Positions 1 through 64,000 of a stretch of DNA of 64,000 nucleotides are shown here, one piece after another. Both the position numbers and the translations under genes were made by a program. Source of the stretch: Chryseobacterium lactis (GTDB taxonomy: Bacteria; Bacteroidota; Bacteroidia; Flavobacteriales; Weeksellaceae); the NCBI RefSeq assembly GCF_003815875.1, contig NZ_CP033924.1, forward strand, positions 5,022,001-5,086,000, in the 5' to 3' direction. The notes under the pieces are model-generated. The model was not told the origin of the DNA and ran no database searches. It saw nothing but the letters and a program-made list of their open reading frames with translations. The number at the start of each line of letters is the position of its first letter. The first letter of the stretch is position 1.

Positions 1-402
1 GTCAAACAAAAAGTATTTTTGTTATGAATAGTATTAAAGAAAGTGTTCAAATTGTGTAATATTTTTCTCATAACAATATCTCATTGCTTTTCAAAAGATT
101 ATTGAAGTTTTAGTTATTTTCACTACTTTAGTACTGCTGATTGATCAGCATATTGAAAAGTTCCAATAAACAACAAATAAAATGATGAGCAATAAATTTA
201 TTAACTCAGACAATTTTCAACAATTGTCGACAGGTTTTCGTAGACCTATCTGTACAAAAAGTATAAAATTTATTCGGCATACAGTTTCTCAATAAGTTCA
301 AACTGTAATAACAGGCTTTGCTCTAACGGAATAATTACGCATTCTTCAGAACAAACCTGAGATTGACATTATGTAAATGATTACAAAAATCAAAAAAAAT
401 CA
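1..402. other. Gene-free upstream region
   Basis: No open frame of useful length is visible. The stretch is AT-rich and leads into the TPR-HTH gene at 403. The only distinct structure is a 16-bp palindrome at 135-150, listed separately. The region probably carries the promoter of the downstream gene, but I could not place a convincing -33/-7 pair. Confidence 0.5.
135..150. promoter_or_regulatory. 16-bp perfect palindrome, possible operator
   Basis: TGCTGAT (135-141) and ATCAGCA (144-150) are perfect inverted arms separated by two bases. The size fits a dimeric repressor or activator site. It lies about 250 bp before the TPR-HTH gene. Function is inference. Confidence 0.3.
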
Positions 403-1821
403 ATGAACTGCATACATGAAATCCGACTGCAAAAACACAAAATACTTTTACTACTTTTCACTACAATTTTCTTTGTTAGCTGCCATAAAAAAGCAGATAT
501 CAATGAGCTTGACAACGCGCTATTACAGAAAAATGAAAGACTAAGACTTGAAGGAAAAGATACCGAGCTTATAGCTCTAAATAACGAAGTCATTGAACAC
601 GCAAAACAAAGTGGATATCAAAAAGGAGAAGCATTGGGATACATCAATCTGGCGAATATGTATGCTACAATGGGAAAATACAAGATAAGTCAGAAGTACC
701 TGAAATCAGCCAGTGGCATAGCCAATCGCCTTAATGATAATTTCCTATACGCAAAACTATATCATGAATATGGCCAACTCAATTATGTAACAGGTTTAGA
801 TAACACCGCTTTAAGCTATAATGCCAAAGCCATTTATTATGGTAAACAATTGGAAAAAAAGGATTGGTTATTAGGGAATATGTACATGCAAAGGGCTGAT
901 TTTATCTTTTCTATCAATAAGGATTCTGCATTGATATACCTTCACAAAGGGTTCAGTACAGATCCGTCAGCACTGAATTCTTCAATACTAGGCAATTATT
1001 ATCTGTCAAAATCTCCTAATATTGATTCGGCTAATTTCTATACTACTAAGGCTCTGACTCTCCTTAAGAGGTCAGAATACGGAACCGCAAGACAAGGGAT
1101 TATATATTATCTCTACGCCGATTTTCTTTTTGAAAGGAAAGATTACGAAAAAGCTCTGGAATATTACAAGAAATCAACAGAAATCTTAATAAAAACAAAA
1201 AGAATTAATAAACTCCCAGGTATTTATCAGCAAACAGCTCTTACTTATCAAAAACTCAATAATAAGGAAAAGGAAAAAGAATATTCTGCCAAAGCTGAAC
1301 AGCTAAGTAAAACTTTGGAAAATTCAGGAACTGAAGCGATAGACCTCTCACTTACCGAACTGATTGATCAGAAGGAAAAACAGAATATTAATACTATTTT
1401 CATTTTTGCGAGTGCAATTGCTCTTATATTAGGAACTTCGTTATTACTTTACATGAGAAAAAGTAAACAAAATAATCCAAGATTAAAGTCATACACAGAA
1501 GAATTATTTACAAAAGATCAGATCTCAAAAGAAAATTTCACAGAACTATTAGAACTGGCCAAAAACAATGACCTTACATTCATTAAAAGGTTCGAAGAAA
1601 TAAATCCGTTTTTATTTCAAAACATTTTAAAAATCAATCCACAGCTTACGAAATCAGAATTATCTTTATGTGCTATGATCTGGCTTGGCTTTTCATCCAA
1701 GAATATTGCAGATTATACTTTTATTCAGCATCGTTCTGTCCAGACTAAAAAAGGCAGGCTAAGAAAAAAACTTAACATTCCTTCAGAAACTGATCTTTAT
1801 AGCTTTTTCACATCGTTATAA
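403..1821 (+). CDS. TPR lipoprotein with C-terminal LuxR-like HTH
   Basis: A 472-residue membrane-anchored regulator-like protein. The N-terminus is a lipoprotein signal with a lipobox ending at Cys27 (FVSC). Residues about 60-310 are helical tetratricopeptide repeats. One membrane segment follows near residues 325-350 (IFIFASAIALILGTSLLLY). The last 60 residues contain a LuxR/GerE-like helix-turn-helix (LTKSELSLCAMIWLGFSSKN onward). This lipobox-TPR-TM-HTH layout is a common Bacteroidota design in which the sensing part is periplasmic and the HTH cytoplasmic; the presence of both a lipobox and an internal membrane segment makes the exact topology uncertain. It is monocistronic, with a terminator at 1865. 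Target genes are unknown. Confidence 0.75.
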   Translation: MNCIHEIRLQKHKILLLLFTTIFFVSCHKKADINELDNALLQKNERLRLEGKDTELIALNNEVIEHAKQSGYQKGEALGYINLANMYATMGKYKISQKYLKSASGIANRLNDNFLYAKLYHEYGQLNYVTGLDNTALSYNAKAIYYGKQLEKKDWLLGNMYMQRADFIFSINKDSALIYLHKGFSTDPSALNSSILGNYYLSKSPNIDSANFYTTKALTLLKRSEYGTARQGIIYYLYADFLFERKDYEKALEYYKKSTEILIKTKRINKLPGIYQQTALTYQKLNNKEKEKEYSAKAEQLSKTLENSGTEAIDLSLTELIDQKEKQNINTIFIFASAIALILGTSLLLYMRKSKQNNPRLKSYTEELFTKDQISKENFTELLELAKNNDLTFIKRFEEINPFLFQNILKINPQLTKSELSLCAMIWLGFSSKNIADYTFIQHRSVQTKKGRLRKKLNIPSETDLYSFFTSL

Positions 1822-1864
1822 TTTTTAATTTTCCCAACAATTACTCTTCACTTAAGCAATATAT

Positions 1865-1891
1865 AATCCTGTTAAACCAGCAGGATTTTTT
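1865..1891 (+). terminator. Rho-independent terminator of the TPR-HTH gene
   Basis: Seven-base stem AATCCTG (1865-1871) / CAGGATT (1881-1887) with a nine-base loop, running into a T tract at 1886-1891. It begins 44 bases after the stop codon. Confidence 0.75.
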
Positions 1892-2160
1892 CGTTCCCGA
1901 TTCCAAAAAGACAAAGGAAAAAAATTTTAAAAAAAACTCTTAGAAAAATATTTCTTTATTACTACCCATTATCTTCTGATGAGAAAATATAAATTTTACG
2001 TACAAAATCTTGTTTTTATTAAAAAAGAACCGAATACCATCTAAATAAAATCTATACATCCAGGATTTTAGCCCGATCTTTTTTCAATAAAACTTTTATT
2101 AAAAACAACAAATAACAAAATTCAAATAACTGAAATACAAACAATTAAATATAATGAAGT

Positions 2161-2194
2161 ACACATAGTGTAGCTATGTCGTATGTGTTTTTTT
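2161..2194 (+). terminator. Terminator-like hairpin with no upstream gene
   Basis: ACACATA (2161-2167) pairs with TATGTGT (2182-2188) and is followed by a run of seven T (2188-2194). An alternative inner pairing CATAG/CTATG exists at 2164-2178. No coding gene ends nearby, so it may end a non-coding transcript. Confidence 0.45.
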
Positions 2195-2318
2195 GGAAGA
2201 TTTCTCGTTAATTGAAGATATTTGTCATGTTAAAAATATAAACTCAATAAAATTTAAACCAAAACAAGCGACTAAAGATTTACACCTAATTTTTTAAATG
2301 ATAAAAAAGATGATCATA

Positions 2319-2422
2319 TAAAATCTTCACCCCTCTTAAAAAGCACTTTAAATAATCTAGTAAAAAGTATTAAGAACACAAATGACAACACAAATGATGA
2401 AACTAAGAGGGGTAAGATTTTA
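2319..2422. repeat. Long inverted repeat, 19-bp arms
   Basis: The arm at 2319-2338 and the arm at 2404-2422 are reverse complements (core ACCCCTCTTA / TAAGAGGGGT) with one bulged C at 2328. The 65-base spacer contains a short direct repeat (ACAAATGA / ACAAATGA). In this AT-rich stretch the C4/G4 core stands out. It could fold as an RNA hairpin or be a protein-binding site. Confidence 0.5.
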
Positions 2423-2592
2423 AAAAATTTAAACAGATAGTAATAAAAACACAAACGAAAAAGGAGGCCTAATTAACACAATGTACACTATGATGAAATA
2501 ATATTTCTAAGATCCAACACAAACAATAAATTAAAGCACCACTTTTATTTTACATAAGCTTAGAATATTAAACACCTATTATTTGTTTAAAC

Positions 2593-2632
2593 ACGAGAGA
2601 TTACATTCCCCTTTTGTAATCTCTCGTTATTT
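2593..2632 (+). terminator. Strong terminator-like hairpin, 13-bp perfect stem
   Basis: ACGAGAGATTACA (2593-2605) pairs perfectly with TGTAATCTCTCGT (2615-2627) around a nine-base loop, followed by a T-rich tail. No coding gene precedes it for 700 bp. It may end an unannotated small transcript. Confidence 0.6.
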
Positions 2633-2703
2633 TAATTAATAACACCTATACCACACCTTGTTATTTCACTTAAAACCATCTATTCAAGCAATCTTTCATG
2701 CAT

Positions 2704-2739
2704 AAAAAAACAGCTATACATTTTCTATACAGCTGTTTT
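2704..2739 (-). terminator. Terminator of the secreted-protein operon
   Basis: AAAACAGCT (2707-2715) pairs with AGCTGTTTT (2731-2739). Read on the minus strand the hairpin runs into seven T (complement of 2704-2710), 47 bases after the stop of the gene at 2786. Confidence 0.7.
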
Positions 2740-2785
2740 AATTATAATGTATTCCGGGATATTTTCCGGATATTTTAGATGAGAT

Positions 2786-3301
2786 TTATTTCCAATAATT
2801 CCAGACCGAACCATCAAATATAGCCAGGGTTTTACTGGTAGTATCATAGCATATCATCCCAGGATAAGGATTTTTCACATTGAGATGTGGAGTTGCTATT
2901 TTAGGGAGCATCATTGCTTTATCCTGTGATTCTAATACTAAAACACCATCCGCTGTGCTGGATGAAGCTCCAATAATTACACCTTTCCCTAGTTCAGCAG
3001 AATTATTTACCACAACTGCGCTTGAGCTACCTGCATCCGACAAAGGTTTCCATACATCATTCTCATACACTTTTACTTTATTATCAGTTAGATCAAAGAC
3101 AAAAGTTCCATTGACCAATGTTCCGGTAGGTAAACCTGATGTTGCCGGAAGGATTACACCTTTTGTGTTACCTGATACATTATTAAAGTCTAAAACCGTA
3201 CTGTTTCCGTCTACTACTTCTTTTCCGATTGCCACCTGAGCAAAGAAAGAATTAAAAATAAGCAATGCAACTGCTATACTTATGTTTTTTATATTTTTCA
3301 T
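2786..3301 (-). CDS. Secreted protein with C-terminal YD-type surface motif
   Basis: A 171-residue protein of unknown function. The N-terminus is a Sec signal peptide, probably cut after FFAQ. The mature part is rich in Val, Gly, Ser and Asn. The C-terminus has the motif PGMICYDTTSKTLAIFDG followed by a Trp, which recurs in many Flavobacteriia surface proteins and in the neighbouring gene (EGMLLYDLQDKCIKLYNG). A similar but weaker copy occurs in the middle (FVFDLTDNKVKVYENDVW). It lies 18 bp after the gene at 3320-4372 and should be cotranscribed with it. A cell-surface or appendage-like role is inference. Confidence 0.7.
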   Translation of the reverse strand: MKNIKNISIAVALLIFNSFFAQVAIGKEVVDGNSTVLDFNNVSGNTKGVILPATSGLPTGTLVNGTFVFDLTDNKVKVYENDVWKPLSDAGSSSAVVVNNSAELGKGVIIGASSSTADGVLVLESQDKAMMLPKIATPHLNVKNPYPGMICYDTTSKTLAIFDGSVWNYWK

Positions 3302-3319
3302 ACTACTTTACTAATTAAA

Positions 3320-4372
3320 TTAATCGTTACAGCTTCTTTGCACACATTTCCACTCTGTACCGTTATAAAGCTTTATACATTTATCCTGAAGATCATACAA
3401 AAGCATTCCTTCTTTAGGATCTGCAATTGCATCACCAGGCTGTGGCGTCTGGCTTACATGCTGTACTCTTGTAATAACAAATCCTTTGTCTTTTGATTCC
3501 ATAGCAAGAAAACCGTTAGGAATATTTTCAGGCCAAGCATTGCTTTTTTGCTGTATCGTAATCCCGAACTTGGTAAAACCATCAGGCGTTCCGCTTGTTG
3601 CCGGTTTTGTACAAAAAGCATCCATATCGTCAATAATTACCGGTGCATTACCACAACTGGATTTATCTTCAGACAATCCTTCAGGCCATAAAGACGGACA
3701 AGTAGACTTAGTCGCATTCGGGCCACAGAAACTAGCATTACCGGGTCCTAAATTAGTAACAGTTGACATCGCAATTGCTACAATCTGACTATCATTACTA
3801 ATAACTGATCCCGGTCCACCACCACTTACATCAGCTTTTGCAATACAATATGCTTTTCCTGTAGGAATTCCCACATAATTTACAAACGGATAAGTGGTTG
3901 ATTGCTGGCTGAAAGTACCGCATATTTCAACTACACTGCTTGTTCCCATTTCAAGGGTTGATGTAGTTCCGGGAAATGCTCCCATAAAAGAAGGATCTCC
4001 CTGAGAAACAGATCCCGTTAATGAAAGAAATGATTTTGTACCTAATTTTATTTTAGAGTTTTTCTGAGTACCGAAGGTTCCAATCGTAATAGAACCTGTA
4101 GACCTAACACTTGCTCCGTCATTAATATCAAGTATACCATTTACTCCAACATTTACGGTTTGCAGCTGCCCCGACTGAATGATCAGAGTAGCACCAAAAG
4201 GAATATCAATAGTTGTTCCTACAGTAAGGTTACCGTTCGAACAATAGGTATTACCGGCGGTCATCACTTGTCCCGTATAGGGGATACATTGTGCTTTTAT
4301 TACGCCATAAAAAGCAATCATCAATAAAAAAATAACTTTTTCATTGATTTTAAGAAAATTTAAACTATTCAT
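3320..4372 (-). CDS. Secreted beta-rich surface protein
   Basis: A 350-residue protein with a Sec signal peptide (VIFLLMIAFYGVIKAQ). Residues 30-130 show repeating short beta segments (e.g. ATLIIQSGQLQTVNVGVNG) as in beta-helix surface proteins. The last 40 residues carry the EGMLLYDLQDKCIKLYNG motif, with two Cys near the C-terminus, related to the end of the downstream protein at 2786. No outer-membrane sorting domain is evident. The two genes form a minus-strand pair. Adhesin-like function is a guess from composition. Confidence 0.65.
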   Translation of the reverse strand: MNSLNFLKINEKVIFLLMIAFYGVIKAQCIPYTGQVMTAGNTYCSNGNLTVGTTIDIPFGATLIIQSGQLQTVNVGVNGILDINDGASVRSTGSITIGTFGTQKNSKIKLGTKSFLSLTGSVSQGDPSFMGAFPGTTSTLEMGTSSVVEICGTFSQQSTTYPFVNYVGIPTGKAYCIAKADVSGGGPGSVISNDSQIVAIAMSTVTNLGPGNASFCGPNATKSTCPSLWPEGLSEDKSSCGNAPVIIDDMDAFCTKPATSGTPDGFTKFGITIQQKSNAWPENIPNGFLAMESKDKGFVITRVQHVSQTPQPGDAIADPKEGMLLYDLQDKCIKLYNGTEWKCVQRSCND

Positions 4373-4864
4373 AGACTTTTATACTAAATTAACAGATTTT
4401 TCACATTATAAAATCAAAAAATTAAATTTTTGATATCGCTGACGGCCTAATAAACAATTAACATACCAAACTCATTTTCAAGATGTAATAAACAAATATA
4501 AATTCGTGCCGAAATTTGTTTTTATTTCATAATATGTAGATCTATTTTCAAGTTCAAATCAGAACAAACAACTAACGACCAGCATAATACGATTAAAATT
4601 AGAAATTATTAAAAAGTAATTTTATATTATTTAAAATTCTAAAAATAAATTACATTATCATTTAATCTAACCCAAAAGGCCAGAATATTTTTTGACAGGA
4701 TGAATTTGGTATTCATACCTACTACTTGCTACAACGTTAAGCATTTGTATATCTTCAGAAACTTTACATTGGAATCGATTTCTTTTCTTTTTAAATAAAA
4801 ATTATAGAAAAAGTGTATGACCGCCCTTTATCAAAATATGCATTAAAAAGCTTAAATTTGCAGC
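4373..4864. other. Divergent intergenic region
   Basis: AT-rich, about 490 bp between the minus-strand secreted-protein pair and mnmE. It must hold both divergent promoters. I see no gene, repeat or clear hairpin in it. Confidence 0.5.
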
Positions 4865-6250
4865 ATGAATAACGATACCATTTGTGCACTGGCTACAGCC
4901 AATGGAATAGGAGCATTAGGCATAATCAGAGTGTCAGGAAATGACGCTTTACCGATAGTTCAGAAAAGTTTTCCGGGAAAGAAGCTGGAAAAACAGAAAT
5001 CACATACGATTCATTACGGATATTTTATGGATGGTGAAGAGGCTATTGATGAAGTAATGCTTTCAATTTTTCTGGCACCGAAAAGTTTCACTACAGAAAA
5101 CTCTGTGGAAATAGCTTTTCACGGCTCACCACATATTGGAAAACGTATTCTTGAAACCCTGATTAAAAACGGTGCGAGAATGGCTAAAGCCGGAGAGTTC
5201 ACCCTTCGTGCATTTATCAATGGCAGAATTGACCTTTCTCAGGCTGAAGCAATTGCCGACGTCATTGCTTCTGAAAATGAAGCTTCCAGAAAAGTCGCTA
5301 TCAACCAGCTAAAAGGAGGAATTACTAATGAAATTTCATTCTTAAGAACAGATCTTCTGAACTTTGTTTCATTAATTGAACTGGAATTGGATTTTGCAGA
5401 AGAAGATGTGGAATTTGCAGACAGGACGGCATTAAGTGGTTTATTGGATAAAATTGAGATCAAATTAAATTCTCTTATTGAAAGTTTCCAGTACGGAAAT
5501 GCAATCAAAAATGGTACTGCTGTTGCTATTATCGGAAAGCCTAATGCAGGAAAATCTACCTTGCTCAATGCTTTATTGAAGGAAGAAAGAGCCATCGTCA
5601 GCAATATTGCGGGAACAACCAGAGATACAATTGAGGAAGTTCTTCATATTAAAGGAAATGCTTTCCGTCTTATCGATACTGCCGGACTCCGTGACACAGT
5701 GGATGAAATTGAAGCAATTGGGGTAAAAAAAGCTAAAGAAAAGGTAGAAAATGCCAATATTCTGGTATATCTGGCAGACGCTGCTACTGAAAGTTTTTCG
5801 GAAGATATTGAGATGATTCAATCTTTATTGAGAGAAGATTTAAAGCTTATCATTTGTGCTACAAAAATTGATGAAGTAACGCCTACTAAATACGAAAACG
5901 TAGAAGATATTTTCAGAAATGCAATCAGCCACGAATTTGATTTTATTAAGATCTCGGCAGTTGAAAACCAAAATATTCAGGATTTAAAAAATGAATTATC
6001 ATCGTATGTTGAGCATTTAAAAACTGAAGAAAGCAATGTGGTGATTACCAACCAACGTCACTTCGAGGCTTTACGAAAGTCGTTGGACGCGGTGCATCAG
6101 GTAAAAGAAGCTATTACTTTCCGTATTTCTACGGAGCTTTTAGCCTATGAATTAAGAAATGCCCTGGAGCACCTTGGTACCATCTCAGGAGAAGTTACAA
6201 ACGACGAAATTCTGGGAAATATCTTCTCGAAATTCTGTATTGGCAAATAA
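4865..6250 (+). CDS. mnmE: tRNA uridine-5-carboxymethylaminomethyl modification GTPase MnmE
   Basis: MnmE acts with MnmG to modify the wobble uridine (cmnm5U) of several tRNAs. At 461 residues it is full length. The N-terminal folate-binding domain begins at the start. The G domain shows P-loop GKPNAGKS (224-231), a TTRDTIEE switch, DTAGLRD (G3) and TKID (G4). The C-terminus ends FCIGK with the conserved catalytic-region Cys458. The start at 4865 matches family length. The last six codons coincide with the attachment site of the ICE, so the insertion leaves the protein intact. No terminator follows, because ICE DNA begins directly at the stop codon. Confidence 0.97.
   Translation: MNNDTICALATANGIGALGIIRVSGNDALPIVQKSFPGKKLEKQKSHTIHYGYFMDGEEAIDEVMLSIFLAPKSFTTENSVEIAFHGSPHIGKRILETLIKNGARMAKAGEFTLRAFINGRIDLSQAEAIADVIASENEASRKVAINQLKGGITNEISFLRTDLLNFVSLIELELDFAEEDVEFADRTALSGLLDKIEIKLNSLIESFQYGNAIKNGTAVAIIGKPNAGKSTLLNALLKEERAIVSNIAGTTRDTIEEVLHIKGNAFRLIDTAGLRDTVDEIEAIGVKKAKEKVENANILVYLADAATESFSEDIEMIQSLLREDLKLIICATKIDEVTPTKYENVEDIFRNAISHEFDFIKISAVENQNIQDLKNELSSYVEHLKTEESNVVITNQRHFEALRKSLDAVHQVKEAITFRISTELLAYELRNALEHLGTISGEVTNDEILGNIFSKFCIGK
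6233..6250 (+). other. Left attachment site core (attL) of the ICE in the mnmE 3' end
   Basis: TTCTGTATTGGCAAATAA encodes F-C-I-G-K-stop of mnmE. The same six codons of mnmE (thdF/trmE) are the known target of the SGI1 genomic island in enterobacteria, whose core differs from this one only at wobble positions as I recall it. The integrase and excision genes start just to the right. The second copy (attR) should lie beyond the window; I found none inside it. Confidence 0.6.
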
Positions 6251-6260
6251 GTACGACAAA

Positions 6261-6362
6261 TAAAACAAACTAAAACAAACCAAACGATTGATTATTAGCT
6301 ATTTACAAAAATATTGATTTTGTATGAGTTTTTCAAAGTTTGGTTAGTTTTGTTCAGTTTTG
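6261..6362. repeat. Direct and inverted repeats at the ICE left end
   Basis: TAAAACAAAC occurs twice in tandem (6261-6270, 6271-6280), followed by CAAAC. An imperfect inverted copy (GTTTGGTTAGTTTTGTTCAG) lies at 6339-6358. Repeats of this kind beside an attachment core are typical of arm-type integrase binding sites; that role is inference. Confidence 0.45.
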
Positions 6363-6440
6363 TCCCCCAGTTGTCCCTCAAACCAATAATATTTTATTTT
6401 TTTTAACTCGGGAGAGTTAGTGTCACTTAAGGTAATTTAT

Positions 6441-6480
6441 TGTACCTAATTGTACTTAAATGTACCATAATGTACCTTAA
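6441..6480. repeat. Four 10-bp tandem repeats (TGTACC array)
   Basis: TGTACCTAAT, TGTACTTAAA, TGTACCATAA and TGTACCTTAA start at 6441, 6451, 6461 and 6471, exactly one helical turn apart. TTAAGGTA at 6428-6435 is an inverted half. The array lies 31 bp before the HTH gene at 6512 and within 250 bp of the att core. It is a likely binding site for the HTH protein, the excision factor or the integrase. Confidence 0.6.
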
Positions 6481-6511
6481 GCCAAATTATCTCTTCCACA
6501 AATAAAATATT

Positions 6512-7117
6512 ATGAAAATCAAGAAGATTTGCGAACATTGTGGACTTGAATTTATTGCCCAAACAACAGTAACCAGATACTGTTGCAAAACCTGTAATTC
6601 CAGAGCTTACAAGATTAATGTTAGGGAACTTAGAGAAAAATTGACTGAAGCAACTCAGGAAGTTTCCAAACCTCAATCAAAACCTAAAGAAGATCCTAAC
6701 TCTTATTTTGCCCTCAAAACCCTTGATTACTTAACAGTCAAGGAAGCTTCTATTTTATTGAAATGTGATAAGAGAACAGTCTATCGAATGGTTAAAAATG
6801 GCAGTATTCCTGCAGCTAATTTATCCATCAGAAAGATTCGTCTATTAAAGAAAGATATTGATGCATTATTTGAAGTCAAGCCAAAAGTAATCCAAAATCC
6901 AACAGAAGATTTGGAAAAGATTGAATGGACACCTTTAAAGGATTGCTTCACAATGGGTCAAATTCAAAAAGAGTATAATATCTCTCCGACTTCCTTAAAA
7001 AATCTTATAGAAAGACATAATATCCCAAAATTTCAGAAGGGCAAATTTGTATATGTACCAAGAGTTAAAATTGAGCATATTTTAAAGAGGATTGAGTTGG
7101 GTATTTATTCAGGATAA
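6512..7117 (+). CDS. Zn-finger-like protein with two helix-turn-helix domains
   Basis: A 201-residue DNA-binding protein. Residues 6-31 hold four Cys as CEHC...CCKTC, likely one zinc site. Residues about 74-117 are an excisionase-type HTH (LTVKEASILLKCDKRTVYRM). A second HTH follows at about 148-190 (FTMGQIQKEYNISPTSLKNL). The position between attL and the integrase gene, and the phased repeat array just upstream, suggest a regulator of integration or a recombination directionality factor. The two-HTH plus Zn-ribbon combination is unlike the small classic Xis proteins. Family assignment of the HTH is good, biological role is inference. Confidence 0.75.
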   Translation: MKIKKICEHCGLEFIAQTTVTRYCCKTCNSRAYKINVRELREKLTEATQEVSKPQSKPKEDPNSYFALKTLDYLTVKEASILLKCDKRTVYRMVKNGSIPAANLSIRKIRLLKKDIDALFEVKPKVIQNPTEDLEKIEWTPLKDCFTMGQIQKEYNISPTSLKNLIERHNIPKFQKGKFVYVPRVKIEHILKRIELGIYSG

Positions 7118-7217
7118 CACCAATTTATTTGGCATTCTGACGCCAAATTTCCCCTAAGAGAGCCATAAAATCTGGCTTACACTATCAATTTTTAATATTA
7201 CTCAAAAATCCAAAATT

Positions 7218-8387
7218 ATGTCAAAAGTAACATTAAGGAAAAAACCTATATCAAAAGGCAGACAATCTTTATTTCTGGACATATGGCCTCCCATTTATAA
7301 TCCAGAAACAGGAAAAATGGAACGAAAACACTATCTAAAATTATATATCTATAATCGTCCCAAAAACGAAACTGAAAGGAAGTTCAATAAAGAAACTTTA
7401 GCTTTAGGAGAATATGTAAGAGCTCAAAGGCATATAGAATTACAAAGCAAGAGGTTTGATTTTATTTCTGAAGAAAAGATGAAATCAAACTTTATTGAAT
7501 TCTTTGAAGCTGAAGCTAAAAAAAGAAACAACTGTTATAACTGGGTAATGTCTGTTAGATATTTTAAGACTTTTGTTGGGCCCGAAATTCCATTTAATGA
7601 ATTGAATGAAACGCTATGTGAGGAATATGCAGATTATTTGTTAACATGCCCCGCATTGGGACGCAGAAAAACCATAAAAAAGAATACTGCCGTAGCTTAT
7701 TTTGGAAGATTTAAGCTGACATTAAAGGAGGCTTTTAAAAAGCGCTTTTTACCCACAGACCTAGGTTCAATAATTGACAGTATTGCACCGCAGGAAACTC
7801 ATCGTCCATTTTTATTCATGGAGGAATTAGAAAGAATGGCAAATTCTGAGTGTCGAAATCCAATAGTAAAAAAGGCAGGACTTTTCTCTGCTATGACCGG
7901 TTTCAGATATTCAGATGTTGAAAAGCTATTATGGAGTGAAATTCATGGAACCGAAGGCAATTATTATATAGTATATAATCAGGAAAAAACAGAGAATGCA
8001 GAATATCATCCAGTATCTGATCAAACTATAAAATTGTTAGGTCCAAGAGGAAATTCTGATTCAAGAGTATTTGAAGGATTAAATTATCATAACACAGTAG
8101 CAGAGTTGAAAAAGTGGTTGGCAAATGCTGGTATAGAAAAACATTTCACCTTCCACGGTTTCAGACATACCTTTGCGACCTTACAAATAGCTGCTGGAAC
8201 ATCTATATATACAGTTTCAAAACTATTGGGACATAAAGATATCAAAACAACAGAGATATATGCGAAAATAGTTGACAGTTTAAAAAAAGAAGCCTCTGAA
8301 AAAATTAAAATTAATTTATTTGATATAGGTAAGAACATCGTAAATATCGACCAGATTGATCCTCCAACAGATAATTTAAATATCTAG
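7218..8387 (+). CDS. int: Tyrosine recombinase, ICE integrase
   Basis: A 389-residue site-specific recombinase that would integrate and excise the ICE. The N-terminal arm-binding domain (about 1-80) is followed by a SAM-like core-binding domain (about 90-190) and the catalytic domain. The catalytic set is visible: Arg230 (TGFRYSD), Lys257, His313 and Arg316 (HGFRHTFA), His339 (LLGHK) and the nucleophile Tyr348 (TTEIYAK). Length and layout fit Bacteroidota ICE integrases. It is located 1 kb from the putative attachment core in the mnmE end, which supports the site assignment. Confidence 0.95.
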   Translation: MSKVTLRKKPISKGRQSLFLDIWPPIYNPETGKMERKHYLKLYIYNRPKNETERKFNKETLALGEYVRAQRHIELQSKRFDFISEEKMKSNFIEFFEAEAKKRNNCYNWVMSVRYFKTFVGPEIPFNELNETLCEEYADYLLTCPALGRRKTIKKNTAVAYFGRFKLTLKEAFKKRFLPTDLGSIIDSIAPQETHRPFLFMEELERMANSECRNPIVKKAGLFSAMTGFRYSDVEKLLWSEIHGTEGNYYIVYNQEKTENAEYHPVSDQTIKLLGPRGNSDSRVFEGLNYHNTVAELKKWLANAGIEKHFTFHGFRHTFATLQIAAGTSIYTVSKLLGHKDIKTTEIYAKIVDSLKKEASEKIKINLFDIGKNIVNIDQIDPPTDNLNI

Positions 8388-8506
8388 TAATTTTGAGATT
8401 TTATGAAATAGTTAGTAAGCTATAAATACCTTCAAAAGACAAATTACGACAGATCAAGTCATTATCAAGAACGTTTTTCAAGGTCTTATTAACTTGAAAA
8501 AAAAAA

Positions 8507-8848
8507 ATGGAATATACATTTGATCAAATACCAAATATTCTTAGAAGAATTGAAGAAAGATTGGAAAGTTTAGAAGAAATTTTATTGGATCGTATCCAAA
8601 ATGAAATGCCAGAACTTGAATTTATTGATGCGAAAGAGGCTTGCAAAATTTTAAAATTATCATTACCAACATTATATTCTAAAGTTTGTCTACGCGAAAT
8701 ACCGTTTTATAAAAAGGGAAATAGATTGCATTTTTCTAAAATGGAACTATTAGAATGGATTCAAGAGGGTAAAGAAAAATCCTTAAATGAATTAAGTAGT
8801 GATGGTAATGCTATCTTAAAAAGAATAACAAAAAAAAGATGGCATTAG
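8507..8848 (+). CDS. Excisionase-family HTH protein
   Basis: A 113-residue protein with a short coiled N-terminus (IPNILRRIEERLESLEEILL) and a HTH_17/excisionase-type winged helix at about 40-88 (IDAKEACKILKLSLPTLYSK, then FYKKGNRLHF). Proteins of this shape sit beside integrase genes in many Bacteroidota ICEs and act as directionality factors or small regulators. It is a separate unit, starting 120 bp after the integrase stop and ending in its own terminator at 8867. Confidence 0.8.
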   Translation: MEYTFDQIPNILRRIEERLESLEEILLDRIQNEMPELEFIDAKEACKILKLSLPTLYSKVCLREIPFYKKGNRLHFSKMELLEWIQEGKEKSLNELSSDGNAILKRITKKRWH

Positions 8849-8866
8849 AAATCATACAAGCATTTT

Positions 8867-8899
8867 AAACCTTCCAACTTTATTTTGGAAGGTTTTTAT
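8867..8899 (+). terminator. Rho-independent terminator after the Xis-like gene
   Basis: Eleven-base perfect stem AAACCTTCCAA (8867-8877) / TTGGAAGGTTT (8885-8895), loop of seven, T tract at 8893-8897. It closes the integrase/HTH unit. Confidence 0.85.
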
Positions 8900-9262
8900 T
8901 TACAATAGTTTAGACCATATATAAAGGAGATCTATCTCTTAGCACGTAAGTCGCCTATTAGAACAAATTTTGTCAATTAGTTCCTGTTATATCAAACATC
9001 ACACAACGAATATTTGCTAATCACACTCAAATATTAAACAGCAAATAATTTCACCTTACATTAATTTAAATTGCTTATGAATCAAATTATGAACGAATAA
9101 AATATTTCAATAAAAATTTAAAAATGTAATAAAGGTTATTAGCAAAATAATATATAATTAATTGATAAATTAAATAAATCGCCACAAAGGGAAAAATATT
9201 ATATTTTTAGGACTGCTGATCACTGGACCTGATAATGAGAACCTTTCAAATATATTTTTACC
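8900..9262. other. Gene-free region before rteC
   Basis: About 360 bp, AT-rich. It contains a small palindrome GAGATCTATCTC near 8927-8938 but no reading frame of note. It presumably carries the rteC promoter. Confidence 0.4.
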
Positions 9263-10111
9263 ATGACAAAATCAATTTATGATACAATAGTAAAACGTAT
9301 TGAAATTCAAGAATGCAAAATTACGCTAACTAAAGAAAAGGTTATAAAAGAAGCCTATCAAATGGCGACCTCTCTCCGAGAATTATTGAATGAAACAAAA
9401 AAGCTTGTATCAGACAAAGGTTTCATTGATAAAGATCAGGAGATCAATTTTTTTAAATACGTAAAACCACAACTTCTAGGAAAGCTTATTTATTATAATA
9501 AGGTATATAGAATTGAAACATCTTGTCCAACAAAAGCTGGTGAACTTTATAAGATATATTTCGAAAATGAACTTGAAAAATTAAACAAAGAATTTCAGGA
9601 GCATTTTGTAGATTCAGATTTTTATCGATATATAAAATCAGATCGTAAAGATCTGGATAAGAAATATTTTGCTTTAGGAAATATTGATATAATAGAAGGA
9701 CTAAATAGTTTTGTCTTTGAAATCGATCCAAATTTTTCAACATATTATGACTATAAAGTCGCTCATATCATTGCAGATGAACTATTATATACTTATATAA
9801 GAAATAGGTTGAGCCCTGACAATGAATATGATTCACCATCGCTAACATATACCAATTACGATGATATGTTCTGGACCGATTCTAAGAACGCTCTAATAGA
9901 GTTAATATATGCATTATATGCTGCCAGGTCTTTATCCAATGGTCGATTGGCAATATCAAAAATCAGTACCATAATTGAAACACTTTTCCAGATAGAACTA
10001 GGCGATTTCCACCATGCTTTCCACCGAATGAAAGTCAGGTCCGGAAGTAAAACAGCTTTTCTTGACCATCTTAAAGTAAGTTTAGAAGAATACATGAGCA
10101 GGAACCTATAA
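9263..10111 (+). CDS. rteC: RteC-family excision regulator
   Basis: A 282-residue protein recognised from the RteC family of Bacteroides tetracycline elements, where RteC activates the excision operon of CTnDOT. Family hallmarks are the central stretch FYRYIKSDRKDLDKKYFALG, the following FEIDPNFSTYYDYKVAHIIA, and the C-terminal helical part with ALIELIYALYAARSLSNG. In CTnDOT rteC precedes xis2c-xis2d-orf3-exc; here it precedes an HTH gene, a DUF4099/DUF3945 gene and a topoisomerase III gene, the same logic. No rteA/rteB two-component pair is found nearby. Phased repeats directly downstream are candidate RteC sites. Confidence 0.85.
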   Translation: MTKSIYDTIVKRIEIQECKITLTKEKVIKEAYQMATSLRELLNETKKLVSDKGFIDKDQEINFFKYVKPQLLGKLIYYNKVYRIETSCPTKAGELYKIYFENELEKLNKEFQEHFVDSDFYRYIKSDRKDLDKKYFALGNIDIIEGLNSFVFEIDPNFSTYYDYKVAHIIADELLYTYIRNRLSPDNEYDSPSLTYTNYDDMFWTDSKNALIELIYALYAARSLSNGRLAISKISTIIETLFQIELGDFHHAFHRMKVRSGSKTAFLDHLKVSLEEYMSRNL

Positions 10112-10124
10112 CATTATTTGATTA

Positions 10125-10151
10125 AGACAGCCAATAGGTTGTCTTTTTTTT
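10125..10151 (+). terminator. Rho-independent terminator of rteC
   Basis: AGACAGCC (10125-10132) pairs with GGTTGTCT (10137-10144) around a four-base loop, with one G-T pair, followed by eight T. It begins 13 bp after the rteC stop. Confidence 0.85.
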
Positions 10152-10180
10152 ACCAAGTTATGCCAAGATATGCCAAGTTG
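10151..10180. promoter_or_regulatory. Three phased 10-bp repeats, candidate RteC operator
   Basis: TACCAAGTTA, TGCCAAGATA and TGCCAAGTTG are contiguous 10-bp units. An inverted copy CTTGGCA lies at 10271-10277, about 75 bp before the chosen start of the next gene. In CTnDOT, RteC binds inverted half-sites upstream of the excision operon, and this array has the same position relative to rteC and the excision-like genes. Confidence 0.5.
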
Positions 10181-10350
10181 ACCTAATAAACCAACAAAAT
10201 AGAAACCTTTCATTCGTGAGAATTGGAGCATCTGAAGAATAAAAATTACAAAAAAAAATTTTCAATTTCTCTTGGCAGCTCTTGATTAAACTTGGGTTAC
10301 TGAGCTATTTTACTCTAAGAAATTTGTCTGTGAACAAAAATTTTAAACAG

Positions 10351-10665
10351 ATGAATATTGACAGATTAGAATTTATTGCTTGGATGGAAAGAATCATGGA
10401 TCGATTCGATTTGATTTCCGAGAGCGTAAGAGAAATGAAGAAAACTAACAATGCAATTGATGGAGAAGAATTGCTAGACAATCAGGATTTGCTTCAAATG
10501 CTAAAAATTAGTAATCGTTCATTACAGAGATACAGGTCTGATGGTAAATTACTCTATTACACTATTAGTGGTAAGCTTTATTACAAATTATCAGATGTCC
10601 ACCAATTTATTCGTGATAGTTTTAACACTCCCACTAAGCGTAAGAGGAAATTGAAAGCCGAATAA
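10351..10665 (+). CDS. Small HTH protein, Xis2-like
   Basis: A 104-residue protein when started at the ATG at 10351 (MNIDRLEFIAWMERIMDRFD). The frame is open back to a TTG at 10282, but the extra 23 residues would run through the inverted repeat copy and do not look like family sequence, so I prefer the ATG. A helix-turn-helix at about 42-75 (LDNQDLLQMLKISNRSLQRY) is of excisionase type. It is the first gene of the unit ahead of the DUF4099/DUF3945 and topoisomerase genes, the place of xis2c/xis2d in CTnDOT. Confidence 0.75.
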   Translation: MNIDRLEFIAWMERIMDRFDLISESVREMKKTNNAIDGEELLDNQDLLQMLKISNRSLQRYRSDGKLLYYTISGKLYYKLSDVHQFIRDSFNTPTKRKRKLKAE

Positions 10666-10742
10666 TACCATAAAATTCCAACTTAGTTATTGCTATTGAT
10701 TTATAAAATACCTTGATCTGAGATTTACAAAAATTTAGAGTT

Positions 10743-12212
10743 ATGAGTACTAATCAATCCAAAAATCAGAAATCTGATCAAGCAAATGATCTAACAGATA
10801 CATTGCTTGTCCATGATACAGAAACCAATAAAATTCTCGCGGTTAAAGGAATAAAGAAAAAATCCGGCAAAAAACCTGGTGAAAAAGATGAGCTTGAAAC
10901 GGTTGATCCAACTAAAAGAAAAGAAAATTCTTTTTTGAAACTCAACAAAAATGAAGATATGCTTTCCAATTTTTTAAAGAATTTTTTTAGTCAGATCGGC
11001 AATCCCACACGCTTCAATTTTTTTAAAGTTCCTATTGAAACTGCTGTCATGATAGCGAAAAAAATGCAGCAATTTATTGATACAGCAAAACTTGAAGGTA
11101 AAGAGCTTCTGGAAGGACTAAAAGATATTTTGAGTAAAAACAATAATAAAAATACTATGGCGAAACAACAAAACAAAACGGAAAATAGTAATGGTAATCA
11201 CTATTCCATTGAAAAAATCGACTGGAAAAGCCTTGAAAATCTTGGATACAGCCGCGAGGAATTTGAGAAATTCAATCTTTTGGACTCTCTTTTAAAAGGT
11301 TATAAAACAAATGACATGCTTACAGTATCGTTAAAAGTTGGAAATCAAGAAATTGAAACCCAAGCTAAGTTATGGCTTGAACAGGGAAAGGATGGTCTAG
11401 CGGTATTTAACATGCTTCCCAAAAAAAATGAAATTGAATTAGATAAAAAATTTCAAGGACATGAATTTACCGAAGAGGATAAAACCAACCTATTAGAAAG
11501 AGGAAATATGGGAAGAGCTGTAGAACTAATTACAGATAATAATACGAAGGCTTTCCATGTGATAACGCTAGATAAGGATACAAATCAATTAGTTTCTTTT
11601 CCGGTTGAAAAGATGCGTATTGATGATATTATCAAAGGAGTGACCCTTACTCCCGATCAAAAAAATCTTTTATTGGAAGGTAAGCCTGTATATCTTGAAG
11701 GGATGCTTTCTAAAAGAGATACTTTATTTAATGGTGAAATCCAATTTAATGCTTTCAAAGGTCATATTGAATTTCAATTTGATAAAGGAAATTCCAAAAT
11801 TCAAAAACAGGATAACTCTCAAAACCAATCTGCAGAAATACCAAAAACTTTTAGAAGGAAAGAATTTACATTCGACCAGTATAATAAACTTAGCAAGGGT
11901 GAAACAGTATATATTACCGATTTTAAGGATGGTGCTGGGAAGGAATATCCGGGATATGTATGGCTAAATAAAGAAAAAGGAGAATTGGATTTTAATTTTA
12001 AAAACCCCAATAAACTTAAACAAAATGCAACCACAGCTGAAACTCATAAAACCCAGGTCGCTGTTAATTCCGATGGAAAAACAAATGAAGCTACTAAAAA
12101 TATCAAGGAGCCATTAAAATCAGGTCAAAGTACGCCTGCTAATAAAAGGCAGCAGAACACGCAAAAAGAAACCAACAATGCGCCTAAAAAAAGAGGTCGA
12201 AGAGTATCCTAA
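10743..12212 (+). CDS. DUF4099/DUF3945 protein of the excision region
   Basis: A 489-residue protein of the type found next to topoisomerase genes in Bacteroidota ICEs (compare orf3 of the CTnDOT excision operon). The N-terminal 150 residues are charged and low in order. A DUF4099-like domain covers about 155-235 (IDWKSLENLGYSREEFEKFN, then LLERGNMGRAVEL). DUF3945-like segments follow at about 255-345 (VTLTPDQKNLLLEGKPVYLE) and again at about 365-425 (RKEFTFDQYNKLSKGETVYI). The tail is Lys/Asn/Gln-rich and ends in a basic KKRGRRVS. It ends 11 bp before the topoisomerase gene and is surely cotranscribed with it. Biochemical function is unknown. Confidence 0.8.
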   Translation: MSTNQSKNQKSDQANDLTDTLLVHDTETNKILAVKGIKKKSGKKPGEKDELETVDPTKRKENSFLKLNKNEDMLSNFLKNFFSQIGNPTRFNFFKVPIETAVMIAKKMQQFIDTAKLEGKELLEGLKDILSKNNNKNTMAKQQNKTENSNGNHYSIEKIDWKSLENLGYSREEFEKFNLLDSLLKGYKTNDMLTVSLKVGNQEIETQAKLWLEQGKDGLAVFNMLPKKNEIELDKKFQGHEFTEEDKTNLLERGNMGRAVELITDNNTKAFHVITLDKDTNQLVSFPVEKMRIDDIIKGVTLTPDQKNLLLEGKPVYLEGMLSKRDTLFNGEIQFNAFKGHIEFQFDKGNSKIQKQDNSQNQSAEIPKTFRRKEFTFDQYNKLSKGETVYITDFKDGAGKEYPGYVWLNKEKGELDFNFKNPNKLKQNATTAETHKTQVAVNSDGKTNEATKNIKEPLKSGQSTPANKRQQNTQKETNNAPKKRGRRVS

Positions 12213-12223
12213 AATAAATTAAT

Positions 12224-14311
12224 ATGAAAGCAGTAATAGCTGAAAAACCAAGCGTTGCGCGAGAAATTGCAGCACTTTTGGGAGCAACAGAAAAAAATGA
12301 AGGTTTTTTAAAAGGTAATGGCTATATCGTTACCTGGGCAATAGGTCATTTAATTTCTTTGGGAATGCCTTCGGAATATGGTATTACCGGATTTCAAAAA
12401 GACAACTTACCAATATTGCCAGATCCATTCTTACTTACAGTAAGAAAAGTCAAAAAAGAAAAAGGTTATCTTGACGATCCCAGTGCAGTTAGGCAATTAA
12501 AAATAATAGAAACTATTTTTGAACAATGTGACAGCATAATTGTTGCAACTGACGCTGGTAGAGAAGGTGAACTAATATTTAGATATATCTATAATTATTT
12601 GAATTGTAAAAAACCTTTTGAGCGACTATGGATTAGCTCATTAACAGAAAAAGCTATTGACCAAGGTTTTGCCAATCTAAAGCCAGGAACCGATTTCGAT
12701 GGATTATTTTTTGCTGCCCAAGCCAGAAGCCGTGCGGATTGGCTTGTGGGAATAAATTCAACTCAGGCATTATCTTTACAAGCTGGAAATGGAATTTATT
12801 CTCTAGGAAGAGTGCAAACACCAACTCTGAGCTTAATTTGTAAGAGGTACATTGACAATAAAAATTTTAAAATTGAAACCTATTGGCAATTGGAACTCAA
12901 ATATTTAAAAGATGGACTCTATTTCTCCAGTATATCGAAGGAAAAATGGGATGATAAAGAAAAAGCTACCGAAGTATTAAAATCGATTGAGCGTTTAGGA
13001 AGTTCTATTGTTAATTCAGTCGATAAACGTAATTCAAACGAACAGCCACCTCTACTATTCGATTTAACTTCTTTACAAAAAGAAGCTAATAGGAAATTAG
13101 ATCTTACTGCCGAAGAGACTTTATCAATTGCACAAAGCTTATATGAGCAGAAATTCATTACATATCCCCGAACAGGCAGTAAATATATATCTAATGACAT
13201 TTGGCCGGAGATCCCTGATCTAGTCAGAGCTTTGGAGAATCGCGTTGGTTATAAAGAGCGGATAAACAATGTAAAATGGGGCCGATTCAATAAAAGAATT
13301 GTGAATGACCTTAAAGTTACAGATCATCATGCATTATTGATAACAGATAAAATTCCTTCAGCCCTATCGAGTAAGGAAAATGCTATCTATGATATGATTG
13401 CTATTAGGCTTCTTGAATCAATATGCTACCAATGTACAAAAGAAATTACTGAAGTTAAGCTGGAATCACTGCACTTTGAATTTATTCTGAAAGGAGCCCG
13501 TGTGATTGATCCGGGATGGAGATCTATACAAAACCTCTTTAAAAATGAGGACAATGATGAAGAGGTATTATTGGATATACCAACATTAAAAGAGGGTGAT
13601 TCACTCAGCGTTAATGAGGCAAATATATTAGAAAAAAAGACCCGTCCGCCAGTTCTTTACACTGAGGCAGGTCTCCTATCGGCAATGGAAAATGCAGGGA
13701 AGCAAATTGAAAATGAAGAAGAGCGTAAATCACTTAATAATATTGGGATTGGAACGCCAGCCACTCGCGCAGCTATCATTGAAGTTTTGTTTGATCGAAA
13801 TTATATTGTCCGGGAGAAAAAAAATCTAGTTCCAACCAAAAAGGGAATTCAGGTTTATGAACTCGTAAAAGAAAAGAAAATAGCCGATGTCGCTATGACT
13901 GCGCAATGGGAGCTTGCTCTTCAGAAGATAGAAAATAATGAGTTAAATGCTAATCTATTTCAAAATGAAATGGAAGCCTATGCTAAAGAAATTACCACAG
14001 AACTTCTATCTACTGAGTTTGTACCAAATACATTGCAATTAAAATGTCCAAAATGCAAAACTCATAATTTAATCTTTAATGAACATGTAGTAAAATGTCC
14101 AGATAAGAACTGTGAATGGATTCAGTTTAAGAAGGTCTGTGAGGTTGCCCTAAGTGATAAGGAAATGGAAAACTTAATTACCAAAAAAAGGACATCACTT
14201 TTGAAAGGCATGAAAAGTAGATCAGGAAATAAGTTTGATGCATACATTATACTTGACGAAAATGGTAAAACTTCATTTGAATTTGATAAAAAAAAGAAAA
14301 AAAATAAGTGA
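12224..14311 (+). CDS. topB: Type IA DNA topoisomerase III
   Basis: A 695-residue topoisomerase. The Toprim domain opens the protein (MKAVIAEKPSVAREIAALLG) and has the acidic ATDAGREGE motif. The catalytic Tyr314 lies in FITYPRTGSKYIS. The C-terminus has a zinc-binding four-Cys site (CPKC...CPDKNC) near residues 608-628, then a Lys-rich end. Family length is normal. In CTnDOT the matching gene is exc, a topoisomerase III required or helpful for excision. It is the last gene of the RteC-linked unit. I see no clear terminator after it. Confidence 0.92.
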   Translation: MKAVIAEKPSVAREIAALLGATEKNEGFLKGNGYIVTWAIGHLISLGMPSEYGITGFQKDNLPILPDPFLLTVRKVKKEKGYLDDPSAVRQLKIIETIFEQCDSIIVATDAGREGELIFRYIYNYLNCKKPFERLWISSLTEKAIDQGFANLKPGTDFDGLFFAAQARSRADWLVGINSTQALSLQAGNGIYSLGRVQTPTLSLICKRYIDNKNFKIETYWQLELKYLKDGLYFSSISKEKWDDKEKATEVLKSIERLGSSIVNSVDKRNSNEQPPLLFDLTSLQKEANRKLDLTAEETLSIAQSLYEQKFITYPRTGSKYISNDIWPEIPDLVRALENRVGYKERINNVKWGRFNKRIVNDLKVTDHHALLITDKIPSALSSKENAIYDMIAIRLLESICYQCTKEITEVKLESLHFEFILKGARVIDPGWRSIQNLFKNEDNDEEVLLDIPTLKEGDSLSVNEANILEKKTRPPVLYTEAGLLSAMENAGKQIENEEERKSLNNIGIGTPATRAAIIEVLFDRNYIVREKKNLVPTKKGIQVYELVKEKKIADVAMTAQWELALQKIENNELNANLFQNEMEAYAKEITTELLSTEFVPNTLQLKCPKCKTHNLIFNEHVVKCPDKNCEWIQFKKVCEVALSDKEMENLITKKRTSLLKGMKSRSGNKFDAYIILDENGKTSFEFDKKKKKNK

Positions 14312-14475
14312 TTTATAAGAATGGCGCTTCCAAAGACCGTCATTTTTGTTATTATTCTAGAATTATTACAATATGAATTTTTGCTTTGAATAAAGGAAAG
14401 TTATGGTGTTTTTCTAGAATCGTAACATCATTATGTTGCATCATGTTGTTTTCTCCCTCTACATTTGTTTGAATT

Positions 14476-14548
14476 ATTTCTCACGACAGTTTGAAATTTA
14501 TATCGAAAAAAAAATGGTAATAGCCTTTAAATTTCAACTGTGAGAAAT
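14476..14548. promoter_or_regulatory. 73-bp hairpin in the leader of the MauE gene
   Basis: Outer stem ATTTCTCAC (14476-14484) / GTGAGAAAT (14540-14548) and inner stem TTGAAATTTA (14491-14500) / TAAATTTCAA (14528-14537), separated by an asymmetric internal loop. It ends 23 bp before the ATG at 14572, so it is probably in the 5' untranslated RNA or is a dimer binding site. No T tract follows. Confidence 0.5.
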
Positions 14549-14571
14549 GAAAAAGCTAAAAAACCATTGTC

Positions 14572-15018
14572 ATGCAAAAAAAGAGAATTTTTACGGAGAT
14601 AGTAGTTGTATTATTGGTCATTTTGTTCCTCTATACTGGTGTAAGCAAATTTGTTGATTTTAAGGGGTTTACTTATGATTTAAATAATCAGCCCTTTCCG
14701 AATAGCTTAACACCATTGTTAAGGTGGTTAATACCAATAACTGAAATTTCAATTGTAATTGCTCTATTATTTGAAAAAGCCAGATTGATAGGTTTATATG
14801 CATCATTGTTTTTGATGAGCTTATTTACAATTTATACAGCGCTAGTTCTATTTCATGTTTTTGAGTATGTGCCGTGTTCATGTGGAGGCGTCATAAAAAA
14901 TCTAACATGGCCACAACATTTAATTTTTAACCTTTTTTTCGTTGTGATCACTTCACTCGCTATTCGAGTAAACAAGAAAAACTTGTCAGATCATTTACTT
15001 TATAACCAGTTACAATAA
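14572..15018 (+). CDS. MauE/DoxX-family redox-associated membrane protein (module A)
   Basis: A 148-residue protein with four hydrophobic segments (about 8-22, 47-66, 73-95 and 114-132). The motif CSCGG (Cys102, Cys104) lies between the third and fourth segments, as in MauE-type proteins linked to disulfide/thiol chemistry outside the cytoplasm. It starts module A: two small secreted proteins follow on the same strand, and a sigma/FecR/SusC/SusD/thioredoxin operon converges on them. A paralogous MauE domain begins module B at 30785, with the motif in the same context (VPCSCGG). The likely role is redox support for an exported partner; that link is inferred from context. Confidence 0.8.
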   Translation: MQKKRIFTEIVVVLLVILFLYTGVSKFVDFKGFTYDLNNQPFPNSLTPLLRWLIPITEISIVIALLFEKARLIGLYASLFLMSLFTIYTALVLFHVFEYVPCSCGGVIKNLTWPQHLIFNLFFVVITSLAIRVNKKNLSDHLLYNQLQ

Positions 15019-15172
15019 TTTAGATCAGTATAAATGAATTAAAATTATTGGGTCCAAAATAAGGGGAAGCTGAAAACCTTCAACTAGAGTAAGCAACAAA
15101 TCAAAAACTTTTTATTATGAAAAATTTTAAATTATTATTAGGTGCGGCAGTAGTATTTGCCGTTGGAAGCGC
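14991..15172 (+). repeat. 182-bp direct repeat, copy 1
   Basis: Near-identical to 15667-15848 (about five mismatches, no gaps, offset 676 bp). This copy spans the last codons of the MauE gene, the spacer, and the signal-peptide codons of the first small secreted protein. Confidence 0.9.
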
Positions 15173-15386
15173 TTTTACTGCTAGCAACAAAGCTTATGCA
15201 GGAGAATATGTTTTAATCGCTCCTAATACTTATGAGCTTAAAACAAATCGACCTGCCGGAGAATGCCGAGAAATGCCAAGTCAAATTTGTGATTATACCA
15301 AAATTAATCCATCTGGCAGTAATACAGATCCAAATAACTTCACCCCTAATACGAGAAATGCCCAATGGGTTGAAGGTGAGGACTAA
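15117..15386 (+). CDS. Small secreted two-Cys protein (DUF6520-like), copy 1 of module A
   Basis: An 89-residue preprotein. The signal peptide (MKNFKLLLGAAVVFAVGSAF) is likely cut near ASNKAYA or just before it. The mature part is about 60 residues, starts GEYVLIAP, has exactly two Cys (CREMPSQIC) and ends acidic with NAQWVEGED. It shares SGSNTDPNNF and (Q/R)WVE with the copy at 15793. It resembles the short DUF6520-type proteins found next to MauE genes in Bacteroidota; the family name is from memory. The two Cys could form a disulfide handled by the MauE and thioredoxin-like proteins of the same module. Confidence 0.75.
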   Translation: MKNFKLLLGAAVVFAVGSAFTASNKAYAGEYVLIAPNTYELKTNRPAGECREMPSQICDYTKINPSGSNTDPNNFTPNTRNAQWVEGED

Positions 15387-15393
15387 AGAATAT

Positions 15394-15427
15394 TTAAGGT
15401 GCTATCATTAATGGCACCTTAAATTTT
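15394..15427 (+). terminator. Terminator after the first small secreted protein
   Basis: TTAAGGTGC (15394-15402) / GCACCTTAA (15414-15422), nine-base perfect stem with an 11-base loop, followed by ATTTT. Confidence 0.65.
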
Positions 15428-15666
15428 GTAGTGAATTTATTAATTTAATCTCTTTCTTTATTAGAGTTCTTAGATTTTGACTCCCATTATAAAGATATTT
15501 TAAACTTCTAACAGATTGTAAATTTACGTATTAATCGATTTATTTCACTATAATCTCCATTATATCTTGAAGTGGAAAATTAAAAGTCATACTCCAACTA
15601 AAGAGCTATTTTGATATTTTATGATTATGTTAATTACCATCCAGCAAACAAGATAAATTCGTCCAA
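15428..15666. other. Spacer inside the tandem duplication
   Basis: AT-rich, no gene. It is the unique part between the terminator of copy 1 and the start of the second repeat copy. A remnant of MauE coding sequence would be expected at its right edge, and the last MauE codons are indeed repeated from 15667. Confidence 0.4.
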
Positions 15667-15848
15667 TCATTTACTTTATAACCCGCTAGAATAATTTAGA
15701 TCAGTATAAGTGAATTAAAATTATTGGGTCCAAAATAAGGGGAAGCTGAAAACCTTCAACCAGAGTAAGCAACAAATCAAAAACTTTTTATTATGAAAAA
15801 TTTTAAATTATTATTAGGTGCGGCAGTAGTATTTGCCGTTGGAAGCGC
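15667..15848 (+). repeat. 182-bp direct repeat, copy 2
   Basis: Second copy of 14991-15172. It includes a remnant of the MauE 3' end that no longer encodes anything, the leader, and the signal-peptide codons of the second small protein. Identity stops where the mature peptide begins. Confidence 0.9.
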
Positions 15849-16050
15849 ATTTACTGCAAGTAATAAAGCTGCTGGAGAATATGTGCTAATTGGTTCTACT
15901 TACCAATTAAAATCAAGTAGACCTTCGGGGGATTGTGTAACTCAGTCTAGTCAAACCTGTGATTACACTAAAATCAATCCGTCCGGTAGTAATACCGATC
16001 CTAATAATTTCCAACCTTATCACACAAATGCTAGATGGGTTGAAGAATAG
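15793..16050 (+). CDS. Small secreted two-Cys protein (DUF6520-like), copy 2 of module A
   Basis: An 85-residue paralog of the protein at 15117. The first 18 codons are identical at the DNA level; the mature part differs at many positions (GEYVLIGSTYQLKSSRPSGD) but keeps the two-Cys spacing, SGSNTDPNNF and the WVE end. So the leader is conserved and the exported part has changed. It has its own copy of the leader DNA, so it may be transcribed separately, and a shared hairpin at 16063 terminates it. Confidence 0.75.
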   Translation: MKNFKLLLGAAVVFAVGSAFTASNKAAGEYVLIGSTYQLKSSRPSGDCVTQSSQTCDYTKINPSGSNTDPNNFQPYHTNARWVEE

Positions 16051-16062
16051 GAATAAGAACAG

Positions 16063-16106
16063 TTTAAGCCTAAGATGATATCTATTGGTAAAACCTTAGG
16101 CTTAAA
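16063..16106. terminator. Bidirectional terminator between module A halves
   Basis: TTTAAGCCTAAG (16063-16074) pairs perfectly with CTTAGGCTTAAA (16095-16106). It sits between the convergent stops at 16050 (+) and 16110 (-), with A/T-rich tails on both sides. Confidence 0.75.
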
Positions 16107-16109
16107 ATT

Positions 16110-17612
16110 TTAAAGAAGTGAGTTTATTAATTGAATTAAATTCATCCTATTTTTTTCATCATATGGTCTAGGCGGATTTAAACTTGCAATCTTTCCCAAC
16201 TTATCTATAATTAATACTGTTGGATATCCACGTATATTATAATGACTAATAAGTTTTTCTTCTGAACCATTTCCGTTAGTATATAAGTTTAAACTTCCTC
16301 GATGCGAATATTCTAAACTTCGCACAGATTTAATCCACTCATATTTACTCTTGTCGATACTAATATTAATAAATTTTATTTTAGGATTATCTTTATAGAT
16401 ATTATATATTTCAGTCATTTGATCGTTAAGAATACGGCAATTTGTGCAGCCTGTAAAATAAAAATCTATCAACAAAACTTTTCCTAAAAAATCACTTTGT
16501 TTTACGACGTTTCCTAGAGTATCCTGCAAAGAAAAATTATATGCTAAGCTTCCTGCCAAAGAACTATCGCGATATTTTGTTAATAAGTCAATACAGTAAG
16601 GTGTTTTAACTGAATTTGTAACTTCAATAATAATATCAGAATATTTGTCAGATTGTAATTTTTTAACAAGTAAATATGAGGTTAACAACCTATCCTGAAA
16701 TAGTCCGCTAAAATCCTTTCTAAGAAATGCAACTGCCTGAGGTGGAGGGAAGTCTTTTTTCCGTAAACCAGTTAATATAAAATCGTAGTAATAGTCGGAA
16801 TACAGAAGAATATCTCTGTCAAATTTTTGGTCGAATTTTAATAAATTTTCAGAGTAAATCTTCTTTAGTTTATTTATACAAGAATCAGCAAATTCTTTAT
16901 TTTGAGCATTAGCTTCGGAAGTATAAAAGATATAAGCTTGTTGGTAGTCATTTTTATACTTGAACGTTATATTAGCCTTTAGTAATGAATAAATTGATTT
17001 AGATAATTTATCTCGGTATTTTTCCAATGCACCTAAAGCCGTCAACTTAGAATTTTCTAATGAGACAAAAGCATTATCAAACCTTCTTTCATAGCTTGTA
17101 ATATCAGTTTTTCTTAAAGCAAAGTATTCATAACCATATATTTTCTCTAACTTTCGAACCGAATCTAAAGTTTGAACGGACAATTTTTTTAAATCTTTTT
17201 GGATATCAAAAAAGAGTTCATATTTCTCTTTACCCTTTCCGGTAACAGTAATAATGTTCCTTTCAATATTAAAAGTTAAATCATCACCAGGTTCAATTAT
17301 ATAATTATTAAATATTGTCTGCCCATTTTCTACAGATAAATCAGCATACAAAAATGATTCATTGTTCTTAAATTCAATTTTTATTCTTTCTCCAGAGTTG
17401 GAAGTTAAATTTTTATTATTAACACCTGAATTAGCACCCCATCCGTTATCCCAATAAGCTAATTTGATATTATTTTTTTTAGTTAAGTCATTTATGATAA
17501 TTCTTAAATATGCCACTTTATTGCCGCCTTTCGAATTTGTTTGAATAGTTCGAGCATTAGCATAATTTACCAAAAGAATGCCTAATATTATAAATTTGAC
17601 TATCATTTTCAT
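16110..17612 (-). CDS. TlpA/thioredoxin-like exported protein (module A)
   Basis: A 500-residue protein with a signal peptide (IVKFIILGILLVNYANA). The first 350 residues are a mixed domain of unknown fold with many Lys/Asp/Tyr. The C-terminal 135 residues are a thioredoxin fold of TlpA/AhpC-TSA type: DFYFTGCTNCRIL with redox pair Cys389/Cys392, then IKFINISID and the cis-Pro region RGYPTVLIIDKLG. It acts outside the cytoplasm as a thiol-disulfide oxidoreductase. Its ATG overlaps the SusD stop by one base (TAATG), so translation is coupled. The partner may be the two-Cys proteins encoded across the terminator; inference. Confidence 0.82.
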   Translation of the reverse strand: MKMIVKFIILGILLVNYANARTIQTNSKGGNKVAYLRIIINDLTKKNNIKLAYWDNGWGANSGVNNKNLTSNSGERIKIEFKNNESFLYADLSVENGQTIFNNYIIEPGDDLTFNIERNIITVTGKGKEKYELFFDIQKDLKKLSVQTLDSVRKLEKIYGYEYFALRKTDITSYERRFDNAFVSLENSKLTALGALEKYRDKLSKSIYSLLKANITFKYKNDYQQAYIFYTSEANAQNKEFADSCINKLKKIYSENLLKFDQKFDRDILLYSDYYYDFILTGLRKKDFPPPQAVAFLRKDFSGLFQDRLLTSYLLVKKLQSDKYSDIIIEVTNSVKTPYCIDLLTKYRDSSLAGSLAYNFSLQDTLGNVVKQSDFLGKVLLIDFYFTGCTNCRILNDQMTEIYNIYKDNPKIKFINISIDKSKYEWIKSVRSLEYSHRGSLNLYTNGNGSEEKLISHYNIRGYPTVLIIDKLGKIASLNPPRPYDEKNRMNLIQLINSLL

Positions 17613-18994
17613 TATCGAATATTTTGAGTTAATGGATGAAAATTGATTTCTACAGGAGGGATTGGGAATACATACCTTGGACTATTGGCTTCTAGAGTGT
17701 AGATATTTACGCCTATATTACGTGTTAGTTTTTTTGCAAATTTATCATCCATATTTAAACGGCGTAAATCTTCCCATCTTAAATTGGCAGTAAAGGGTAG
17801 TTCTTTTCTGCGCTCATTAATTATTAATAACAAAGCTTCAGTAGGATTTGAAGCTGTTTTATTTGAATATGTACTTCGTCCATTTTCTTTTTTCCACCTC
17901 TCTTTTAAAAGCTTGTTTAAGTCGTTCATTGCTTCAACAAAATTCCCCGATCTAGCCAATGATTCTGATCTAATCAAAAATATCTCGTTTGTAGCTATTC
18001 CACAAAATAGTGCGCCTGCTCCTGTATATCTACCACCGAAGTTAATTGCGCCATTGGTATTTTTTTTGAAAAAAATTGCCTTACGAAGATCTTCATTTTC
18101 ATATGTATCAAATAAATCTTTCATTACACATAATTCCTGTCTACTGTTAAAAGTATATGAAATAGTTTGTGCATAAAATATAATTTCAGTATTATTACCT
18201 CGAACAGTAGGAAATGGAAAATTCACAGTTGTACTTAAGGTATTGAAATCAATAAGTTCTGAATTTTTAGAAAGGACAATATCTGCAAATTCTTTAGCCT
18301 TAGTATAATTTTGCATATTAAAATATACTTTTGAAAGCATGCTTTCTGCCGCTAATTTTGTAGGCCGAGTTTTGTAACTGACTTGCAGAGGGAGTAAAGA
18401 TTCGGCTTCAATAAGATCATTAATAATTCTATCATAAGTTTCTTTTAATGTGGAACGGTTTGGCAAATCATTTACATCGGAATTTAATTTAAGGGGAAGC
18501 CCTAGATCTGAATCTGCGGTACTTTCATTGTATTGTTTCGCATATAATTGTGCTAACTGATAATATGCAAAAGCTCTAAAAAATAATGCTGTTCCTTTTA
18601 CTTCTGGTATTCGAGTATCATTAATATTTTTAATTTTTTCAATGCCATCAAGTACTACATTAGAATATTCGATAACTTGGTAAGGATAAGTCCAGTCTGG
18701 AGCAAATAACTCTCCCTCATAAATGTCGCTTGACCACTTATATGCATTTCTTTCTTGTAATGTACCACCAGAGATGGCAGTTTGATCTAAAATATAGGAA
18801 TTGTCAGCACCAATTAATCCAATTGCAGGGTATTTGGTATTCATCACATCAGTATTATCTAGTAAAGCCTGAAAATCTTCAACGGTAGATGGGATAATAT
18901 CTGATTTATTTGATTTTTTCTCTAACCATTCATCTTGCTTTTTACAACCAACAAGGATAAATGTACATATTGCATAGATTATAATATTTTTCAT
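17612..18994 (-). CDS. RagB/SusD-family lipoprotein (module A)
   Basis: A 460-residue outer-membrane lipoprotein with lipobox Cys17 (ILVGC). SusD features are the TPR-like helical frame, FFRAFAYYQLAQLY near residues 148-161 and the C-terminal RRKELPFTANLRWEDLRRLN. SusD proteins form the lid over the SusC barrel and bind the substrate. It is 8 bp downstream of its susC partner and overlaps the thioredoxin-like gene. The substrate is unknown; the neighbours point to a peptide or protein rather than a glycan, since there is no carbohydrate enzyme in the module. Confidence 0.9.
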   Translation of the reverse strand: MKNIIIYAICTFILVGCKKQDEWLEKKSNKSDIIPSTVEDFQALLDNTDVMNTKYPAIGLIGADNSYILDQTAISGGTLQERNAYKWSSDIYEGELFAPDWTYPYQVIEYSNVVLDGIEKIKNINDTRIPEVKGTALFFRAFAYYQLAQLYAKQYNESTADSDLGLPLKLNSDVNDLPNRSTLKETYDRIINDLIEAESLLPLQVSYKTRPTKLAAESMLSKVYFNMQNYTKAKEFADIVLSKNSELIDFNTLSTTVNFPFPTVRGNNTEIIFYAQTISYTFNSRQELCVMKDLFDTYENEDLRKAIFFKKNTNGAINFGGRYTGAGALFCGIATNEIFLIRSESLARSGNFVEAMNDLNKLLKERWKKENGRSTYSNKTASNPTEALLLIINERRKELPFTANLRWEDLRRLNMDDKFAKKLTRNIGVNIYTLEANSPRYVFPIPPVEINFHPLTQNIR

Positions 18995-19002
18995 AACTGC
19001 AT

Positions 19003-22000
19003 TTATTTTAATGTTGTCCTAATACCAAATGATACTGTTGTCGGATTTGGGTAGGAATTATAACCGGAAAGGTTATATTCACTAACATCCGGATCAATTC
19101 CTTTCTTATTTGCTCGCCACACTATACCAATATTATTTATATAACTATAAATTTGTAATGAGGAAATTGGAAGATTTCTAAGTAATTCCTTATTAAAATC
19201 ATAACTAAGGCTAATATCCTGTAATCTTATATGGTCTCCTTTCTCAACAAGAGATTCAGAGCTTTGATAAAAAATATTGCGATTATAGTTGAATTCGTAT
19301 AAGACTGAGGGAACTGTAGTTCGCGTTTCATCTCCTGGGTTTTGCCATCGGTCTTGAAATTCTTGATTGGCATATCCGCTATTTACAACGTCTGACAGGT
19401 TTAATGAGGTTGACCTTCGGCGAAAGTAATATCCAAATTTATATGTAACGTTAGCGGATAAAGAGATTCCTTTAAAAGAGAAAGTGTTACGTAATGCCCC
19501 AAAATTTCTTGGTCTTGACGAACCATGATATACAATATCTTCATTATTCGAACTTGTAATTATATTGAGGTAGTCTTTACTTATAACACCATTTAAATAT
19601 CCCTGAGGATCTCCATTTGTTGGATCAAGTCCCGCTGTTTTAAAACTATATACTCCGAAAAGACTATTTCCTTCCTTGATATATAAACCATATCTTCCAG
19701 GACCATCAATATTAAGCCCTGAACTTGTTAGATATTGCGAAGTATATTTTGTGTCATAAGATATTACTTTATCTTTATTATAACTTAATAGTATAGTCGT
19801 ATTCCATTTAAAATTACCATTAAGATTTACTGAGTTTAAATTAATATCAAAACCTTTTGTCTTAACAGTTGCGGCATTTCCTTTGTAAGAAGAAAACCCG
19901 GTTGAATGTGCTAACAAAGCATCCTCGATAAGATCAGTACCCAACTTCTCATAAATTTCAAATGAACCATTCAAGCGATTACCTTTAGATGAAAAATCTA
20001 AAGCTAGATTTTTGTTTCTAATTTTCTCCCATCTTAATTCTGCGTTTGGGGCACTCGTGATGTAGGCAATTGGTAGTCCAGTAATTGGGCTGACATCATA
20101 GGTTGCCGTCAAATAGGATGAGGCATTATATACATTTCCATTATATCCAAATGATGCCCTTAGTTTTAAATAAGGTATTAACGAAAATTTATAGAACGAT
20201 TCTTTGCTGATATCATAAGCAACACCAGTTGACCAAAGTGGTGTCATTTTATCATTTGTTTTCACTCCAAAAATGTTTGCACCATCTTTTCTTCCACTCA
20301 GTGAAAAAGTATATTTACCTAAATACGTGTAAGCGCCGTTTGCATAATAAGATATATATCTATTTGTATTACCTATAATTTTCCCAAGAGGAGACGGAAG
20401 AACCGTTGATCCAAGTGCCGATGGGTTCATTGGATAAGGAATATTATAATTTAAATTAGTCACAGAAGTTCCAAACTCATCATTGTAGCCATACAACGCT
20501 TTATCAGTACTCTCACTTACTATTTCTCTTATCTCAGCTCCCGCAATTGCAGATACTAAATGTTTTTGTGAAAATTCTTTATTGAAATTCAACTGTGTTC
20601 TGAAGTTATTGGAATACAATTTTCTGTCTGTTAAATAGAGAATTCCTCCTTTTGGAAAGGGGTATGTAAATGAGCCCTCACTAGATCGCTGGCTGTACAT
20701 ATTAACGAAATTTCTCGCTTCATAACTTTCGGGACTTCTGTAACCACGATTATTTCCGAATTCATTTTCATGCTGATATTGAATTTCAGCATTTAAGAAA
20801 TCAGTGAAATTATACCGGACAATGCCTCTTATAAGGATGTTATCAGTTTTAGTACTGGTATCATAAAGGTCTCTTTCTTGAATGGGTCTATATTTCCAAT
20901 CTAAAAAGCCTAAACTTTGGCTATTTTCAAGATAACTGTCTCTTTTTCCATATGGTACCGCAAGCGGATTTTTATTATCATCAACAAAACTTATATATGG
21001 ATACGGAGAAGTGTATTGATATCCAAATTTATTCTCACTCTTTGTATATAATACAGAACCTGTAATTTCCAAATTTTTAATGGGATGATATGTATTTGTT
21101 GAATTAATAGTAAACCTATTGTTTCCAGAACCAAACAAGGTATTACGGTTTTTGTCATATCCTATAGAAAGTGAATAAATAGATTTTTCCGAACCTCCTC
21201 TAAAACCCAATGAATATTGTTGATTCATACTGGGACGATAAAAATATTCGGATGTTTGGTCGCGAACATCCACATTTCTCAATCTATTTATTTGGTCAGT
21301 AATATTCTCATTTGAAGGATCATTTCTTTGTTTCGATAAAAGCTCAACTACTGGTGATATTACAGGATAGTAATTGTTGTCGTTTAAATTGGGATCATAA
21401 TACCCCTTATTAAAAAGAAACGTTTCGACATCTATAAATTCAGAGGATTTAAGAAAATTTCTTGAATATTTTAAATTTGGCCTTGCCCCTACGGTTAAAT
21501 TTGAATTAAAATCAATCTTTAAGGGTTGATTAAATTTTCCTTTTTTGGTAGTGATTACAATGACACCATTCCCAGATCTCGAACCCCAGATCGAAGCTGC
21601 AGCAGCATCTTTAAGTACTGTGATACTTTCAATATCATTTGGATTTATATTATTAATATCTCCTTCATAGGGAAAATTGTCAAGTACAACCAGAGGATCA
21701 GCGCTAACTTTATCATCAATTGTAACTCTTCCTCTTATGCTTATTCCTAATTTTTCATTCGGAGGATTTAACCCTATTGGACCTGAAATTTTATTAAAAA
21801 TCAATCCACTTGTAACACCGTCCAGTCTGTCTAAAATATTCGTGCTAACACGTCTGTTTAATAATTGGTTATCTATTTGGACAAATGAGCCCGTTGCTCG
21901 TTCTTTAGGTATGTTTTGATATCCGGTCGAAACAACATCTACTATTCCAATAATATTATCGTTTTGATGCATAATAATATTACCTGAATTTATTACAGGA

Positions 22001-22602
22001 ACTTCTACTGGTGTATAACCGATAAATGAAACTTGAAGTACCTCGTCCTTTAATGAACCAGGGATCATAACAATTCCATTTGCATCTGTCATAAAGTTTA
22101 CATTGCTTCCTTTTACTCGAAGAGAAGCTCCGGACAACGGTTCACCCCGTTCATTAGAAACCTTTCCTCTTATGGGAGTCTGATCTTTATCTATTGGGTT
22201 TTTAGAACCTGTTTCCTTCCCCCTATCGACAGAAACTATAATTTTTCCTTCAATAGAATAATCGAACGGTTGGTCATTGAAGATTTCATCTAGAACCGCT
22301 TTTAGATCTTTTTCCTTTGCAGATATAGTGACAGCCTTAGCAATCTTCATATGCCTGCTATTTATTGAAAAAGAATAGCCCGATTGCTGGTTAATCTGGC
22401 GAATAACAGTCCTGAAAGGTGCATCTTTTTGGATCAATGTTATTTTTTGTGCAGTAAGTTTTGTGCAAGCGAGAAAAATAATCAATATAAAAAATATTAG
22501 GTTTTTCATGACTTGTCTTTTTTCTAATTGTTTTTCATTGGTTTTCCGTTTCCATAGGGGAATAGAAATCGGTTTACCATTGTCGATAATGGTATTATTC
22601 AT
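19003..22602 (-). CDS. SusC/RagA TonB-dependent transporter with STN domain (module A)
   Basis: A 1199-residue outer-membrane receptor. A pre-signal extension of about 31 residues precedes MKNLIFFILIIFLACTKLTA; the start at 22602 fits the long N-termini common in SusC, and an alternative ATG lies at 22509. Next come an STN signalling domain (about 60-120), a CarboxypepD_reg-like domain (about 143-225), the TonB plug with TTKKG, and a large beta-barrel. The STN domain is the part that contacts FecR-type regulators, which matches the fecR and sigma genes upstream. The C-terminus ends in an aromatic-rich strand, SFGIRTTLK. Confidence 0.92.
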   Translation of the reverse strand: MNNTIIDNGKPISIPLWKRKTNEKQLEKRQVMKNLIFFILIIFLACTKLTAQKITLIQKDAPFRTVIRQINQQSGYSFSINSRHMKIAKAVTISAKEKDLKAVLDEIFNDQPFDYSIEGKIIVSVDRGKETGSKNPIDKDQTPIRGKVSNERGEPLSGASLRVKGSNVNFMTDANGIVMIPGSLKDEVLQVSFIGYTPVEVPVINSGNIIMHQNDNIIGIVDVVSTGYQNIPKERATGSFVQIDNQLLNRRVSTNILDRLDGVTSGLIFNKISGPIGLNPPNEKLGISIRGRVTIDDKVSADPLVVLDNFPYEGDINNINPNDIESITVLKDAAAASIWGSRSGNGVIVITTKKGKFNQPLKIDFNSNLTVGARPNLKYSRNFLKSSEFIDVETFLFNKGYYDPNLNDNNYYPVISPVVELLSKQRNDPSNENITDQINRLRNVDVRDQTSEYFYRPSMNQQYSLGFRGGSEKSIYSLSIGYDKNRNTLFGSGNNRFTINSTNTYHPIKNLEITGSVLYTKSENKFGYQYTSPYPYISFVDDNKNPLAVPYGKRDSYLENSQSLGFLDWKYRPIQERDLYDTSTKTDNILIRGIVRYNFTDFLNAEIQYQHENEFGNNRGYRSPESYEARNFVNMYSQRSSEGSFTYPFPKGGILYLTDRKLYSNNFRTQLNFNKEFSQKHLVSAIAGAEIREIVSESTDKALYGYNDEFGTSVTNLNYNIPYPMNPSALGSTVLPSPLGKIIGNTNRYISYYANGAYTYLGKYTFSLSGRKDGANIFGVKTNDKMTPLWSTGVAYDISKESFYKFSLIPYLKLRASFGYNGNVYNASSYLTATYDVSPITGLPIAYITSAPNAELRWEKIRNKNLALDFSSKGNRLNGSFEIYEKLGTDLIEDALLAHSTGFSSYKGNAATVKTKGFDINLNSVNLNGNFKWNTTILLSYNKDKVISYDTKYTSQYLTSSGLNIDGPGRYGLYIKEGNSLFGVYSFKTAGLDPTNGDPQGYLNGVISKDYLNIITSSNNEDIVYHGSSRPRNFGALRNTFSFKGISLSANVTYKFGYYFRRRSTSLNLSDVVNSGYANQEFQDRWQNPGDETRTTVPSVLYEFNYNRNIFYQSSESLVEKGDHIRLQDISLSYDFNKELLRNLPISSLQIYSYINNIGIVWRANKKGIDPDVSEYNLSGYNSYPNPTTVSFGIRTTLK

Positions 22603-22656
22603 TACATTTGAGTTAGGGTTAGTAATTTGCTTTATTTAACTTTTAAAAACCCGCAG

Positions 22657-22681
22657 CCGTCCCGACTGGACCTCGGGACGG
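22657..22681 (-). promoter_or_regulatory. GC-rich hairpin between fecR and susC (module A)
   Basis: CCGTCCCGA (22657-22665) / TCGGGACGG (22673-22681), nine perfect pairs and a seven-base loop in otherwise AT-rich DNA. Read on the minus strand it is followed, seven bases on, by TTTTT. It could attenuate read-through from the regulators to susC or stabilise the susCD message. Module B has one in the same place. Confidence 0.65.
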
Positions 22682-22724
22682 TATATTCTTACGAACTACG
22701 GGCATAAACACATATGAAACGTTC

Positions 22725-23870
22725 TTATCTGATGATCACCTCCTTTCCGTGAATCTCAGTTTTTACACCGTATGTTTTATCTATTACTTTTAGAACAGTG
22801 GAAAGATTTTCATTTTTGTTAATGCTTAAATCTGCACTCTCTGAATTTTTGAAATTTTGGGGAAATTTGAAGTCTACATCATACCAACGTTCAACTTCCT
22901 TTGAAAGTTCCACGAGAGAAATATTTCCCGAATTTATCAACCCTTCCTTCCAGCCGATAAAATCAAGAGCATCGACATTTTTAATGGAAAGGCTATAATG
23001 ATCAATTATAGCCTGTTCATTGGGCTTCAATTTTCTGGTAAATGTAGAGCCATTAGATTTAATTTCTACGCTTCCCTGAACGAGAGTCGTATACTGTTTG
23101 TCCTCATAGGCACGAATATTAAAGGTTGTTCCAAGAACTTTAACTTCTTGGAGAGTTGTGTTGACGAGAAATGGATGTTTTGGGTCATGATGAACTTCAA
23201 AATAAGCTTCACCATTTAATCGGACTTCTCTATTATTGTTTGAAAATTTTACTGGATATTCTAAAGACGAATTGGAGTTTAGCCAAACTTTAGAACCATC
23301 TGCAAGGGTAATTTTATATTGGCCACCTCTCGGGGTTTTCAGTATTGCTGATCCGATGAATTCTGAATCATTTATAGAACTCCCATCACTATAGGTTAGG
23401 CCGCTGGGAGTTACCAAAATGCCTTCCGTTTCTTTCAGATTAATAGCTTTACCATTCCCAAAAGTTATAGTAGCTTTATTTGAGCCCGGTAAGATGTCGT
23501 TTTCTATGGTTTTAAATGTTGGTTCTTGCGTACCCGACTTATAGTTTAAATACCAAATTGACGTTCCGAAAACGACTATGAATCCAGCAGCAATGCTCAT
23601 TTTTCGGAACAGCATTAATTTTCTTTTCTTTCTGATTTTTTGTTCAATCAGTTTGAATTGAACATTTGAATCAGTATTATAAAGTTTCTTTATGGAATCA
23701 GCGACAAGATTTTCATTTTTTAAATTATTGAAATATATTTTATTCCCTTCATCCTTTAATAACCAAGTTTCTAAAGTTGAATGATCACTAAAAGTCAAAG
23801 GTTCTTCCTGAACGATTTTTTTTAATATATTGCTTATTTCAAAACTGATGTAAACATCTTTCCTTTCCAT
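22725..23870 (-). CDS. FecR-family anti-sigma factor (module A)
   Basis: A 381-residue inner-membrane regulator. The N-terminal cytoplasmic part (1-85) would hold the sigma factor, a membrane segment lies at about 88-107 (KMSIAAGFIVVFGTSIWYL), and the periplasmic FecR domain follows (TPRGGQYKITLADGSKVWLN, LNGEAYFEVHHDPKHPFLV). The end is a DUF4974-type domain. It relays receptor state to the ECF sigma factor encoded just upstream at 23935. Confidence 0.92.
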   Translation of the reverse strand: MERKDVYISFEISNILKKIVQEEPLTFSDHSTLETWLLKDEGNKIYFNNLKNENLVADSIKKLYNTDSNVQFKLIEQKIRKKRKLMLFRKMSIAAGFIVVFGTSIWYLNYKSGTQEPTFKTIENDILPGSNKATITFGNGKAINLKETEGILVTPSGLTYSDGSSINDSEFIGSAILKTPRGGQYKITLADGSKVWLNSNSSLEYPVKFSNNNREVRLNGEAYFEVHHDPKHPFLVNTTLQEVKVLGTTFNIRAYEDKQYTTLVQGSVEIKSNGSTFTRKLKPNEQAIIDHYSLSIKNVDALDFIGWKEGLINSGNISLVELSKEVERWYDVDFKFPQNFKNSESADLSINKNENLSTVLKVIDKTYGVKTEIHGKEVIIR

Positions 23871-23934
23871 GATTCCGCGTTTATAATATAGAAACGGGAA
23901 ATAGTATAGGTTTCTCTAAAGAAAATTGAAAAAT

Positions 23935-24519
23935 TTATAAATAAAATAATAAAAGGGCGATTCCGGCATTTCCAAGCCGTTTTTTTATGATAGAGACGGC
24001 TCTGGATTTTTGATTATTGACAGTACTTACGCTTATGCCGAGATCATCTGCGATTTCCTTTGCATTTTTATCTTCATCTAAAAACTGCCTCATTATAATC
24101 CTGCACTTTTCAGGAAGTGCATCAATTTCAGCTCCCAATTGGCTAATAAGTTCAGCATCAATAATATTTTGAAGAATACTTTCTTCTGATTCTTCAAAAT
24201 CCTGAATGTATCTACCAAAGCGATTAGATCTAACTTTTTCTTTAGCAATCTTGTCCAGACACGCATTTTTTGTTACTATGTATAGAAATGCTTTAATATT
24301 TTCAAAAGAATTAAAAGTTGATCTCTTTTCATAAAGCTTGACAAAAACATCTTGTACAATTTCCTCAGCTTCAGAATAATTGTATTCAGGTAAAAGCTTA
24401 GAAGCAAAATAAACTATTGCTTTGTGAAATGTTTGGAAGATTTGGTGAAAGGCATATTGATCTCCATTCCGCAGTCCCTGCAGTAATATTTCATAGGCCA
24501 TATTTTCAACATTCTTCAT
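23935..24519 (-). CDS. ECF RNA polymerase sigma factor (module A)
   Basis: A 194-residue sigma-70 family protein. Region 2 lies at about 22-85 (EAEEIVQDVFVKLYEKRSTF, IKAFLYIVTKNACLDKI) and region 4 at about 130-185 (LPEKCRIIMRQFLDEDKNAK, ISVSTVNNQKSRAVSIIKKR). It is first in the operon sigma-fecR-susC-susD-tlpA-like. By the FecI model, it would direct transcription of susC, and possibly of the small secreted proteins, when the receptor is loaded. Confidence 0.92.
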   Translation of the reverse strand: MKNVENMAYEILLQGLRNGDQYAFHQIFQTFHKAIVYFASKLLPEYNYSEAEEIVQDVFVKLYEKRSTFNSFENIKAFLYIVTKNACLDKIAKEKVRSNRFGRYIQDFEESEESILQNIIDAELISQLGAEIDALPEKCRIIMRQFLDEDKNAKEIADDLGISVSTVNNQKSRAVSIIKKRLGNAGIALLLFYL

Positions 24520-24625
24520 CTTTAGGTGGCTATAATTTATAAAATTAGCTATTATTTCTAAATTTTAAAAATCATAATTTTTATAAAGGACTGAAAGCGT
24601 TTTGAAAATATACTTTTAAAAAGCA

Positions 24626-26371
24626 TCATAGGGGAATTTCTACTATTGGATCATCATCGAAATTTAAGTCTTTCCGTCTTTTTTTTATAAAGGTTGTGGC
24701 TTTAATACCATTAATTTTTAGAAACTTTTCATTAAAATTCTGACGCGACCCTATACCACATTCCTCGGCTAAAGTTATAATGGTATATGACAGATATTTC
24801 CTATCATTATATAGTTTGTTTGTAATATAATTTATTCTTAGGTGAGCCAAGTAATCGGTGAAATTCATTCCCCTAGATTCTCTGATAATACTTGTGAGAT
24901 ATTTGTAATTTGTATCAAACTTTTTTGCAAGGTCTTTAGATGTTAAGCCCTTTTCTATAAAACCATTGTTCTGTTCAAATTTTTTCAGTTTTTTTAATAT
25001 CTCATTTATTATTTGTTGGGGAATATAAGGGTCAACCGAATTATTTATGGGAGAAGAATCTTCAGGCTTTGGTTCCTCAACTTTATTTAAAATTTTCTGT
25101 TCTAGAAGATAATAGGCTTTAAGTAGTTTATCCTTTTGAGATTGATGCCATATTATCATGAACAATATCACGGAAGAGCTCAAAATTATAATTATTAAAG
25201 TTGTCCACTTACTTTTGGAAATCTCCTTTTCTAAACTAAGCTTTGTTTCCCGCAATAACGGGGTATCATATTCTTTATGAATTTTAGAAGAAAGATATCT
25301 GAAATCCCTATTAAGGACTATATCTGCTTTTAATAATTGCTTTGTATAAAAATATTCTTTATGAAGATCTTTTTTGGTCTTATAGTAATTTATCAAAGAT
25401 TCGTAGTTATTTCTTACTTCTGGTAAAATGAAGTTATGTCTTTGAAATACGGAATCCACCATCTTAAAATATGTTGCAGCTTGATCTTCTTTTCCAAGGG
25501 CAAGATATGATTTACCAATGTAAGAATAACAAACCGTTAACCAAGCAAAATCATTGACAGCTGAAATGGATTTCATGCAGGAATTTAGGGATGAGATTGC
25601 CTGTTCATATTTTCTATTCCTGAATTGCTGAATTCCTTTTTCTTTCAAAAAATAACTGTATTCCTGCATATATTCTTTGCTCGTTGATGTCTGCAATAGA
25701 CCAACAGCAATTAATGAATCCGAACGCTTAAACTGTCCAAGATTTCTATAACATACTGCCATTTGATGGATAGAATTAAAATAACCTCTTAAATTGTTGT
25801 AAATGAGGTTTGGATGTTGAGGTTTTTTAGATTCACTTTTAAAAAATTCACTCGTGGTTCTAAACTGTTCCAGGGATTCATTATAATTTCCCATATAACT
25901 GTTGACAACACCCATAAGATAGATTAGCCTATTGTTATAAAAATAATCTGTACTATTTTTGGCGTATTGATATGCCTTTATGTATTCATCTAATGCGAGA
26001 TTATACTTCTTATACTGGAAATAATACACAACTCCCTTTTCCAAATATGCAGCGCTTATTTTTTCATTATTTTTAGTGAGTTTTGAGGCATAAATTGTAC
26101 TATCCGCAAATTTTAATTTCTGTTCTGGGTGTGATGAGTACAAAATACCATCCAAATACCCCTGAATTAATTGTTCGTAATTCTTTTCTCTTTTCGCTTT
26201 GGCTATATACTGCTTTATAAACTGAAGCGCATGTTCATCATTTTCTGAAAGTCCCTCATAATTTTTTCGCAGAAGATAGTATTCACTAAACTCTTCATCA
26301 TTCTGTCCTTTCAAAGACATCGTGAAAAAAAACGAAAAACATATTATATAAAGTTTAAGGAAGGCTTTCAT
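24626..26371 (-). CDS. TPR membrane protein with AraC-type DNA-binding domain
   Basis: A 581-residue regulator. A signal sequence (MKAFLKLYIICFSFFFTMSL) leads into a long TPR region (about 60-370), a membrane segment at about 391-412 (TTLIIIILSSSVILFMIIWH) and a cytoplasmic AraC-type HTH in the last 110 residues (GLTSKDLAKKFDTNYKYLTS, then ITLAEECGIGSRQNFNEKFL). This design senses a periplasmic cue and binds DNA directly. It is just upstream of the module A sigma gene on the same strand (107 bp gap) but reads as its own unit. The small lipoprotein at 26620 is divergent from it and may be its target or ligand. Confidence 0.85.
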   Translation of the reverse strand: MKAFLKLYIICFSFFFTMSLKGQNDEEFSEYYLLRKNYEGLSENDEHALQFIKQYIAKAKREKNYEQLIQGYLDGILYSSHPEQKLKFADSTIYASKLTKNNEKISAAYLEKGVVYYFQYKKYNLALDEYIKAYQYAKNSTDYFYNNRLIYLMGVVNSYMGNYNESLEQFRTTSEFFKSESKKPQHPNLIYNNLRGYFNSIHQMAVCYRNLGQFKRSDSLIAVGLLQTSTSKEYMQEYSYFLKEKGIQQFRNRKYEQAISSLNSCMKSISAVNDFAWLTVCYSYIGKSYLALGKEDQAATYFKMVDSVFQRHNFILPEVRNNYESLINYYKTKKDLHKEYFYTKQLLKADIVLNRDFRYLSSKIHKEYDTPLLRETKLSLEKEISKSKWTTLIIIILSSSVILFMIIWHQSQKDKLLKAYYLLEQKILNKVEEPKPEDSSPINNSVDPYIPQQIINEILKKLKKFEQNNGFIEKGLTSKDLAKKFDTNYKYLTSIIRESRGMNFTDYLAHLRINYITNKLYNDRKYLSYTIITLAEECGIGSRQNFNEKFLKINGIKATTFIKKRRKDLNFDDDPIVEIPL

Positions 26372-26619
26372 GGTTAGGTGACTTTCATATAAAATTAAAA
26401 AAAATCACCCAAATATGACCTTTTATTGAATAAACATTAAATGGAAGCAATATCTAGGTCAACATCCAGAAACATAAATAATTACGAATGTTATTTTTCT
26501 AGAAATACAACATAATTATTTTAGAAGCGCACCATACAAAGGTTTTCAGAGCGAGAAAAGTCCAATAATTTCGAAGTCAGAATTCTATTAAAACCCCGGG
26601 GATAAATCTTCTAAATATT

Positions 26620-26883
26620 ATGACTATGAAAAAGATTATCTCAATTATTTCATCAATAATTACAATTTTAGCGGGAATTGTTTTTATGCACTCCTGTAGA
26701 CAGCAGGACGATGATCAGGCTTTAGAGCAGGACTTTAAGTTTGAAAAATCAATAAGTAAACTATCCAACAGAAATGCGGATAGTCTAAATCAAGTATCGA
26801 ATTCAGGTGAATTTGATGCGGCAGAAATTGACTATAAAGATCCACCTCCTAAAAATGGTGGACAGTGGAAAATCAAAAACTAA
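26620..26883 (+). CDS. Small lipoprotein, possible peptide precursor
   Basis: An 87-residue preprotein; ATG codons at 26620 and 26626 are both usable. A hydrophobic signal ends in a lipobox (FMHSC). The mature part of about 60 residues is acidic, then ends IDYKDPPPKNGGQWKIKN, a Pro/Gly-rich tail. It is divergent from the TPR-AraC regulator, with a 250-bp gap, and a hairpin follows 5 bp after the stop. I do not recognise a family with certainty. A short exported peptide beside a TPR-type sensor suggests a signalling pair, which is speculation. Confidence 0.6.
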   Translation: MTMKKIISIISSIITILAGIVFMHSCRQQDDDQALEQDFKFEKSISKLSNRNADSLNQVSNSGEFDAAEIDYKDPPPKNGGQWKIKN

Positions 26884-26888
26884 TCAAA

Positions 26889-26931
26889 CTGTTTGTATAT
26901 ATGCAGTGCGCAATGCATATATAACGAACAG
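26889..26931 (+). terminator. Long hairpin right after the small lipoprotein gene
   Basis: CTGTTTGTATATATGCA (26889-26905) pairs with TGCATATATAACGAACAG (26914-26931), one mismatch and one bulge, eight-base loop. There is no T tract after it, so it may be an RNA-stabilising 3' hairpin rather than a classical terminator. Confidence 0.4.
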
Positions 26932-27085
26932 ATCATGAGGTAAGTCAGAGGCATCTTTTCCAATGGTAATAGAAATTAAAAATTGCTTCCTTTGAGACAA
27001 ATTTATCCTTAAAATACCAATCACTGCCACATTTTGAAGGGTATCATATTACTTCTTTAAGTTTATCCATTAAAAATTATATTAT

Positions 27086-27523
27086 ATGGATATTTTACTT
27101 AAAAACCTCTCGTATTTTAGATCAAACCTTCAAGAATTACTATACACCAATTATCCTGAAAAGGCTTACGATTCTAAATTTATTTCTCAACGTTCAAATT
27201 GGGCTTTTAAAGCTTATGAAGGTGCTATTCAAGGTAAAAATACTGAAGAAGAAGCTGAGAGAATCGCAAATTCTATTCTTTTTGAAGCTCTATATTTTTC
27301 CAAGTTCAATACAATTTTTCAAGTTGTCACCTACGAATTCGACACCTTTTTTGTTGATGAAGAGATAAGACCATTTTCTCTAAAAATGCTGAATGTCTGC
27401 GATGATATATTTAAAAAATATGATCTAACGGATGACTTTGCGTATAGTACTGACTATGATTATCTTTATAACGATATCAAAGCTATTATTAGTGAATGGA
27501 TTAAAAAGAACTTGAATTTATAA
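27086..27523 (+). CDS. DUF1896-family protein
   Basis: A 145-residue soluble protein that I recognise as DUF1896, a family largely restricted to Bacteroidota mobile elements. The signature is SNWAFKAYEGAIQGKNTEEE, then NSILFEALYFSKFNTIFQVV and the end DDFAYSTDYDYLYNDI. Function is unknown. It often accompanies mobilisation genes, and here the T4CP gene follows after a terminator. Confidence 0.75.
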   Translation: MDILLKNLSYFRSNLQELLYTNYPEKAYDSKFISQRSNWAFKAYEGAIQGKNTEEEAERIANSILFEALYFSKFNTIFQVVTYEFDTFFVDEEIRPFSLKMLNVCDDIFKKYDLTDDFAYSTDYDYLYNDIKAIISEWIKKNLNL

Positions 27524-27570
27524 TCTCTAATAAAAAGCATCCTACATCACCTTATTGAAAATCCAAAGAA

Positions 27571-27603
27571 TTGCTACAGACCTGTTTGATAGCAGTTTTT
27601 TTA
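27571..27603 (+). terminator. Rho-independent terminator after DUF1896
   Basis: TTGCTA (27571-27576) and TAGCAG (27590-27595) form the base of a hairpin with inner AGA/TTT pairs, followed by seven or more T. It begins 48 bp after the stop. Confidence 0.65.
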
Positions 27604-27729
27604 TTATATGTTTTCGGTCAAAAACATAACTAATAATGCCAAATTAATCCTTAAAATTCCCTGAAAAGCCAATTTAATCAACGGATACAGATTCCCAATA
27701 ATTTCACTTGCAAATTTAATTTTTCAGAT

Positions 27730-29730
27730 ATGCAAGGAGATGATGATTTAAGAGGATTAGCAAAAATTATTGCTTTTATGAGGGCCGTAAGTATCGTTCT
27801 GATACTTATGCATTTTTATTGGTTTTGTTATAGTGCATTTGCAGACAAGGGCTGGAACATAGAGGTGGTCAACCGAATTTTAAGCAACTTCCAAAGGACG
27901 GCAGGTTTATTTTCACATACTCTTTATACGAAGGCTTTTGCATTCCTGCTTCTTGCATTAAGCTGCTTGGGAACGAAAGGAGTGAAAAATGAAAAAATTA
28001 CCTGGACAAAAATTAATACCATTTTATTAGTAGGATTTGTATTTTATTTTCTAAACACATCATTACTATTACTTTCTCCCGACATAGGCTTCTTTTTATA
28101 CATTCTTACGACAAGTATTGGATATATTTCATTGATGGTAGGTGGTATTTGGCTAAGCCGGCTTTTAAAGAACAATCTGATGGATGATGTCTTTAATAGC
28201 GAAAATGAAAGCTTCATGCAGGAAACCAAATTGATGGAGAACGAATATTCGGTAAACTTACCAACTAAATTCTATTATAAAGGAAAATGGAATGATGGAT
28301 GGATCAACATTGTTAACCCTTTTCGTGCGACAATCGTACTGGGAACCCCCGGATCGGGAAAATCATATGCCGTCGTCAATAATTTTATCAAACAGCATAT
28401 TGAGAAGGGTTTTGCGATGTATATCTATGACTTTAAATTCCCAGATCTCTCAACTATAGCATATAATCACCTGTTAAGGAATACTCACTGCTACAAGGTA
28501 AAACCAAAGTTCTATGTAATCAATTTTGATAATCCCCGCGAAAGTCACAGAAGTAACCCAATCAATCCCAAATTTATGACGGACATCTCTGATGCATATG
28601 AGTCTGCGTACACAATTATGCTGAACCTCAATAGGTCCTGGATAACTAAGCAGGGCGAATTTTTTGTCGATTCACCAATAATATTATTAGCTGCAATTAT
28701 TTGGTATCTGAAAATTTATGATAATGGCAGATATTGTACTTTCCCACATGCTATAGAGCTTTTAAACAAAAAGTATGAGGATATATTTACCATATTGACT
28801 TCATATCCAGAACTGGAAAACTATATCTCTCCCTTTATGGATGCTTGGGAGGGCGGCGCCCAGGACCAATTGCAGGGACAAATTGCTTCCGCAAAAATTC
28901 CTTTATCAAGAATGATCAGCCCGCAATTATACTGGGTTATGTCAGGCGACGACTTCACTCTAGATCTCAATAATCCAAAGGAACCAAAAATACTATGTGT
29001 TGGCAACAACCCGGATCGTCAAAATATTTATTCGGCTGCTTTAGGATTGTATAATTCTCGTATTATTAAACTAATTTCTAAAAAGGATCAACTTAAATGT
29101 TCCATTATCATTGATGAGTTACCTACAATATATATACGTGGACTGGATTACATTTCCTACGCCAGATCCCTAAAAATTTCGTCTCTCTTTGGTATTCAGG
29201 ACTTCTCGCAGCTAACCAGAGATTATGGTGATAAAGAAAGTAAAGTGATACAAAACTTGGTAGGTAATATAGTAAGTGGTCTGGTTGTTGGAGAGACTGC
29301 AAAGACTCTTTCTGATCGTTTTGGAAAGGTCTTGCAGAAAAGGCAAAGCATGACAATAAACCGTAATGACAAATCGACATCCATTTCCACACAACTTGAC
29401 AGTTTAATTCCTGCGTCGAAGATCAGCACCTTAACCCAAGGAATGTTCGTGGGATCAGTTGCAGACAACTTCGATGAACGCATTGATCAGAAAATATTTC
29501 ATGCCCAGATTGTCGTGGACAATAAAAAGGTTGCAGCAGAGACAAAATCATATCAAAAAATACCCGAAATCACCAAGTTTATTGATGAAAATGGTAATGA
29601 CAATATGCAAGAAGTAATTGATGGGAATTACAAACAGATCAAAGCCGACATTAACGGAATTATTGAACGGGAATTAGATCGTATAAGTAATGATCCATCT
29701 TTATCTCATTTGATAAAAAAGGAATCTTAG
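27730..29730 (+). CDS. mobC: Type IV coupling protein (MobC/TraG type, YWFCY domain)
   Basis: A 666-residue conjugation ATPase that brings the relaxase-DNA complex to the transfer channel. The N-terminus has the YWFCY signature at residues 30-34, followed by membrane segments to about 150. The ATPase domain shows Walker A GTPGSGKS (205-212) and Walker B SIIIDE (458-463). In CTnDOT-type elements this gene normally follows mobA-mobB on the same strand; here the relaxase pair lies 19 kb away on the opposite strand, with cargo between. The upstream spacer (27640-27729) looks like its promoter region. Confidence 0.9.
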   Translation: MQGDDDLRGLAKIIAFMRAVSIVLILMHFYWFCYSAFADKGWNIEVVNRILSNFQRTAGLFSHTLYTKAFAFLLLALSCLGTKGVKNEKITWTKINTILLVGFVFYFLNTSLLLLSPDIGFFLYILTTSIGYISLMVGGIWLSRLLKNNLMDDVFNSENESFMQETKLMENEYSVNLPTKFYYKGKWNDGWINIVNPFRATIVLGTPGSGKSYAVVNNFIKQHIEKGFAMYIYDFKFPDLSTIAYNHLLRNTHCYKVKPKFYVINFDNPRESHRSNPINPKFMTDISDAYESAYTIMLNLNRSWITKQGEFFVDSPIILLAAIIWYLKIYDNGRYCTFPHAIELLNKKYEDIFTILTSYPELENYISPFMDAWEGGAQDQLQGQIASAKIPLSRMISPQLYWVMSGDDFTLDLNNPKEPKILCVGNNPDRQNIYSAALGLYNSRIIKLISKKDQLKCSIIIDELPTIYIRGLDYISYARSLKISSLFGIQDFSQLTRDYGDKESKVIQNLVGNIVSGLVVGETAKTLSDRFGKVLQKRQSMTINRNDKSTSISTQLDSLIPASKISTLTQGMFVGSVADNFDERIDQKIFHAQIVVDNKKVAAETKSYQKIPEITKFIDENGNDNMQEVIDGNYKQIKADINGIIERELDRISNDPSLSHLIKKES

Positions 29731-29861
29731 GATATTGAAGGGTTAATATAACAAAGATTAATTTTATTTTTTTCTTAGAAAATCAAAATTATTTCATTAC
29801 TTAGTAAAATATTGGATTTTCTTTTCTATAAGAAATTTGTTATACTAACTGGCCAATAATT

Positions 29862-30644
29862 ATGAACACTTATTTATTAGCATTGGTAGAAAGTACGTTA
29901 AAGGACGCGATTGAAGAGTTTTCAAAACTTCATTGGGTCTCTCCTGCATTTCACGCTAACAAAATTGATGTGATTCAACTGCAGTTGAATAAACTCATGG
30001 ATTACTACATTGAATTTTTTCAAAAAACCGGATTTCTGCCCAAAGATTTGGATTTAGTAAAAAAATCTTGCCTTATTGAACGAAGAATAAAGGATTTCGA
30101 TAAAGCACAAGAAGATGAAATTTTATCTGGTTTATCCTTTGTTATTGAAGAAATCGAAGATGATGTCAAAAACCGCATTATTCCCATTCACACCCAATAT
30201 CCTAAAACCCATAATTTAGCCCTATTGACAGGAATTGCAGCGACTGACTCCTATGGAAAAACGATTAGATTTCTGCTTCATGAATTTGAAATACCGAGAA
30301 TTTTAATTGATATAATTGCGCAGGATCTTGATTATATTGGAAGGCTTCTTGATCTGTATGATGCAAAGGTAAGAAGTTCGTTAAAAGACTTTGTAACATC
30401 ATTTAATCGTAATTATAAGAAGTTCCAGAAAGACTGTAAGATTTATCTAGAGGATACTTTTTATCAATTTTATATCAAACTAAAGATGATCGGGGCAAAC
30501 CGTGATATTCTTTTTTCGGATATGAACAAAAAGGAAATTGCTTATAATAATCAATTTGGAGATTATTTAAACCTCTACAGAATATATAATCAACATTATA
30601 AAATCGTGCTGGATGACTTACCCAGATTCAAACAAATATTATAG
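29862..30644 (+). CDS. Hypothetical helical protein between T4CP and module B
   Basis: A 260-residue protein with no signal peptide or membrane segment. It is predicted almost entirely helical from sequence (e.g. LQLNKLMDYYIEFFQKTGFL, SGLSFVIEEIEDDVKNRI). I first compared it with RteC because of size and helical content, but the RteC central signature is missing. It stands alone with a clear terminator at 30656. I do not recognise a family. Confidence 0.6.
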   Translation: MNTYLLALVESTLKDAIEEFSKLHWVSPAFHANKIDVIQLQLNKLMDYYIEFFQKTGFLPKDLDLVKKSCLIERRIKDFDKAQEDEILSGLSFVIEEIEDDVKNRIIPIHTQYPKTHNLALLTGIAATDSYGKTIRFLLHEFEIPRILIDIIAQDLDYIGRLLDLYDAKVRSSLKDFVTSFNRNYKKFQKDCKIYLEDTFYQFYIKLKMIGANRDILFSDMNKKEIAYNNQFGDYLNLYRIYNQHYKIVLDDLPRFKQIL

Positions 30645-30655
30645 TATCGATAATT

Positions 30656-30680
30656 AAATTCCTATTAGTAGGAATTTTTT
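30656..30680 (+). terminator. Rho-independent terminator of the 29862 gene
   Basis: AAATTCCTA (30656-30664) / TAGGAATTT (30669-30677), tight four-base loop, run of T to 30680. It starts 12 bp after the stop. Confidence 0.85.
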
Positions 30681-30784
30681 ATAATAAAAAAGCATTTATT
30701 TGAAATACATTAGCTCATTCAAGATATTTTTTTTCAAGAAAGGTTTTTGAAATTTGGTTATAGATAATCATTAAACCGATTGTG

Positions 30785-32377
30785 ATGAAAAAATATTTTG
30801 CAAAAGACTATGCAAGTATTGTAGCTTATTTCATAGCGCTGCTTTTTGTATATGCAGCTATGAGTAAACTTTTGGATTTTGAAAATTTCCAGGTTCAACT
30901 CGCGCAATCCCCACTGTTGAGTGCCTATGCCGGATTTATTTCCTATGCCGTAATTATAGTTGAATTTGCGTTGGCAGTTTATGTCTGTGTTCCAGATTAT
31001 CAATTATTTGCGTTATATGGCTCTTTGGGTTTAATGACAGCTTTTACTATCTATATTTATCTGATAATAAATTATAGTGATTTTGTTCCGTGTTCATGCG
31101 GCGGAATATTAGAAAAATTAGGGTGGACTGAACACCTGATTTTTAATATCGTGGTCGTGATACTAATTTTTACAGCAATTCTTTACAGGGAAAGAAAACA
31201 GAATCCACAAAATCGACTGATCTTACCCATATCCAAATCTATTGCCATAAGTATTGTCAGTTGTGGAATTGTTGTATGCTTATTTTTAAGTTCCGAACAC
31301 ATTATTAAGCAGGAGAATAATTTTACAAGGCGATTTGTACCGCATCCACTTGTTAAAGAACAGATTTATGACCTGGGAGTAAATTCTTACTACTTTGCTG
31401 GGTTGGAGGATGGAAATATCTATTTGGGAAATACAACTGCACCGCTTTTCATAACAAAAATTGACACCGCACTAAGAGGGATGTCAGATATAAAGGTAAA
31501 ATTGGACAATAAAAATCATGTATTCCGAAACTTAAAGTTAACAATCCGTAAACCATATTATTATATGTACGATGGTTCTGTACCAGTAATTTATCAAGGG
31601 AAGTTGGAGGACTCATTAGCAAAAACAATAAGCTTTGGTGATGCATATTTTAATCAGCTTGCCATACTTGATTCAATGCGATTTGCCATTAGAACTCAGC
31701 GGAGGTCTGATAAACGGTATATTCTAGCCTCACTGGATTTAGATAAAAATAAAAAACTGGAATTGCAACCGGATATTTTAGAAAAACAGATTGACGGAAT
31801 TTTTGATGTGGATGGAATTTTGAGTTCTGATAGTCAGAGCGGAAAACTGGTCTACACCTATGTCTATCGCAACCAGTACATTGTGATGGATAACAATTTC
31901 AAGATATTGAATCGTCTAAATACCATTGATACAACAAGCCGTGCAAAAATTTCTGTAGTACGTTTATCCAATGGCAATAATAAAATGAGTGCTCCGCCTT
32001 TTAGCGTAAATAAAGGTTCACTGGTTTCGGGTAATTTATTATTTAATCAATCCAACCTGAAAGGCAAACATGAGCCCTCAAAATCCTGGAAAACATCTTC
32101 CATAATTGATGTATACAGCACTGATCAACAGCAATATATTGGTAGTTTTTACATTCGACATAAAAATAATATACCAATGTCTGCAATGATCGTTCAGGAC
32201 AACAACCTTTTCGTCCTTATTGGAAATGAACTTGTTCGTTATAAAATCCGGGATGGTGCTTTTGACGTGAATTCAAAACGAAACAGGCCGCTCAGGGAGC
32301 AGCCTGTTGATAAGGAACCCAAAAAAGGGATTGCCGAAAACCTTGAAAAGATTAGGCATAAACCAATAAACACTTAA
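30785..32377 (+). CDS. MauE/DoxX membrane domain fused to a large exported domain (module B)
   Basis: A 530-residue protein from the ATG at 30785; a GTG one codon earlier is also in frame. Residues 1-140 match the MauE-type protein of module A: four membrane segments and VPCSCGG (Cys103, Cys105) before the last one. A fifth hydrophobic segment (about 153-173) leads into a region of about 350 residues of repeated beta-strand patterns (YYMYDGSVPVIYQG, YRNQYIVMDNNFKILNRL, DNNLFVLIGNELVRYKI), suggestive of a beta-propeller. The small secreted protein gene starts two bases after its stop, so the two are coupled. A fused MauE-propeller is unusual compared with the stand-alone MauE in module A. Confidence 0.8.
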   Translation: MKKYFAKDYASIVAYFIALLFVYAAMSKLLDFENFQVQLAQSPLLSAYAGFISYAVIIVEFALAVYVCVPDYQLFALYGSLGLMTAFTIYIYLIINYSDFVPCSCGGILEKLGWTEHLIFNIVVVILIFTAILYRERKQNPQNRLILPISKSIAISIVSCGIVVCLFLSSEHIIKQENNFTRRFVPHPLVKEQIYDLGVNSYYFAGLEDGNIYLGNTTAPLFITKIDTALRGMSDIKVKLDNKNHVFRNLKLTIRKPYYYMYDGSVPVIYQGKLEDSLAKTISFGDAYFNQLAILDSMRFAIRTQRRSDKRYILASLDLDKNKKLELQPDILEKQIDGIFDVDGILSSDSQSGKLVYTYVYRNQYIVMDNNFKILNRLNTIDTTSRAKISVVRLSNGNNKMSAPPFSVNKGSLVSGNLLFNQSNLKGKHEPSKSWKTSSIIDVYSTDQQQYIGSFYIRHKNNIPMSAMIVQDNNLFVLIGNELVRYKIRDGAFDVNSKRNRPLREQPVDKEPKKGIAENLEKIRHKPINT

Positions 32378-32378
32378 T

Positions 32379-32639
32379 ATGAAAAAAATATTATTGCCAG
32401 CACTTATTGTAGCAATGGGTGCAGGCGCAGCTTTCGCTACCAATTTGGCAAGTAAAGCCTCTAAAGTAATTCCGACTTATCGTATTGATGAGAATAACAA
32501 ATGTGTTCAGGTACAACAAGATTGTAATGCCACAAGCGGATTTGTTTGTACTTGGGATGGAGACGGTACTTCGCGTTTACATGAGTTTATGGATAGTGAA
32601 ACACAATGTTCACAAGAACTATTCAGAACTACTCCATAA
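32379..32639 (+). CDS. Small secreted Cys-containing protein (DUF6520-like) of module B
   Basis: An 86-residue preprotein. The signal peptide (MKKILLPALIVAMGAGAAFA) has the same build as those of the module A proteins. The mature part (about 65 residues) has four Cys (NKCVQVQQDC, FVCTW, TQCSQ) where the module A proteins have two. It is translated directly after the MauE-propeller gene and ends in a strong terminator. It occupies the same place as the two-Cys proteins at 15117 and 15793. Confidence 0.75.
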   Translation: MKKILLPALIVAMGAGAAFATNLASKASKVIPTYRIDENNKCVQVQQDCNATSGFVCTWDGDGTSRLHEFMDSETQCSQELFRTTP

Positions 32640-32647
32640 GTTCGAAG

Positions 32648-32678
32648 AGAAGGCGCTTAAAAAGGCGCCTTCTTTTTT
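32648..32678 (+). terminator. Terminator overlapping the end of the convergent peptidase gene
   Basis: AGAAGGCGC (32648-32656) / GCGCCTTCT (32665-32673) with an eight-base loop and a T tract at 32673-32678. The minus-strand peptidase stop codon (32657-32659) lies in the loop, and the peptidase's last codons form one arm. The minus strand has no T tract after the hairpin. Confidence 0.8.
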
Positions 32679-35182
32679 ATTTGCTTATTGATCCATGGAA
32701 CATCTTTTATATCTTTCAGAAAATAATCGAACCATTCTAAGATCTTTTCGTCCCTGTCTTTCTCCTCGAGAGGATGATGGAGAAAATCGTGATTACCATT
32801 TTTATATAAAAGGGCTATCACCTGTTTTTGATAACGTCTAAGACCAATATAAAATTCCATAACCTGGTCCAATGGCACGTTTTCATCCTTCTTTCCTCCC
32901 CATAATAAAATTGGTGATTTGACATTTTCAACATTTAAAATAGGACTATTCAGTAAATATTTTTCTTTATCTTCAGCCACTGAGTCTCCCATCTTGAACT
33001 GCCCAGTTTCATAAAAGAAATAAAACGGTTTAACATACTGATAACTATAAGAATGGTAACTGCTGATCAGATCACTGAAACCTGCTCCTGATACATATGT
33101 CTTAAAGCGCTGCGATTGTGTGGCGATGAAATTGGTTTCATAACCACCATACGAATGTCCTAAAAGCGCGATTCTATCCTGATCAATTAGAGGGTTTTTC
33201 AATAAAGCATCCAGCGCGCTATTTACGCATTCTAAAGCTGACATGCCGGGGCCATCCTTGCCTTGTTCTATATCGGGGAGATATACAAAATACCCTCGTT
33301 CCAATAAAGTCCTGATCTGGAATCCTACAGGTGATACATTATTTGGAGAAAGATAATCATTGCTTAAAGTCCGTTGTACCTGATAGATATGGACTACCAT
33401 TGGATATTTTCCCTTTGGATCATAGTCTATTGGATAGTATAAAATACCCCTTAGATTTTTTCCAACAGCTTTGAAATTATAAATTTTCTGTTTGATCTTT
33501 TGTGCTTCAACATCCTTAATTCCGGCATTGAACAATTTATTTTTATGTCCATTGACATAGGAATACAATGTAGGAGGCTGGTTGAAATTTCTTTCCAACG
33601 TATAAAAGGATGTCATATTTCTGTTGAAAAGTAGATGATCAGAGTCAATCCTGTTTTCTGTTTCCGGTACAACCTCTTTCCATTTTCCCTTGCGGTACAT
33701 ATTGTAAAAAGTTTTATTTGAATAATTATCATATACTTCCAGCAATATGGAATCTTCCGGTAAAAATGAATTTAATGTACTTTCACCAAATTCGTTAGTT
33801 TGATTTTTAATTTCAACTTTTTTTCCTTTTGCAATGCCCAAAGCGGTCAACTTCTTTCTATTGATGTCATATTTCCAGAGGTCGTCACTGCTTTCAAAAT
33901 AAATTTGATTGCTGTTTGCCGTAAAAACAGGTTTTTCAAGACCAAATTTTTCTATTAAGGCTTCTCTCTTGCCCGAAGTACTGAACAAGGACCAATTTTT
34001 ACCATCATTGCTCGCTAGGAACAACCTGCCATTCTTGGAACAAAAAAACCTATTTCCCACAAAGTCGGGTCTCCAACCTTTTGTTAAAGTAGGTATTTGT
34101 TTTAAGCTGCCGATTGCTGTTAAACTTTCTGTTGATATATCAAATATATAGGCATCATTGATATCTGGCGTAAACGTATTAAAATTGTAATCTTTTCTAG
34201 GTAGATAGGTCAGAAAATATCGAGCATTATTTAAAGATTCAAGTACATGGTTCTCCTGAATTTTTAATGACTGCAGTTTATTCGCTATCGTATCCCATAA
34301 CCAGTATTCGTTATTTACGTACATTCTTTTATGTAGGTTGACAAATGGATCATTGCCATACCATATGTCAACCAAGGAAGACTGCTCTTCGGAGAATCTT
34401 ACCCTTGAATTGATGAGAAAGTACTTTCCATTTTGAATTTCCGTCAAACTTAATTCTGATTTGCTTGGAACGTTTAATTGAATTACCTTTTTATAGTCAT
34501 GTTCTGAATCGAGTATAGTCAATTGATTATGTCCTTTCTGAATCTGAACTTCTGTAATGAGTAGCTGTTTGCCTGATGGCGTAAGTTCGATCTTTGATAT
34601 TCGATTTTCTGTTGAATATACAATTTCTTGTCTTTTACCCGTTGTTTCAAGGATCTTGGCTTTTCCTTCACTCTGCCTTACAACATATAGCTTACTTTTT
34701 GAGTCTGTTGCCATAAGACCATCAATGTCTGCCATTTCCTGTAGCTGATTGCCCGTCAGATCATAAAAAATAAGGTGCTTATCTCTGGAGTAAATGGCAT
34801 ATCTATTTAAATTATCCAGCCGATAATAATTGCTGGCATTATTATATTGGTATATTTTACCAGTCTTAAGGTTCAGAAACTGTAATTGATCGGCTTTTCT
34901 CCCAAAAACCCCTTCTTCATTAAGAAAGTCCAAAACTCCCGTCGATACAATTTTATGTATTGTCTTGTCCTTTGTGCTAACAACATAAGCCGAATCACCA
35001 CCAAGTTTATACTGCTTATTGATTCCTATCCATGTTCCTTCAGATGAAATCTTGGGAACCCCGCCCAATGTTGCAAATTTTGCCTTCCATTGGGTTAAGG
35101 TATCCCCCTGCTGTTGAGCAGGTATAAATATGAAGCCGTTAAGAATTATGGAAACCAGTAAATATTTGATCTTAATAGCCAT
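32657..35182 (-). CDS. S9-family (prolyl oligopeptidase-like) exported peptidase (module B)
   Basis: An 841-residue serine peptidase with a signal peptide (MAIKIKYLLVSIILNGFIFI). The N-terminal 570 residues are propeller-like beta repeats. The C-terminal alpha/beta-hydrolase domain has the nucleophile Ser677 in GHSYGGY, the acid Asp766 (WGGKKDENVP) and His798 (GNHDFLHH), a complete S9 triad. S9 enzymes cut or trim short peptides. The start codon overlaps the susD end by 11 bp, so it is translationally coupled as last gene of the module B operon. It takes the slot of the thioredoxin-like protein of module A. Confidence 0.9.
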   Translation of the reverse strand: MAIKIKYLLVSIILNGFIFIPAQQQGDTLTQWKAKFATLGGVPKISSEGTWIGINKQYKLGGDSAYVVSTKDKTIHKIVSTGVLDFLNEEGVFGRKADQLQFLNLKTGKIYQYNNASNYYRLDNLNRYAIYSRDKHLIFYDLTGNQLQEMADIDGLMATDSKSKLYVVRQSEGKAKILETTGKRQEIVYSTENRISKIELTPSGKQLLITEVQIQKGHNQLTILDSEHDYKKVIQLNVPSKSELSLTEIQNGKYFLINSRVRFSEEQSSLVDIWYGNDPFVNLHKRMYVNNEYWLWDTIANKLQSLKIQENHVLESLNNARYFLTYLPRKDYNFNTFTPDINDAYIFDISTESLTAIGSLKQIPTLTKGWRPDFVGNRFFCSKNGRLFLASNDGKNWSLFSTSGKREALIEKFGLEKPVFTANSNQIYFESSDDLWKYDINRKKLTALGIAKGKKVEIKNQTNEFGESTLNSFLPEDSILLEVYDNYSNKTFYNMYRKGKWKEVVPETENRIDSDHLLFNRNMTSFYTLERNFNQPPTLYSYVNGHKNKLFNAGIKDVEAQKIKQKIYNFKAVGKNLRGILYYPIDYDPKGKYPMVVHIYQVQRTLSNDYLSPNNVSPVGFQIRTLLERGYFVYLPDIEQGKDGPGMSALECVNSALDALLKNPLIDQDRIALLGHSYGGYETNFIATQSQRFKTYVSGAGFSDLISSYHSYSYQYVKPFYFFYETGQFKMGDSVAEDKEKYLLNSPILNVENVKSPILLWGGKKDENVPLDQVMEFYIGLRRYQKQVIALLYKNGNHDFLHHPLEEKDRDEKILEWFDYFLKDIKDVPWINKQIKKKAPF

Positions 35183-36542
35183 TATTCTGAGGTTTGAGAT
35201 TTAGATTGAGGAGAATTTCATTTTGGGGGATCGGCCAAAGTTTATGAAAATCCTTCCAGTTAGGCTTTGCAGTTGACAATAAATTGAGTTTATCCATTCT
35301 CTTCAGATCAAGAAACCTATGTCCTGTTTCAGTAAAGAATTCACGTCTATCTTCCAAAAGGATTTCATTAAGGAGATCAGCTTGGCTTAAGTTGGTTAAT
35401 GCCGCTAAACCTGCCCTTTGTCTTATCGAATTTAAATAAATAAGCCCTTCGGTGAGTTTACTCTGCTGAGCCAAAGATTCTGACAATAAAAGATAAGCTT
35501 CTTCCACCCTGAATATGATAGAATACTCATTAGCATTTGTATTATCGCGATTTTTGTATTTTTCAGCTCTATACCATATTGATCCATTATAGGATACTGA
35601 CGCCATCCAGTGCTGTTTTCTTAGGTCATTAGAGTTGAAGGAGTTTACGAGATTCATATTCAACGCATAAGAACTAGGCTTTGCATTTGAGAAATAGTAT
35701 AAGGTAGCCTGTTTCAGAGAAGCATTATTAATAGGTTTTAATTGCCAAAGAATGTGTTTACCTGACTTTTGAAATACTTTTGTTATATCGGTTTCTATTT
35801 GATAAAGCGAAGATTGGGTAATTTCTTTTAACAATTGTTCTGCCTGATTCCAATTTTTCTGTGCCATATAGATCTTTGCCAGTAGAAGCCTTGCTGTCAT
35901 TTTATTGGCATATATCCGTTCAGCATTTCGATAGTCATCCTGCAATAGTGTCAGGACCTGTTGAAGATCTTCTACCATTTTTTTCAATGCATCATTTGAA
36001 GGTGTTTTATTTAAAATCTGATTTATTGTGTAATCCGTTGTTTCAGGATATGGAATATCCCCCCAAAGTTGGTTCAAATAAAAAAACATTAACGTTCTAA
36101 TAAATAAAGCTTCTCCCTTCAAATACTTTTTGTCGGACATTGAAATCCCGTTAGATTTATCAACACCTTCAATAATAGCATTAGCTGTATAAATATGTTT
36201 AAAAGATGAAACCCAGATATTGTATACGGTTTGATTCGTGTCAGTTTGTTGGTTTAGATAAAGTTCCCTAGTTGGAGTAATCGTTGTACTGAATTCATCC
36301 AGTTCATCCGTATAAACGCCTAGGGCGGCATCAAGATTCACTCCTGAAATCGGGGAATTTGACATTACATCGGCATATAAAGCCGATAATGCAGCGTTAG
36401 CTGTTTGAAGATCCTGAAATACTTCGTTGCTGGCAATCTGATTATTCGGTAGATCAACGTCAATCAATTTTTCGCACGAAATCGAAAAATACAATGAGAA
36501 AGATGCGAGAATGCATGTGTATAAATATTTAAAATTTTTCAT
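35172..36542 (-). CDS. RagB/SusD-family lipoprotein (module B)
   Basis: A 456-residue outer-membrane lipoprotein with lipobox Cys23 (FSISC). It has the SusD layout: LKGEALFIRTLMFFYLNQLW near residues 139-158, TPR-like helices, and the C-terminal LEDRREFFTETGHRFLDLKR. It starts 11 bp after susC ends and overlaps the peptidase gene. It would bind the ligand at the mouth of the SusC barrel. Confidence 0.9.
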   Translation of the reverse strand: MKNFKYLYTCILASFSLYFSISCEKLIDVDLPNNQIASNEVFQDLQTANAALSALYADVMSNSPISGVNLDAALGVYTDELDEFSTTITPTRELYLNQQTDTNQTVYNIWVSSFKHIYTANAIIEGVDKSNGISMSDKKYLKGEALFIRTLMFFYLNQLWGDIPYPETTDYTINQILNKTPSNDALKKMVEDLQQVLTLLQDDYRNAERIYANKMTARLLLAKIYMAQKNWNQAEQLLKEITQSSLYQIETDITKVFQKSGKHILWQLKPINNASLKQATLYYFSNAKPSSYALNMNLVNSFNSNDLRKQHWMASVSYNGSIWYRAEKYKNRDNTNANEYSIIFRVEEAYLLLSESLAQQSKLTEGLIYLNSIRQRAGLAALTNLSQADLLNEILLEDRREFFTETGHRFLDLKRMDKLNLLSTAKPNWKDFHKLWPIPQNEILLNLNLKPQNNGY

Positions 36543-36553
36543 GAGATTAGAAA

Positions 36554-39500
36554 TTAAAAATTTAACTGTAGTCCGAAAGAGTATGTTCTTAAGGGAGGAA
36601 GAAAACCTGAGATTATTGCCTCTGGATCAACACCAAAGAATTTAGTCCATGTTATTAAATTCTGGCCCTGAAAGTAAATTTTAGCACTTTTAAAAGGACT
36701 TGACGACATCGGTATATTATAACCAAATTCTAGGTTTTTTAATCTTACAAAGGATGCATCTGAAACAGCAGCAGTACTTCCTTTAAATAAATTATGATTG
36801 AGCAAATTTTTTGATGCACTATAAGGCATATATGTTCCGTTAGGATTTTCGGCAGACCAAACATCCAGTACTTCCACAGGTTGGTTAACCATTGTACCCG
36901 GAAGAGGCATAATTGAATTTTGGTTATAGTTTTTCTTTTTGACGAATTGAAATAAAAAATATAAATCCCAATTTTTATATCGAATACTGTTATTTATGCC
37001 ACCAAAAAATTTAATTTGAAGATCTTCAATAACCTGACGGTCATCTGGAGAAGATATTTTGCCGTCTCCATTAAAATCAGTGAACTGATAAAGTCCTGTC
37101 TGCGGATTAATACCTTCCAATTGATATAGCTTAACAATCTGCGTTGAAGAGCCAATGGAATATTGACTTGCATAAGGTGAACCGGCTAGACCTGGAAATG
37201 ATAACAGTTTATTTTTAGGGAATGTTATATTAAGATTAGTTTCCCAATTAAAGTTCTTAGTTGAAACTGGTCTTGCATTTATTTCAAATTCCAGTCCGGT
37301 ATTCTGCACTGTAGCGTCCAGATTTGCTGTCACACTTGGAAATCCAGTTACGGCAGATAGTTGGTAGCCAACCAATTGATTTGAAGATCTATTACGATAA
37401 TATGCTAAATTAGTAGTAATACGGTTGTCCAAAAAACCTAGTTCAATTGCAGTTTCAAACTTTCTTGTTTTTTCCCAACTGTAATTGGGATTAAATAGTC
37501 TGGCAGGTAACAGTCCGGTAATTCCATTGTATATTAATGTTGAGGAAACATTATAATTATCCAAAAATTGAAAATCCCCGATATTATCACTTCCTGTCGA
37601 ACCATAGCTACCGCGAATCTTACCAAAAGATAACCATTTAGAATCCTTTAGAAAATTTTCCTTTGTAAAGATCCATGCGGCTCCCAACGCTCCAAAATTT
37701 GCAAATCTGTTATTAGGTCCAAAACGACTGCTCCCATCACGTCTACCAGTAACATTCAGGATATAACGATTTTTATACTGATAATTTAACCTACCAAATA
37801 ATGCGGCATATCTATATTCAATAGATGATTGGTCGCCCATTCTTATCGTTTTTGCAGCGGAAACATTTGTAATAAACTGATTGCTTTCAAATCCTATTCC
37901 TGTAATTTCATCAGTATTCCTAACATTTCTCTGAAAACTTCCCCCTATCAAAAAATCAATTTTATGGTTTCCCCAATTTTTTGACCAGTTTAATTGAGGT
38001 TCAATAATGAAAGAAAATATATCCTGATCTTTTTTTCTTGATTGTGAAGTTGCACTGGAAGCACCGCTTGCAAGGGATGGATTATTGACTGTATTGGGAA
38101 GTAGAGATAATTCATTTATTGCCGTGTAATTTAATCCTGCATTAATCTTAAATTTCATATCCGAGTAAAGCTTGTAATCAGCGTTTATATTAGTTTGAAA
38201 GAGCTTGGTATCGTTACTATAAGTGGCATTAAAGGCCGCTAAAGGATTGTTAAAAGTATTTCCGGCCCAATTTAAACTTCCATCTTCATTATAGAGCAGA
38301 GGTGATACAGGTGGTAGCGTATAACTACTGCCAGTAATATCAGTTCTAACAACATTGTTTTTCTGATTGGTAAACATATTAGATAAACTGAGCTGAAAGC
38401 GGTTATCCTTTGAACGATGTGACAGATTAGAATTAAAAGTATTGCTGAGATATTTATAACCTTGTCCAAAAGGAGTTGTCTGCTCATTGTGTCCGAGGCT
38501 GACTAAAAAACTGGTTGTTTCACTACCACCGCTCAATGAAAGTTGGGTGTTACTATAGGTTGCTTTGTTTCCGATCAATGTTTTTTCCCAATCTATTTCA
38601 TTGTTTCCCCAAGCGCCATTAAGATCATAGGCTGTTGCCGGATAGTTTACAACTCCGTCATTCAGGTAAGCTGTACGGCGCATGTTAAGGTATTGGTCCT
38701 TGTTTAATAATTTGAGGTTGGAAATAGCCTCACTTATACCGTAATTGGTTGTAAGTCGTACACTCAGTCTACCTGATTTACCTTTTTTAGTGGTTATTAA
38801 TATAACTCCGTTTGCTCCTCTGGAACCATAGATAGCAGTCGCATCAGCATCTTTTAGTACCTCAATGCTCTCGATATCACCCGGATTTATGCTATTTAAT
38901 GGATTAATCTTACCAGAAGGCATCACTGTAGCGCCGATTTGCGTGTTTTCAGCTGTTATTTCACTTAAAGGTACACCATCAACCACATAGAGTGGAAGAT
39001 TACCGTCAATCGAGGAATTCATACTTGTTCTTAAACTATTCTGTCCCCTGATCTGTATTGTAAACCCTCCACCGGGAATACCGGAATTTTGCGTGATATT
39101 AACTCCTGACATTCGGCCCTGCAAAGAGGATAATACATTCGTTACAGGCTGGTTTTCGATATCTTTTGCCTTAACCTTTGAAATACTTCCAGTGCTGTTC
39201 CTTTCGGTGACTTTATAGTATCCGGCATTTAAAGTGATTTCTTCAATTTTTGTTTCTTTACCCGCAAAAGACTCGGATTTTAATGTGTCAACAGGTAAAC
39301 TTTGATCTTGTGGAGTTATTTGGCTAATTGCTTTAATTTTCTTTTCGCGAATGACAACCGTATTATTAAAAATGGTTGTTTCAAAGGGTAATTCCTTGAA
39401 TAACTTCGCAAGGCAATCCATTAATAATTCGTTATTGCATTTTGTGCTTGGCACTTTGTAGTTTATAAATGACTTCTTTTTATAAGAAAAACGACGTATT

Positions 39501-39649
39501 TTATTTTCCTTCAAAAAGAGTTCAATTGCATCAACTGCGGGTAATGCTTCCGAATCATAATTTACTCTCATGGTAGAGAGATTCTCTTGGGCATTAAGAC
39601 CCTGCCATCCGATCAAAAAGAACACGGCGGCTTTGTACAAAATTTTCAT
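36554..39649 (-). CDS. SusC/RagA TonB-dependent transporter with STN domain (module B)
   Basis: A 1031-residue receptor with signal peptide (LYKAAVFFLIGWQGLNAQ). An STN domain (about 25-108) is visible (KEN...FETTIFNNTVVIREKK). Unlike module A it goes from the STN domain to the plug through a short linker, without a clear CarboxypepD_reg domain. The plug has the typical NVLSSLQGRMSGVNI and GPR-like IRGQNSLR, VLKDADATAIYGSRGANGV and TTKKGKSG. The barrel ends YSFGLQLNF. The STN domain again pairs with FecR and a sigma factor upstream. Confidence 0.92.
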   Translation of the reverse strand: MKILYKAAVFFLIGWQGLNAQENLSTMRVNYDSEALPAVDAIELFLKENKIRRFSYKKKSFINYKVPSTKCNNELLMDCLAKLFKELPFETTIFNNTVVIREKKIKAISQITPQDQSLPVDTLKSESFAGKETKIEEITLNAGYYKVTERNSTGSISKVKAKDIENQPVTNVLSSLQGRMSGVNITQNSGIPGGGFTIQIRGQNSLRTSMNSSIDGNLPLYVVDGVPLSEITAENTQIGATVMPSGKINPLNSINPGDIESIEVLKDADATAIYGSRGANGVILITTKKGKSGRLSVRLTTNYGISEAISNLKLLNKDQYLNMRRTAYLNDGVVNYPATAYDLNGAWGNNEIDWEKTLIGNKATYSNTQLSLSGGSETTSFLVSLGHNEQTTPFGQGYKYLSNTFNSNLSHRSKDNRFQLSLSNMFTNQKNNVVRTDITGSSYTLPPVSPLLYNEDGSLNWAGNTFNNPLAAFNATYSNDTKLFQTNINADYKLYSDMKFKINAGLNYTAINELSLLPNTVNNPSLASGASSATSQSRKKDQDIFSFIIEPQLNWSKNWGNHKIDFLIGGSFQRNVRNTDEITGIGFESNQFITNVSAAKTIRMGDQSSIEYRYAALFGRLNYQYKNRYILNVTGRRDGSSRFGPNNRFANFGALGAAWIFTKENFLKDSKWLSFGKIRGSYGSTGSDNIGDFQFLDNYNVSSTLIYNGITGLLPARLFNPNYSWEKTRKFETAIELGFLDNRITTNLAYYRNRSSNQLVGYQLSAVTGFPSVTANLDATVQNTGLEFEINARPVSTKNFNWETNLNITFPKNKLLSFPGLAGSPYASQYSIGSSTQIVKLYQLEGINPQTGLYQFTDFNGDGKISSPDDRQVIEDLQIKFFGGINNSIRYKNWDLYFLFQFVKKKNYNQNSIMPLPGTMVNQPVEVLDVWSAENPNGTYMPYSASKNLLNHNLFKGSTAAVSDASFVRLKNLEFGYNIPMSSSPFKSAKIYFQGQNLITWTKFFGVDPEAIISGFLPPLRTYSFGLQLNF

Positions 39650-39709
39650 ATTTTTGTAACGTATTTATAATTAATAATTCATCGAACAGTTATTGGTTGA
39701 ATACATTGG

Positions 39710-39729
39710 CCGACGGTCGCACCCGTCGG
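39710..39729 (-). promoter_or_regulatory. GC-rich hairpin between fecR and susC (module B)
   Basis: CCGACGG (39710-39716) / CCGTCGG (39723-39729) with a six-base loop, in an AT-rich spacer of 159 bp. It has the same place as the module A hairpin at 22657 but a different sequence, which suggests a kept function such as attenuation. Confidence 0.6.
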
Positions 39730-39808
39730 TCATTTTCTTATTCAACATTTAAATTTTCGGCTTCACGTGTCGTCACTGAGCGAGGGCATAATTAAAGCCC
39801 ATAGTTTT

Positions 39809-40615
39809 TCACTCCAATTGAAATGTTTTATCATTGATTTGTTTTATTTTGAAATCCAGCTGGAAAGCAATGATTTCAATAAGGGATTTAGCGGTAGAAT
39901 TAGTAGATGAAATCGTAATCTTAACCACCTTATCTTTATCAGGGATTATCATTTTTACGTTATAGGTTTCTTCTATGATTTGGGCTACTTTACTTAGTGA
40001 GCAATCGTTGAAGGATAAACTTGATTTAAGTTGAGATTCTGTTGACCGTGATGTGGCAGATATTCTTGCAACTTGTACAGTTCCCAAATTTGAAAACGTT
40101 TCTTTTGGTTTTAGTTCAAATGATTCGTTAGGTTTTTCAGATCTATAGACCAACACCTTACCTTCATACAGGTCAACACTGAAAGATTTTTCATTTTGAT
40201 AAATCTTAAAAACGGTTCCCAATACTTTAGTCTCATAATTTCTACCATGAACAATAAATGGATGTTCTTTTGATTTAGAAATTTTAAAGATTGCGTCTCC
40301 ATCAAGTGTAACTTCACGTGTATCTGAAGGAAATGACTTTTCAACAGTCAGCTTCGCTCCTTTTTGTAAAATTACTTCTGATTTGTCAGGCAGTAAGACC
40401 TTACGAGGATCAGAAACGGCCATATAGACATCTGGCTTAATCAAAAAATTATAGCCTAAAACGCTACCACTTAAAATCACGACTGCAGCAATGCCGCCGT
40501 ACATTATATTTTTACGATTTCTTTTTTGCTTTTCTTTACGACGAATAGCGATTAAAGCATTTGTCCATACTTTATTCTCTTCTTCCTCTGTGAGATAGGG
40601 AAAATTGTCTTTCAT
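39809..40615 (-). CDS. FecR-family anti-sigma factor (module B)
   Basis: A 268-residue protein, shorter than the module A FecR. Cytoplasmic part 1-35, membrane segment about 38-60 (IMYGGIAAVVILSGSVLGYN), FecR domain with LPDKSEVILQKGAKLTVEKS and LDGDAIFKISKSKEHPFIVH, and a C-terminal DUF4974-like domain (SFNDCSLSKVAQIIEETYNV). It holds the sigma factor encoded 87 bp upstream until the receptor signals. Confidence 0.9.
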   Translation of the reverse strand: MKDNFPYLTEEEENKVWTNALIAIRRKEKQKRNRKNIMYGGIAAVVILSGSVLGYNFLIKPDVYMAVSDPRKVLLPDKSEVILQKGAKLTVEKSFPSDTREVTLDGDAIFKISKSKEHPFIVHGRNYETKVLGTVFKIYQNEKSFSVDLYEGKVLVYRSEKPNESFELKPKETFSNLGTVQVARISATSRSTESQLKSSLSFNDCSLSKVAQIIEETYNVKMIIPDKDKVVKITISSTNSTAKSLIEIIAFQLDFKIKQINDKTFQLE

Positions 40616-40702
40616 AAAAGAGCCTTTATTATGTATAGGAGAACGGAGGAAAAAACCACACGGTTTTTATGAAAAATTAACTTATTTTATGATACTTTAA
40701 CA

Positions 40703-41227
40703 TCATTTAGTAATTTTCACTTTGTCTCTCAGGTAGATCATAGATTGATGTATATGCTTTTCAACCGTTCTTTTGGAGATATTGAAATTAGCGGCAATTT
40801 TCTCTTGCGTGACACCCTCTATTTTATTCATTTTGAAAATTTTTCTACGAAGCGGAGGAAATAACTCTTCAATTGCTGTTTCTATTTCTGAGAGATTTCG
40901 CTCCTTATTTTCTGCAATGATTAAATCTTCATGCGAAGTATCGGAAAAATGTAAGGGTAGATCGCTAGTTTTATCGATTTTTGCGTTCCTATAAAAATGT
41001 GCTATTTCCTGTTGGCAGGTTTTTACAACTATGCTTTCAATATTGCCAGCATCCAGTTTAGACCGATATTCCCATATATGAATAATGACATTCTGAAAGA
41101 CATCCAAAACATCGTCCCTATTATTGATCTTTTTATAAATGAGAGAAAATATTAGTGGATTAAATTTATGAAGAAGCTTATGATATTGTTGTTCTTCAAT
41201 TCTGATATGTCGGTTAAGAGACCACAT
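40703..41227 (-). CDS. ECF RNA polymerase sigma factor (module B)
   Basis: A 174-residue sigma-70-like protein. Region 2 is at about 22-80 (RDDVLDVFQNVIIHIWEYRS) and region 4 at about 118-168 (LFPPLRRKIFKMNKIEGVTQ, ISKRTVEKHIHQSMIYLRDK). It is first gene of the module B operon. The folded segment at 41438-41600 lies 210 bp upstream and could be part of its leader region or belong to the divergent gene. Confidence 0.9.
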   Translation of the reverse strand: MWSLNRHIRIEEQQYHKLLHKFNPLIFSLIYKKINNRDDVLDVFQNVIIHIWEYRSKLDAGNIESIVVKTCQQEIAHFYRNAKIDKTSDLPLHFSDTSHEDLIIAENKERNLSEIETAIEELFPPLRRKIFKMNKIEGVTQEKIAANFNISKRTVEKHIHQSMIYLRDKVKITK

Positions 41228-41437
41228 TGTGTTAATAGCAAAATTAGTAATTTTTTAATATATAATTAAATTTATCGAAATAATTTTTAATTATACTGGA
41301 AAAATATACCACAACATCAGCATTTTTCATAATTACATTCTCAACAATAAAACACTATTATCATTTGGAATATTTATTTCTAAAAAATTAATATATTAGC
41401 AGTCGGAATATTTAATAGAATATTAAGATATAAACGA
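41228..41437. other. AT-rich spacer upstream of the module B sigma gene
   Basis: No gene. Probably carries the sigma-gene promoter (minus strand). No repeat was noticed. Confidence 0.4.
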
Positions 41438-41600
41438 GCGTAAGCTATCGAAAATTTAATCTAAAGAAAACCGCTAATTTTCAAAAACAGATGCAATTCG
41501 ATAGACTTACGCCTGTGCCTACTATTGGCATGGGCTAAGTCTTTTCGGCATCTGGGTTCTTAGCGGTACCTCTTTAGACGATTGGCTTCAGTACCATGCC
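41438..41600. ncRNA. Candidate structured RNA or folded repeat element
   Basis: A 160-bp segment packed with nested complementary arms, G+C-richer than its surroundings. Nested set: 41461-41477 with 41560-41577 (CTAAAGA/TCTTTAG and CCGCTAA/TTAGCGG); CAGATGC 41488-41494 with GCATCTG 41548-41554; AGACTTACGCC 41503-41513 with GGGCTAAGTCT 41533-41543. A competing stem joins 41438-41451 (GCGTAAGCTATCGA) to 41498-41512, and GGCATGG 41527-41533 pairs with CCATGCC 41594-41600. No tRNA, rRNA or attC consensus is present. Strand and function are not determined. Confidence 0.5.
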
Positions 41601-41814
41601 TTTCTTTGTTTATCCCCAATAAATAGGTAAGAAAGATAATTAAACTTCCCAAAGTTTAAAATGCGACAGGTTCTGACGTTTTCCAGTTATAATTTCGCTC
41701 CATATATTTTTTGAATGAGAATTTAAAAGTAAAAATTCCGTGAAAATACCTAGAGCCGAAAAACATAAATAGAATTAAATTGCAAATCCCTCCGAAAAAA
41801 GCACAGTTATACCG
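41601..41814. other. Spacer before the toxin island
   Basis: No gene. Probably contains the promoter for the gene at 41815. A short inverted pair AAACTTCCCAAAGTTTAAA is seen near 41642-41660. Confidence 0.35.
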
Positions 41815-43200
41815 ATGAGATATATTATTATACTATTTTTTAATGTCAGTTCTATTTGTCTCGGACAAATACCCAAGTTTCCTGAAATGCCCCAAAAGAA
41901 TAATCTATTTAGGGTACAGGAAACACAGACGATCACTCCTGGTCGTTATAATCATTCTCGCATTAATTCCCATGCCGATCAACGTATAAATCAACAAGCA
42001 GATCAAGAACATATTAATAAGGAGGTTGAACGTCAGATTGCAGAGATAAGGGCCGAATCCTTCGCTAAGAACTTTAGGCTTGCTTCATTAGCAGATCAAA
42101 AAGGTACCTCTTCATATTATGCGGCTTATGAAAATCTGTCACAACTTGATCCCGAAAGCTATTCCATAGCAGATGCTGTTTTTATAGTTGAAAATGCTTA
42201 TTACGATAACAATAAAAACTTCCATGAATCTTACCAAAATCAAATCCAAAAAGCAACTAATATTATAAGAAATGATTTAAAGAAAAACGGAGTGGAAGAT
42301 TCTGACAACGTTTCCAAGAATCTATCAATTTTTAGGTATTTCGCGGAGGACAGTAAACAGAATGGGAAAGTAGTTCATAAGGCTATGAAATACGATTTTG
42401 ACGATTATATGGGCGCCAAAGATTATTCAAAAATGTTTGTGTCTAAACTGATGAAAACCAATTCTGGTCAGTGTCATTCAATGCCATTACTATATCTAAT
42501 ATTAGCAGAACAAATTGGAGCGGATGCATATTTGGTAATGTCTCCGAATCACTCCTATATCAGATTTAAAAATGATGATGGAGAAATACTAAGTATTGAA
42601 TTGACCAATGGAATGTTTTCTGCCAATTCCTTTGTACTCAATTCAGGATATATTAAAGCAGAGGCATTAAAGAATAAGCTATACATGCAAAACTTAAATA
42701 AACGGGAAGTTTTATCGCAGACATATGTGGATTTAGCAAGTGGTTATATACATAAATTTGGTTATGATGAATTCGTTTCTAAGGTTCTTGATAAGGCTTT
42801 GCTTTTAAATCCACAGAATATCAATGCGACTTTATGGAAAAGCAATACGGATCAAGTTCGTTTTATGCAGTCTTGCGCGAGATTTGGAATTGACCCTCAG
42901 ATTAAGGAGCAGCTGCAAAATATCCGTAATTACCCACCATTGGAAGACCAATTTCGTCAAATAAATTTGAGCTTTGACTATATTGATCAATCGGGGTTTT
43001 CCCAGATGCCACTGGATCAATATGAAAAATGGCTCAGCTCATTAAGAAGTACTGAGAACAAACAAAAAAGTGATGAAATTGCGGAAAGGATCAAAATTTT
43101 AAACGCGCAAAAGCAGAGAGAAGCTCAAAATAAACCAAAACCTATCTTACCTAAAAAAGAATCCCCAAAGATTTACAAAATTCCAAAGGAATTTTTATAA
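41815..43200 (+). CDS. Secreted protein with Cys/His pair, paralog of the 47523 gene
   Basis: A 461-residue exported protein (signal peptide MRYIIILFFNVSSICLGQ). After a polar linker, residues 115-350 align by eye with the protein at 47523: VENAYY, YDFDDYMG, FVSKLMKTNSGQCHSMPLLY, SPNHSYIRF, and a closing TPR-like part. Cys220 and His246 are separated by 26 residues, exactly as Cys151/His177 in the paralog. The context G-x-C ... N-H-x-Y-I recalls transglutaminase-like or other Cys-His hydrolase folds; that is inference. The C-terminus is Lys/Pro-rich. It starts the toxin island and is 25 bp ahead of the Rhs toxin. Confidence 0.65.
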   Translation: MRYIIILFFNVSSICLGQIPKFPEMPQKNNLFRVQETQTITPGRYNHSRINSHADQRINQQADQEHINKEVERQIAEIRAESFAKNFRLASLADQKGTSSYYAAYENLSQLDPESYSIADAVFIVENAYYDNNKNFHESYQNQIQKATNIIRNDLKKNGVEDSDNVSKNLSIFRYFAEDSKQNGKVVHKAMKYDFDDYMGAKDYSKMFVSKLMKTNSGQCHSMPLLYLILAEQIGADAYLVMSPNHSYIRFKNDDGEILSIELTNGMFSANSFVLNSGYIKAEALKNKLYMQNLNKREVLSQTYVDLASGYIHKFGYDEFVSKVLDKALLLNPQNINATLWKSNTDQVRFMQSCARFGIDPQIKEQLQNIRNYPPLEDQFRQINLSFDYIDQSGFSQMPLDQYEKWLSSLRSTENKQKSDEIAERIKILNAQKQREAQNKPKPILPKKESPKIYKIPKEFL

Positions 43201-43225
43201 CTGATAATCAAGAAACAAATAAATT

Positions 43226-44317
43226 ATGAGAAAGATTTTATTTTGTGTTTTCCTGTTTCTTATGTGCTTTTCGCAAGCGCAGGAAAAACAAAAGAAAAAA
43301 CACACAAAAGAAAAAGAATGGGTAAACCCCGTTAAATTGACAAAAGAAGAGCGATCCCGCCCCTATATGTCGGAAGTGCTTAAGACAAGAGATAGCTTAA
43401 GTCCTGCCGAAGCCGAAAGAAGAAGAAAAAATATAGAAGCAGGAAACCCATTTAAAAAATATGGTTACTACCCCAAGGTAGCTACATTAAGTAAGGGAAA
43501 ATACCTTGAATTTCATGATCAGGACAGTATTGTTACGATAGGATCAGTAAAATTCAACGTCAAAAAAGGTGAGGTTGTTGATTTCATTGAAGTAGATCTT
43601 GAAGATCCGGACGCACAACCGATCGGTGATACACATGGACGCTGGATGAGTCCTGACCCCCTGAGTGAAGAGTTCCCAAGTTGGAGCCCTTACAGTATGT
43701 CCTTCAATAACCCTGTAAGATTTAAAGATCCCACAGGTTTAGCGCCGGAAGATGCTACTGAGTGTTGTTGGTGGCTACGTTTAATGCCGTTATTTGAAGA
43801 ATCGTCAATTAAACCGAACATAATTGAAACAGTTACCAAGACTGGTGAAGTAGGAACAAAGCAAAGTGAAGCCGTAACAAAAGCTCAGCAGGAACATTTC
43901 AATTTTGGTAGATATGTTGAAGAAAAACAGCTTGCGGAAATGGGAAAGGAGAAAAATACCAAAACCTATGAATACACCGATCCTAAGACTGGAAAGACCG
44001 GAAAAACTATACCCGACGCAATGACAGATGAAGGGGGAACTGTGGAAATAAAGCATGTTGCCAAACAATCGTTTACAAAACAGCTTAGGGGCCAGCAGGA
44101 AATTTCAAAAGCAAGTGGACAGGAAGCTATTTTGAAAATTAATGAATCTGCAAAACTAAGCGAACCGCTTAAAAATTCCGGTATTAATATTCAACGCTAT
44201 ACGCCTCCTGCAAAACCCAAAATTGATAATCTTAGAGTTACACCTGCTCCTGCTCCTAAGCTTATTCCTGTACCAAAACCTAAAGATCCCTGTGGTGGTG
44301 TTCCTGGGTGCACATAG
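43226..44317 (+). CDS. Short Rhs-core polymorphic toxin with REase-type nuclease tail
   Basis: A 363-residue protein with a signal peptide (FCVFLFLMCFSQAQ). Residues 134-175 are the RHS-repeat-associated core (GRWMSPDPLSEEFPSWSPYS, FNNPVRFKDPTG). The tail (about 225-330) fits the Tox-REase-7 type nuclease: GRYVEEKQLAEMG, IPDA with Asp264, VEIKH with Glu274/Lys276, then TKQLRGQQEIS. These give a PD-(D/E)xK-like active site. The long YD-repeat shell of ordinary Rhs toxins is absent, so this is a mini-Rhs or a remnant that still has signal, core and toxin. The end is Pro-rich. Likely immunity genes follow directly. Confidence 0.8.
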   Translation: MRKILFCVFLFLMCFSQAQEKQKKKHTKEKEWVNPVKLTKEERSRPYMSEVLKTRDSLSPAEAERRRKNIEAGNPFKKYGYYPKVATLSKGKYLEFHDQDSIVTIGSVKFNVKKGEVVDFIEVDLEDPDAQPIGDTHGRWMSPDPLSEEFPSWSPYSMSFNNPVRFKDPTGLAPEDATECCWWLRLMPLFEESSIKPNIIETVTKTGEVGTKQSEAVTKAQQEHFNFGRYVEEKQLAEMGKEKNTKTYEYTDPKTGKTGKTIPDAMTDEGGTVEIKHVAKQSFTKQLRGQQEISKASGQEAILKINESAKLSEPLKNSGINIQRYTPPAKPKIDNLRVTPAPAPKLIPVPKPKDPCGGVPGCT

Positions 44318-44340
44318 TTTAAAAAGTATTATATTTATTT

Positions 44341-44697
44341 ATGAATAATATTGAGAAATTGCTCAATGCCATAAAAGAGCAAGCAACAAAGTATTTAATT
44401 GAAAGTGGTGAATTCGCACCCTATGCTACCTATGTAAGAGCAAATGGTAACCTTACTAATATCTCTGCTTATTCAGAATCAACAAATTCAAAAGAAATGT
44501 ATGATATTTTGCTGGCTGGCGCATATGATGATTTAAAAGATGAGGATATTCGGGTTTATGCTATTGCTCAGGACGGAAGATATCAGGGTAAGGATGTATT
44601 GGTTGTGGATTTAATTCTTTCACCTGAAAGCAGATTTCAGCAAATCTATCCCTATACTAAAGATGGTGAAAATGTAAAATTTGGGGAAATGATCTAA
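44341..44697 (+). CDS. Probable immunity protein to the REase toxin
   Basis: A 118-residue, acidic, soluble protein starting 23 bp after the toxin gene. It has helical N-terminus and beta-rich end (DVLVVDLILSPESRFQQIYP). I do not recognise a family. The position right after the toxin tail, the size and the acidity are what is expected of the cognate immunity protein. Confidence 0.55.
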   Translation: MNNIEKLLNAIKEQATKYLIESGEFAPYATYVRANGNLTNISAYSESTNSKEMYDILLAGAYDDLKDEDIRVYAIAQDGRYQGKDVLVVDLILSPESRFQQIYPYTKDGENVKFGEMI

Positions 44698-44707
44698 ATT
44701 CAGATTT

Positions 44708-45688
44708 ATGACGGATAATCCATATTTAAAATTTAAAGATGATGACCTAAAGGAATCTAAAGTTTTAGCCGAAGCATTAAATATTTCTGAAAGTGATTTT
44801 TTAAAAATTCAGGATTGGTTTGACCAGTTACTTCTATATCATCAAGAATTAACAAGTGATAAGGAAGAACAATTCAATGCGGAAAAGAACTTGGAGAATA
44901 GTTTCCATGAACTGATCTCATCAGAAATTGAAAAGAACAGCTATAAGTACATCCTGCCAAAATTGTTGCATTATAACAATGAATTTAATGGCGCATTTTT
45001 AAGGTCGTTATACGTCGCCAGATTGGGAGCTTTGCTCGGAAATAATCTTATCCCAAATTTTGTGAATGACAAGATGATTACGTATTCACCGGAAGATTAT
45101 TTTCATATTACGGTTTATCTTAAGCATAACTATTTTGTTTCGCCGAACAGCAACTTTTTGGAAGGTATTATAAAAATTGAACAGTCCAGAAGTATTTTCA
45201 AAAAAGCTACTGTGGAAGTTAAACTATCAACTTTGAAAAATATACTGGAAATTATAAATCAGATCAGCTTCCACCATGACGTAATCTGTTTTAAAAAGAT
45301 TTTAAAATTAGTGTCTCCCAAAGACATTTTATTGATTGATTATCTGAAAAAATTTAAAGTTGCCAATAATCAGTGCTGCTACAGAATTATTAACCGAATT
45401 ATGAATTTGGAAATAGTTGAAAACAGTTGGGATGACTTTGAGATTAAAGTTCAGCTGATTCATTTCTTTGACACAGCGAGAGGCGCAAATCCCAGTTCGA
45501 GTTGGTTAAAAAAGTTAGATGAACTGACCGTAAGAGTAGGCAGTTCTAAACTTTTACAAACAGCAAATACAGTTTTGGATAATAATAATTGTACGGATCA
45601 TAAAATAGATTATGGGGTCCAATGGAGCGATGATACGGCAAAACGATTTTTGAAATCGGCGCAATGGATTAAGGACATTTGTCGGTAA
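44708..45688 (+). CDS. Hypothetical helical protein in the toxin island
   Basis: A 326-residue, all-helical, soluble protein with no signal or membrane segment, starting 10 bp after the previous gene. The end (GVQWSDDTAKRFLKSAQWI) faintly recalls the N-terminal part of longer DUF4132-like proteins, which could mean a truncated gene, but I cannot support that. It may be a second immunity or accessory protein. Confidence 0.5.
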   Translation: MTDNPYLKFKDDDLKESKVLAEALNISESDFLKIQDWFDQLLLYHQELTSDKEEQFNAEKNLENSFHELISSEIEKNSYKYILPKLLHYNNEFNGAFLRSLYVARLGALLGNNLIPNFVNDKMITYSPEDYFHITVYLKHNYFVSPNSNFLEGIIKIEQSRSIFKKATVEVKLSTLKNILEIINQISFHHDVICFKKILKLVSPKDILLIDYLKKFKVANNQCCYRIINRIMNLEIVENSWDDFEIKVQLIHFFDTARGANPSSSWLKKLDELTVRVGSSKLLQTANTVLDNNNCTDHKIDYGVQWSDDTAKRFLKSAQWIKDICR

Positions 45689-45751
45689 AAAAAATTAAAA
45701 TTCGCTATTTGCCTAAATTGAGAAAAATTATAAAATTCCTCGTCAAATAAA

Positions 45752-46261
45752 ATGGGTAAAAGAGTAAAAACAGAAATCGGGGACATATTCTCGGTGGAAT
45801 TAGAAAATGGGAATAAAAAATATTTCCAATACATCGCTAATGACCGAACCCAATTGAACAGCGATGTTATTAGATCATTTAAAAGAGAATATCCAGCCCG
45901 TGTAATTCCTGATTATTCGGAACTGTTGAAGGGCGATATTGAATTTCATGCACATACCGTGATCAATATTGGAGTAAAACAGGGCTTATATATGCAGGAA
46001 GGTAAAAGTATTGTTTATCCAACTTTAGAGGAAGTCTTATTTCGGGATACAAATGATTATGGTAATAAAGTTGGGGATGAACCGATAAAAGTTTCTGAAA
46101 GGTGGTTTGTATGGAAAATTAATGATGAAGGTTTCAGAAAAGTTGGTAAACTGGAAGGAGAAAACCGAATCGCGGAAATTGGAATTGTAATACCGCCTTT
46201 TGCAATAGCGGAACGAATTAGGACAGGAAAATACAATTTCGTCTATCCAGATTTTGACTAA
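45752..46261 (+). CDS. Imm26-like immunity protein
   Basis: A 169-residue soluble protein. The beginning (KTEIGDIFSVELENGNKKYF, QYIAND) resembles the Imm26 family, in which a small beta barrel opens with GDxFxxxLxxG. It is one of several orphan immunity-like genes after the Rhs toxin, in line with immunity arrays that protect against toxins of neighbours. Family call is by motif memory. Confidence 0.5.
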   Translation: MGKRVKTEIGDIFSVELENGNKKYFQYIANDRTQLNSDVIRSFKREYPARVIPDYSELLKGDIEFHAHTVINIGVKQGLYMQEGKSIVYPTLEEVLFRDTNDYGNKVGDEPIKVSERWFVWKINDEGFRKVGKLEGENRIAEIGIVIPPFAIAERIRTGKYNFVYPDFD

Positions 46262-46386
46262 ATAGATGGCAATATGAATAGCCTTACAATTAAGTTTTTT
46301 GGATGCTAATTTTAACCATAATAAAATACCCAATATTACCTATTTAAAAAGAAGCCACCAATTTCCCCCAAAGTATTAAGAGAATA

Positions 46387-47154
46387 ATGGACAATCATAT
46401 AACAATTGAGGTCGATGATAAATTTATATATAATTTATATAAGGCCAGCAGCACGCTATGGTACTTCGATCAGTTGATCGCAGGTGGATTTACAGGATAT
46501 AATTCTATAAAGTTCAAAGACAAAAATGATGTTTTCGTTTGGTTGGAAAATATTGAAATTGAAGGAAAATATTACAAAGGAGTTCTCGCTGAAACAGGTC
46601 AGCCGGAAATCGTTCTCCGAAAAGAATCTGTTGACTGGCTGTTAATAGATAACCAACGACTGATAGGTGGCTACACCATACGTCATTATTACAATATGCT
46701 ATCAGAGGATGAAAGAGTAAATTTTGAAATATATTGTGGATATCGTATTGATCATGGGAATGATTTTTTCAGACCAGACCGTTCAACTCCTGAAGGTGCA
46801 ATAATCACTTTGGAAAATTTTTACAATGAAAATAATATGGAAGGTATTTTATCCTGTAAAGATTTTTATCTGGAAGCGGAAAATGTGATGCAAGAACACA
46901 ATATGGATTGGGATTCAGAAATCCATTCTAAAGTAGTAAGCGTGCTGAGGGTTTCTCTATTAGAGGATTTAGAGAATAAAGGTTTTCCAAATTTTGAGAC
47001 CATTGAGCGCGTGTTCAACCTTATAGAGAGAAGAAAAGATCAGGAGCTAATTGAAGAAACGCTTTACTATCCGGACGGATTTATAACGGTCAATAAATTT
47101 TGGGTTGGTCTAACAAAGGATAACGGTTGGAAAGTGTTGAATCTTGTTGAATAA
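46387..47154 (+). CDS. Hypothetical protein with two domains, immunity-array member
   Basis: A 255-residue soluble protein. The first 110 residues look like a beta-rich DUF2314-like domain (FKDKNDVFVWLENIEIEGKY, YKGVLAETGQ); the second half has an NTF2-like or immunity-type flavour (YPDGFITVNKFWVGLTKDNG). I am not certain of either. It is preceded by a 125-bp spacer and followed 8 bp later by the next gene. Confidence 0.45.
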   Translation: MDNHITIEVDDKFIYNLYKASSTLWYFDQLIAGGFTGYNSIKFKDKNDVFVWLENIEIEGKYYKGVLAETGQPEIVLRKESVDWLLIDNQRLIGGYTIRHYYNMLSEDERVNFEIYCGYRIDHGNDFFRPDRSTPEGAIITLENFYNENNMEGILSCKDFYLEAENVMQEHNMDWDSEIHSKVVSVLRVSLLEDLENKGFPNFETIERVFNLIERRKDQELIEETLYYPDGFITVNKFWVGLTKDNGWKVLNLVE

Positions 47155-47162
47155 AAAAATTA

Positions 47163-47495
47163 ATGCAGGTAGCCATGAAATTAGATGAAATTATAAAAGC
47201 AATCAGAAGAAATACGATTAATGATTTCCTCACCGAAGAAGTGAGTGATATGGACTATGAGAAAATCATTCTGTATGGAGAGTACTCTATAGGAACTGAT
47301 ACAAATTATAGATTCTTTAAATTAAAAAGGGCAATGAAGGAATTACTCAATGATAATGGGATTACATATGAACGGCTTTGTTCACTAAAAGAACTTGGTT
47401 TATTAATAGATTATTATCTTTCTAAGTATGATCGAAAGACAGATGACGTACTTGCAATTGACATTATAGACCATATTCAAAATCCAGATTTTTAA
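47163..47495 (+). CDS. Small hypothetical protein, immunity-array member
   Basis: A 110-residue acidic, helical protein. ATGs at 47163 and 47175 are both possible; the second (MKLDEIIKAIRRNTINDFLT) looks more natural. No family recognised. Tight linkage with its neighbours suggests it belongs to the toxin/immunity island. Confidence 0.45.
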   Translation: MQVAMKLDEIIKAIRRNTINDFLTEEVSDMDYEKIILYGEYSIGTDTNYRFFKLKRAMKELLNDNGITYERLCSLKELGLLIDYYLSKYDRKTDDVLAIDIIDHIQNPDF

Positions 47496-47522
47496 ATATA
47501 TCCCATGTTGGGAACCAAAATT

Positions 47523-48548
47523 ATGAAATACTTCTATCTCTCTTTATTTATCTTTTTTGCAGGGGTAATCAAAGCCCAGGTGAACCAGTTTTATACCGAT
47601 GCCTACCAGACTATTGATAATATGCTGGACGATAAGCAGAAATACAGTTTTAAAACTGCTGTTCTGAGTGTGGAAAATGCATATTATCAGGGCAAACTAG
47701 ACACAGTTGAGCTTGACAGGAAAATCCGATTTATGGCCAACTTTTGCAAAACAATTATTAAGAACCGGGATCTTACTTACAATGAAAAAGATAAGGAGAC
47801 GGTTAGCAAATATGCTGCAATTTTCTCGGTGATCTGTGAGGAAACGCCAATTTTAATAAACCAGGATACGATTCGCTACAAACCATTTTCTTATGATTTT
47901 GAGGACGTGTTTGGACACAGAGAGCTGGCGAATCTGTTTGTTTCCAAACTGATAAATACACAGAAAGGCAACTGTAACTCGTTGCCCTACCTATATAAGA
48001 TCCTCGCCGAGGAAATTGGTGTAAATGCTAATTTGGCCCTTGCTCCCAATCATATTTATATAAAGCATAACATTAAGTCAATAGGTTGGTATAATACCGA
48101 ACTTACCAGTGGTATATTCCCACAGGATTCCTGGCTAATGGCATCGGGGTTTATCCATTTGGATGCGATTGAAAATGGTGTATATATGAAAGCGCTTGAT
48201 GATAAAGAAAGCTTAGCGTTGTGCTTGGTAGATCTGGCAAATGCATTTAATAGGTCTTTTCCGGATAATGATGGCAGCTTCGCTTTAAAATGTGCTGATC
48301 GTGCGATACAAATATTTCCGAATCTGATAACGGCCTTAATTCTAAAAACGGAAACGCATAAAAACCAATATTTAAAACTTGAAAAAAATTCTTCAAGTGC
48401 TGTCAGGCTGCTTTCAAAAATCAATGCTGAATATAGTTACATACATAAGATCGGATACAGAAATATGCCGGAAGGAATGTATTTAGAGTGGTTAACATCA
48501 TTAAAAATCGAAAGAAAAAAATATAGTGATCAAAGAGTAGTACTTTGA
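47523..48548 (+). CDS. Secreted protein with Cys/His pair, paralog of the 41815 gene
   Basis: A 341-residue exported protein when started at 47523, giving a clean signal peptide (MKYFYLSLFIFFAGVIKAQ); the frame is open from an ATG at 47505. It aligns by eye with the 41815 protein: VENAYYQG, YDFEDVFGH, FVSKLINTQKGNCNSLPYLY, APNHIYIKH, then TPR-like repeats. Cys151 and His177 keep the same 26-residue spacing. The two paralogs bracket the toxin/immunity island. They may be remnants of two toxin cassettes, each led by such a gene. Confidence 0.65.
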   Translation: MKYFYLSLFIFFAGVIKAQVNQFYTDAYQTIDNMLDDKQKYSFKTAVLSVENAYYQGKLDTVELDRKIRFMANFCKTIIKNRDLTYNEKDKETVSKYAAIFSVICEETPILINQDTIRYKPFSYDFEDVFGHRELANLFVSKLINTQKGNCNSLPYLYKILAEEIGVNANLALAPNHIYIKHNIKSIGWYNTELTSGIFPQDSWLMASGFIHLDAIENGVYMKALDDKESLALCLVDLANAFNRSFPDNDGSFALKCADRAIQIFPNLITALILKTETHKNQYLKLEKNSSSAVRLLSKINAEYSYIHKIGYRNMPEGMYLEWLTSLKIERKKYSDQRVVL

Positions 48549-48574
48549 ATAAATCAATAACTGTTAGTTCTTGA

Positions 48575-48597
48575 AATTAAAAGTTCGACTTCTAATT
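48575..48597. terminator. Weak hairpin between convergent genes
   Basis: AATTAAAAGT (48575-48584) and ACTTCTAATT (48588-48597) pair with one mismatch around TCG. It lies between the stops at 48548 (+) and 48652 (-). T tracts are poor. Confidence 0.3.
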
Positions 48598-48651
48598 GTA
48601 ATTTGTTTACTGCCACTTTTTCAAATATTGCCTAAAAAAAAGATAAATAGA

Positions 48652-49914
48652 TCACAGTTTTCTACGTTTACGTTTACTCTTTCTTTTCATCCGGTTTTCA
48701 AAATCAATTTCCTCAAAATCTTCTCCCTGTGATCCTGGTATCATTGAGCCCGTTCCCTCAATAAAATTATCGGTCAGATTGGTTAAAATTCCTTCATCTA
48801 TGAAATCAAATAATTTATGGATCGGCAGGTCATTTTTTTGACCAGTACCATAATCATCGCTGAGTGGCCTTGCCCCTATCGACCAATACTCGTTAAAGAA
48901 ATTTGCAGAAAGGTTCTTCCCTAACTGTGAGCCGTTCCAGACAGAATGACTTTCATGGTCGATAAAAGTTACACCATAAATTCTACCTTCATCATTTCTG
49001 CGTACTACAATATTGATTCCCTGTTTTGCCAACTGTTTTTTAAATTCTATCTCACTATTGGTAATTGCTAGAACAGATTCACAGGTATTCTTTAAAATTG
49101 ATTTTGCTGGGCTGGATTTCATAGCGATTTTGCTTTCTTCAAAATGACTGAGTAGAAATTCCATTCCAGCCTTTTTTCCGAATAATGAAGCTTTAAAAGG
49201 ATTGCTCGCTTTATTACCTTTTTCATCCAACGCAAAATAAACAAGACCACTTTTAGGCTGTCCCTGAATTTCTCCTTTAACCTCTTCGGCGGTGATATTA
49301 AATAATGATAAAAGCGCGTTATACCCCCCAAGAGTCTGAAATTGGTAGTGTTGGGGTATATATCGGACCACCGCTGAAATCTGGCTCTTGATATTTCCTT
49401 TTTTATGGTTAACAGGTCTAAAATTAAGCTCATCTTTAGTTAATTTTTCCGTTGCGGGCAATAACCCATATTCCTTTTCAATATTCCTGCAGATAGTCAT
49501 CGATTTGCCGTGATCATTATAATCGGGAATTTTCTTTCCGTCAGATTTTACACATGTGGTAACTATGTGCATATGGGTTCTTTCAATATCTGTATGTTTA
49601 AATATAATGTAAGGCTGATTTCCAAATCCCATTTTTTTCATATATTCATTGGCAATATTAATAAGATCATCGTCCACTACTTTATCATTCGGATCAGGAT
49701 TTAAAGAAATATGACGGATTGGTTTCTCTGTTTTATTGTTAGCTGTAAGATATGGATCAAAACATTTCATTAGATAACTGACCGAATAAGTTCCATCGAA
49801 ACTTTCCGGCATATTATTAAGACCAAGAATCTCCCCATTTTCACTTGCTACTTTTTGAAAATTGTAGGTAATTACTCCGTAAAGGTTTGCTCCTTTCCCA
49901 ATTTTAGCGATCAT
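48652..49914 (-). CDS. mobB: MOBP-type relaxase (MobB-like)
   Basis: A 420-residue relaxase that nicks oriT to start transfer. The metal-binding histidine set HTDIERTHMHIV (His107, Asp109, His114, His116) is intact in the N-terminal relaxase domain (about 1-155). The C-terminus is very basic (MKRKSKRKRRKL). It overlaps its accessory gene by four bases (49911-49914). In related elements the T4CP gene follows; here the next genes downstream are on the other strand. Confidence 0.9.
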   Translation of the reverse strand: MIAKIGKGANLYGVITYNFQKVASENGEILGLNNMPESFDGTYSVSYLMKCFDPYLTANNKTEKPIRHISLNPDPNDKVVDDDLINIANEYMKKMGFGNQPYIIFKHTDIERTHMHIVTTCVKSDGKKIPDYNDHGKSMTICRNIEKEYGLLPATEKLTKDELNFRPVNHKKGNIKSQISAVVRYIPQHYQFQTLGGYNALLSLFNITAEEVKGEIQGQPKSGLVYFALDEKGNKASNPFKASLFGKKAGMEFLLSHFEESKIAMKSSPAKSILKNTCESVLAITNSEIEFKKQLAKQGINIVVRRNDEGRIYGVTFIDHESHSVWNGSQLGKNLSANFFNEYWSIGARPLSDDYGTGQKNDLPIHKLFDFIDEGILTNLTDNFIEGTGSMIPGSQGEDFEEIDFENRMKRKSKRKRRKL

Positions 49915-50348
49915 TTTTCAAGGTGTTTTTTTTCAAATTCGCGTGTTAAGTCAATGATTTTCCGACAAAGTTCTGCAAGTTCAGCAGTCTGATTTTCTAA
50001 TTTGAAAAGATATGCCGCGGCCTTTTTCTCTGAAAAATTTCGGTATAAAATCTTTACTATCTGGTTATAATTTACGCCTATTGATCGGAATTGGCTATAT
50101 AAATTGGTTAACCTGGTATGATAATCCACTGCATTCATATCAATTTTTACTGTCTTTATGGTTCTATCAAACATGCAAGCTGTGATAAAATGGGCCATTA
50201 CTTTCATACCTGACTTCTCAAATAGCGATAAGAAACGATCATTCTCCTTATCGTTCAAACTTATGGAATACCGGTGTCTTGCCGGATCAACCTTGGGCTT
50301 GCGCCCAGACTTTTTGATTTGCTCTTTTTTTTGATTGTCCATTGTCAA
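49911..50348 (-). CDS. mobA: Relaxosome accessory protein (MobA-like)
   Basis: A 145-residue DNA-binding protein with the start typical of Bacteroidota mobilisation proteins: basic N-terminus, then RHRYSISLNDKENDRFLSLF, a ribbon-helix-helix-like segment. The C-terminal half is helical with NYNQIVKILYRNFSEKKAAA. It would bind oriT and help the relaxase. The likely oriT lies directly upstream. Confidence 0.85.
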   Translation of the reverse strand: MTMDNQKKEQIKKSGRKPKVDPARHRYSISLNDKENDRFLSLFEKSGMKVMAHFITACMFDRTIKTVKIDMNAVDYHTRLTNLYSQFRSIGVNYNQIVKILYRNFSEKKAAAYLFKLENQTAELAELCRKIIDLTREFEKKHLEK

Positions 50349-50406
50349 AAATTAATGTTTTAATGAAAACCTCGACTTCGGAGAGTGTTTTTAAAGCCCC
50401 GCTAGG

Positions 50407-50497
50407 GCAAGTTGTTTTGAGCGGCGGAATTTATTTCGAGCTGCTCAAAAGATAACTTGCTCCTTTCCGATGAAAGGATTCCGCCAGCGATGGCGGA
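50407..50497. other. Probable origin of transfer (oriT) region
   Basis: Directly upstream of mobA. GCAAGTT (50407-50413) plus TTTTGAGC (50415-50422) pairs with GCTCAAAA (50443-50450) plus AACTTGC (50454-50460), an interrupted 15-bp stem. Then TCCTTT/AAAGGA (50461-50478), and TCCGCCA (50480-50486) / TGGCGGA (50491-50497) around GCGA. GGCGGAAT (50423-50430) can also pair with ATTCCGCC (50478-50485). Position and dense inverted repeats fit an oriT. The nick site is not identified. Confidence 0.5.
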
Positions 50498-51118
50498 TTG
50501 AGTAACAACGATTAAAGGATTTTATTTTTTAAATCCATCAACAGTATATGAGCTTCTTTTATGTCTTCCACGAATCCTATACAAAGTAAAGGCTAGTTTT
50601 TCAAAGGCTCACCATATCAACAAGAGCCAAAAACCGCCGCTTCTGGTCAATCAATTCCAGGTAATTATAGTGCATTAAAAAATACTTCTTCTTTGTGCTA
50701 TCAAGCAAGATAAGCTGATAGTTTTCCGGATATCAGGCAGGCAAAAAGTCATGGGGGCAAATCATCAGGCCAGTTATACAGCGAACTTGTTTTCAAGCCT
50801 GCCAGAAAACATGATTTCAGGACGACAGTCGAGTTATGATCCTGTCCCGCCTGAAAAATATCCGGGATTCAGGGATGAAGGAAGAATTGATGGACAGATT
50901 GCTTTCCGGAAATAAATAAGATCGGCAGGATGGATAGAAAGTCTGAAGGATAGGATGAAAATCGGCAAGAATGCAGGCTTGACGGATTCCTTTTGGAAAA
51001 TCAGTCAGTCATTCTATCTGGAAAGAGAACAATAAATATGGCAAGCCATCACGCAGGAGATCCGGTTTGCAGGATAGACCAAATACTATTTTATAATAAT
51101 TTTTAAAAATCTAGAAAA
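50498..51118. other. Gene-free region between mob and tra blocks with folded segments
   Basis: About 620 bp without a gene. CCGGATAT (50726-50733) pairs with ATATCCGG (50858-50865), and GGCAGGC (50736-50742) with GCCTGCC (50797-50803). CAGG-type words are frequent from 50730 to 51080. It may contain the traA promoter, further oriT elements, or a non-coding RNA. Confidence 0.4.
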
Positions 51119-51898
51119 ATGGAAAAAAAGAAAAAAACATTATTTGTGGCATTCTCCAGCCAAAAGGGAGGTGTCGGTAAAAGTACTTTCACCGCGATTT
51201 TAGCGAGTACATTACATTATAGTCGAGGACTTAATGTAGCTGTTTTTGACTGCGACTATCCCCAACACAGTCTTGCCCAGATGAGACAGAGAGACCAATC
51301 CGCAATTATGAAAAATGAGACCTTTAAAAAATTGGCTTTCCAACAATTTAAGACAATAAATAAGAAAGCTTATCCCATATTTCAATGTAAGCCTGAACTT
51401 GCCTTAAAAGAAGCAGAGCAATTTTTAAAATTGTCGCCCATTCCTGTTGACATCATATTTTTTGATCTACCTGGAACAGTTAACACTCCCGGCCTTCTAA
51501 GCACTCTTGCGGGAATGAACCACATTTTTTCTCCGATAACTGCGGATCGCGTTGTGCTTGAAAGTACACTTTCTTTTACCGATGTCATGACCAACGTTTT
51601 GATCAAAAATGGAGAGACCTCGATTGAAACAATTAGACTCTTCTGGAATCAGGTAGACGGCAGGGAAAGGTCTGTTCTATATAACCATTATGATAAAATA
51701 ATTCATGAACTGGGATTGACATTGATGGAAACTAGAGTTACTGACAGCAAACGATTCAGAAAAGAAAGTGAATCAGAAGCGAAAACGGTTTTTAGGTCAA
51801 CTCTGCTCCCACCGGATAGAAGACTTGTAAGGTCCTGTAAAATGGATATGTTCATTGAGGAATTTCTGAAAACAATAAAACTGAAGGATAATGGATAA
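51119..51898 (+). CDS. traA: ParA-family ATPase (TraA)
   Basis: A 259-residue ParA/MinD-type ATPase, called TraA in CTnDOT-like elements. The deviant Walker A is SQKGGVGKST (residues 14-23). The Asp-rich second motif is VAVFDCDYPQ and the third is IIFFDLPGTVN. It is first gene of the traA-D unit and overlaps the next gene by eight bases. The role is probably in maintenance or DNA positioning. Confidence 0.88.
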   Translation: MEKKKKTLFVAFSSQKGGVGKSTFTAILASTLHYSRGLNVAVFDCDYPQHSLAQMRQRDQSAIMKNETFKKLAFQQFKTINKKAYPIFQCKPELALKEAEQFLKLSPIPVDIIFFDLPGTVNTPGLLSTLAGMNHIFSPITADRVVLESTLSFTDVMTNVLIKNGETSIETIRLFWNQVDGRERSVLYNHYDKIIHELGLTLMETRVTDSKRFRKESESEAKTVFRSTLLPPDRRLVRSCKMDMFIEEFLKTIKLKDNG

Positions 51899-52289
51899 AA
51901 ATGAGAAAAAAGCGAACCTCCCAAAAGTTGATGAAGAATATCTTATGCAAGTTATGGCTGAGGGTACACGGGATCCAAATCTGCCAGTTCAGCAAGAACC
52001 TTCTGCTGAAAATAAGCCTGTGGTGAAAGATAAACCGAAAGGAAAAAGACAGCCAGAAGGAAGCTACGGGGAACTTTTTCTTAAAAATCATTCCATGAAC
52101 CGAAGAGGTGAAAAGAGTATCTATATCAGGCCGGAATATCATGAACGTTTATCAAGAATAGTACAGGTTATTGGCGAAGATAAAATCCCGTTGTATGCCT
52201 ATCTAGACAATATTCTGAATCACCACTTTGAACTTTTTGAAAAGGCAATTACAGATGACTTCAATGATAAGTTTAAACCAATCTTCTAA
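51891..52289 (+). CDS. DUF3408 protein (TraB-like)
   Basis: A 132-residue protein. The first 65 residues are charged and disordered; the C-terminal part (SIYIRPEYHERLSRIVQVIG, then YLDNILNHHFELF) is the DUF3408 ribbon-helix-helix-like domain found after parA in Bacteroidota ICEs. It starts inside the end of traA. It probably works as a ParB-like DNA-binding partner. Confidence 0.8.
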   Translation: MDKNEKKANLPKVDEEYLMQVMAEGTRDPNLPVQQEPSAENKPVVKDKPKGKRQPEGSYGELFLKNHSMNRRGEKSIYIRPEYHERLSRIVQVIGEDKIPLYAYLDNILNHHFELFEKAITDDFNDKFKPIF

Positions 52290-52307
52290 TTATTTCAATT
52301 TATAACA

Positions 52308-52595
52308 ATGAATATCAAAATGAAAAAACAACAGAATAGCCAATTGAAAAAAACACTTCATATAGATGAGTATGAATGTGCTTTTTTAAAGCCGACAAGT
52401 ACTGTAGCCAGATGTGGAAAATCGGTTTACATATGTTCGGATTTTCACAAGAAACTTACCCGGATCGTATGTATCCTTGGGGACGGTGAAATTACCCTCA
52501 CTGACTATATCCATAATGTCCTGAAGCAGCATTTTGAAAATTTCGCTGACGAGATAAACACAATCCATGCCCTGAACCAAAAACCAATATTATAA
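52308..52595 (+). CDS. DUF3408 protein (TraC-like)
   Basis: A 95-residue paralog of the previous protein. The shared stretch is SVYICSDFHKKLTRIVCILG and YIHNVLKQHFENF. The disordered N-terminus is short here. It is 18 bp downstream in the same operon. Confidence 0.78.
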   Translation: MNIKMKKQQNSQLKKTLHIDEYECAFLKPTSTVARCGKSVYICSDFHKKLTRIVCILGDGEITLTDYIHNVLKQHFENFADEINTIHALNQKPIL

Positions 52596-52597
52596 CG

Positions 52598-53212
52598 ATG
52601 GAAGTATTGATTTTAATCTTTCTTTTAACAATAATCATTCTTTTGTTGAAAGATAAATTGGTTATAAACAAAATTACAAGAACTCAGATCGTCGCTCCTA
52701 AGAAAGATCAGAAGGATATCATGGGCAAATCCAACTATGATGGAAGACTTACCGCGCCAAGTGTATCCACTGAAAGCCAAATAAATGAGCGAAAGGATAA
52801 AGAGAATAATTTTGAAATGAAAACCGAGGGAAAGGGTTTAGAACATCCTGTTCCAGATGGAAATTCTGATGAAAATTCCGAAGAGCAAATTGACTACGAG
52901 GAAGAAGAGGAAGAATTTAAAAACATGGGACTTCCAAATGATGTCAGAGGGTATGCCAAAGGGGTTTCCTTTCAGGAACTCAATGATGCCGGGCAGGTAT
53001 TAAGGAACAATGATCCGGAACCTGTTTCAGTTAAAAAGGCCGTTGCTGTAGTTCGTAAAATAGAAGGTACCGACCTGTTCTATCTTTTGGAAAATGCTAT
53101 GGAAGGTTCATCCCGTAAGATCGCAGATCTTTTGAATAAGAATTTGCCAAACGAAGAAGAACCTAAAACTTCTGAAAACAGTGATGATTTTAACATTGGG
53201 GATTTTATTTAA
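52598..53212 (+). CDS. TraD-like conjugation protein
   Basis: A 204-residue protein with an N-terminal membrane anchor (MEVLILIFLLTIIILLLKDK), a charged linker with an acidic run (EEQIDYEEEEEEF) and a helical C-terminal domain (VKKAVAVVRKIEGTDLFYLL). It corresponds in place to TraD of CTnDOT-type elements. It begins two bases after the previous stop, and a terminator overlaps its stop codon, closing the traA-D operon. Confidence 0.65.
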   Translation: MEVLILIFLLTIIILLLKDKLVINKITRTQIVAPKKDQKDIMGKSNYDGRLTAPSVSTESQINERKDKENNFEMKTEGKGLEHPVPDGNSDENSEEQIDYEEEEEEFKNMGLPNDVRGYAKGVSFQELNDAGQVLRNNDPEPVSVKKAVAVVRKIEGTDLFYLLENAMEGSSRKIADLLNKNLPNEEEPKTSENSDDFNIGDFI

Positions 53213-53230
53213 GATCCCCTTTGTTTTTTT
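53198..53230 (+). terminator. Terminator overlapping the end of the TraD-like gene
   Basis: GGGGAT (53198-53203) / ATCCCC (53214-53219), ten-base loop that contains the stop codon, then CTTTGTTTTTTT. Confidence 0.7.
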
Positions 53231-53424
53231 ACCGGCTTTCAAGTCATTAGTTCTTTAAAAAATCCTTCTCATTATTTGCCGTTGAAGTACAAAACCTGTT
53301 ATATGATTTATTTTTAGGGCGACAGCGCAATTGAAAGACAAAAGATGCCCTAAAATTCCTTTTAAACAATGCTATTGCTTTTCCAAACATTTTTGCTCCA
53401 TAACAATAACAAATATTCATTATT

Positions 53425-54963
53425 ATGGAACAGACCAAAAGACAACTCCCGGAAATTGAAATAAGTGGAACTGTTTTTCAATTTGACATTGATAGGCTTG
53501 CTCTTATAGAAAAAGACAATCCAGCCAATTCGATCAGCTTTGCCTACATGGAAGATCATGGGACACACTATTCCTTTAATTACAGCCCAATCTCTAAAAA
53601 TCACGATTTTATCGTTATCGATCCCGAATTTGACGACACTGGAAAAATTATCCTTGATCCTTATTTTGAGACCAGCCAGAATGTTAAAATTCCAAGGATT
53701 ACAGAGATTGATCCATTAGGGTTTAGCCAGAAGTACAATTGCACCAGCAAAGATATGGTTGAGAAGACTGACTTTGAATTGATGGTTAACCAGGATGTTT
53801 ACAATAAGATAATTGACGGTCATCCCGTCAAAGTAAACATTTGCGGCAATCAATATGTTGTTGATCCGGACAATGATATCTTATGGTCGATTCAGGGAAA
53901 ACCGGACATTGACCTTGACCTGGTTAGAGATTATTATAGTGACAAAAACAGAGCATATAATATATTGTATGAACCTGCAACCGGACGGGTTATTGATCTC
54001 AAAAAGGAAAGTGTTATGGATACTGAGTCTGTTAGGCTTGTGGAGATTCCAGACATAAGAACCATAGATCCTATAGGTAAAAACCATGCGGCAAAATTAC
54101 CGCTAAAATTTGGCCTTTTATACCATGATCTAAAGCTTGAATACGACCTTGCCTACAGTCTGAACGAAATTAGCCAGGTTATACCAGCAAATAGGAATGA
54201 TCAGGGCCAACTGGAATTACTGATCGAGGGGACTACATTTATTGTCGATATCAATAGATTTGAGTTCCGTGACAAGTCCGATCCAAATAATGTAATTCCG
54301 TTAAAAGAAATGCAGGACAGTGGTGATGGATATCTGATCGAATATAATGACAAGGATATTCACTTACCTGAATTTGTTGTACTTGATCCTTCAGGCATGG
54401 CAAAAAAATACAACGTCTCCATCATGGAAGTGGAATCGCATGATGACTTTCATTTTATGGTTGATCAACAGGCTTTTCACAGCCGGATGCAGGGCAAACT
54501 TCCAACTATCGATATTGAAGGCCATACCTTTACTGTTGACATCAGGATGAATATGCTCCGTTCGGCAACTGATTTCGCATCTAAAGGGATAAATTTTGAT
54601 GATATTGACCACTATTATTCGGAAGAGAAAGATGCTTATCTCATTCCGTACGATCCCATAAAACATGAATTTCGCGAATTGGACTACGCAAATATTTCCA
54701 GCATTCCAAAAGATCTGATCGCCATTGAATTTCCATTTCAAACAAAACTTGATCCGATTGGATGGAACCGTGAAGGTGGGTGGGATCTGAAAAGTGATTT
54801 AAAATGGCTTGGCGTACAGAGCCATTTTGAAGCCAAGAAAATTCTCTGGGAAAAAACTTTTATTGTTGATGTCATCAAAGAAAATAAGGAAAAACAACAA
54901 AAAAGTCAGGACAATCAAAAGGCCAATAATCAGTCAAAGAAAAGTAAAGGGCGGAAATTCTAA
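53425..54963 (+). CDS. Four-repeat ICE protein of unknown function
   Basis: A 512-residue soluble protein built of a duplicated pair of beta-rich units. Unit A occurs at about 9-75 (GTVFQFDIDRLALIEKDNPA) and 265-335 (GTTFIVDINRFEFRDKSDPN). Unit B occurs at about 125-200 (HPVKVNICGNQYVVDPDNDI) and 355-430 (LPTIDIEGHTFTVDIRMNML). Linkers share a DP(L/S/I)G(F/M/K) motif and YNC/YNV. The end is Lys/Gln/Asn-rich and basic. It stands alone between the traA-D and traE-N units with its own terminator. I do not know a function; its place inside the transfer block suggests a conjugation or DNA-processing accessory. Confidence 0.75.
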   Translation: MEQTKRQLPEIEISGTVFQFDIDRLALIEKDNPANSISFAYMEDHGTHYSFNYSPISKNHDFIVIDPEFDDTGKIILDPYFETSQNVKIPRITEIDPLGFSQKYNCTSKDMVEKTDFELMVNQDVYNKIIDGHPVKVNICGNQYVVDPDNDILWSIQGKPDIDLDLVRDYYSDKNRAYNILYEPATGRVIDLKKESVMDTESVRLVEIPDIRTIDPIGKNHAAKLPLKFGLLYHDLKLEYDLAYSLNEISQVIPANRNDQGQLELLIEGTTFIVDINRFEFRDKSDPNNVIPLKEMQDSGDGYLIEYNDKDIHLPEFVVLDPSGMAKKYNVSIMEVESHDDFHFMVDQQAFHSRMQGKLPTIDIEGHTFTVDIRMNMLRSATDFASKGINFDDIDHYYSEEKDAYLIPYDPIKHEFRELDYANISSIPKDLIAIEFPFQTKLDPIGWNREGGWDLKSDLKWLGVQSHFEAKKILWEKTFIVDVIKENKEKQQKSQDNQKANNQSKKSKGRKF

Positions 54964-54983
54964 CCATTTCAAACTATAAGATT

Positions 54984-55019
54984 AAAAGTGCTAGTTCTTA
55001 GAATCTAGCACTTTTTTTT
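54984..55019 (+). terminator. Strong terminator after the four-repeat gene
   Basis: AAAAGTGCTAG (54984-54994) / CTAGCACTTTT (55005-55015), 11 perfect pairs, ten-base loop, eight T from 55012. It insulates the traE operon from upstream transcription. Confidence 0.88.
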
Positions 55020-55234
55020 GTTCCCCAGAAAGATAAAATCGTCCCATCCGCTGACCTGTATTCTAGGGTTATAAATACTCATTATTTAGGTCGCAAAAGT
55101 ACCCCCTGACAACCTTAGAAAGCCAAATAATTCCACGGATTTCCAATTTAAAAGAGTGCTTTCAATTCTATCTCACATTTGCCATGTAAGCCTGCAGGGT
55201 GCAGGAAAAGAATAACAAAAAATTCGATTAAAAC

Positions 55235-55540
55235 ATGGAAAAACAAAGAAAAAGAATTTTGATGACAGCATTGTTAATGATGTCAACTTTTGGCGCATTT
55301 GCCCAGGGAAACGGTCAGGGCGGTATTCAGGAAGCAACTCAAATGGTTACTTCTTATTTTGATCCTGCAACAAAATTGGTTTATGCTATCGGCGCAGTAG
55401 TCGGGCTGATTGGAGGTGTCAAGGTTTACAACAAATTTAGCTCTGGTGACCCCGATACCAGTAAGACTGCTGCCAGTTGGTTTGGAGCATGTATTTTTTT
55501 AATTGTCGCGGCTACGATCTTACGATCATTCTTCCTGTAG
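55235..55540 (+). CDS. traE: Conjugation protein TraE (DUF4134)
   Basis: A 101-residue membrane protein. A signal-like segment (MTALLMMSTFGAFAQ) is followed by two membrane helices (KLVYAIGAVVGLIGGVKVY and ACIFLIVAATILRSFF). The GDPDTSKTAASWFGA loop is the DUF4134 mark. It is the VirB2/VirB3-like start of the channel operon. Confidence 0.9.
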   Translation: MEKQRKRILMTALLMMSTFGAFAQGNGQGGIQEATQMVTSYFDPATKLVYAIGAVVGLIGGVKVYNKFSSGDPDTSKTAASWFGACIFLIVAATILRSFFL

Positions 55541-55570
55541 CCTTCAATTCAAACCTTCAAATCAACAGCT

Positions 55571-56404
55571 ATGACGACAGCAAAAAAAATAGTTACTCCA
55601 TTAACATATTATGGGGGTAAACAAAAACTCGCAAAGGTTATAATTCCTCTTATCCCGCCACATAAAACATACGTTGAGCCTTTTGTCGGTGGCGGGGCTA
55701 TATTTTGGTCAAAACCTATTACCGAGGTTGAAGTTATCAACGACTACAATAGGGAATTGATCAATTTCTACGAAATGGTCCAAAACCAGTTCGTAGAATT
55801 GGAAAAGCTGATCAGAATAAGTCTCCACAGTAGATCCTTACACAACGACGCCCTAGTGATTTACAACAACCCTCACTTATTTGACAGGTTAAAGCGTGCC
55901 TGGGCAGTATGGGTTCTCTGTAACCAATCCTTTAGTTCAATTATCGGGGACACCTGGGGCTACGACAAAACCAGTTCTACGAGCGCCAGAAAGATCAGCA
56001 ATAAGCGCAACTCATTTTCAGAGGAATATGCGATCAGGTTACAGAATGTTCAGATCGAGAATACCGATGCTCTCCGCATCATTAATTCACGCGATCACAT
56101 TTCTGCATTTCATTACTGTGATCCACCATATTACAATTCTGACTGTGGCCATTATGACGGCTATACGAGAGAAGATTATTCCTCACTCCTACGGTGCCTG
56201 TCCCAGATCAGTGGGAAATTTCTGCTGAGCAGTTATCCGAGCCCTGAGTTAAAGCAATACATAAAAAACGAGGGCTGGTACACTTTACAGATGCAGTCCA
56301 GTGTAATGGTGGATAATGCACATGGAAAACCGCATAAAAAGAAGATTGAGGTCTTGACGGCGAATTACGACCTGAACGCAATTCAGGGAACTATAAACTT
56401 TTAG
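55571..56404 (+). CDS. DNA adenine N6-methyltransferase (Dam/D12 class)
   Basis: A 277-residue D12-class methylase. The AdoMet motif is YVEPFVGGGAIFWSK and the catalytic motif is DPPYYN (CDPPYYNSDCGHYDG). The start TPLTYYGGKQKLAKVI is typical of the class. No cognate restriction enzyme is near, so it is an orphan methylase that may protect the element in new hosts or affect gene control. It sits between traE and traF with short spacers of 30 and 9 bp, so it is expressed with the transfer channel. Confidence 0.9.
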   Translation: MTTAKKIVTPLTYYGGKQKLAKVIIPLIPPHKTYVEPFVGGGAIFWSKPITEVEVINDYNRELINFYEMVQNQFVELEKLIRISLHSRSLHNDALVIYNNPHLFDRLKRAWAVWVLCNQSFSSIIGDTWGYDKTSSTSARKISNKRNSFSEEYAIRLQNVQIENTDALRIINSRDHISAFHYCDPPYYNSDCGHYDGYTREDYSSLLRCLSQISGKFLLSSYPSPELKQYIKNEGWYTLQMQSSVMVDNAHGKPHKKKIEVLTANYDLNAIQGTINF

Positions 56405-56413
56405 ACCATACCG

Positions 56414-56749
56414 ATGAAAACATTTAATATCAATAAAGGTGTGGGCCGTTCGGTTGAATTTAAAGGGCTTAAGGCCCAGTACCTTTTCATTTTTGCGGCA
56501 GGTCTTCTGGGTGTATTGATCCTGGTCATGATCATGTACATGATTGGTCTAAACTCCTATGTATGCCTTGTACTGGGAACTACGGGATCATCGGTTCTCA
56601 TCTGGCAGACTTTCTCACTTAATGGGAAGTATGGTGAACATGGACTTATGAAAATAGCTTCAAAAAAGCGACATCCTAGGTTCATTATCAGCCAAAAGCG
56701 GATTTATCGCTTACTAAAATCCAAGTTGAATTTCAAATCAATCAAATAA
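56414..56749 (+). CDS. traF: Conjugation protein TraF (DUF4133)
   Basis: A 111-residue protein beginning with FNINKGVGRSVEFKGLKAQY, typical of DUF4133, followed by two membrane helices (LFIFAAGLLGVLILVMIMYM and LVLGTTGSSVLIWQTF) and a basic tail. It is VirB3-like. Its stop overlaps the traG start (TAATG). Confidence 0.9.
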   Translation: MKTFNINKGVGRSVEFKGLKAQYLFIFAAGLLGVLILVMIMYMIGLNSYVCLVLGTTGSSVLIWQTFSLNGKYGEHGLMKIASKKRHPRFIISQKRIYRLLKSKLNFKSIK

Positions 56750-59256
56750 TGAGAAATATGGCAAAGACAAGGACACTTGAATCAAGGTTTCCGCTACTTG
56801 CAGTTGAAGAGAACTGTATTATATCGAAAGAAGCGGACATCACTGTATGTTTCAAAGTTATCCTTCCGGAAGTATTTACGGTATCATCTGCTGAGTATGA
56901 TGCAATGCACTCTGCCTGGCATAAAGCGATAAAAACCTTGCCCGATCATTCAATCGTGCTAAAACAGGATTGGTTCATTAAAGAGAGTTATGAACCGGAT
57001 CTTTCCAAAGAAGATATAAGCTTTTTAGGGAAATCCTATCAACAGCATTTCAATGAGCGACCATTCTTAAACCATTACTGTTATCTATTTCTGACCAAGA
57101 CCAGTAAGGAAAGAATGCGGATGCAATCTAATTTCTCCTCGCTTTGCAAAGGTGTCTTGATACCCAAAGAAATACGTGACAAAGAAAACATCCATAGGTT
57201 CATGGAGGCCGTGGCACAGTTTGAACGGATTTTAAATGACAGTGGATTTATATCTCTTGAAAGGCTTACGAGTGAGGAAATTACCGGAACTGACAATGTT
57301 CCTGGCCTCCTTGACCAATACTTAACCCTTTCAAGAGCCAAAGATGAACCTTTACAGGACATATCTCTTGGAAACGAAGAAGTGCGCGTTGGTAATAAAA
57401 GGCTCTGTGTACATACCTTATCGGACACCGATGATCTTCCTGGTACTGTTTCAATAGATAGCAGGTACGAGAAACTATCAACGGACCGTAGTGACTGTTT
57501 ACTGTCATTTGCTTCACCTGTTGGTTTGTTGCTTAACTGTAATCATATCTACAACCAATACATCTTTTTGGATAATTCTGACGATAACCTCAGAAAATTT
57601 GAGAAATCCGCACGGAACATGCATTCGTTGGCAAAGTATAGCCGAAGCAATCAGATAAATCGGGAATGGATCGAAAAATATCTCAATGAAGCGCATTCTT
57701 TTGGTCTTTCTTCGATAAGGGCACATTTCAATGTGATAGCCTGGTCAGATGATCCTGCAGAGTTGAAACGTATAAAAAATGATACCGGCAGTGCACTGGC
57801 CCTAATGGAATGCAAGCCAAGACATAACACTGTTGATGTCGCTACGCTGTTTTGGGCAGCAATGCCCGGCAATGCAGGCGACTTTCCAAGTGAGGAAAGC
57901 TTCTATACGTTTATTGAACCAGCGCTCTGTTTTTTTACCGAGGAAACAAATTACCATGATTCCCCCTCTCATTTCGGGATAAAAATGGCAGATCGGCTCA
58001 CGGGAAAACCAGTTCATCTGGATATATCTGATTTCCCGATGAAAAAAGGTATCATCACAAACAGAAATAAATTCATTCTTGGTCCTTCCGGTTCGGGCAA
58101 GTCTTTTTTCACTAACCACATGGTTCGCCAATACTGGGAACAGGGATCGCATGTTTTATTGATCGATACCGGGAATTCATATCAGGGGTTATGTGAAATG
58201 ATAAAGGGTAAGACCAAAGGGCAAGACGGGGTATATTTCACTTACACCGAAGATAATCCAATATCCTTTAACCCATTCTATACAGACGACAACGTTTTTG
58301 ATATTGAAAAAAGGGAAAGTATTAAGACGCTTATCCTAACACTATGGAAGCGAGATGATGAACCACCAAAACGTTCAGAAGAAGTTGCTTTATCGAATGC
58401 GGTAAGCGGGTACATCGAACATATTAAAAACAGCGATGTTAAACCGTCCTTCAATGGATTTTACGAATATGTCAAGAACGAATACAAGCAAGTTCTCCAA
58501 GCCAAGGAAGTCCGGGAAAAAGACTTTGACCTTGCCAATTTTCTAAATGTGCTAGAGCCTTACTATAAAGGTGGAGAATATGACTATTTACTAAATTCCG
58601 AAAAGGAGCTGGATCTACTGAATAAACGGTTTATTGTTTTCGAAATCGACGCTATCAAGGATCATAAAATTCTTTTCCCCATTGTGACCATTATTATAAT
58701 GGAAACTTTTATCAATAAGATGAGGCGGTTAAAGGGTATCCGGAAGCTAATTCTGATTGAAGAGGCTTGGAAAGCGATAGCAAAAGAAGGTTTCGCGGAA
58801 TACATAAAATACCTCTTTAAAACGGTCAGAAAATTCTTCGGAGAAGCAATCGTCGTGACCCAAGAGGTAGATGACATCATTCATTCACCCGTGGTCAAAG
58901 AGACTATCATCAACAACTCTGATTGCAAAATTCTCCTTGATCAGCGTAAATATATGAATAAGTTCGATGACATCCAAGCGATGCTAGGTCTTACCGAAAA
59001 AGAGAAATCCCAGATACTTTCGATCAATATGAACAATGATCCTTCCAGAAAATATAAGGAAGTATGGATCGGGCTTGGGGGCACTCACTCTGCAGTCTAC
59101 GCAACGGAGGTTTCAATGGCCGAATATTATGCCTATACCACGGAAGAAACCGAAAAACTGGAGGTCATGCAACTGGCTGAGGAACTCGGCGGGAATGTTG
59201 AGCATGCCATAAAACGCATTGTTCTCAAAAATACCGCAAATCAAAATAATAATTAA
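56749..59256 (+). CDS. traG: Conjugation ATPase TraG (VirB4-like)
   Basis: An 835-residue transfer ATPase, full length. The Walker A motif is GPSGSGKS (445-452) and Walker B is LILIEE (667-672). The N-terminal half is the VirB4-type domain with KYSRSNQINREWIEKYLNEA. An internal ATG at 56758 (MAKTRTLESRFPLLA) is the other possible start. It powers pilus/channel assembly at the inner membrane. Confidence 0.94.
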   Translation: MRNMAKTRTLESRFPLLAVEENCIISKEADITVCFKVILPEVFTVSSAEYDAMHSAWHKAIKTLPDHSIVLKQDWFIKESYEPDLSKEDISFLGKSYQQHFNERPFLNHYCYLFLTKTSKERMRMQSNFSSLCKGVLIPKEIRDKENIHRFMEAVAQFERILNDSGFISLERLTSEEITGTDNVPGLLDQYLTLSRAKDEPLQDISLGNEEVRVGNKRLCVHTLSDTDDLPGTVSIDSRYEKLSTDRSDCLLSFASPVGLLLNCNHIYNQYIFLDNSDDNLRKFEKSARNMHSLAKYSRSNQINREWIEKYLNEAHSFGLSSIRAHFNVIAWSDDPAELKRIKNDTGSALALMECKPRHNTVDVATLFWAAMPGNAGDFPSEESFYTFIEPALCFFTEETNYHDSPSHFGIKMADRLTGKPVHLDISDFPMKKGIITNRNKFILGPSGSGKSFFTNHMVRQYWEQGSHVLLIDTGNSYQGLCEMIKGKTKGQDGVYFTYTEDNPISFNPFYTDDNVFDIEKRESIKTLILTLWKRDDEPPKRSEEVALSNAVSGYIEHIKNSDVKPSFNGFYEYVKNEYKQVLQAKEVREKDFDLANFLNVLEPYYKGGEYDYLLNSEKELDLLNKRFIVFEIDAIKDHKILFPIVTIIIMETFINKMRRLKGIRKLILIEEAWKAIAKEGFAEYIKYLFKTVRKFFGEAIVVTQEVDDIIHSPVVKETIINNSDCKILLDQRKYMNKFDDIQAMLGLTEKEKSQILSINMNNDPSRKYKEVWIGLGGTHSAVYATEVSMAEYYAYTTEETEKLEVMQLAEELGGNVEHAIKRIVLKNTANQNNN

Positions 59257-59275
59257 TCTCTAAAATTTTAAAACA

Positions 59276-59908
59276 ATGAAAAAGATCATTTTCATGGTGA
59301 TGATGGCATTTACATTCGCCTTCACACCATTAGCAAAGGCGCAGTGGGTAGTAACCGATCCGACAAATCTTGCATCGGGTATTGTCAACAGTGCAAACGA
59401 GATTGTCCAGACATCCTCGACAGTTTCAAATGTAATCAAGAATTTCAACGAAGTCAAGCGAGTCTATGAGCAAGGAAAAGAATACTACGATAAGCTCAAG
59501 GCTGTAAATAATCTAGTAAAAGACGCGCGCAAAGTTCAGCAAACAGTTTTACTCGTTGGCGATGTATCTGAAATGTACGTTACCAATTTTGGTAAAATGA
59601 TGAATGACCCCAATTTCAAACCGAATGAACTGGCAGCCATTGCAAACGGCTATTCTGCCTTGCTTAATGAGAGTACTGAGCTTTTAAAAGAATTAAAGCA
59701 GATTATCACTGCCAACGGCCTATCTCTTAATGACAAGGAAAGAATGGAAGTTATTGATAAAGTATACAAGGAAGTAAGGGAATACCATGCCCTTGTAAAA
59801 TACTTTACCAACAAAAATATTTCCGTGAGTATCATTCGTGCCAAGAAGAAAAACAATACCCAACGAGTTCTTGAACTCTATGGAAATCCTGATCAAAAAT
59901 ATTGGTAA
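59276..59908 (+). CDS. traI: Conjugation protein TraI (DUF4141)
   Basis: A 210-residue periplasmic protein with signal peptide (IIFMVMMAFTFAFTPLAKAQ) and a long helical body (NSANEIVQTSSTVSNVIKNF, YEQGKEYYDKLKAVNNLVKD). It is DUF4141, the VirB5-like component of CTnDOT transfer systems. It lies 19 bp after traG. Confidence 0.88.
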   Translation: MKKIIFMVMMAFTFAFTPLAKAQWVVTDPTNLASGIVNSANEIVQTSSTVSNVIKNFNEVKRVYEQGKEYYDKLKAVNNLVKDARKVQQTVLLVGDVSEMYVTNFGKMMNDPNFKPNELAAIANGYSALLNESTELLKELKQIITANGLSLNDKERMEVIDKVYKEVREYHALVKYFTNKNISVSIIRAKKKNNTQRVLELYGNPDQKYW

Positions 59909-59911
59909 ATC

Positions 59912-60895
59912 ATGGAATACGAGAACTTACATGAAATCTTAAGGTCGTTATACGACGAGATGATCCCACTTTCAGCTGATATGGCGGGAGTGGCTAAAGG
60001 TGTAGCCGGTTTAGGAGCGCTTTTCTATGTGGCTATAAAGGTATGGCAAGCATTAAGCCGTGCTGAACCTATCGACGTTTTTCCTTTACTCAGACCCTTC
60101 GCTTTGGGCATTTGTATCATGTTCTTTCCAACAATTGTGCTGGGATCTATCAATGCTGTTTTAAGCCCGGTTGTAAAAGGCACCCATGCCATGCTCGAAA
60201 ATCAGGTTCTTGACCTAAATGCTTTACAGGAAAAGAAAGACAAACTGGAATATGAGGCAATGATCCGAAATCCTGAAAAAGCATATTTGGTTTCTGACGA
60301 AGCATTTGACAAAAAACTGGAAGAACTTGGCTGGTCGCCTGGGGACCTTGCTACCATGAGCGCTATGTATTTTGAGCGGGGAATGTTCCAATTTGGACAG
60401 AGTATTAAAGATTCTTTTAGGGAGTTTCTGGAAATATTATTCAATGCAGCGGCTTTGGTGATCGATACCATAAGAACATTTTTTCTGATAGTCCTTTCAA
60501 TTCTAGGACCAATCGCATTTGCCATAAGTGTCTGGGATGGATTTCAGTCCACATTAAATCAGTGGTTTACGAGATATGTCAGCGTGTATTTATGGCTACC
60601 TGTTGCTGACCTGTTCAGCTCCATCCTTGCCAGAATACAGTCTCTGATTTTGGAGCGCGATATCGAGAATTTATCCGATCCTTCCTTTATTCCAGATACA
60701 ACCAACACCGTATACATCATTTTTATGATCATCGGGATAGTAGGATATTTTACGGTTCCTACGGTAACAGGCTGGATCATTCAAGCTTCTGGTGCTACAA
60801 ATTTCACCCGAAATATTCAGCAGGCTGCAAGTGTTGCTAGTGGTGGTGCGGGGGCTGTTGCCGGAAATATTGGTGGGAGATTACTTAAAAAATAA
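59912..60895 (+). CDS. traJ: Conjugation protein TraJ (VirB6-like)
   Basis: A 327-residue polytopic inner-membrane protein. Hydrophobic segments include GLGALFYVAIKVWQALS, FALGICIMFFPTIVLGSINA, FFLIVLSILGPIAFAISVWD and VYIIFMIIGIVGYFTVPTVT. The Gly-rich end (ASGGAGAVAGNIGG) is family-typical. It begins three bases after traI. Confidence 0.92.
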   Translation: MEYENLHEILRSLYDEMIPLSADMAGVAKGVAGLGALFYVAIKVWQALSRAEPIDVFPLLRPFALGICIMFFPTIVLGSINAVLSPVVKGTHAMLENQVLDLNALQEKKDKLEYEAMIRNPEKAYLVSDEAFDKKLEELGWSPGDLATMSAMYFERGMFQFGQSIKDSFREFLEILFNAAALVIDTIRTFFLIVLSILGPIAFAISVWDGFQSTLNQWFTRYVSVYLWLPVADLFSSILARIQSLILERDIENLSDPSFIPDTTNTVYIIFMIIGIVGYFTVPTVTGWIIQASGATNFTRNIQQAASVASGGAGAVAGNIGGRLLKK

Positions 60896-60916
60896 CATAC
60901 CTAAAAAATTAAAAAC

Positions 60917-61540
60917 ATGGAATTTAAAACCCTCCGGAATATAGAAAATAGCTTCCGCCAGATCAGGCTTTATGCGATAATTTTTGCCTTGTTATGCACT
61001 GGTATCGTTGGATACGCAATCTGGAAGTCATACAGTTTCGCGGAAAAGCAACGGGAAAAAATCTATGTCTTGGATCAGGGCAAATCATTGATGCTGGCGC
61101 TTGCACAGGATGCCAGCATCAACCGCCCTGTTGAGGCAAGAGAGCATGTAAGACGTTTTCACGAACTGTTTTTTACCCTGGCCCCGGACAAAAATGCTAT
61201 TGAGAGCAACATGAAGCGTGCTTTTAATCTTGCCGACAAGAGCGTATTTGACTATTACAATGACCTTGCGGAAAAGGGATATTATAATCGTATCATCAGT
61301 GGAAATGTACAGCAAAGGGTCGAAGTTGACAGTGTAATCTGCAACTTCGATTCTTACCCCTATTCAGTAAAAACTTATTCCACTCAATTTATCATCCGTT
61401 CAAGCAACGTGACCAAGCGTAATCTGGTCACTTCCTGTAATCTGCTAAACTCCGTTCGGTCAGATAATAACCCACAGGGCTTCAACATCGAGAAATTCGC
61501 CGTGTTGGAGAACAGGGATCTGGAAGTTGTAGAACGTTAA
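60917..61540 (+). CDS. traK: Conjugation protein TraK (VirB8-like)
   Basis: A 207-residue protein with one membrane anchor (LYAIIFALLCTGIVGYAIW) and a periplasmic domain (FFTLAPDKNAIESNMKRAFN, NLADKSVFDYYNDLAEKGYY). It is the TraK/VirB8-like scaffold of the channel. Confidence 0.92.
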   Translation: MEFKTLRNIENSFRQIRLYAIIFALLCTGIVGYAIWKSYSFAEKQREKIYVLDQGKSLMLALAQDASINRPVEAREHVRRFHELFFTLAPDKNAIESNMKRAFNLADKSVFDYYNDLAEKGYYNRIISGNVQQRVEVDSVICNFDSYPYSVKTYSTQFIIRSSNVTKRNLVTSCNLLNSVRSDNNPQGFNIEKFAVLENRDLEVVER

Positions 61541-61550
61541 ATCTATCATT

Positions 61551-61832
61551 ATGAATCTAAGAACAAAAATCGAAAATCGTATCAATGATCTTGATGACTG
61601 TTGGCGCGAATTGCCCATAAAAAAGCAGCGAAAATATACTATTTATTTTTTCCTGTTGTACACCATTTTAACGCTTATTGTTGTGGTAAACGTATGTGTC
61701 GAAACGGGAGAAGCAGATCAGGAAGTTGCCATCCGGCATATTGAGAATCCTGTCGAAAAAACAGAAAAGTCCGGTCTTATAGCCAAGGACAGTGTATCAA
61801 TTAACTTAAAAAATGAGAATAATGGAAAATAA
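61551..61832 (+). CDS. traL: Conjugation protein TraL (DUF3989)
   Basis: A 93-residue single-pass membrane protein (membrane segment YTIYFFLLYTILTLIVVVNV). Small anchored proteins at this place are TraL of CTnDOT-type elements. It overlaps traM. Confidence 0.82.
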   Translation: MNLRTKIENRINDLDDCWRELPIKKQRKYTIYFFLLYTILTLIVVVNVCVETGEADQEVAIRHIENPVEKTEKSGLIAKDSVSINLKNENNGK

Positions 61833-63150
61833 CGAGAATAAAAGAATCAGTATTCTAGTCGAAGAATCTGACCAGAAATCTGAAGATTTAATCAGTGGGA
61901 ATGACAAATCCAAGCTGGAAAAATTAAAAAAGCCATTGATCTATCTTCTAATGGGAATTGTTTTCCTTGTCTGTCTATATCTGATTTTCAAACCATCGTC
62001 CGATAAGGATGAGAACAAAGATTCGGGCCTCAATGGTGCTGTTCCACAGGCAACAGAAATAGGTATGCAGTCCGATAAACAAAAAGCCTATGAGCAGGCA
62101 ATGATGGACGAGAAAAACCAGCAAAAAAAGAATATGCTCACATCACTTTCCGATTATTGGAATAGTGACAGTACGATGCAGGCCGCCGATCCGAATTCAG
62201 GATTAAATGAGAATCCAACAAATAATCCATCAGGAAAGAGCTATCAGGCCGAAAGTCCGGCATTAAACTCCTATCGCAACGCACAGGCGACTTTAGGGTC
62301 ATTTTATAACAGTAATGAAAATTATGAATCAAATGAACTTCGCAAAGAGATTGCAGGATTAAAAAGGCAACTTGATGAAAGGGATGCGAATCCTGCTCCC
62401 TTGACAGTTAATGACCAATTGCAGCTCATGGAAAAATCTTACCAGATGGCGTCCAAGTATCTTCCAAATAATGGTGGTGAGCAAAAAAAGTCAGACAGTA
62501 CAGCCATTAGAAATACCGGAGGTCAGAAAACATCCTTTGTTGCTTTTTCGCCTATGCGTGCAAATGTGGTTTCTGCACTTTATCGTGAACCTTCAGATCG
62601 GGAGTTTTTGGAAAATATTAACGGAGAAAGAAACCGTGGATTCTACACTGTGGGTGTAACCCAACAGGCTACCAAAGTTAAGAATAGTATTCGGGCATGC
62701 ATTCATGAAAACACAACCATTGTTGGTGAAGGAACCGTGAAATTGCGGCTTCTTGAAGATTCAAAGACTCCTGATTTCACTATTCCCTCCGGTTCTATTG
62801 TTACTGCCGGAGCAAAATTCAACAATGGACGTTTAAGCCTAAAGGTTTCTTCAATAGAATCCAGCGGCAATATTTTCCCGGTAGAAATCAATATTTATGA
62901 TCTGGACGGTCAATTGGGGCTGAACGTGCCATATTCCGCTGAAATGAGTGCCGTCAATGAAATTGCTGCTAACATGAGCCAGTCTTCCGGTACTTCTATC
63001 ATGATGAGCAGATCCGCAGGCCAGCAAATAGCGGGCGACCTCTCCCGTGGCCTGGTTCAAGGAGTTGCGGGCTATTTTTCAAAGAAAGTAAGAACACCCA
63101 AAGTAATGTTAAAGGCAGGTCATCAGGTCTTTTTAGTTTCAAAAAAATAA
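61813..63150 (+). CDS. traM: Conjugation protein TraM (VirB10-like)
   Basis: A 445-residue protein with a cytoplasmic start, membrane anchor (PLIYLLMGIVFLVCLYLIF), a long polar linker with a coiled region (LRKEIAGLKRQLDERD), and a C-terminal VirB10/TraM beta domain (FYTVGVTQQATKVKNSIRAC to the end). An ATG at 61822 is as good a start as 61813. Both overlap traL, which suggests coupling. Confidence 0.92.
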   Translation: MRIMENNENKRISILVEESDQKSEDLISGNDKSKLEKLKKPLIYLLMGIVFLVCLYLIFKPSSDKDENKDSGLNGAVPQATEIGMQSDKQKAYEQAMMDEKNQQKKNMLTSLSDYWNSDSTMQAADPNSGLNENPTNNPSGKSYQAESPALNSYRNAQATLGSFYNSNENYESNELRKEIAGLKRQLDERDANPAPLTVNDQLQLMEKSYQMASKYLPNNGGEQKKSDSTAIRNTGGQKTSFVAFSPMRANVVSALYREPSDREFLENINGERNRGFYTVGVTQQATKVKNSIRACIHENTTIVGEGTVKLRLLEDSKTPDFTIPSGSIVTAGAKFNNGRLSLKVSSIESSGNIFPVEINIYDLDGQLGLNVPYSAEMSAVNEIAANMSQSSGTSIMMSRSAGQQIAGDLSRGLVQGVAGYFSKKVRTPKVMLKAGHQVFLVSKK

Positions 63151-63174
63151 TACTAATTCTTAAATCAAATAGAA

Positions 63175-64000
63175 ATGAAATCGATCATTAAAAAAATATT
63201 AATAACGATTTGTGCAATGCTTGGTTTTGTTTATTCGCATGCACAAACAATTACAGACTCATTAAATCATCAGTTAGATTCAGAACACGTTGAGCCTTAT
63301 CACATCACTGTAACGTATAATAAAACAACGCACCTTATCTTTCCATCTGCGATCCGTTATGTTGATCTGGGAAGTGAATTTCTCACTGCGGGAAAAGCTG
63401 ATGATGCGGACAATGTATTACGGATCAAAGCAGCAGTGAAAGATTTTGAAGATGAATCCAATTTCTCAGTGATTACGGATGACGGAAAATTTTATAGCTT
63501 CAGTGTTTTTTACAGTTCTTATCCCGAGATCCTAACCTATAACCTTGATCCAATGGATAAATCCGTATCAAACTCCAGAGCCAATATACATCTGGAAGAC
63601 CTGGGTTTTTCTCCTTATGTTCCCGATCAGCTCATGGAAGCTATCTATAAAAAAAACCGGAACAATATCAGGCACATTGCTTCCAGAAGTTTTGGAATTC
63701 TCTTTAGTCTGAAAGGGATTTACATATACCAGGGGAAATATTACTTTAATACGCAGATTCAGAATAAAACCAATGTTTCCTATCAGATAGACTTTATAAA
63801 TTTTAAAATAGTCGATAAAAAAGTAGCAAAACGTACTGTATTTCAAGAGAAACCACTAAATATCGTACGGACTTACAGCGATATTGCCGAAGTTCCGGAC
63901 AACAAAACGAGCCGTGAAGTTTATCTGCTGGATCAGTTCACACTTGATCATGATAAAATACTTGTAATTGAGCTTTTTGAAAAGAATGGTGGAAGGCATC
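63175..64000 (+). CDS. traN: Conjugation protein TraN (DUF4138), cut by the window end
   Basis: The first 275 codons of traN are present and the frame is still open at 64000. A signal peptide (IIKKILITICAMLGFVYSHA) is followed by the DUF4138 start (EPYHITVTYNKTTHLIFPSA, IRYVDLGSEFLTAGKADDAD) and later FSLKGIYIYQGKYYFNTQI. It is the VirB9-like outer part of the channel. traO and later genes should follow outside the window. Confidence 0.92.
   Translation, partial: MKSIIKKILITICAMLGFVYSHAQTITDSLNHQLDSEHVEPYHITVTYNKTTHLIFPSAIRYVDLGSEFLTAGKADDADNVLRIKAAVKDFEDESNFSVITDDGKFYSFSVFYSSYPEILTYNLDPMDKSVSNSRANIHLEDLGFSPYVPDQLMEAIYKKNRNNIRHIASRSFGILFSLKGIYIYQGKYYFNTQIQNKTNVSYQIDFINFKIVDKKVAKRTVFQEKPLNIVRTYSDIAEVPDNKTSREVYLLDQFTLDHDKILVIELFEKNGGRH

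Follow-up and report, generated by a model that had tools for sequence, protein, structure and literature searches.

The Bacteroidota carry many SusC/SusD pairs, which are generally taken to be importers of nutrients. In the staphylococcal agr quorum-sensing system, the agrB, agrD and agrC genes share a hypervariable region between conserved parts (PMC10482373, in the portions available), and in the HasA-HasR hemophore system a secreted protein is recognised by a TonB-dependent receptor, together with an ECF sigma factor and an anti-sigma factor (PMC9249621, in excerpt). In Streptomyces, MauE has been described near predicted RiPP precursors (PMC7794033, also in excerpt). A literature search, with subscription journals mostly outside its scope, returned, among the titles listed, no description of a module joining MauE, a small protein and SusCD, no mention of DUF6520, NVEALA or DUF4221, and nothing on a peptide pheromone with a TonB receptor or on the combination of SusD, FecR, S9, DoxX and Chryseobacterium.

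The window analyzed here is a stretch of 64,000 nucleotides of Chryseobacterium lactis (contig NZ_CP033924.1). A preliminary description had placed two parallel modules in it, and Pfam searches located both there, with MauE and DUF6520 genes on the plus strand facing genes for an enzyme, SusD, SusC, FecR and ECF sigma on the minus strand (Table 1). The MauE of module 1 (Pfam E 1.1e-32) has the claimed CSCGG motif, and the ICE setting was borne out by homologs of TopB, T4CP, TraG and TraJ. A MauE domain was indeed found in both modules, although the C-terminal beta-propeller fused to that of module 2 had been missed. The “last exported enzyme” of each module is an exported protein as described, the actual kinds being a thioredoxin-domain protein in module 1 and an S9 peptidase in module 2. 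For the STN domain assigned to SusC, module 1 scored 28.2 bits, slightly short of the Pfam cut-off of 28.4, and module 2 gave no Pfam STN match. An AraC-type TPR regulator and a divergent small lipoprotein were found to be further members of the recurrent gene set. Consistent with the preliminary description, no carbohydrate enzymes were detected by Pfam among the 20 window proteins scanned, and a polysaccharide utilisation locus was rejected on that ground. We give a somewhat better than even chance to the reading that each module is the maker and the taker of one cognate exported mini-protein.

Table 1. Features of the two modules in the window (positions counted from the first letter of the window).
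Feature	Position	Strand	Support or remark
MauE, short form, 148 aa, PCSCGG	14572..15018	+	Pfam PF07291 113.5 bits, E 1.1e-32
Small exported protein 1a (DUF6520, 2-Cys type)	15117..15386	+	Pfam; alignment A3
Small exported protein 1b (DUF6520)	15793..16050	+	tandem copy, 79% identical to 1a
Exported protein, C-terminal thioredoxin/TlpA-like domain, CTNC	16110..17612	-	Pfam Thioredoxin_8 3.3e-14
SusD 1	17612..18994	-	Pfam 6e-35
SusC 1, STN-like N-terminus	19003..22602	-	TIGR04056 507 bits
FecR 1	22725..23870	-	Pfam
ECF sigma 1	23935..24519	-	Pfam
AraC-type regulator with TPRs	24626..26371	-	HTH_18 31.5 bits, below cut-off; domain order by eye
Small lipoprotein, conserved tail DPPxKxxxxWK	26620..26883	+	divergent from AraC-TPR gene
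AraC-like HTH protein, gene preceding MauE 2	29862..30644	+	HTH_18 23.4 bits, below cut-off
MauE 2, whole gene, 531 aa	30782-32377	+	Pfam E 6.6e-30
Membrane part of MauE 2 (roughly residues 1-180)	30785..31324	+	conserved side of recombination boundary
Beta-propeller fused to MauE 2	31325..32377	+	start of variable block
Small exported protein 2 (DUF6520, 4-Cys type)	32379..32639	+	Pfam E 6.1e-10
Exported S9 peptidase, Ser677/Asp766/His798	32657..35182	-	Pfam 1e-25
SusD 2	35172..36542	-	Pfam
SusC 2	36554..39649	-	TIGR04056 651 bits
23-codon ORF overlapping FecR 2 stop, then GC hairpin	39763..39834	-	sequence
FecR 2	39809..40615	-	Pfam; C-terminal half inside variable block, N-terminal half outside
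ECF sigma 2	40703..41227	-	Pfam
Putative specificity block: propeller, small protein, S9, SusD, SusC, FecR C-terminal half	31325..40195	.	edges approximate

The convergent design, in which MauE and a small exported Cys protein face a peptidase or thioredoxin protein, SusD and SusC, recurs across the Bacteroidota. Co-occurrence beyond this ICE, on which the preliminary description had staked its proposal, was looked for and found; the unit is conserved far more widely, so the objection that the genes do not co-occur elsewhere fails. Among the 11 MauE-family matches in this genome, PCxC was present in five and absent from six; SusD adjoined all five PCxC genes and not the sixth-best MauE, which is non-PCxC, the genome holding 20 SusD-like_3 matches in 5.6 Mb. 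When 40 further loci were taken by MauE score, SusD was nearby in 10/10 with PCxC and in 0/30 without it, five of these 30 controls (L098, L109, L117, L118, L123) ending at a contig edge within 8 kb. The neighborhood of PCxC MauE and SusD is not due to chance. Within 111 MauE-propeller loci, SusD converged on MauE in 105, three of the six misses lying within 3.5 kb of a contig end, and the script detected a small ORF in 106 of them; four others have one when read by eye, and the fifth missed locus (L129) duplicates one of these four. No convergent SusD was in reach at L138, L143 and L195, where MauE and the small protein are kept, and the DUF6520 locus L072 had neither MauE nor SusD. The DUF6520 matches numbered 44 places, of which three are in the window, 37 were fetched and four (G295, G160, G092, G159) were left out; L050-L085 entered the locus set through DUF6520, and a crude gene caller was used for the module maps. 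It is confirmed that the unit is more general than one ICE and that the observation is real.

This retention bears on an antagonistic role, in which a bacteriocin-like small protein would enter rivals via SusCD and the peptidase or thioredoxin would protect the producer. The small protein is polymorphic, Cys-bearing, exported and ICE-borne, as such an agent might be, and a periplasmic protease could serve as immunity. Against this, SusD was retained in 122 of 130 MauE loci, with five of the eight misses at contig ends (matches weaker than 1e-8 by MauE score with a custom model were excluded from this set, which holds duplicates, L066 being the same as L129 and L053 nearly identical to L054). 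Moreover, the module maps show no further recurrent gene that might confer immunity, and no PADLOC model matched nine region proteins. We regard antagonism as improbable.

Across 25 aligned MauE proteins, the invariant columns include P103, C104, C106, W115 and N122, and the short MauE of module 1 is probably a thiol-redox membrane protein. As in the mau cluster, a MauE-family protein lies near a small exported Cys protein, with a thioredoxin-like protein in one class; unlike the mau cluster, no methylamine dehydrogenase subunits were found by Pfam among the 20 scanned proteins. The small proteins of the window exceeded the DUF6520 (PF20130) cut-off of 25.4 bits (26.2, 31.4 and 39.8 bits) and gave no other Pfam match, and a fold search with a small-protein model (pLDDT 70) returned no match at E <= 0.001. 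Two Cys were common to 13/13 small proteins in alignment A3, four Cys were present in 24/24 in alignment A2, and in alignment A6 the only invariant residues across 88 small proteins were four Cys and one signal-peptide Ala. A relative of the small protein is on record from Flavobacterium johnsoniae (P0056). For the small-protein tallies, the script required an N-terminus resembling a signal peptide together with two or more Cys, or with four Cys in some of them; a count of exactly four Cys in 92/92 was selected in this way, the unselected support coming from A2 and partly from A6.

The small protein might instead be a HasA-like carrier, which is secreted, binds a nutrient or cofactor and is retrieved as a complex by SusCD, the peptidase or thioredoxin then freeing the cargo. 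HasA/HasR with HasI/HasS is a real precedent (PMC9249621, as far as the excerpt goes), and the layout of the taker operon is that of an uptake operon. The modules resemble the HasA system in having a presumed secreted protein, a TonB-type receptor and ECF sigma/anti-sigma; they differ in that the module maps contain no type I exporter, SusCD replaces HasR, the MauE-propeller has no counterpart in the HasA system and sigma is missing in most modules. The four Cys themselves could bind metal, but no His, Met, Asp or Glu, as a shared metal or heme would need, is invariant in the 88 small proteins, and the small-protein types have little in common beyond the Cys (median mature identity 0.26). A carrier role is considered unlikely.

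The slot facing the small protein is occupied by S9 in 105 loci and by a Met-zincin in L050, and at L078 a subtilase adjoins the thioredoxin protein. Of 92 loci, at least 98% retain the S9 residues listed in Table 1, and CxxC was missing by pattern in 4 of 15 thioredoxin-labeled proteins. A lasso peptide isopeptidase was rejected as a candidate (NCBIfam NF033523, 49.6 bits against a cut-off of 400). FecIRA-type signaling, which the preliminary description had put at the core of the design, is not its core. Both window modules resemble FecIRA in having ECF sigma, FecR and a receptor with an STN-like N-terminus; however, of 115 modules overall, 27 contained FecR. The STN-like segment, scored by similarity to the window's own SusC N-termini, was seen in 26 of these 27 and in none of the 88 others, so that neither is present in 88/115. 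The set of sigma, FecR and STN-like segment is an optional addition, present in 26/115 modules, and the presumed ligand, unlike that of FecIRA, is encoded next door. An AraC-TPR gene lies upstream of MauE in 41/115 modules, its protein having the order signal, TPR, TM, HTH when read by eye. The tail-bearing lipoprotein was found by pattern beside 38 of 60 AraC-TPR genes, but four of these hits (L163, L164, L168, L170) are another ORF, of 55 aa; the lipoprotein itself does occur in L163 and L170. A shared promoter motif upstream of MauE and SusC was looked for, and none was found.

The reading of the small protein as matched to its SusCD receptor, already proposed in the preliminary description, is the best one and is backed by block exchange, seen as sequence mosaicism. 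In two other Chryseobacterium species carrying the same mobile element (L126 and L127), nucleotide identity was mostly 91-99% before the block, 47-74% inside it, from the propeller through the C-terminal half of FecR, and 97-98% again past it, in the FecR N-terminus and sigma. In module 2 of this pair, the first 150 residues of MauE were 94% identical and the propeller 50%, with 35% for the mature small protein, 39% for S9, 59% for SusD and 64% for SusC; the SusC counterpart in L127 gave an STN match of E 6.4e-5, below cut-off. The shifts in identity lie beyond the last membrane helix of MauE and within FecR, the edges being uncertain by some tens of bases. The reciprocal case was observed between L046 and L158, with a block 94-99% identical and FecR N-terminus and sigma at 55-67%; because L158 is a MAG, this near-identity could stem from faulty binning. 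In three further pairs, of which two are paralogs within one strain, identity shifted at the MauE junction seen in L126/L127 and close to the N-terminus of SusC. In 30 pairs with MauE membrane parts at least 82% identical, propeller identity was at most 50% in 7, at least 78% in 23 and between these values in none, the seven not being independent (three combine the window, L126 and L127, and two have L185 in common). A contiguous variable block between conserved flanks holds the small protein, the propeller, presumably as the ligand-facing part of the maturation protein, and the receptor. The matched ligand and receptor halves seem to pass between strains together, resembling a lock-and-key recognition or signaling system, and of all the evidence this agr-like arrangement points most strongly to the small protein as the cognate ligand of SusCD.

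Covariation was analyzed among the module proteins. With the rest held constant, the mature small protein tracked the propeller best (partial r 0.20, reached in 0/300 permutations), followed by SusD (0.09) and SusC (0.08), and did not track S9 or the MauE membrane part; these partial correlations are small. Plain correlation was highest with S9 (0.48) and then the propeller (0.41) over 306 pairs with mature identity above 0.4, which counts against the ligand-receptor reading. Where mature identity was at least 80%, SusC was also at least 80% in 15 of 18 pairs, the remaining three (mature identity 1.0, low SusC) being judged alignment artefacts on sequence reading. Also counting against it are eight pairs with SusC at least 80% and mature identity below 80%, as well as L132/L154, L132/L171 and L154/L171 (3 of 15 close pairs), with 62-70% for the mature protein and 78-87% for SusD/SusC. 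The loci that keep MauE and the small protein with no convergent SusD in reach, the DUF6520 locus L072, the lack of a shared promoter motif and the absence of sigma/FecR from most modules weigh on the same side.

Such variation could also arise if the small protein were an accessory factor of SusCD (an assembly factor or third subunit) and phage or immune pressure acted on SusC, its neighbors hitchhiking. In P. gingivalis, four alleles are described of RagAB, which is a pair of the SusCD type (PMC11817032, in excerpt), and passengers between the breakpoints would look swapped with selection on SusC alone. This account is nevertheless quite unlikely: MauE and the small protein stand apart as a convergent gene pair of their own, the small protein covaries more closely with the propeller than with SusC when the rest is held constant, and in 8 of the 15 close pairs the mature protein was 94-100% identical against 77-91% for S9 and 82-94% for SusD. 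In addition, in the three stretches read of NVEALA with DUF4221/TolB-like propellers from Bacteroidota, small Cys proteins adjoin propellers with no SusC/SusD; this propeller family has no significant profile similarity to the MauE-propeller family.

In the maker-and-taker reading, the small protein would be exported by the Sec-type signal peptide read from its sequence and oxidized to a disulfide form by the PCxC cysteines of MauE; for small proteins of the 4-Cys class, the propeller fused to MauE may hold its particular partner. A dedicated SusC-SusD pair would bind and import it, and, judging from gene position, the periplasmic peptidase or thioredoxin-domain protein would take it apart. 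Receptor occupancy may be read by STN-like SusC, FecR and ECF sigma in one subset, and the AraC-TPR regulator with its small lipoprotein may exert control in another. The extracytoplasmic, ligand-touching parts would form a specificity block exchanged, as in agr, by recombination at conserved ends, namely the MauE membrane part on one side and the N-terminal half of FecR or the SusC N-terminus on the other. In agr, the membrane protein for maturation, the small exported ligand and its receptor share one variable region, as they would in these modules, and ComQXPA is a comparable system. In contrast to agr, no AgrB or histidine kinase was found among the 20 scanned module proteins, the presumed ligand carries a Sec-type signal together with Cys pairs, an outer-membrane SusCD transporter would act as receptor, the block includes a peptidase or thioredoxin, and sensing varies by subset.

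The use of the modules is most likely self or kin recognition or signaling, a carrier role coming next. Tentatively, and at less than an even chance, they may represent a new polymorphic recognition class in the Bacteroidota, in which a disulfide-locked mini-protein, matured by MauE-propeller, is the private key of a SusCD pair, blocks are exchanged between species, partly on conjugative elements, and cells with a common block recognise one another or one another's product. If so, a function would be suggested for DUF6520, for the PCxC MauE genes and perhaps for the NVEALA/propeller pairs, and ligand/receptor specificity would be directly testable because nature supplies swapped blocks. If some SusCD pairs are receptors for self-made proteins, a recognisable subset of them, those beside PCxC MauE, would have been misread.

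As the preliminary description had claimed, the two modules of the window, each pairing MauE and small exported Cys proteins (DUF6520) with a convergent SusCD operon, lie in an ICE, on the basis of TopB, YWFCY coupling protein, TraG and TraJ homologues; the genome comprises 5.6 Mb in one contig.

Modules and neighbouring features of the window
Feature	Position	Strand	Description
Module 1			short MauE, two DUF6520 proteins, thioredoxin-domain protein
Module 2			MauE-propeller fusion, one DUF6520 protein, S9 peptidase
TPR protein	403-1821		LuxR-type HTH; near left end
AraC-TPR regulator with divergent lipoprotein	24626-26883		module 1, beyond sigma
23-codon ORF	39763-39834	-	MIKHFNWxxxLWxxx...; overlaps FecR stop
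Tox-REase-7 domain protein	43226-44317		37.5 bits; in ICE, downstream of module 2

The module design is conserved and comes in two classes; peptidases of unrelated families occupy a single position, regulators are optional, and one block is mosaic. DUF6520 was detected at E ≤ 0.001 in 32 of 395 Bacteroidota genomes (above the family cut-off in 25), and both MauE and SusD were present at 35 of the 36 DUF6520 places taken from other genomes, the lone exception being L072 (28.5 bits), whose neighbours included neither. The locus set also takes in four loci from the window's own genome. A second scan, in which a MauE alignment was run against named genomes, was independent of DUF6520 but relied on the PCSCGG stretch. 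Its best 80 of 553 loci came from Chryseobacterium, Epilithonimonas, Kaistella, Cloacibacterium, Empedobacter, Flavobacterium, Myroides, Aequorivita, Sphingobacterium, Pedobacter, Chitinophaga, Draconibacterium and others; SusD was convergent with MauE at 72 of these 80, and a contig edge lay within 3.5 kb of five of the other eight. The co-occurrence proposed from the window thus extends beyond its ICE in both scans. Three loci (L143, L195 and L138) retained MauE and the small protein with no convergent SusD in reach, and are possibly producers without a receiver.

The next 40 top-scoring MauE matches outside the loci already compared served as a control; as the DUF6520 loci were already taken, these were MauE genes with a small protein missed by Pfam, or without any. 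SusD was found within 8 kb of MauE at 10/10 PCxC control loci vs 0/30 non-PCxC loci, in which the position reads [C]GC[FY]. Among 130 MauE loci, the fusion class (MauE with a C-terminal propeller, n = 111) carried S9 in 105 and thioredoxin in none, and the short class (n = 19) carried a thioredoxin-domain protein in 15 and S9 in none.

The ICE region and its two modules recur in C. elymi (L126) and in C. lathyri (L127), and comparison of these two revealed mosaicism. Over the stretch that begins at SusC 1 and takes in the coupling protein, HTH and MauE membrane part, nucleotide identity was mostly 91-99%, with dips to 88% in one sigma 1 interval and 85% at the junction; it fell to 47-74% within the block (propeller, small protein, S9, SusD, SusC and FecR C-terminal half) and returned to 97-98% in the FecR N-terminus and sigma. 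At the protein level, the switch points lay past the last MauE membrane helix and past FecR residue ~140. The reverse pattern was observed between L046 (window's genome) and L158 (a Sphingobacterium MAG), with the block at 94-99% (one FecR interval at 86%) and the FecR N-terminus and sigma at 55-67%. Across ~10 kb, these two are mostly 94-99% identical in nucleotide sequence, owing either to a recent inter-order transfer or to misbinning of the MAG. Three further pairs, L147/L156 (both from a single Empedobacter strain), L174/L185 (both from a single Chryseobacterium strain) and L182/L197, were highly identical in the membrane part of MauE and at the SusC N-terminal end, with ~45-70% identity between these ends. 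Module 1 is mosaic in another manner: between the window and the ICE of L127, most of the SusC 1 barrel was 94-99% identical, and the thioredoxin gene, SusD 1 and FecR 1 about 50-75%. According to a passage of PMC10482373, one variable region of agr covers agrB, agrD and agrC; the variable region of the modules likewise spans a presumed maturation protein, ligand and receptor.

Co-variation with the mature small protein was analyzed in 87 non-redundant S9 modules by partial correlation, with the other parts held constant and 300 permutations. The propeller was the best predictor (partial r 0.20, 0/300), followed by the protein's own signal (0.16, 0/300), SusD (0.09, 0/300) and SusC (0.08, 8/300); across these 87 modules, the MauE membrane part (0.04, 47/300) and S9 (-0.03, 243/300) added nothing. 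These effects are small. In plain correlations over 306 pairs with mature identity > 0.4, S9 ranked first (0.48), before signal (0.45), SusC (0.43), propeller (0.41) and SusD (0.40), which speaks against a ligand matched to propeller and SusCD. When mature identity was at least 80% (18 pairs), SusC also reached at least 80% in 15, the other three being artefacts; eight pairs had SusC at or above 80% with a less similar mature protein.

Regulation is interchangeable between modules. Among 115 modules with full SusC, an STN-like segment and FecR occurred together in 26, FecR without the segment in one (L125, SusC of 927 aa), and neither was found in 88. Of the 115, 41 had an AraC-TPR gene upstream, and at L048, among these 41, FecR was present as well; module 1 of the window has both regulator kinds. 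The AraC-TPR regulator (also at L048, L126-L130 and others) reads as a periplasmic TPR, a single membrane helix and a cytoplasmic HTH. Divergent from it is a lipoprotein of ~80 aa with the conserved C-terminal tail DPPxKDxxxW[KR]; the module 1 regulator has 12 matches in its genome, and this lipoprotein adjoins two, each at a MauE module. Regulator and lipoprotein could form a separate peptide-sensing pair. The 23-codon ORF, conserved at FecR-type loci, was recovered by pattern search in 16 of 28 FecR-type modules and in 0 of the other modules listed; a hairpin (GACCGACGG..CCGTCGGTC) follows it, before SusC, and together they are a possible leader peptide/attenuator or internal terminator.

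The S9-class small protein has four invariant Cys (24/24, and in an alignment of 88 rows), and the thioredoxin class two (13/13). From residue 25 on, it comprises 56-73 residues (median 7.0 kDa), and Pro occurs within the last three residues in 56 of 92 proteins, against 14.5 expected from composition. A small beta fold was predicted with moderate confidence, and a fold search with this model found no known relative at E ≤ 0.001. DUF4221 propellers adjoin small exported Cys proteins at 11 of 30 loci (L209-L238); two further ones (L231, L233) have a GG-leader-like Cys peptide instead. Because its volume from mass is ~8,400 cubic angstroms and a passage of PMC11817032 quotes 11,500 for the RagAB cavity, the small protein could fit a SusCD-type cavity of that size.

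MauE would form the disulfide of the small protein, which would be secreted past the outer membrane, recognised by the propeller and SusCD, imported and then dismantled. Of the other roles considered, a carrier is unlikely, an accessory factor of SusCD somewhat more so, and a toxin the least probable. Signalling or self-recognition is our first choice for the biological use of the small protein, because the ligand types have little in common except Cys and because the parts presumed to touch the ligand change together.
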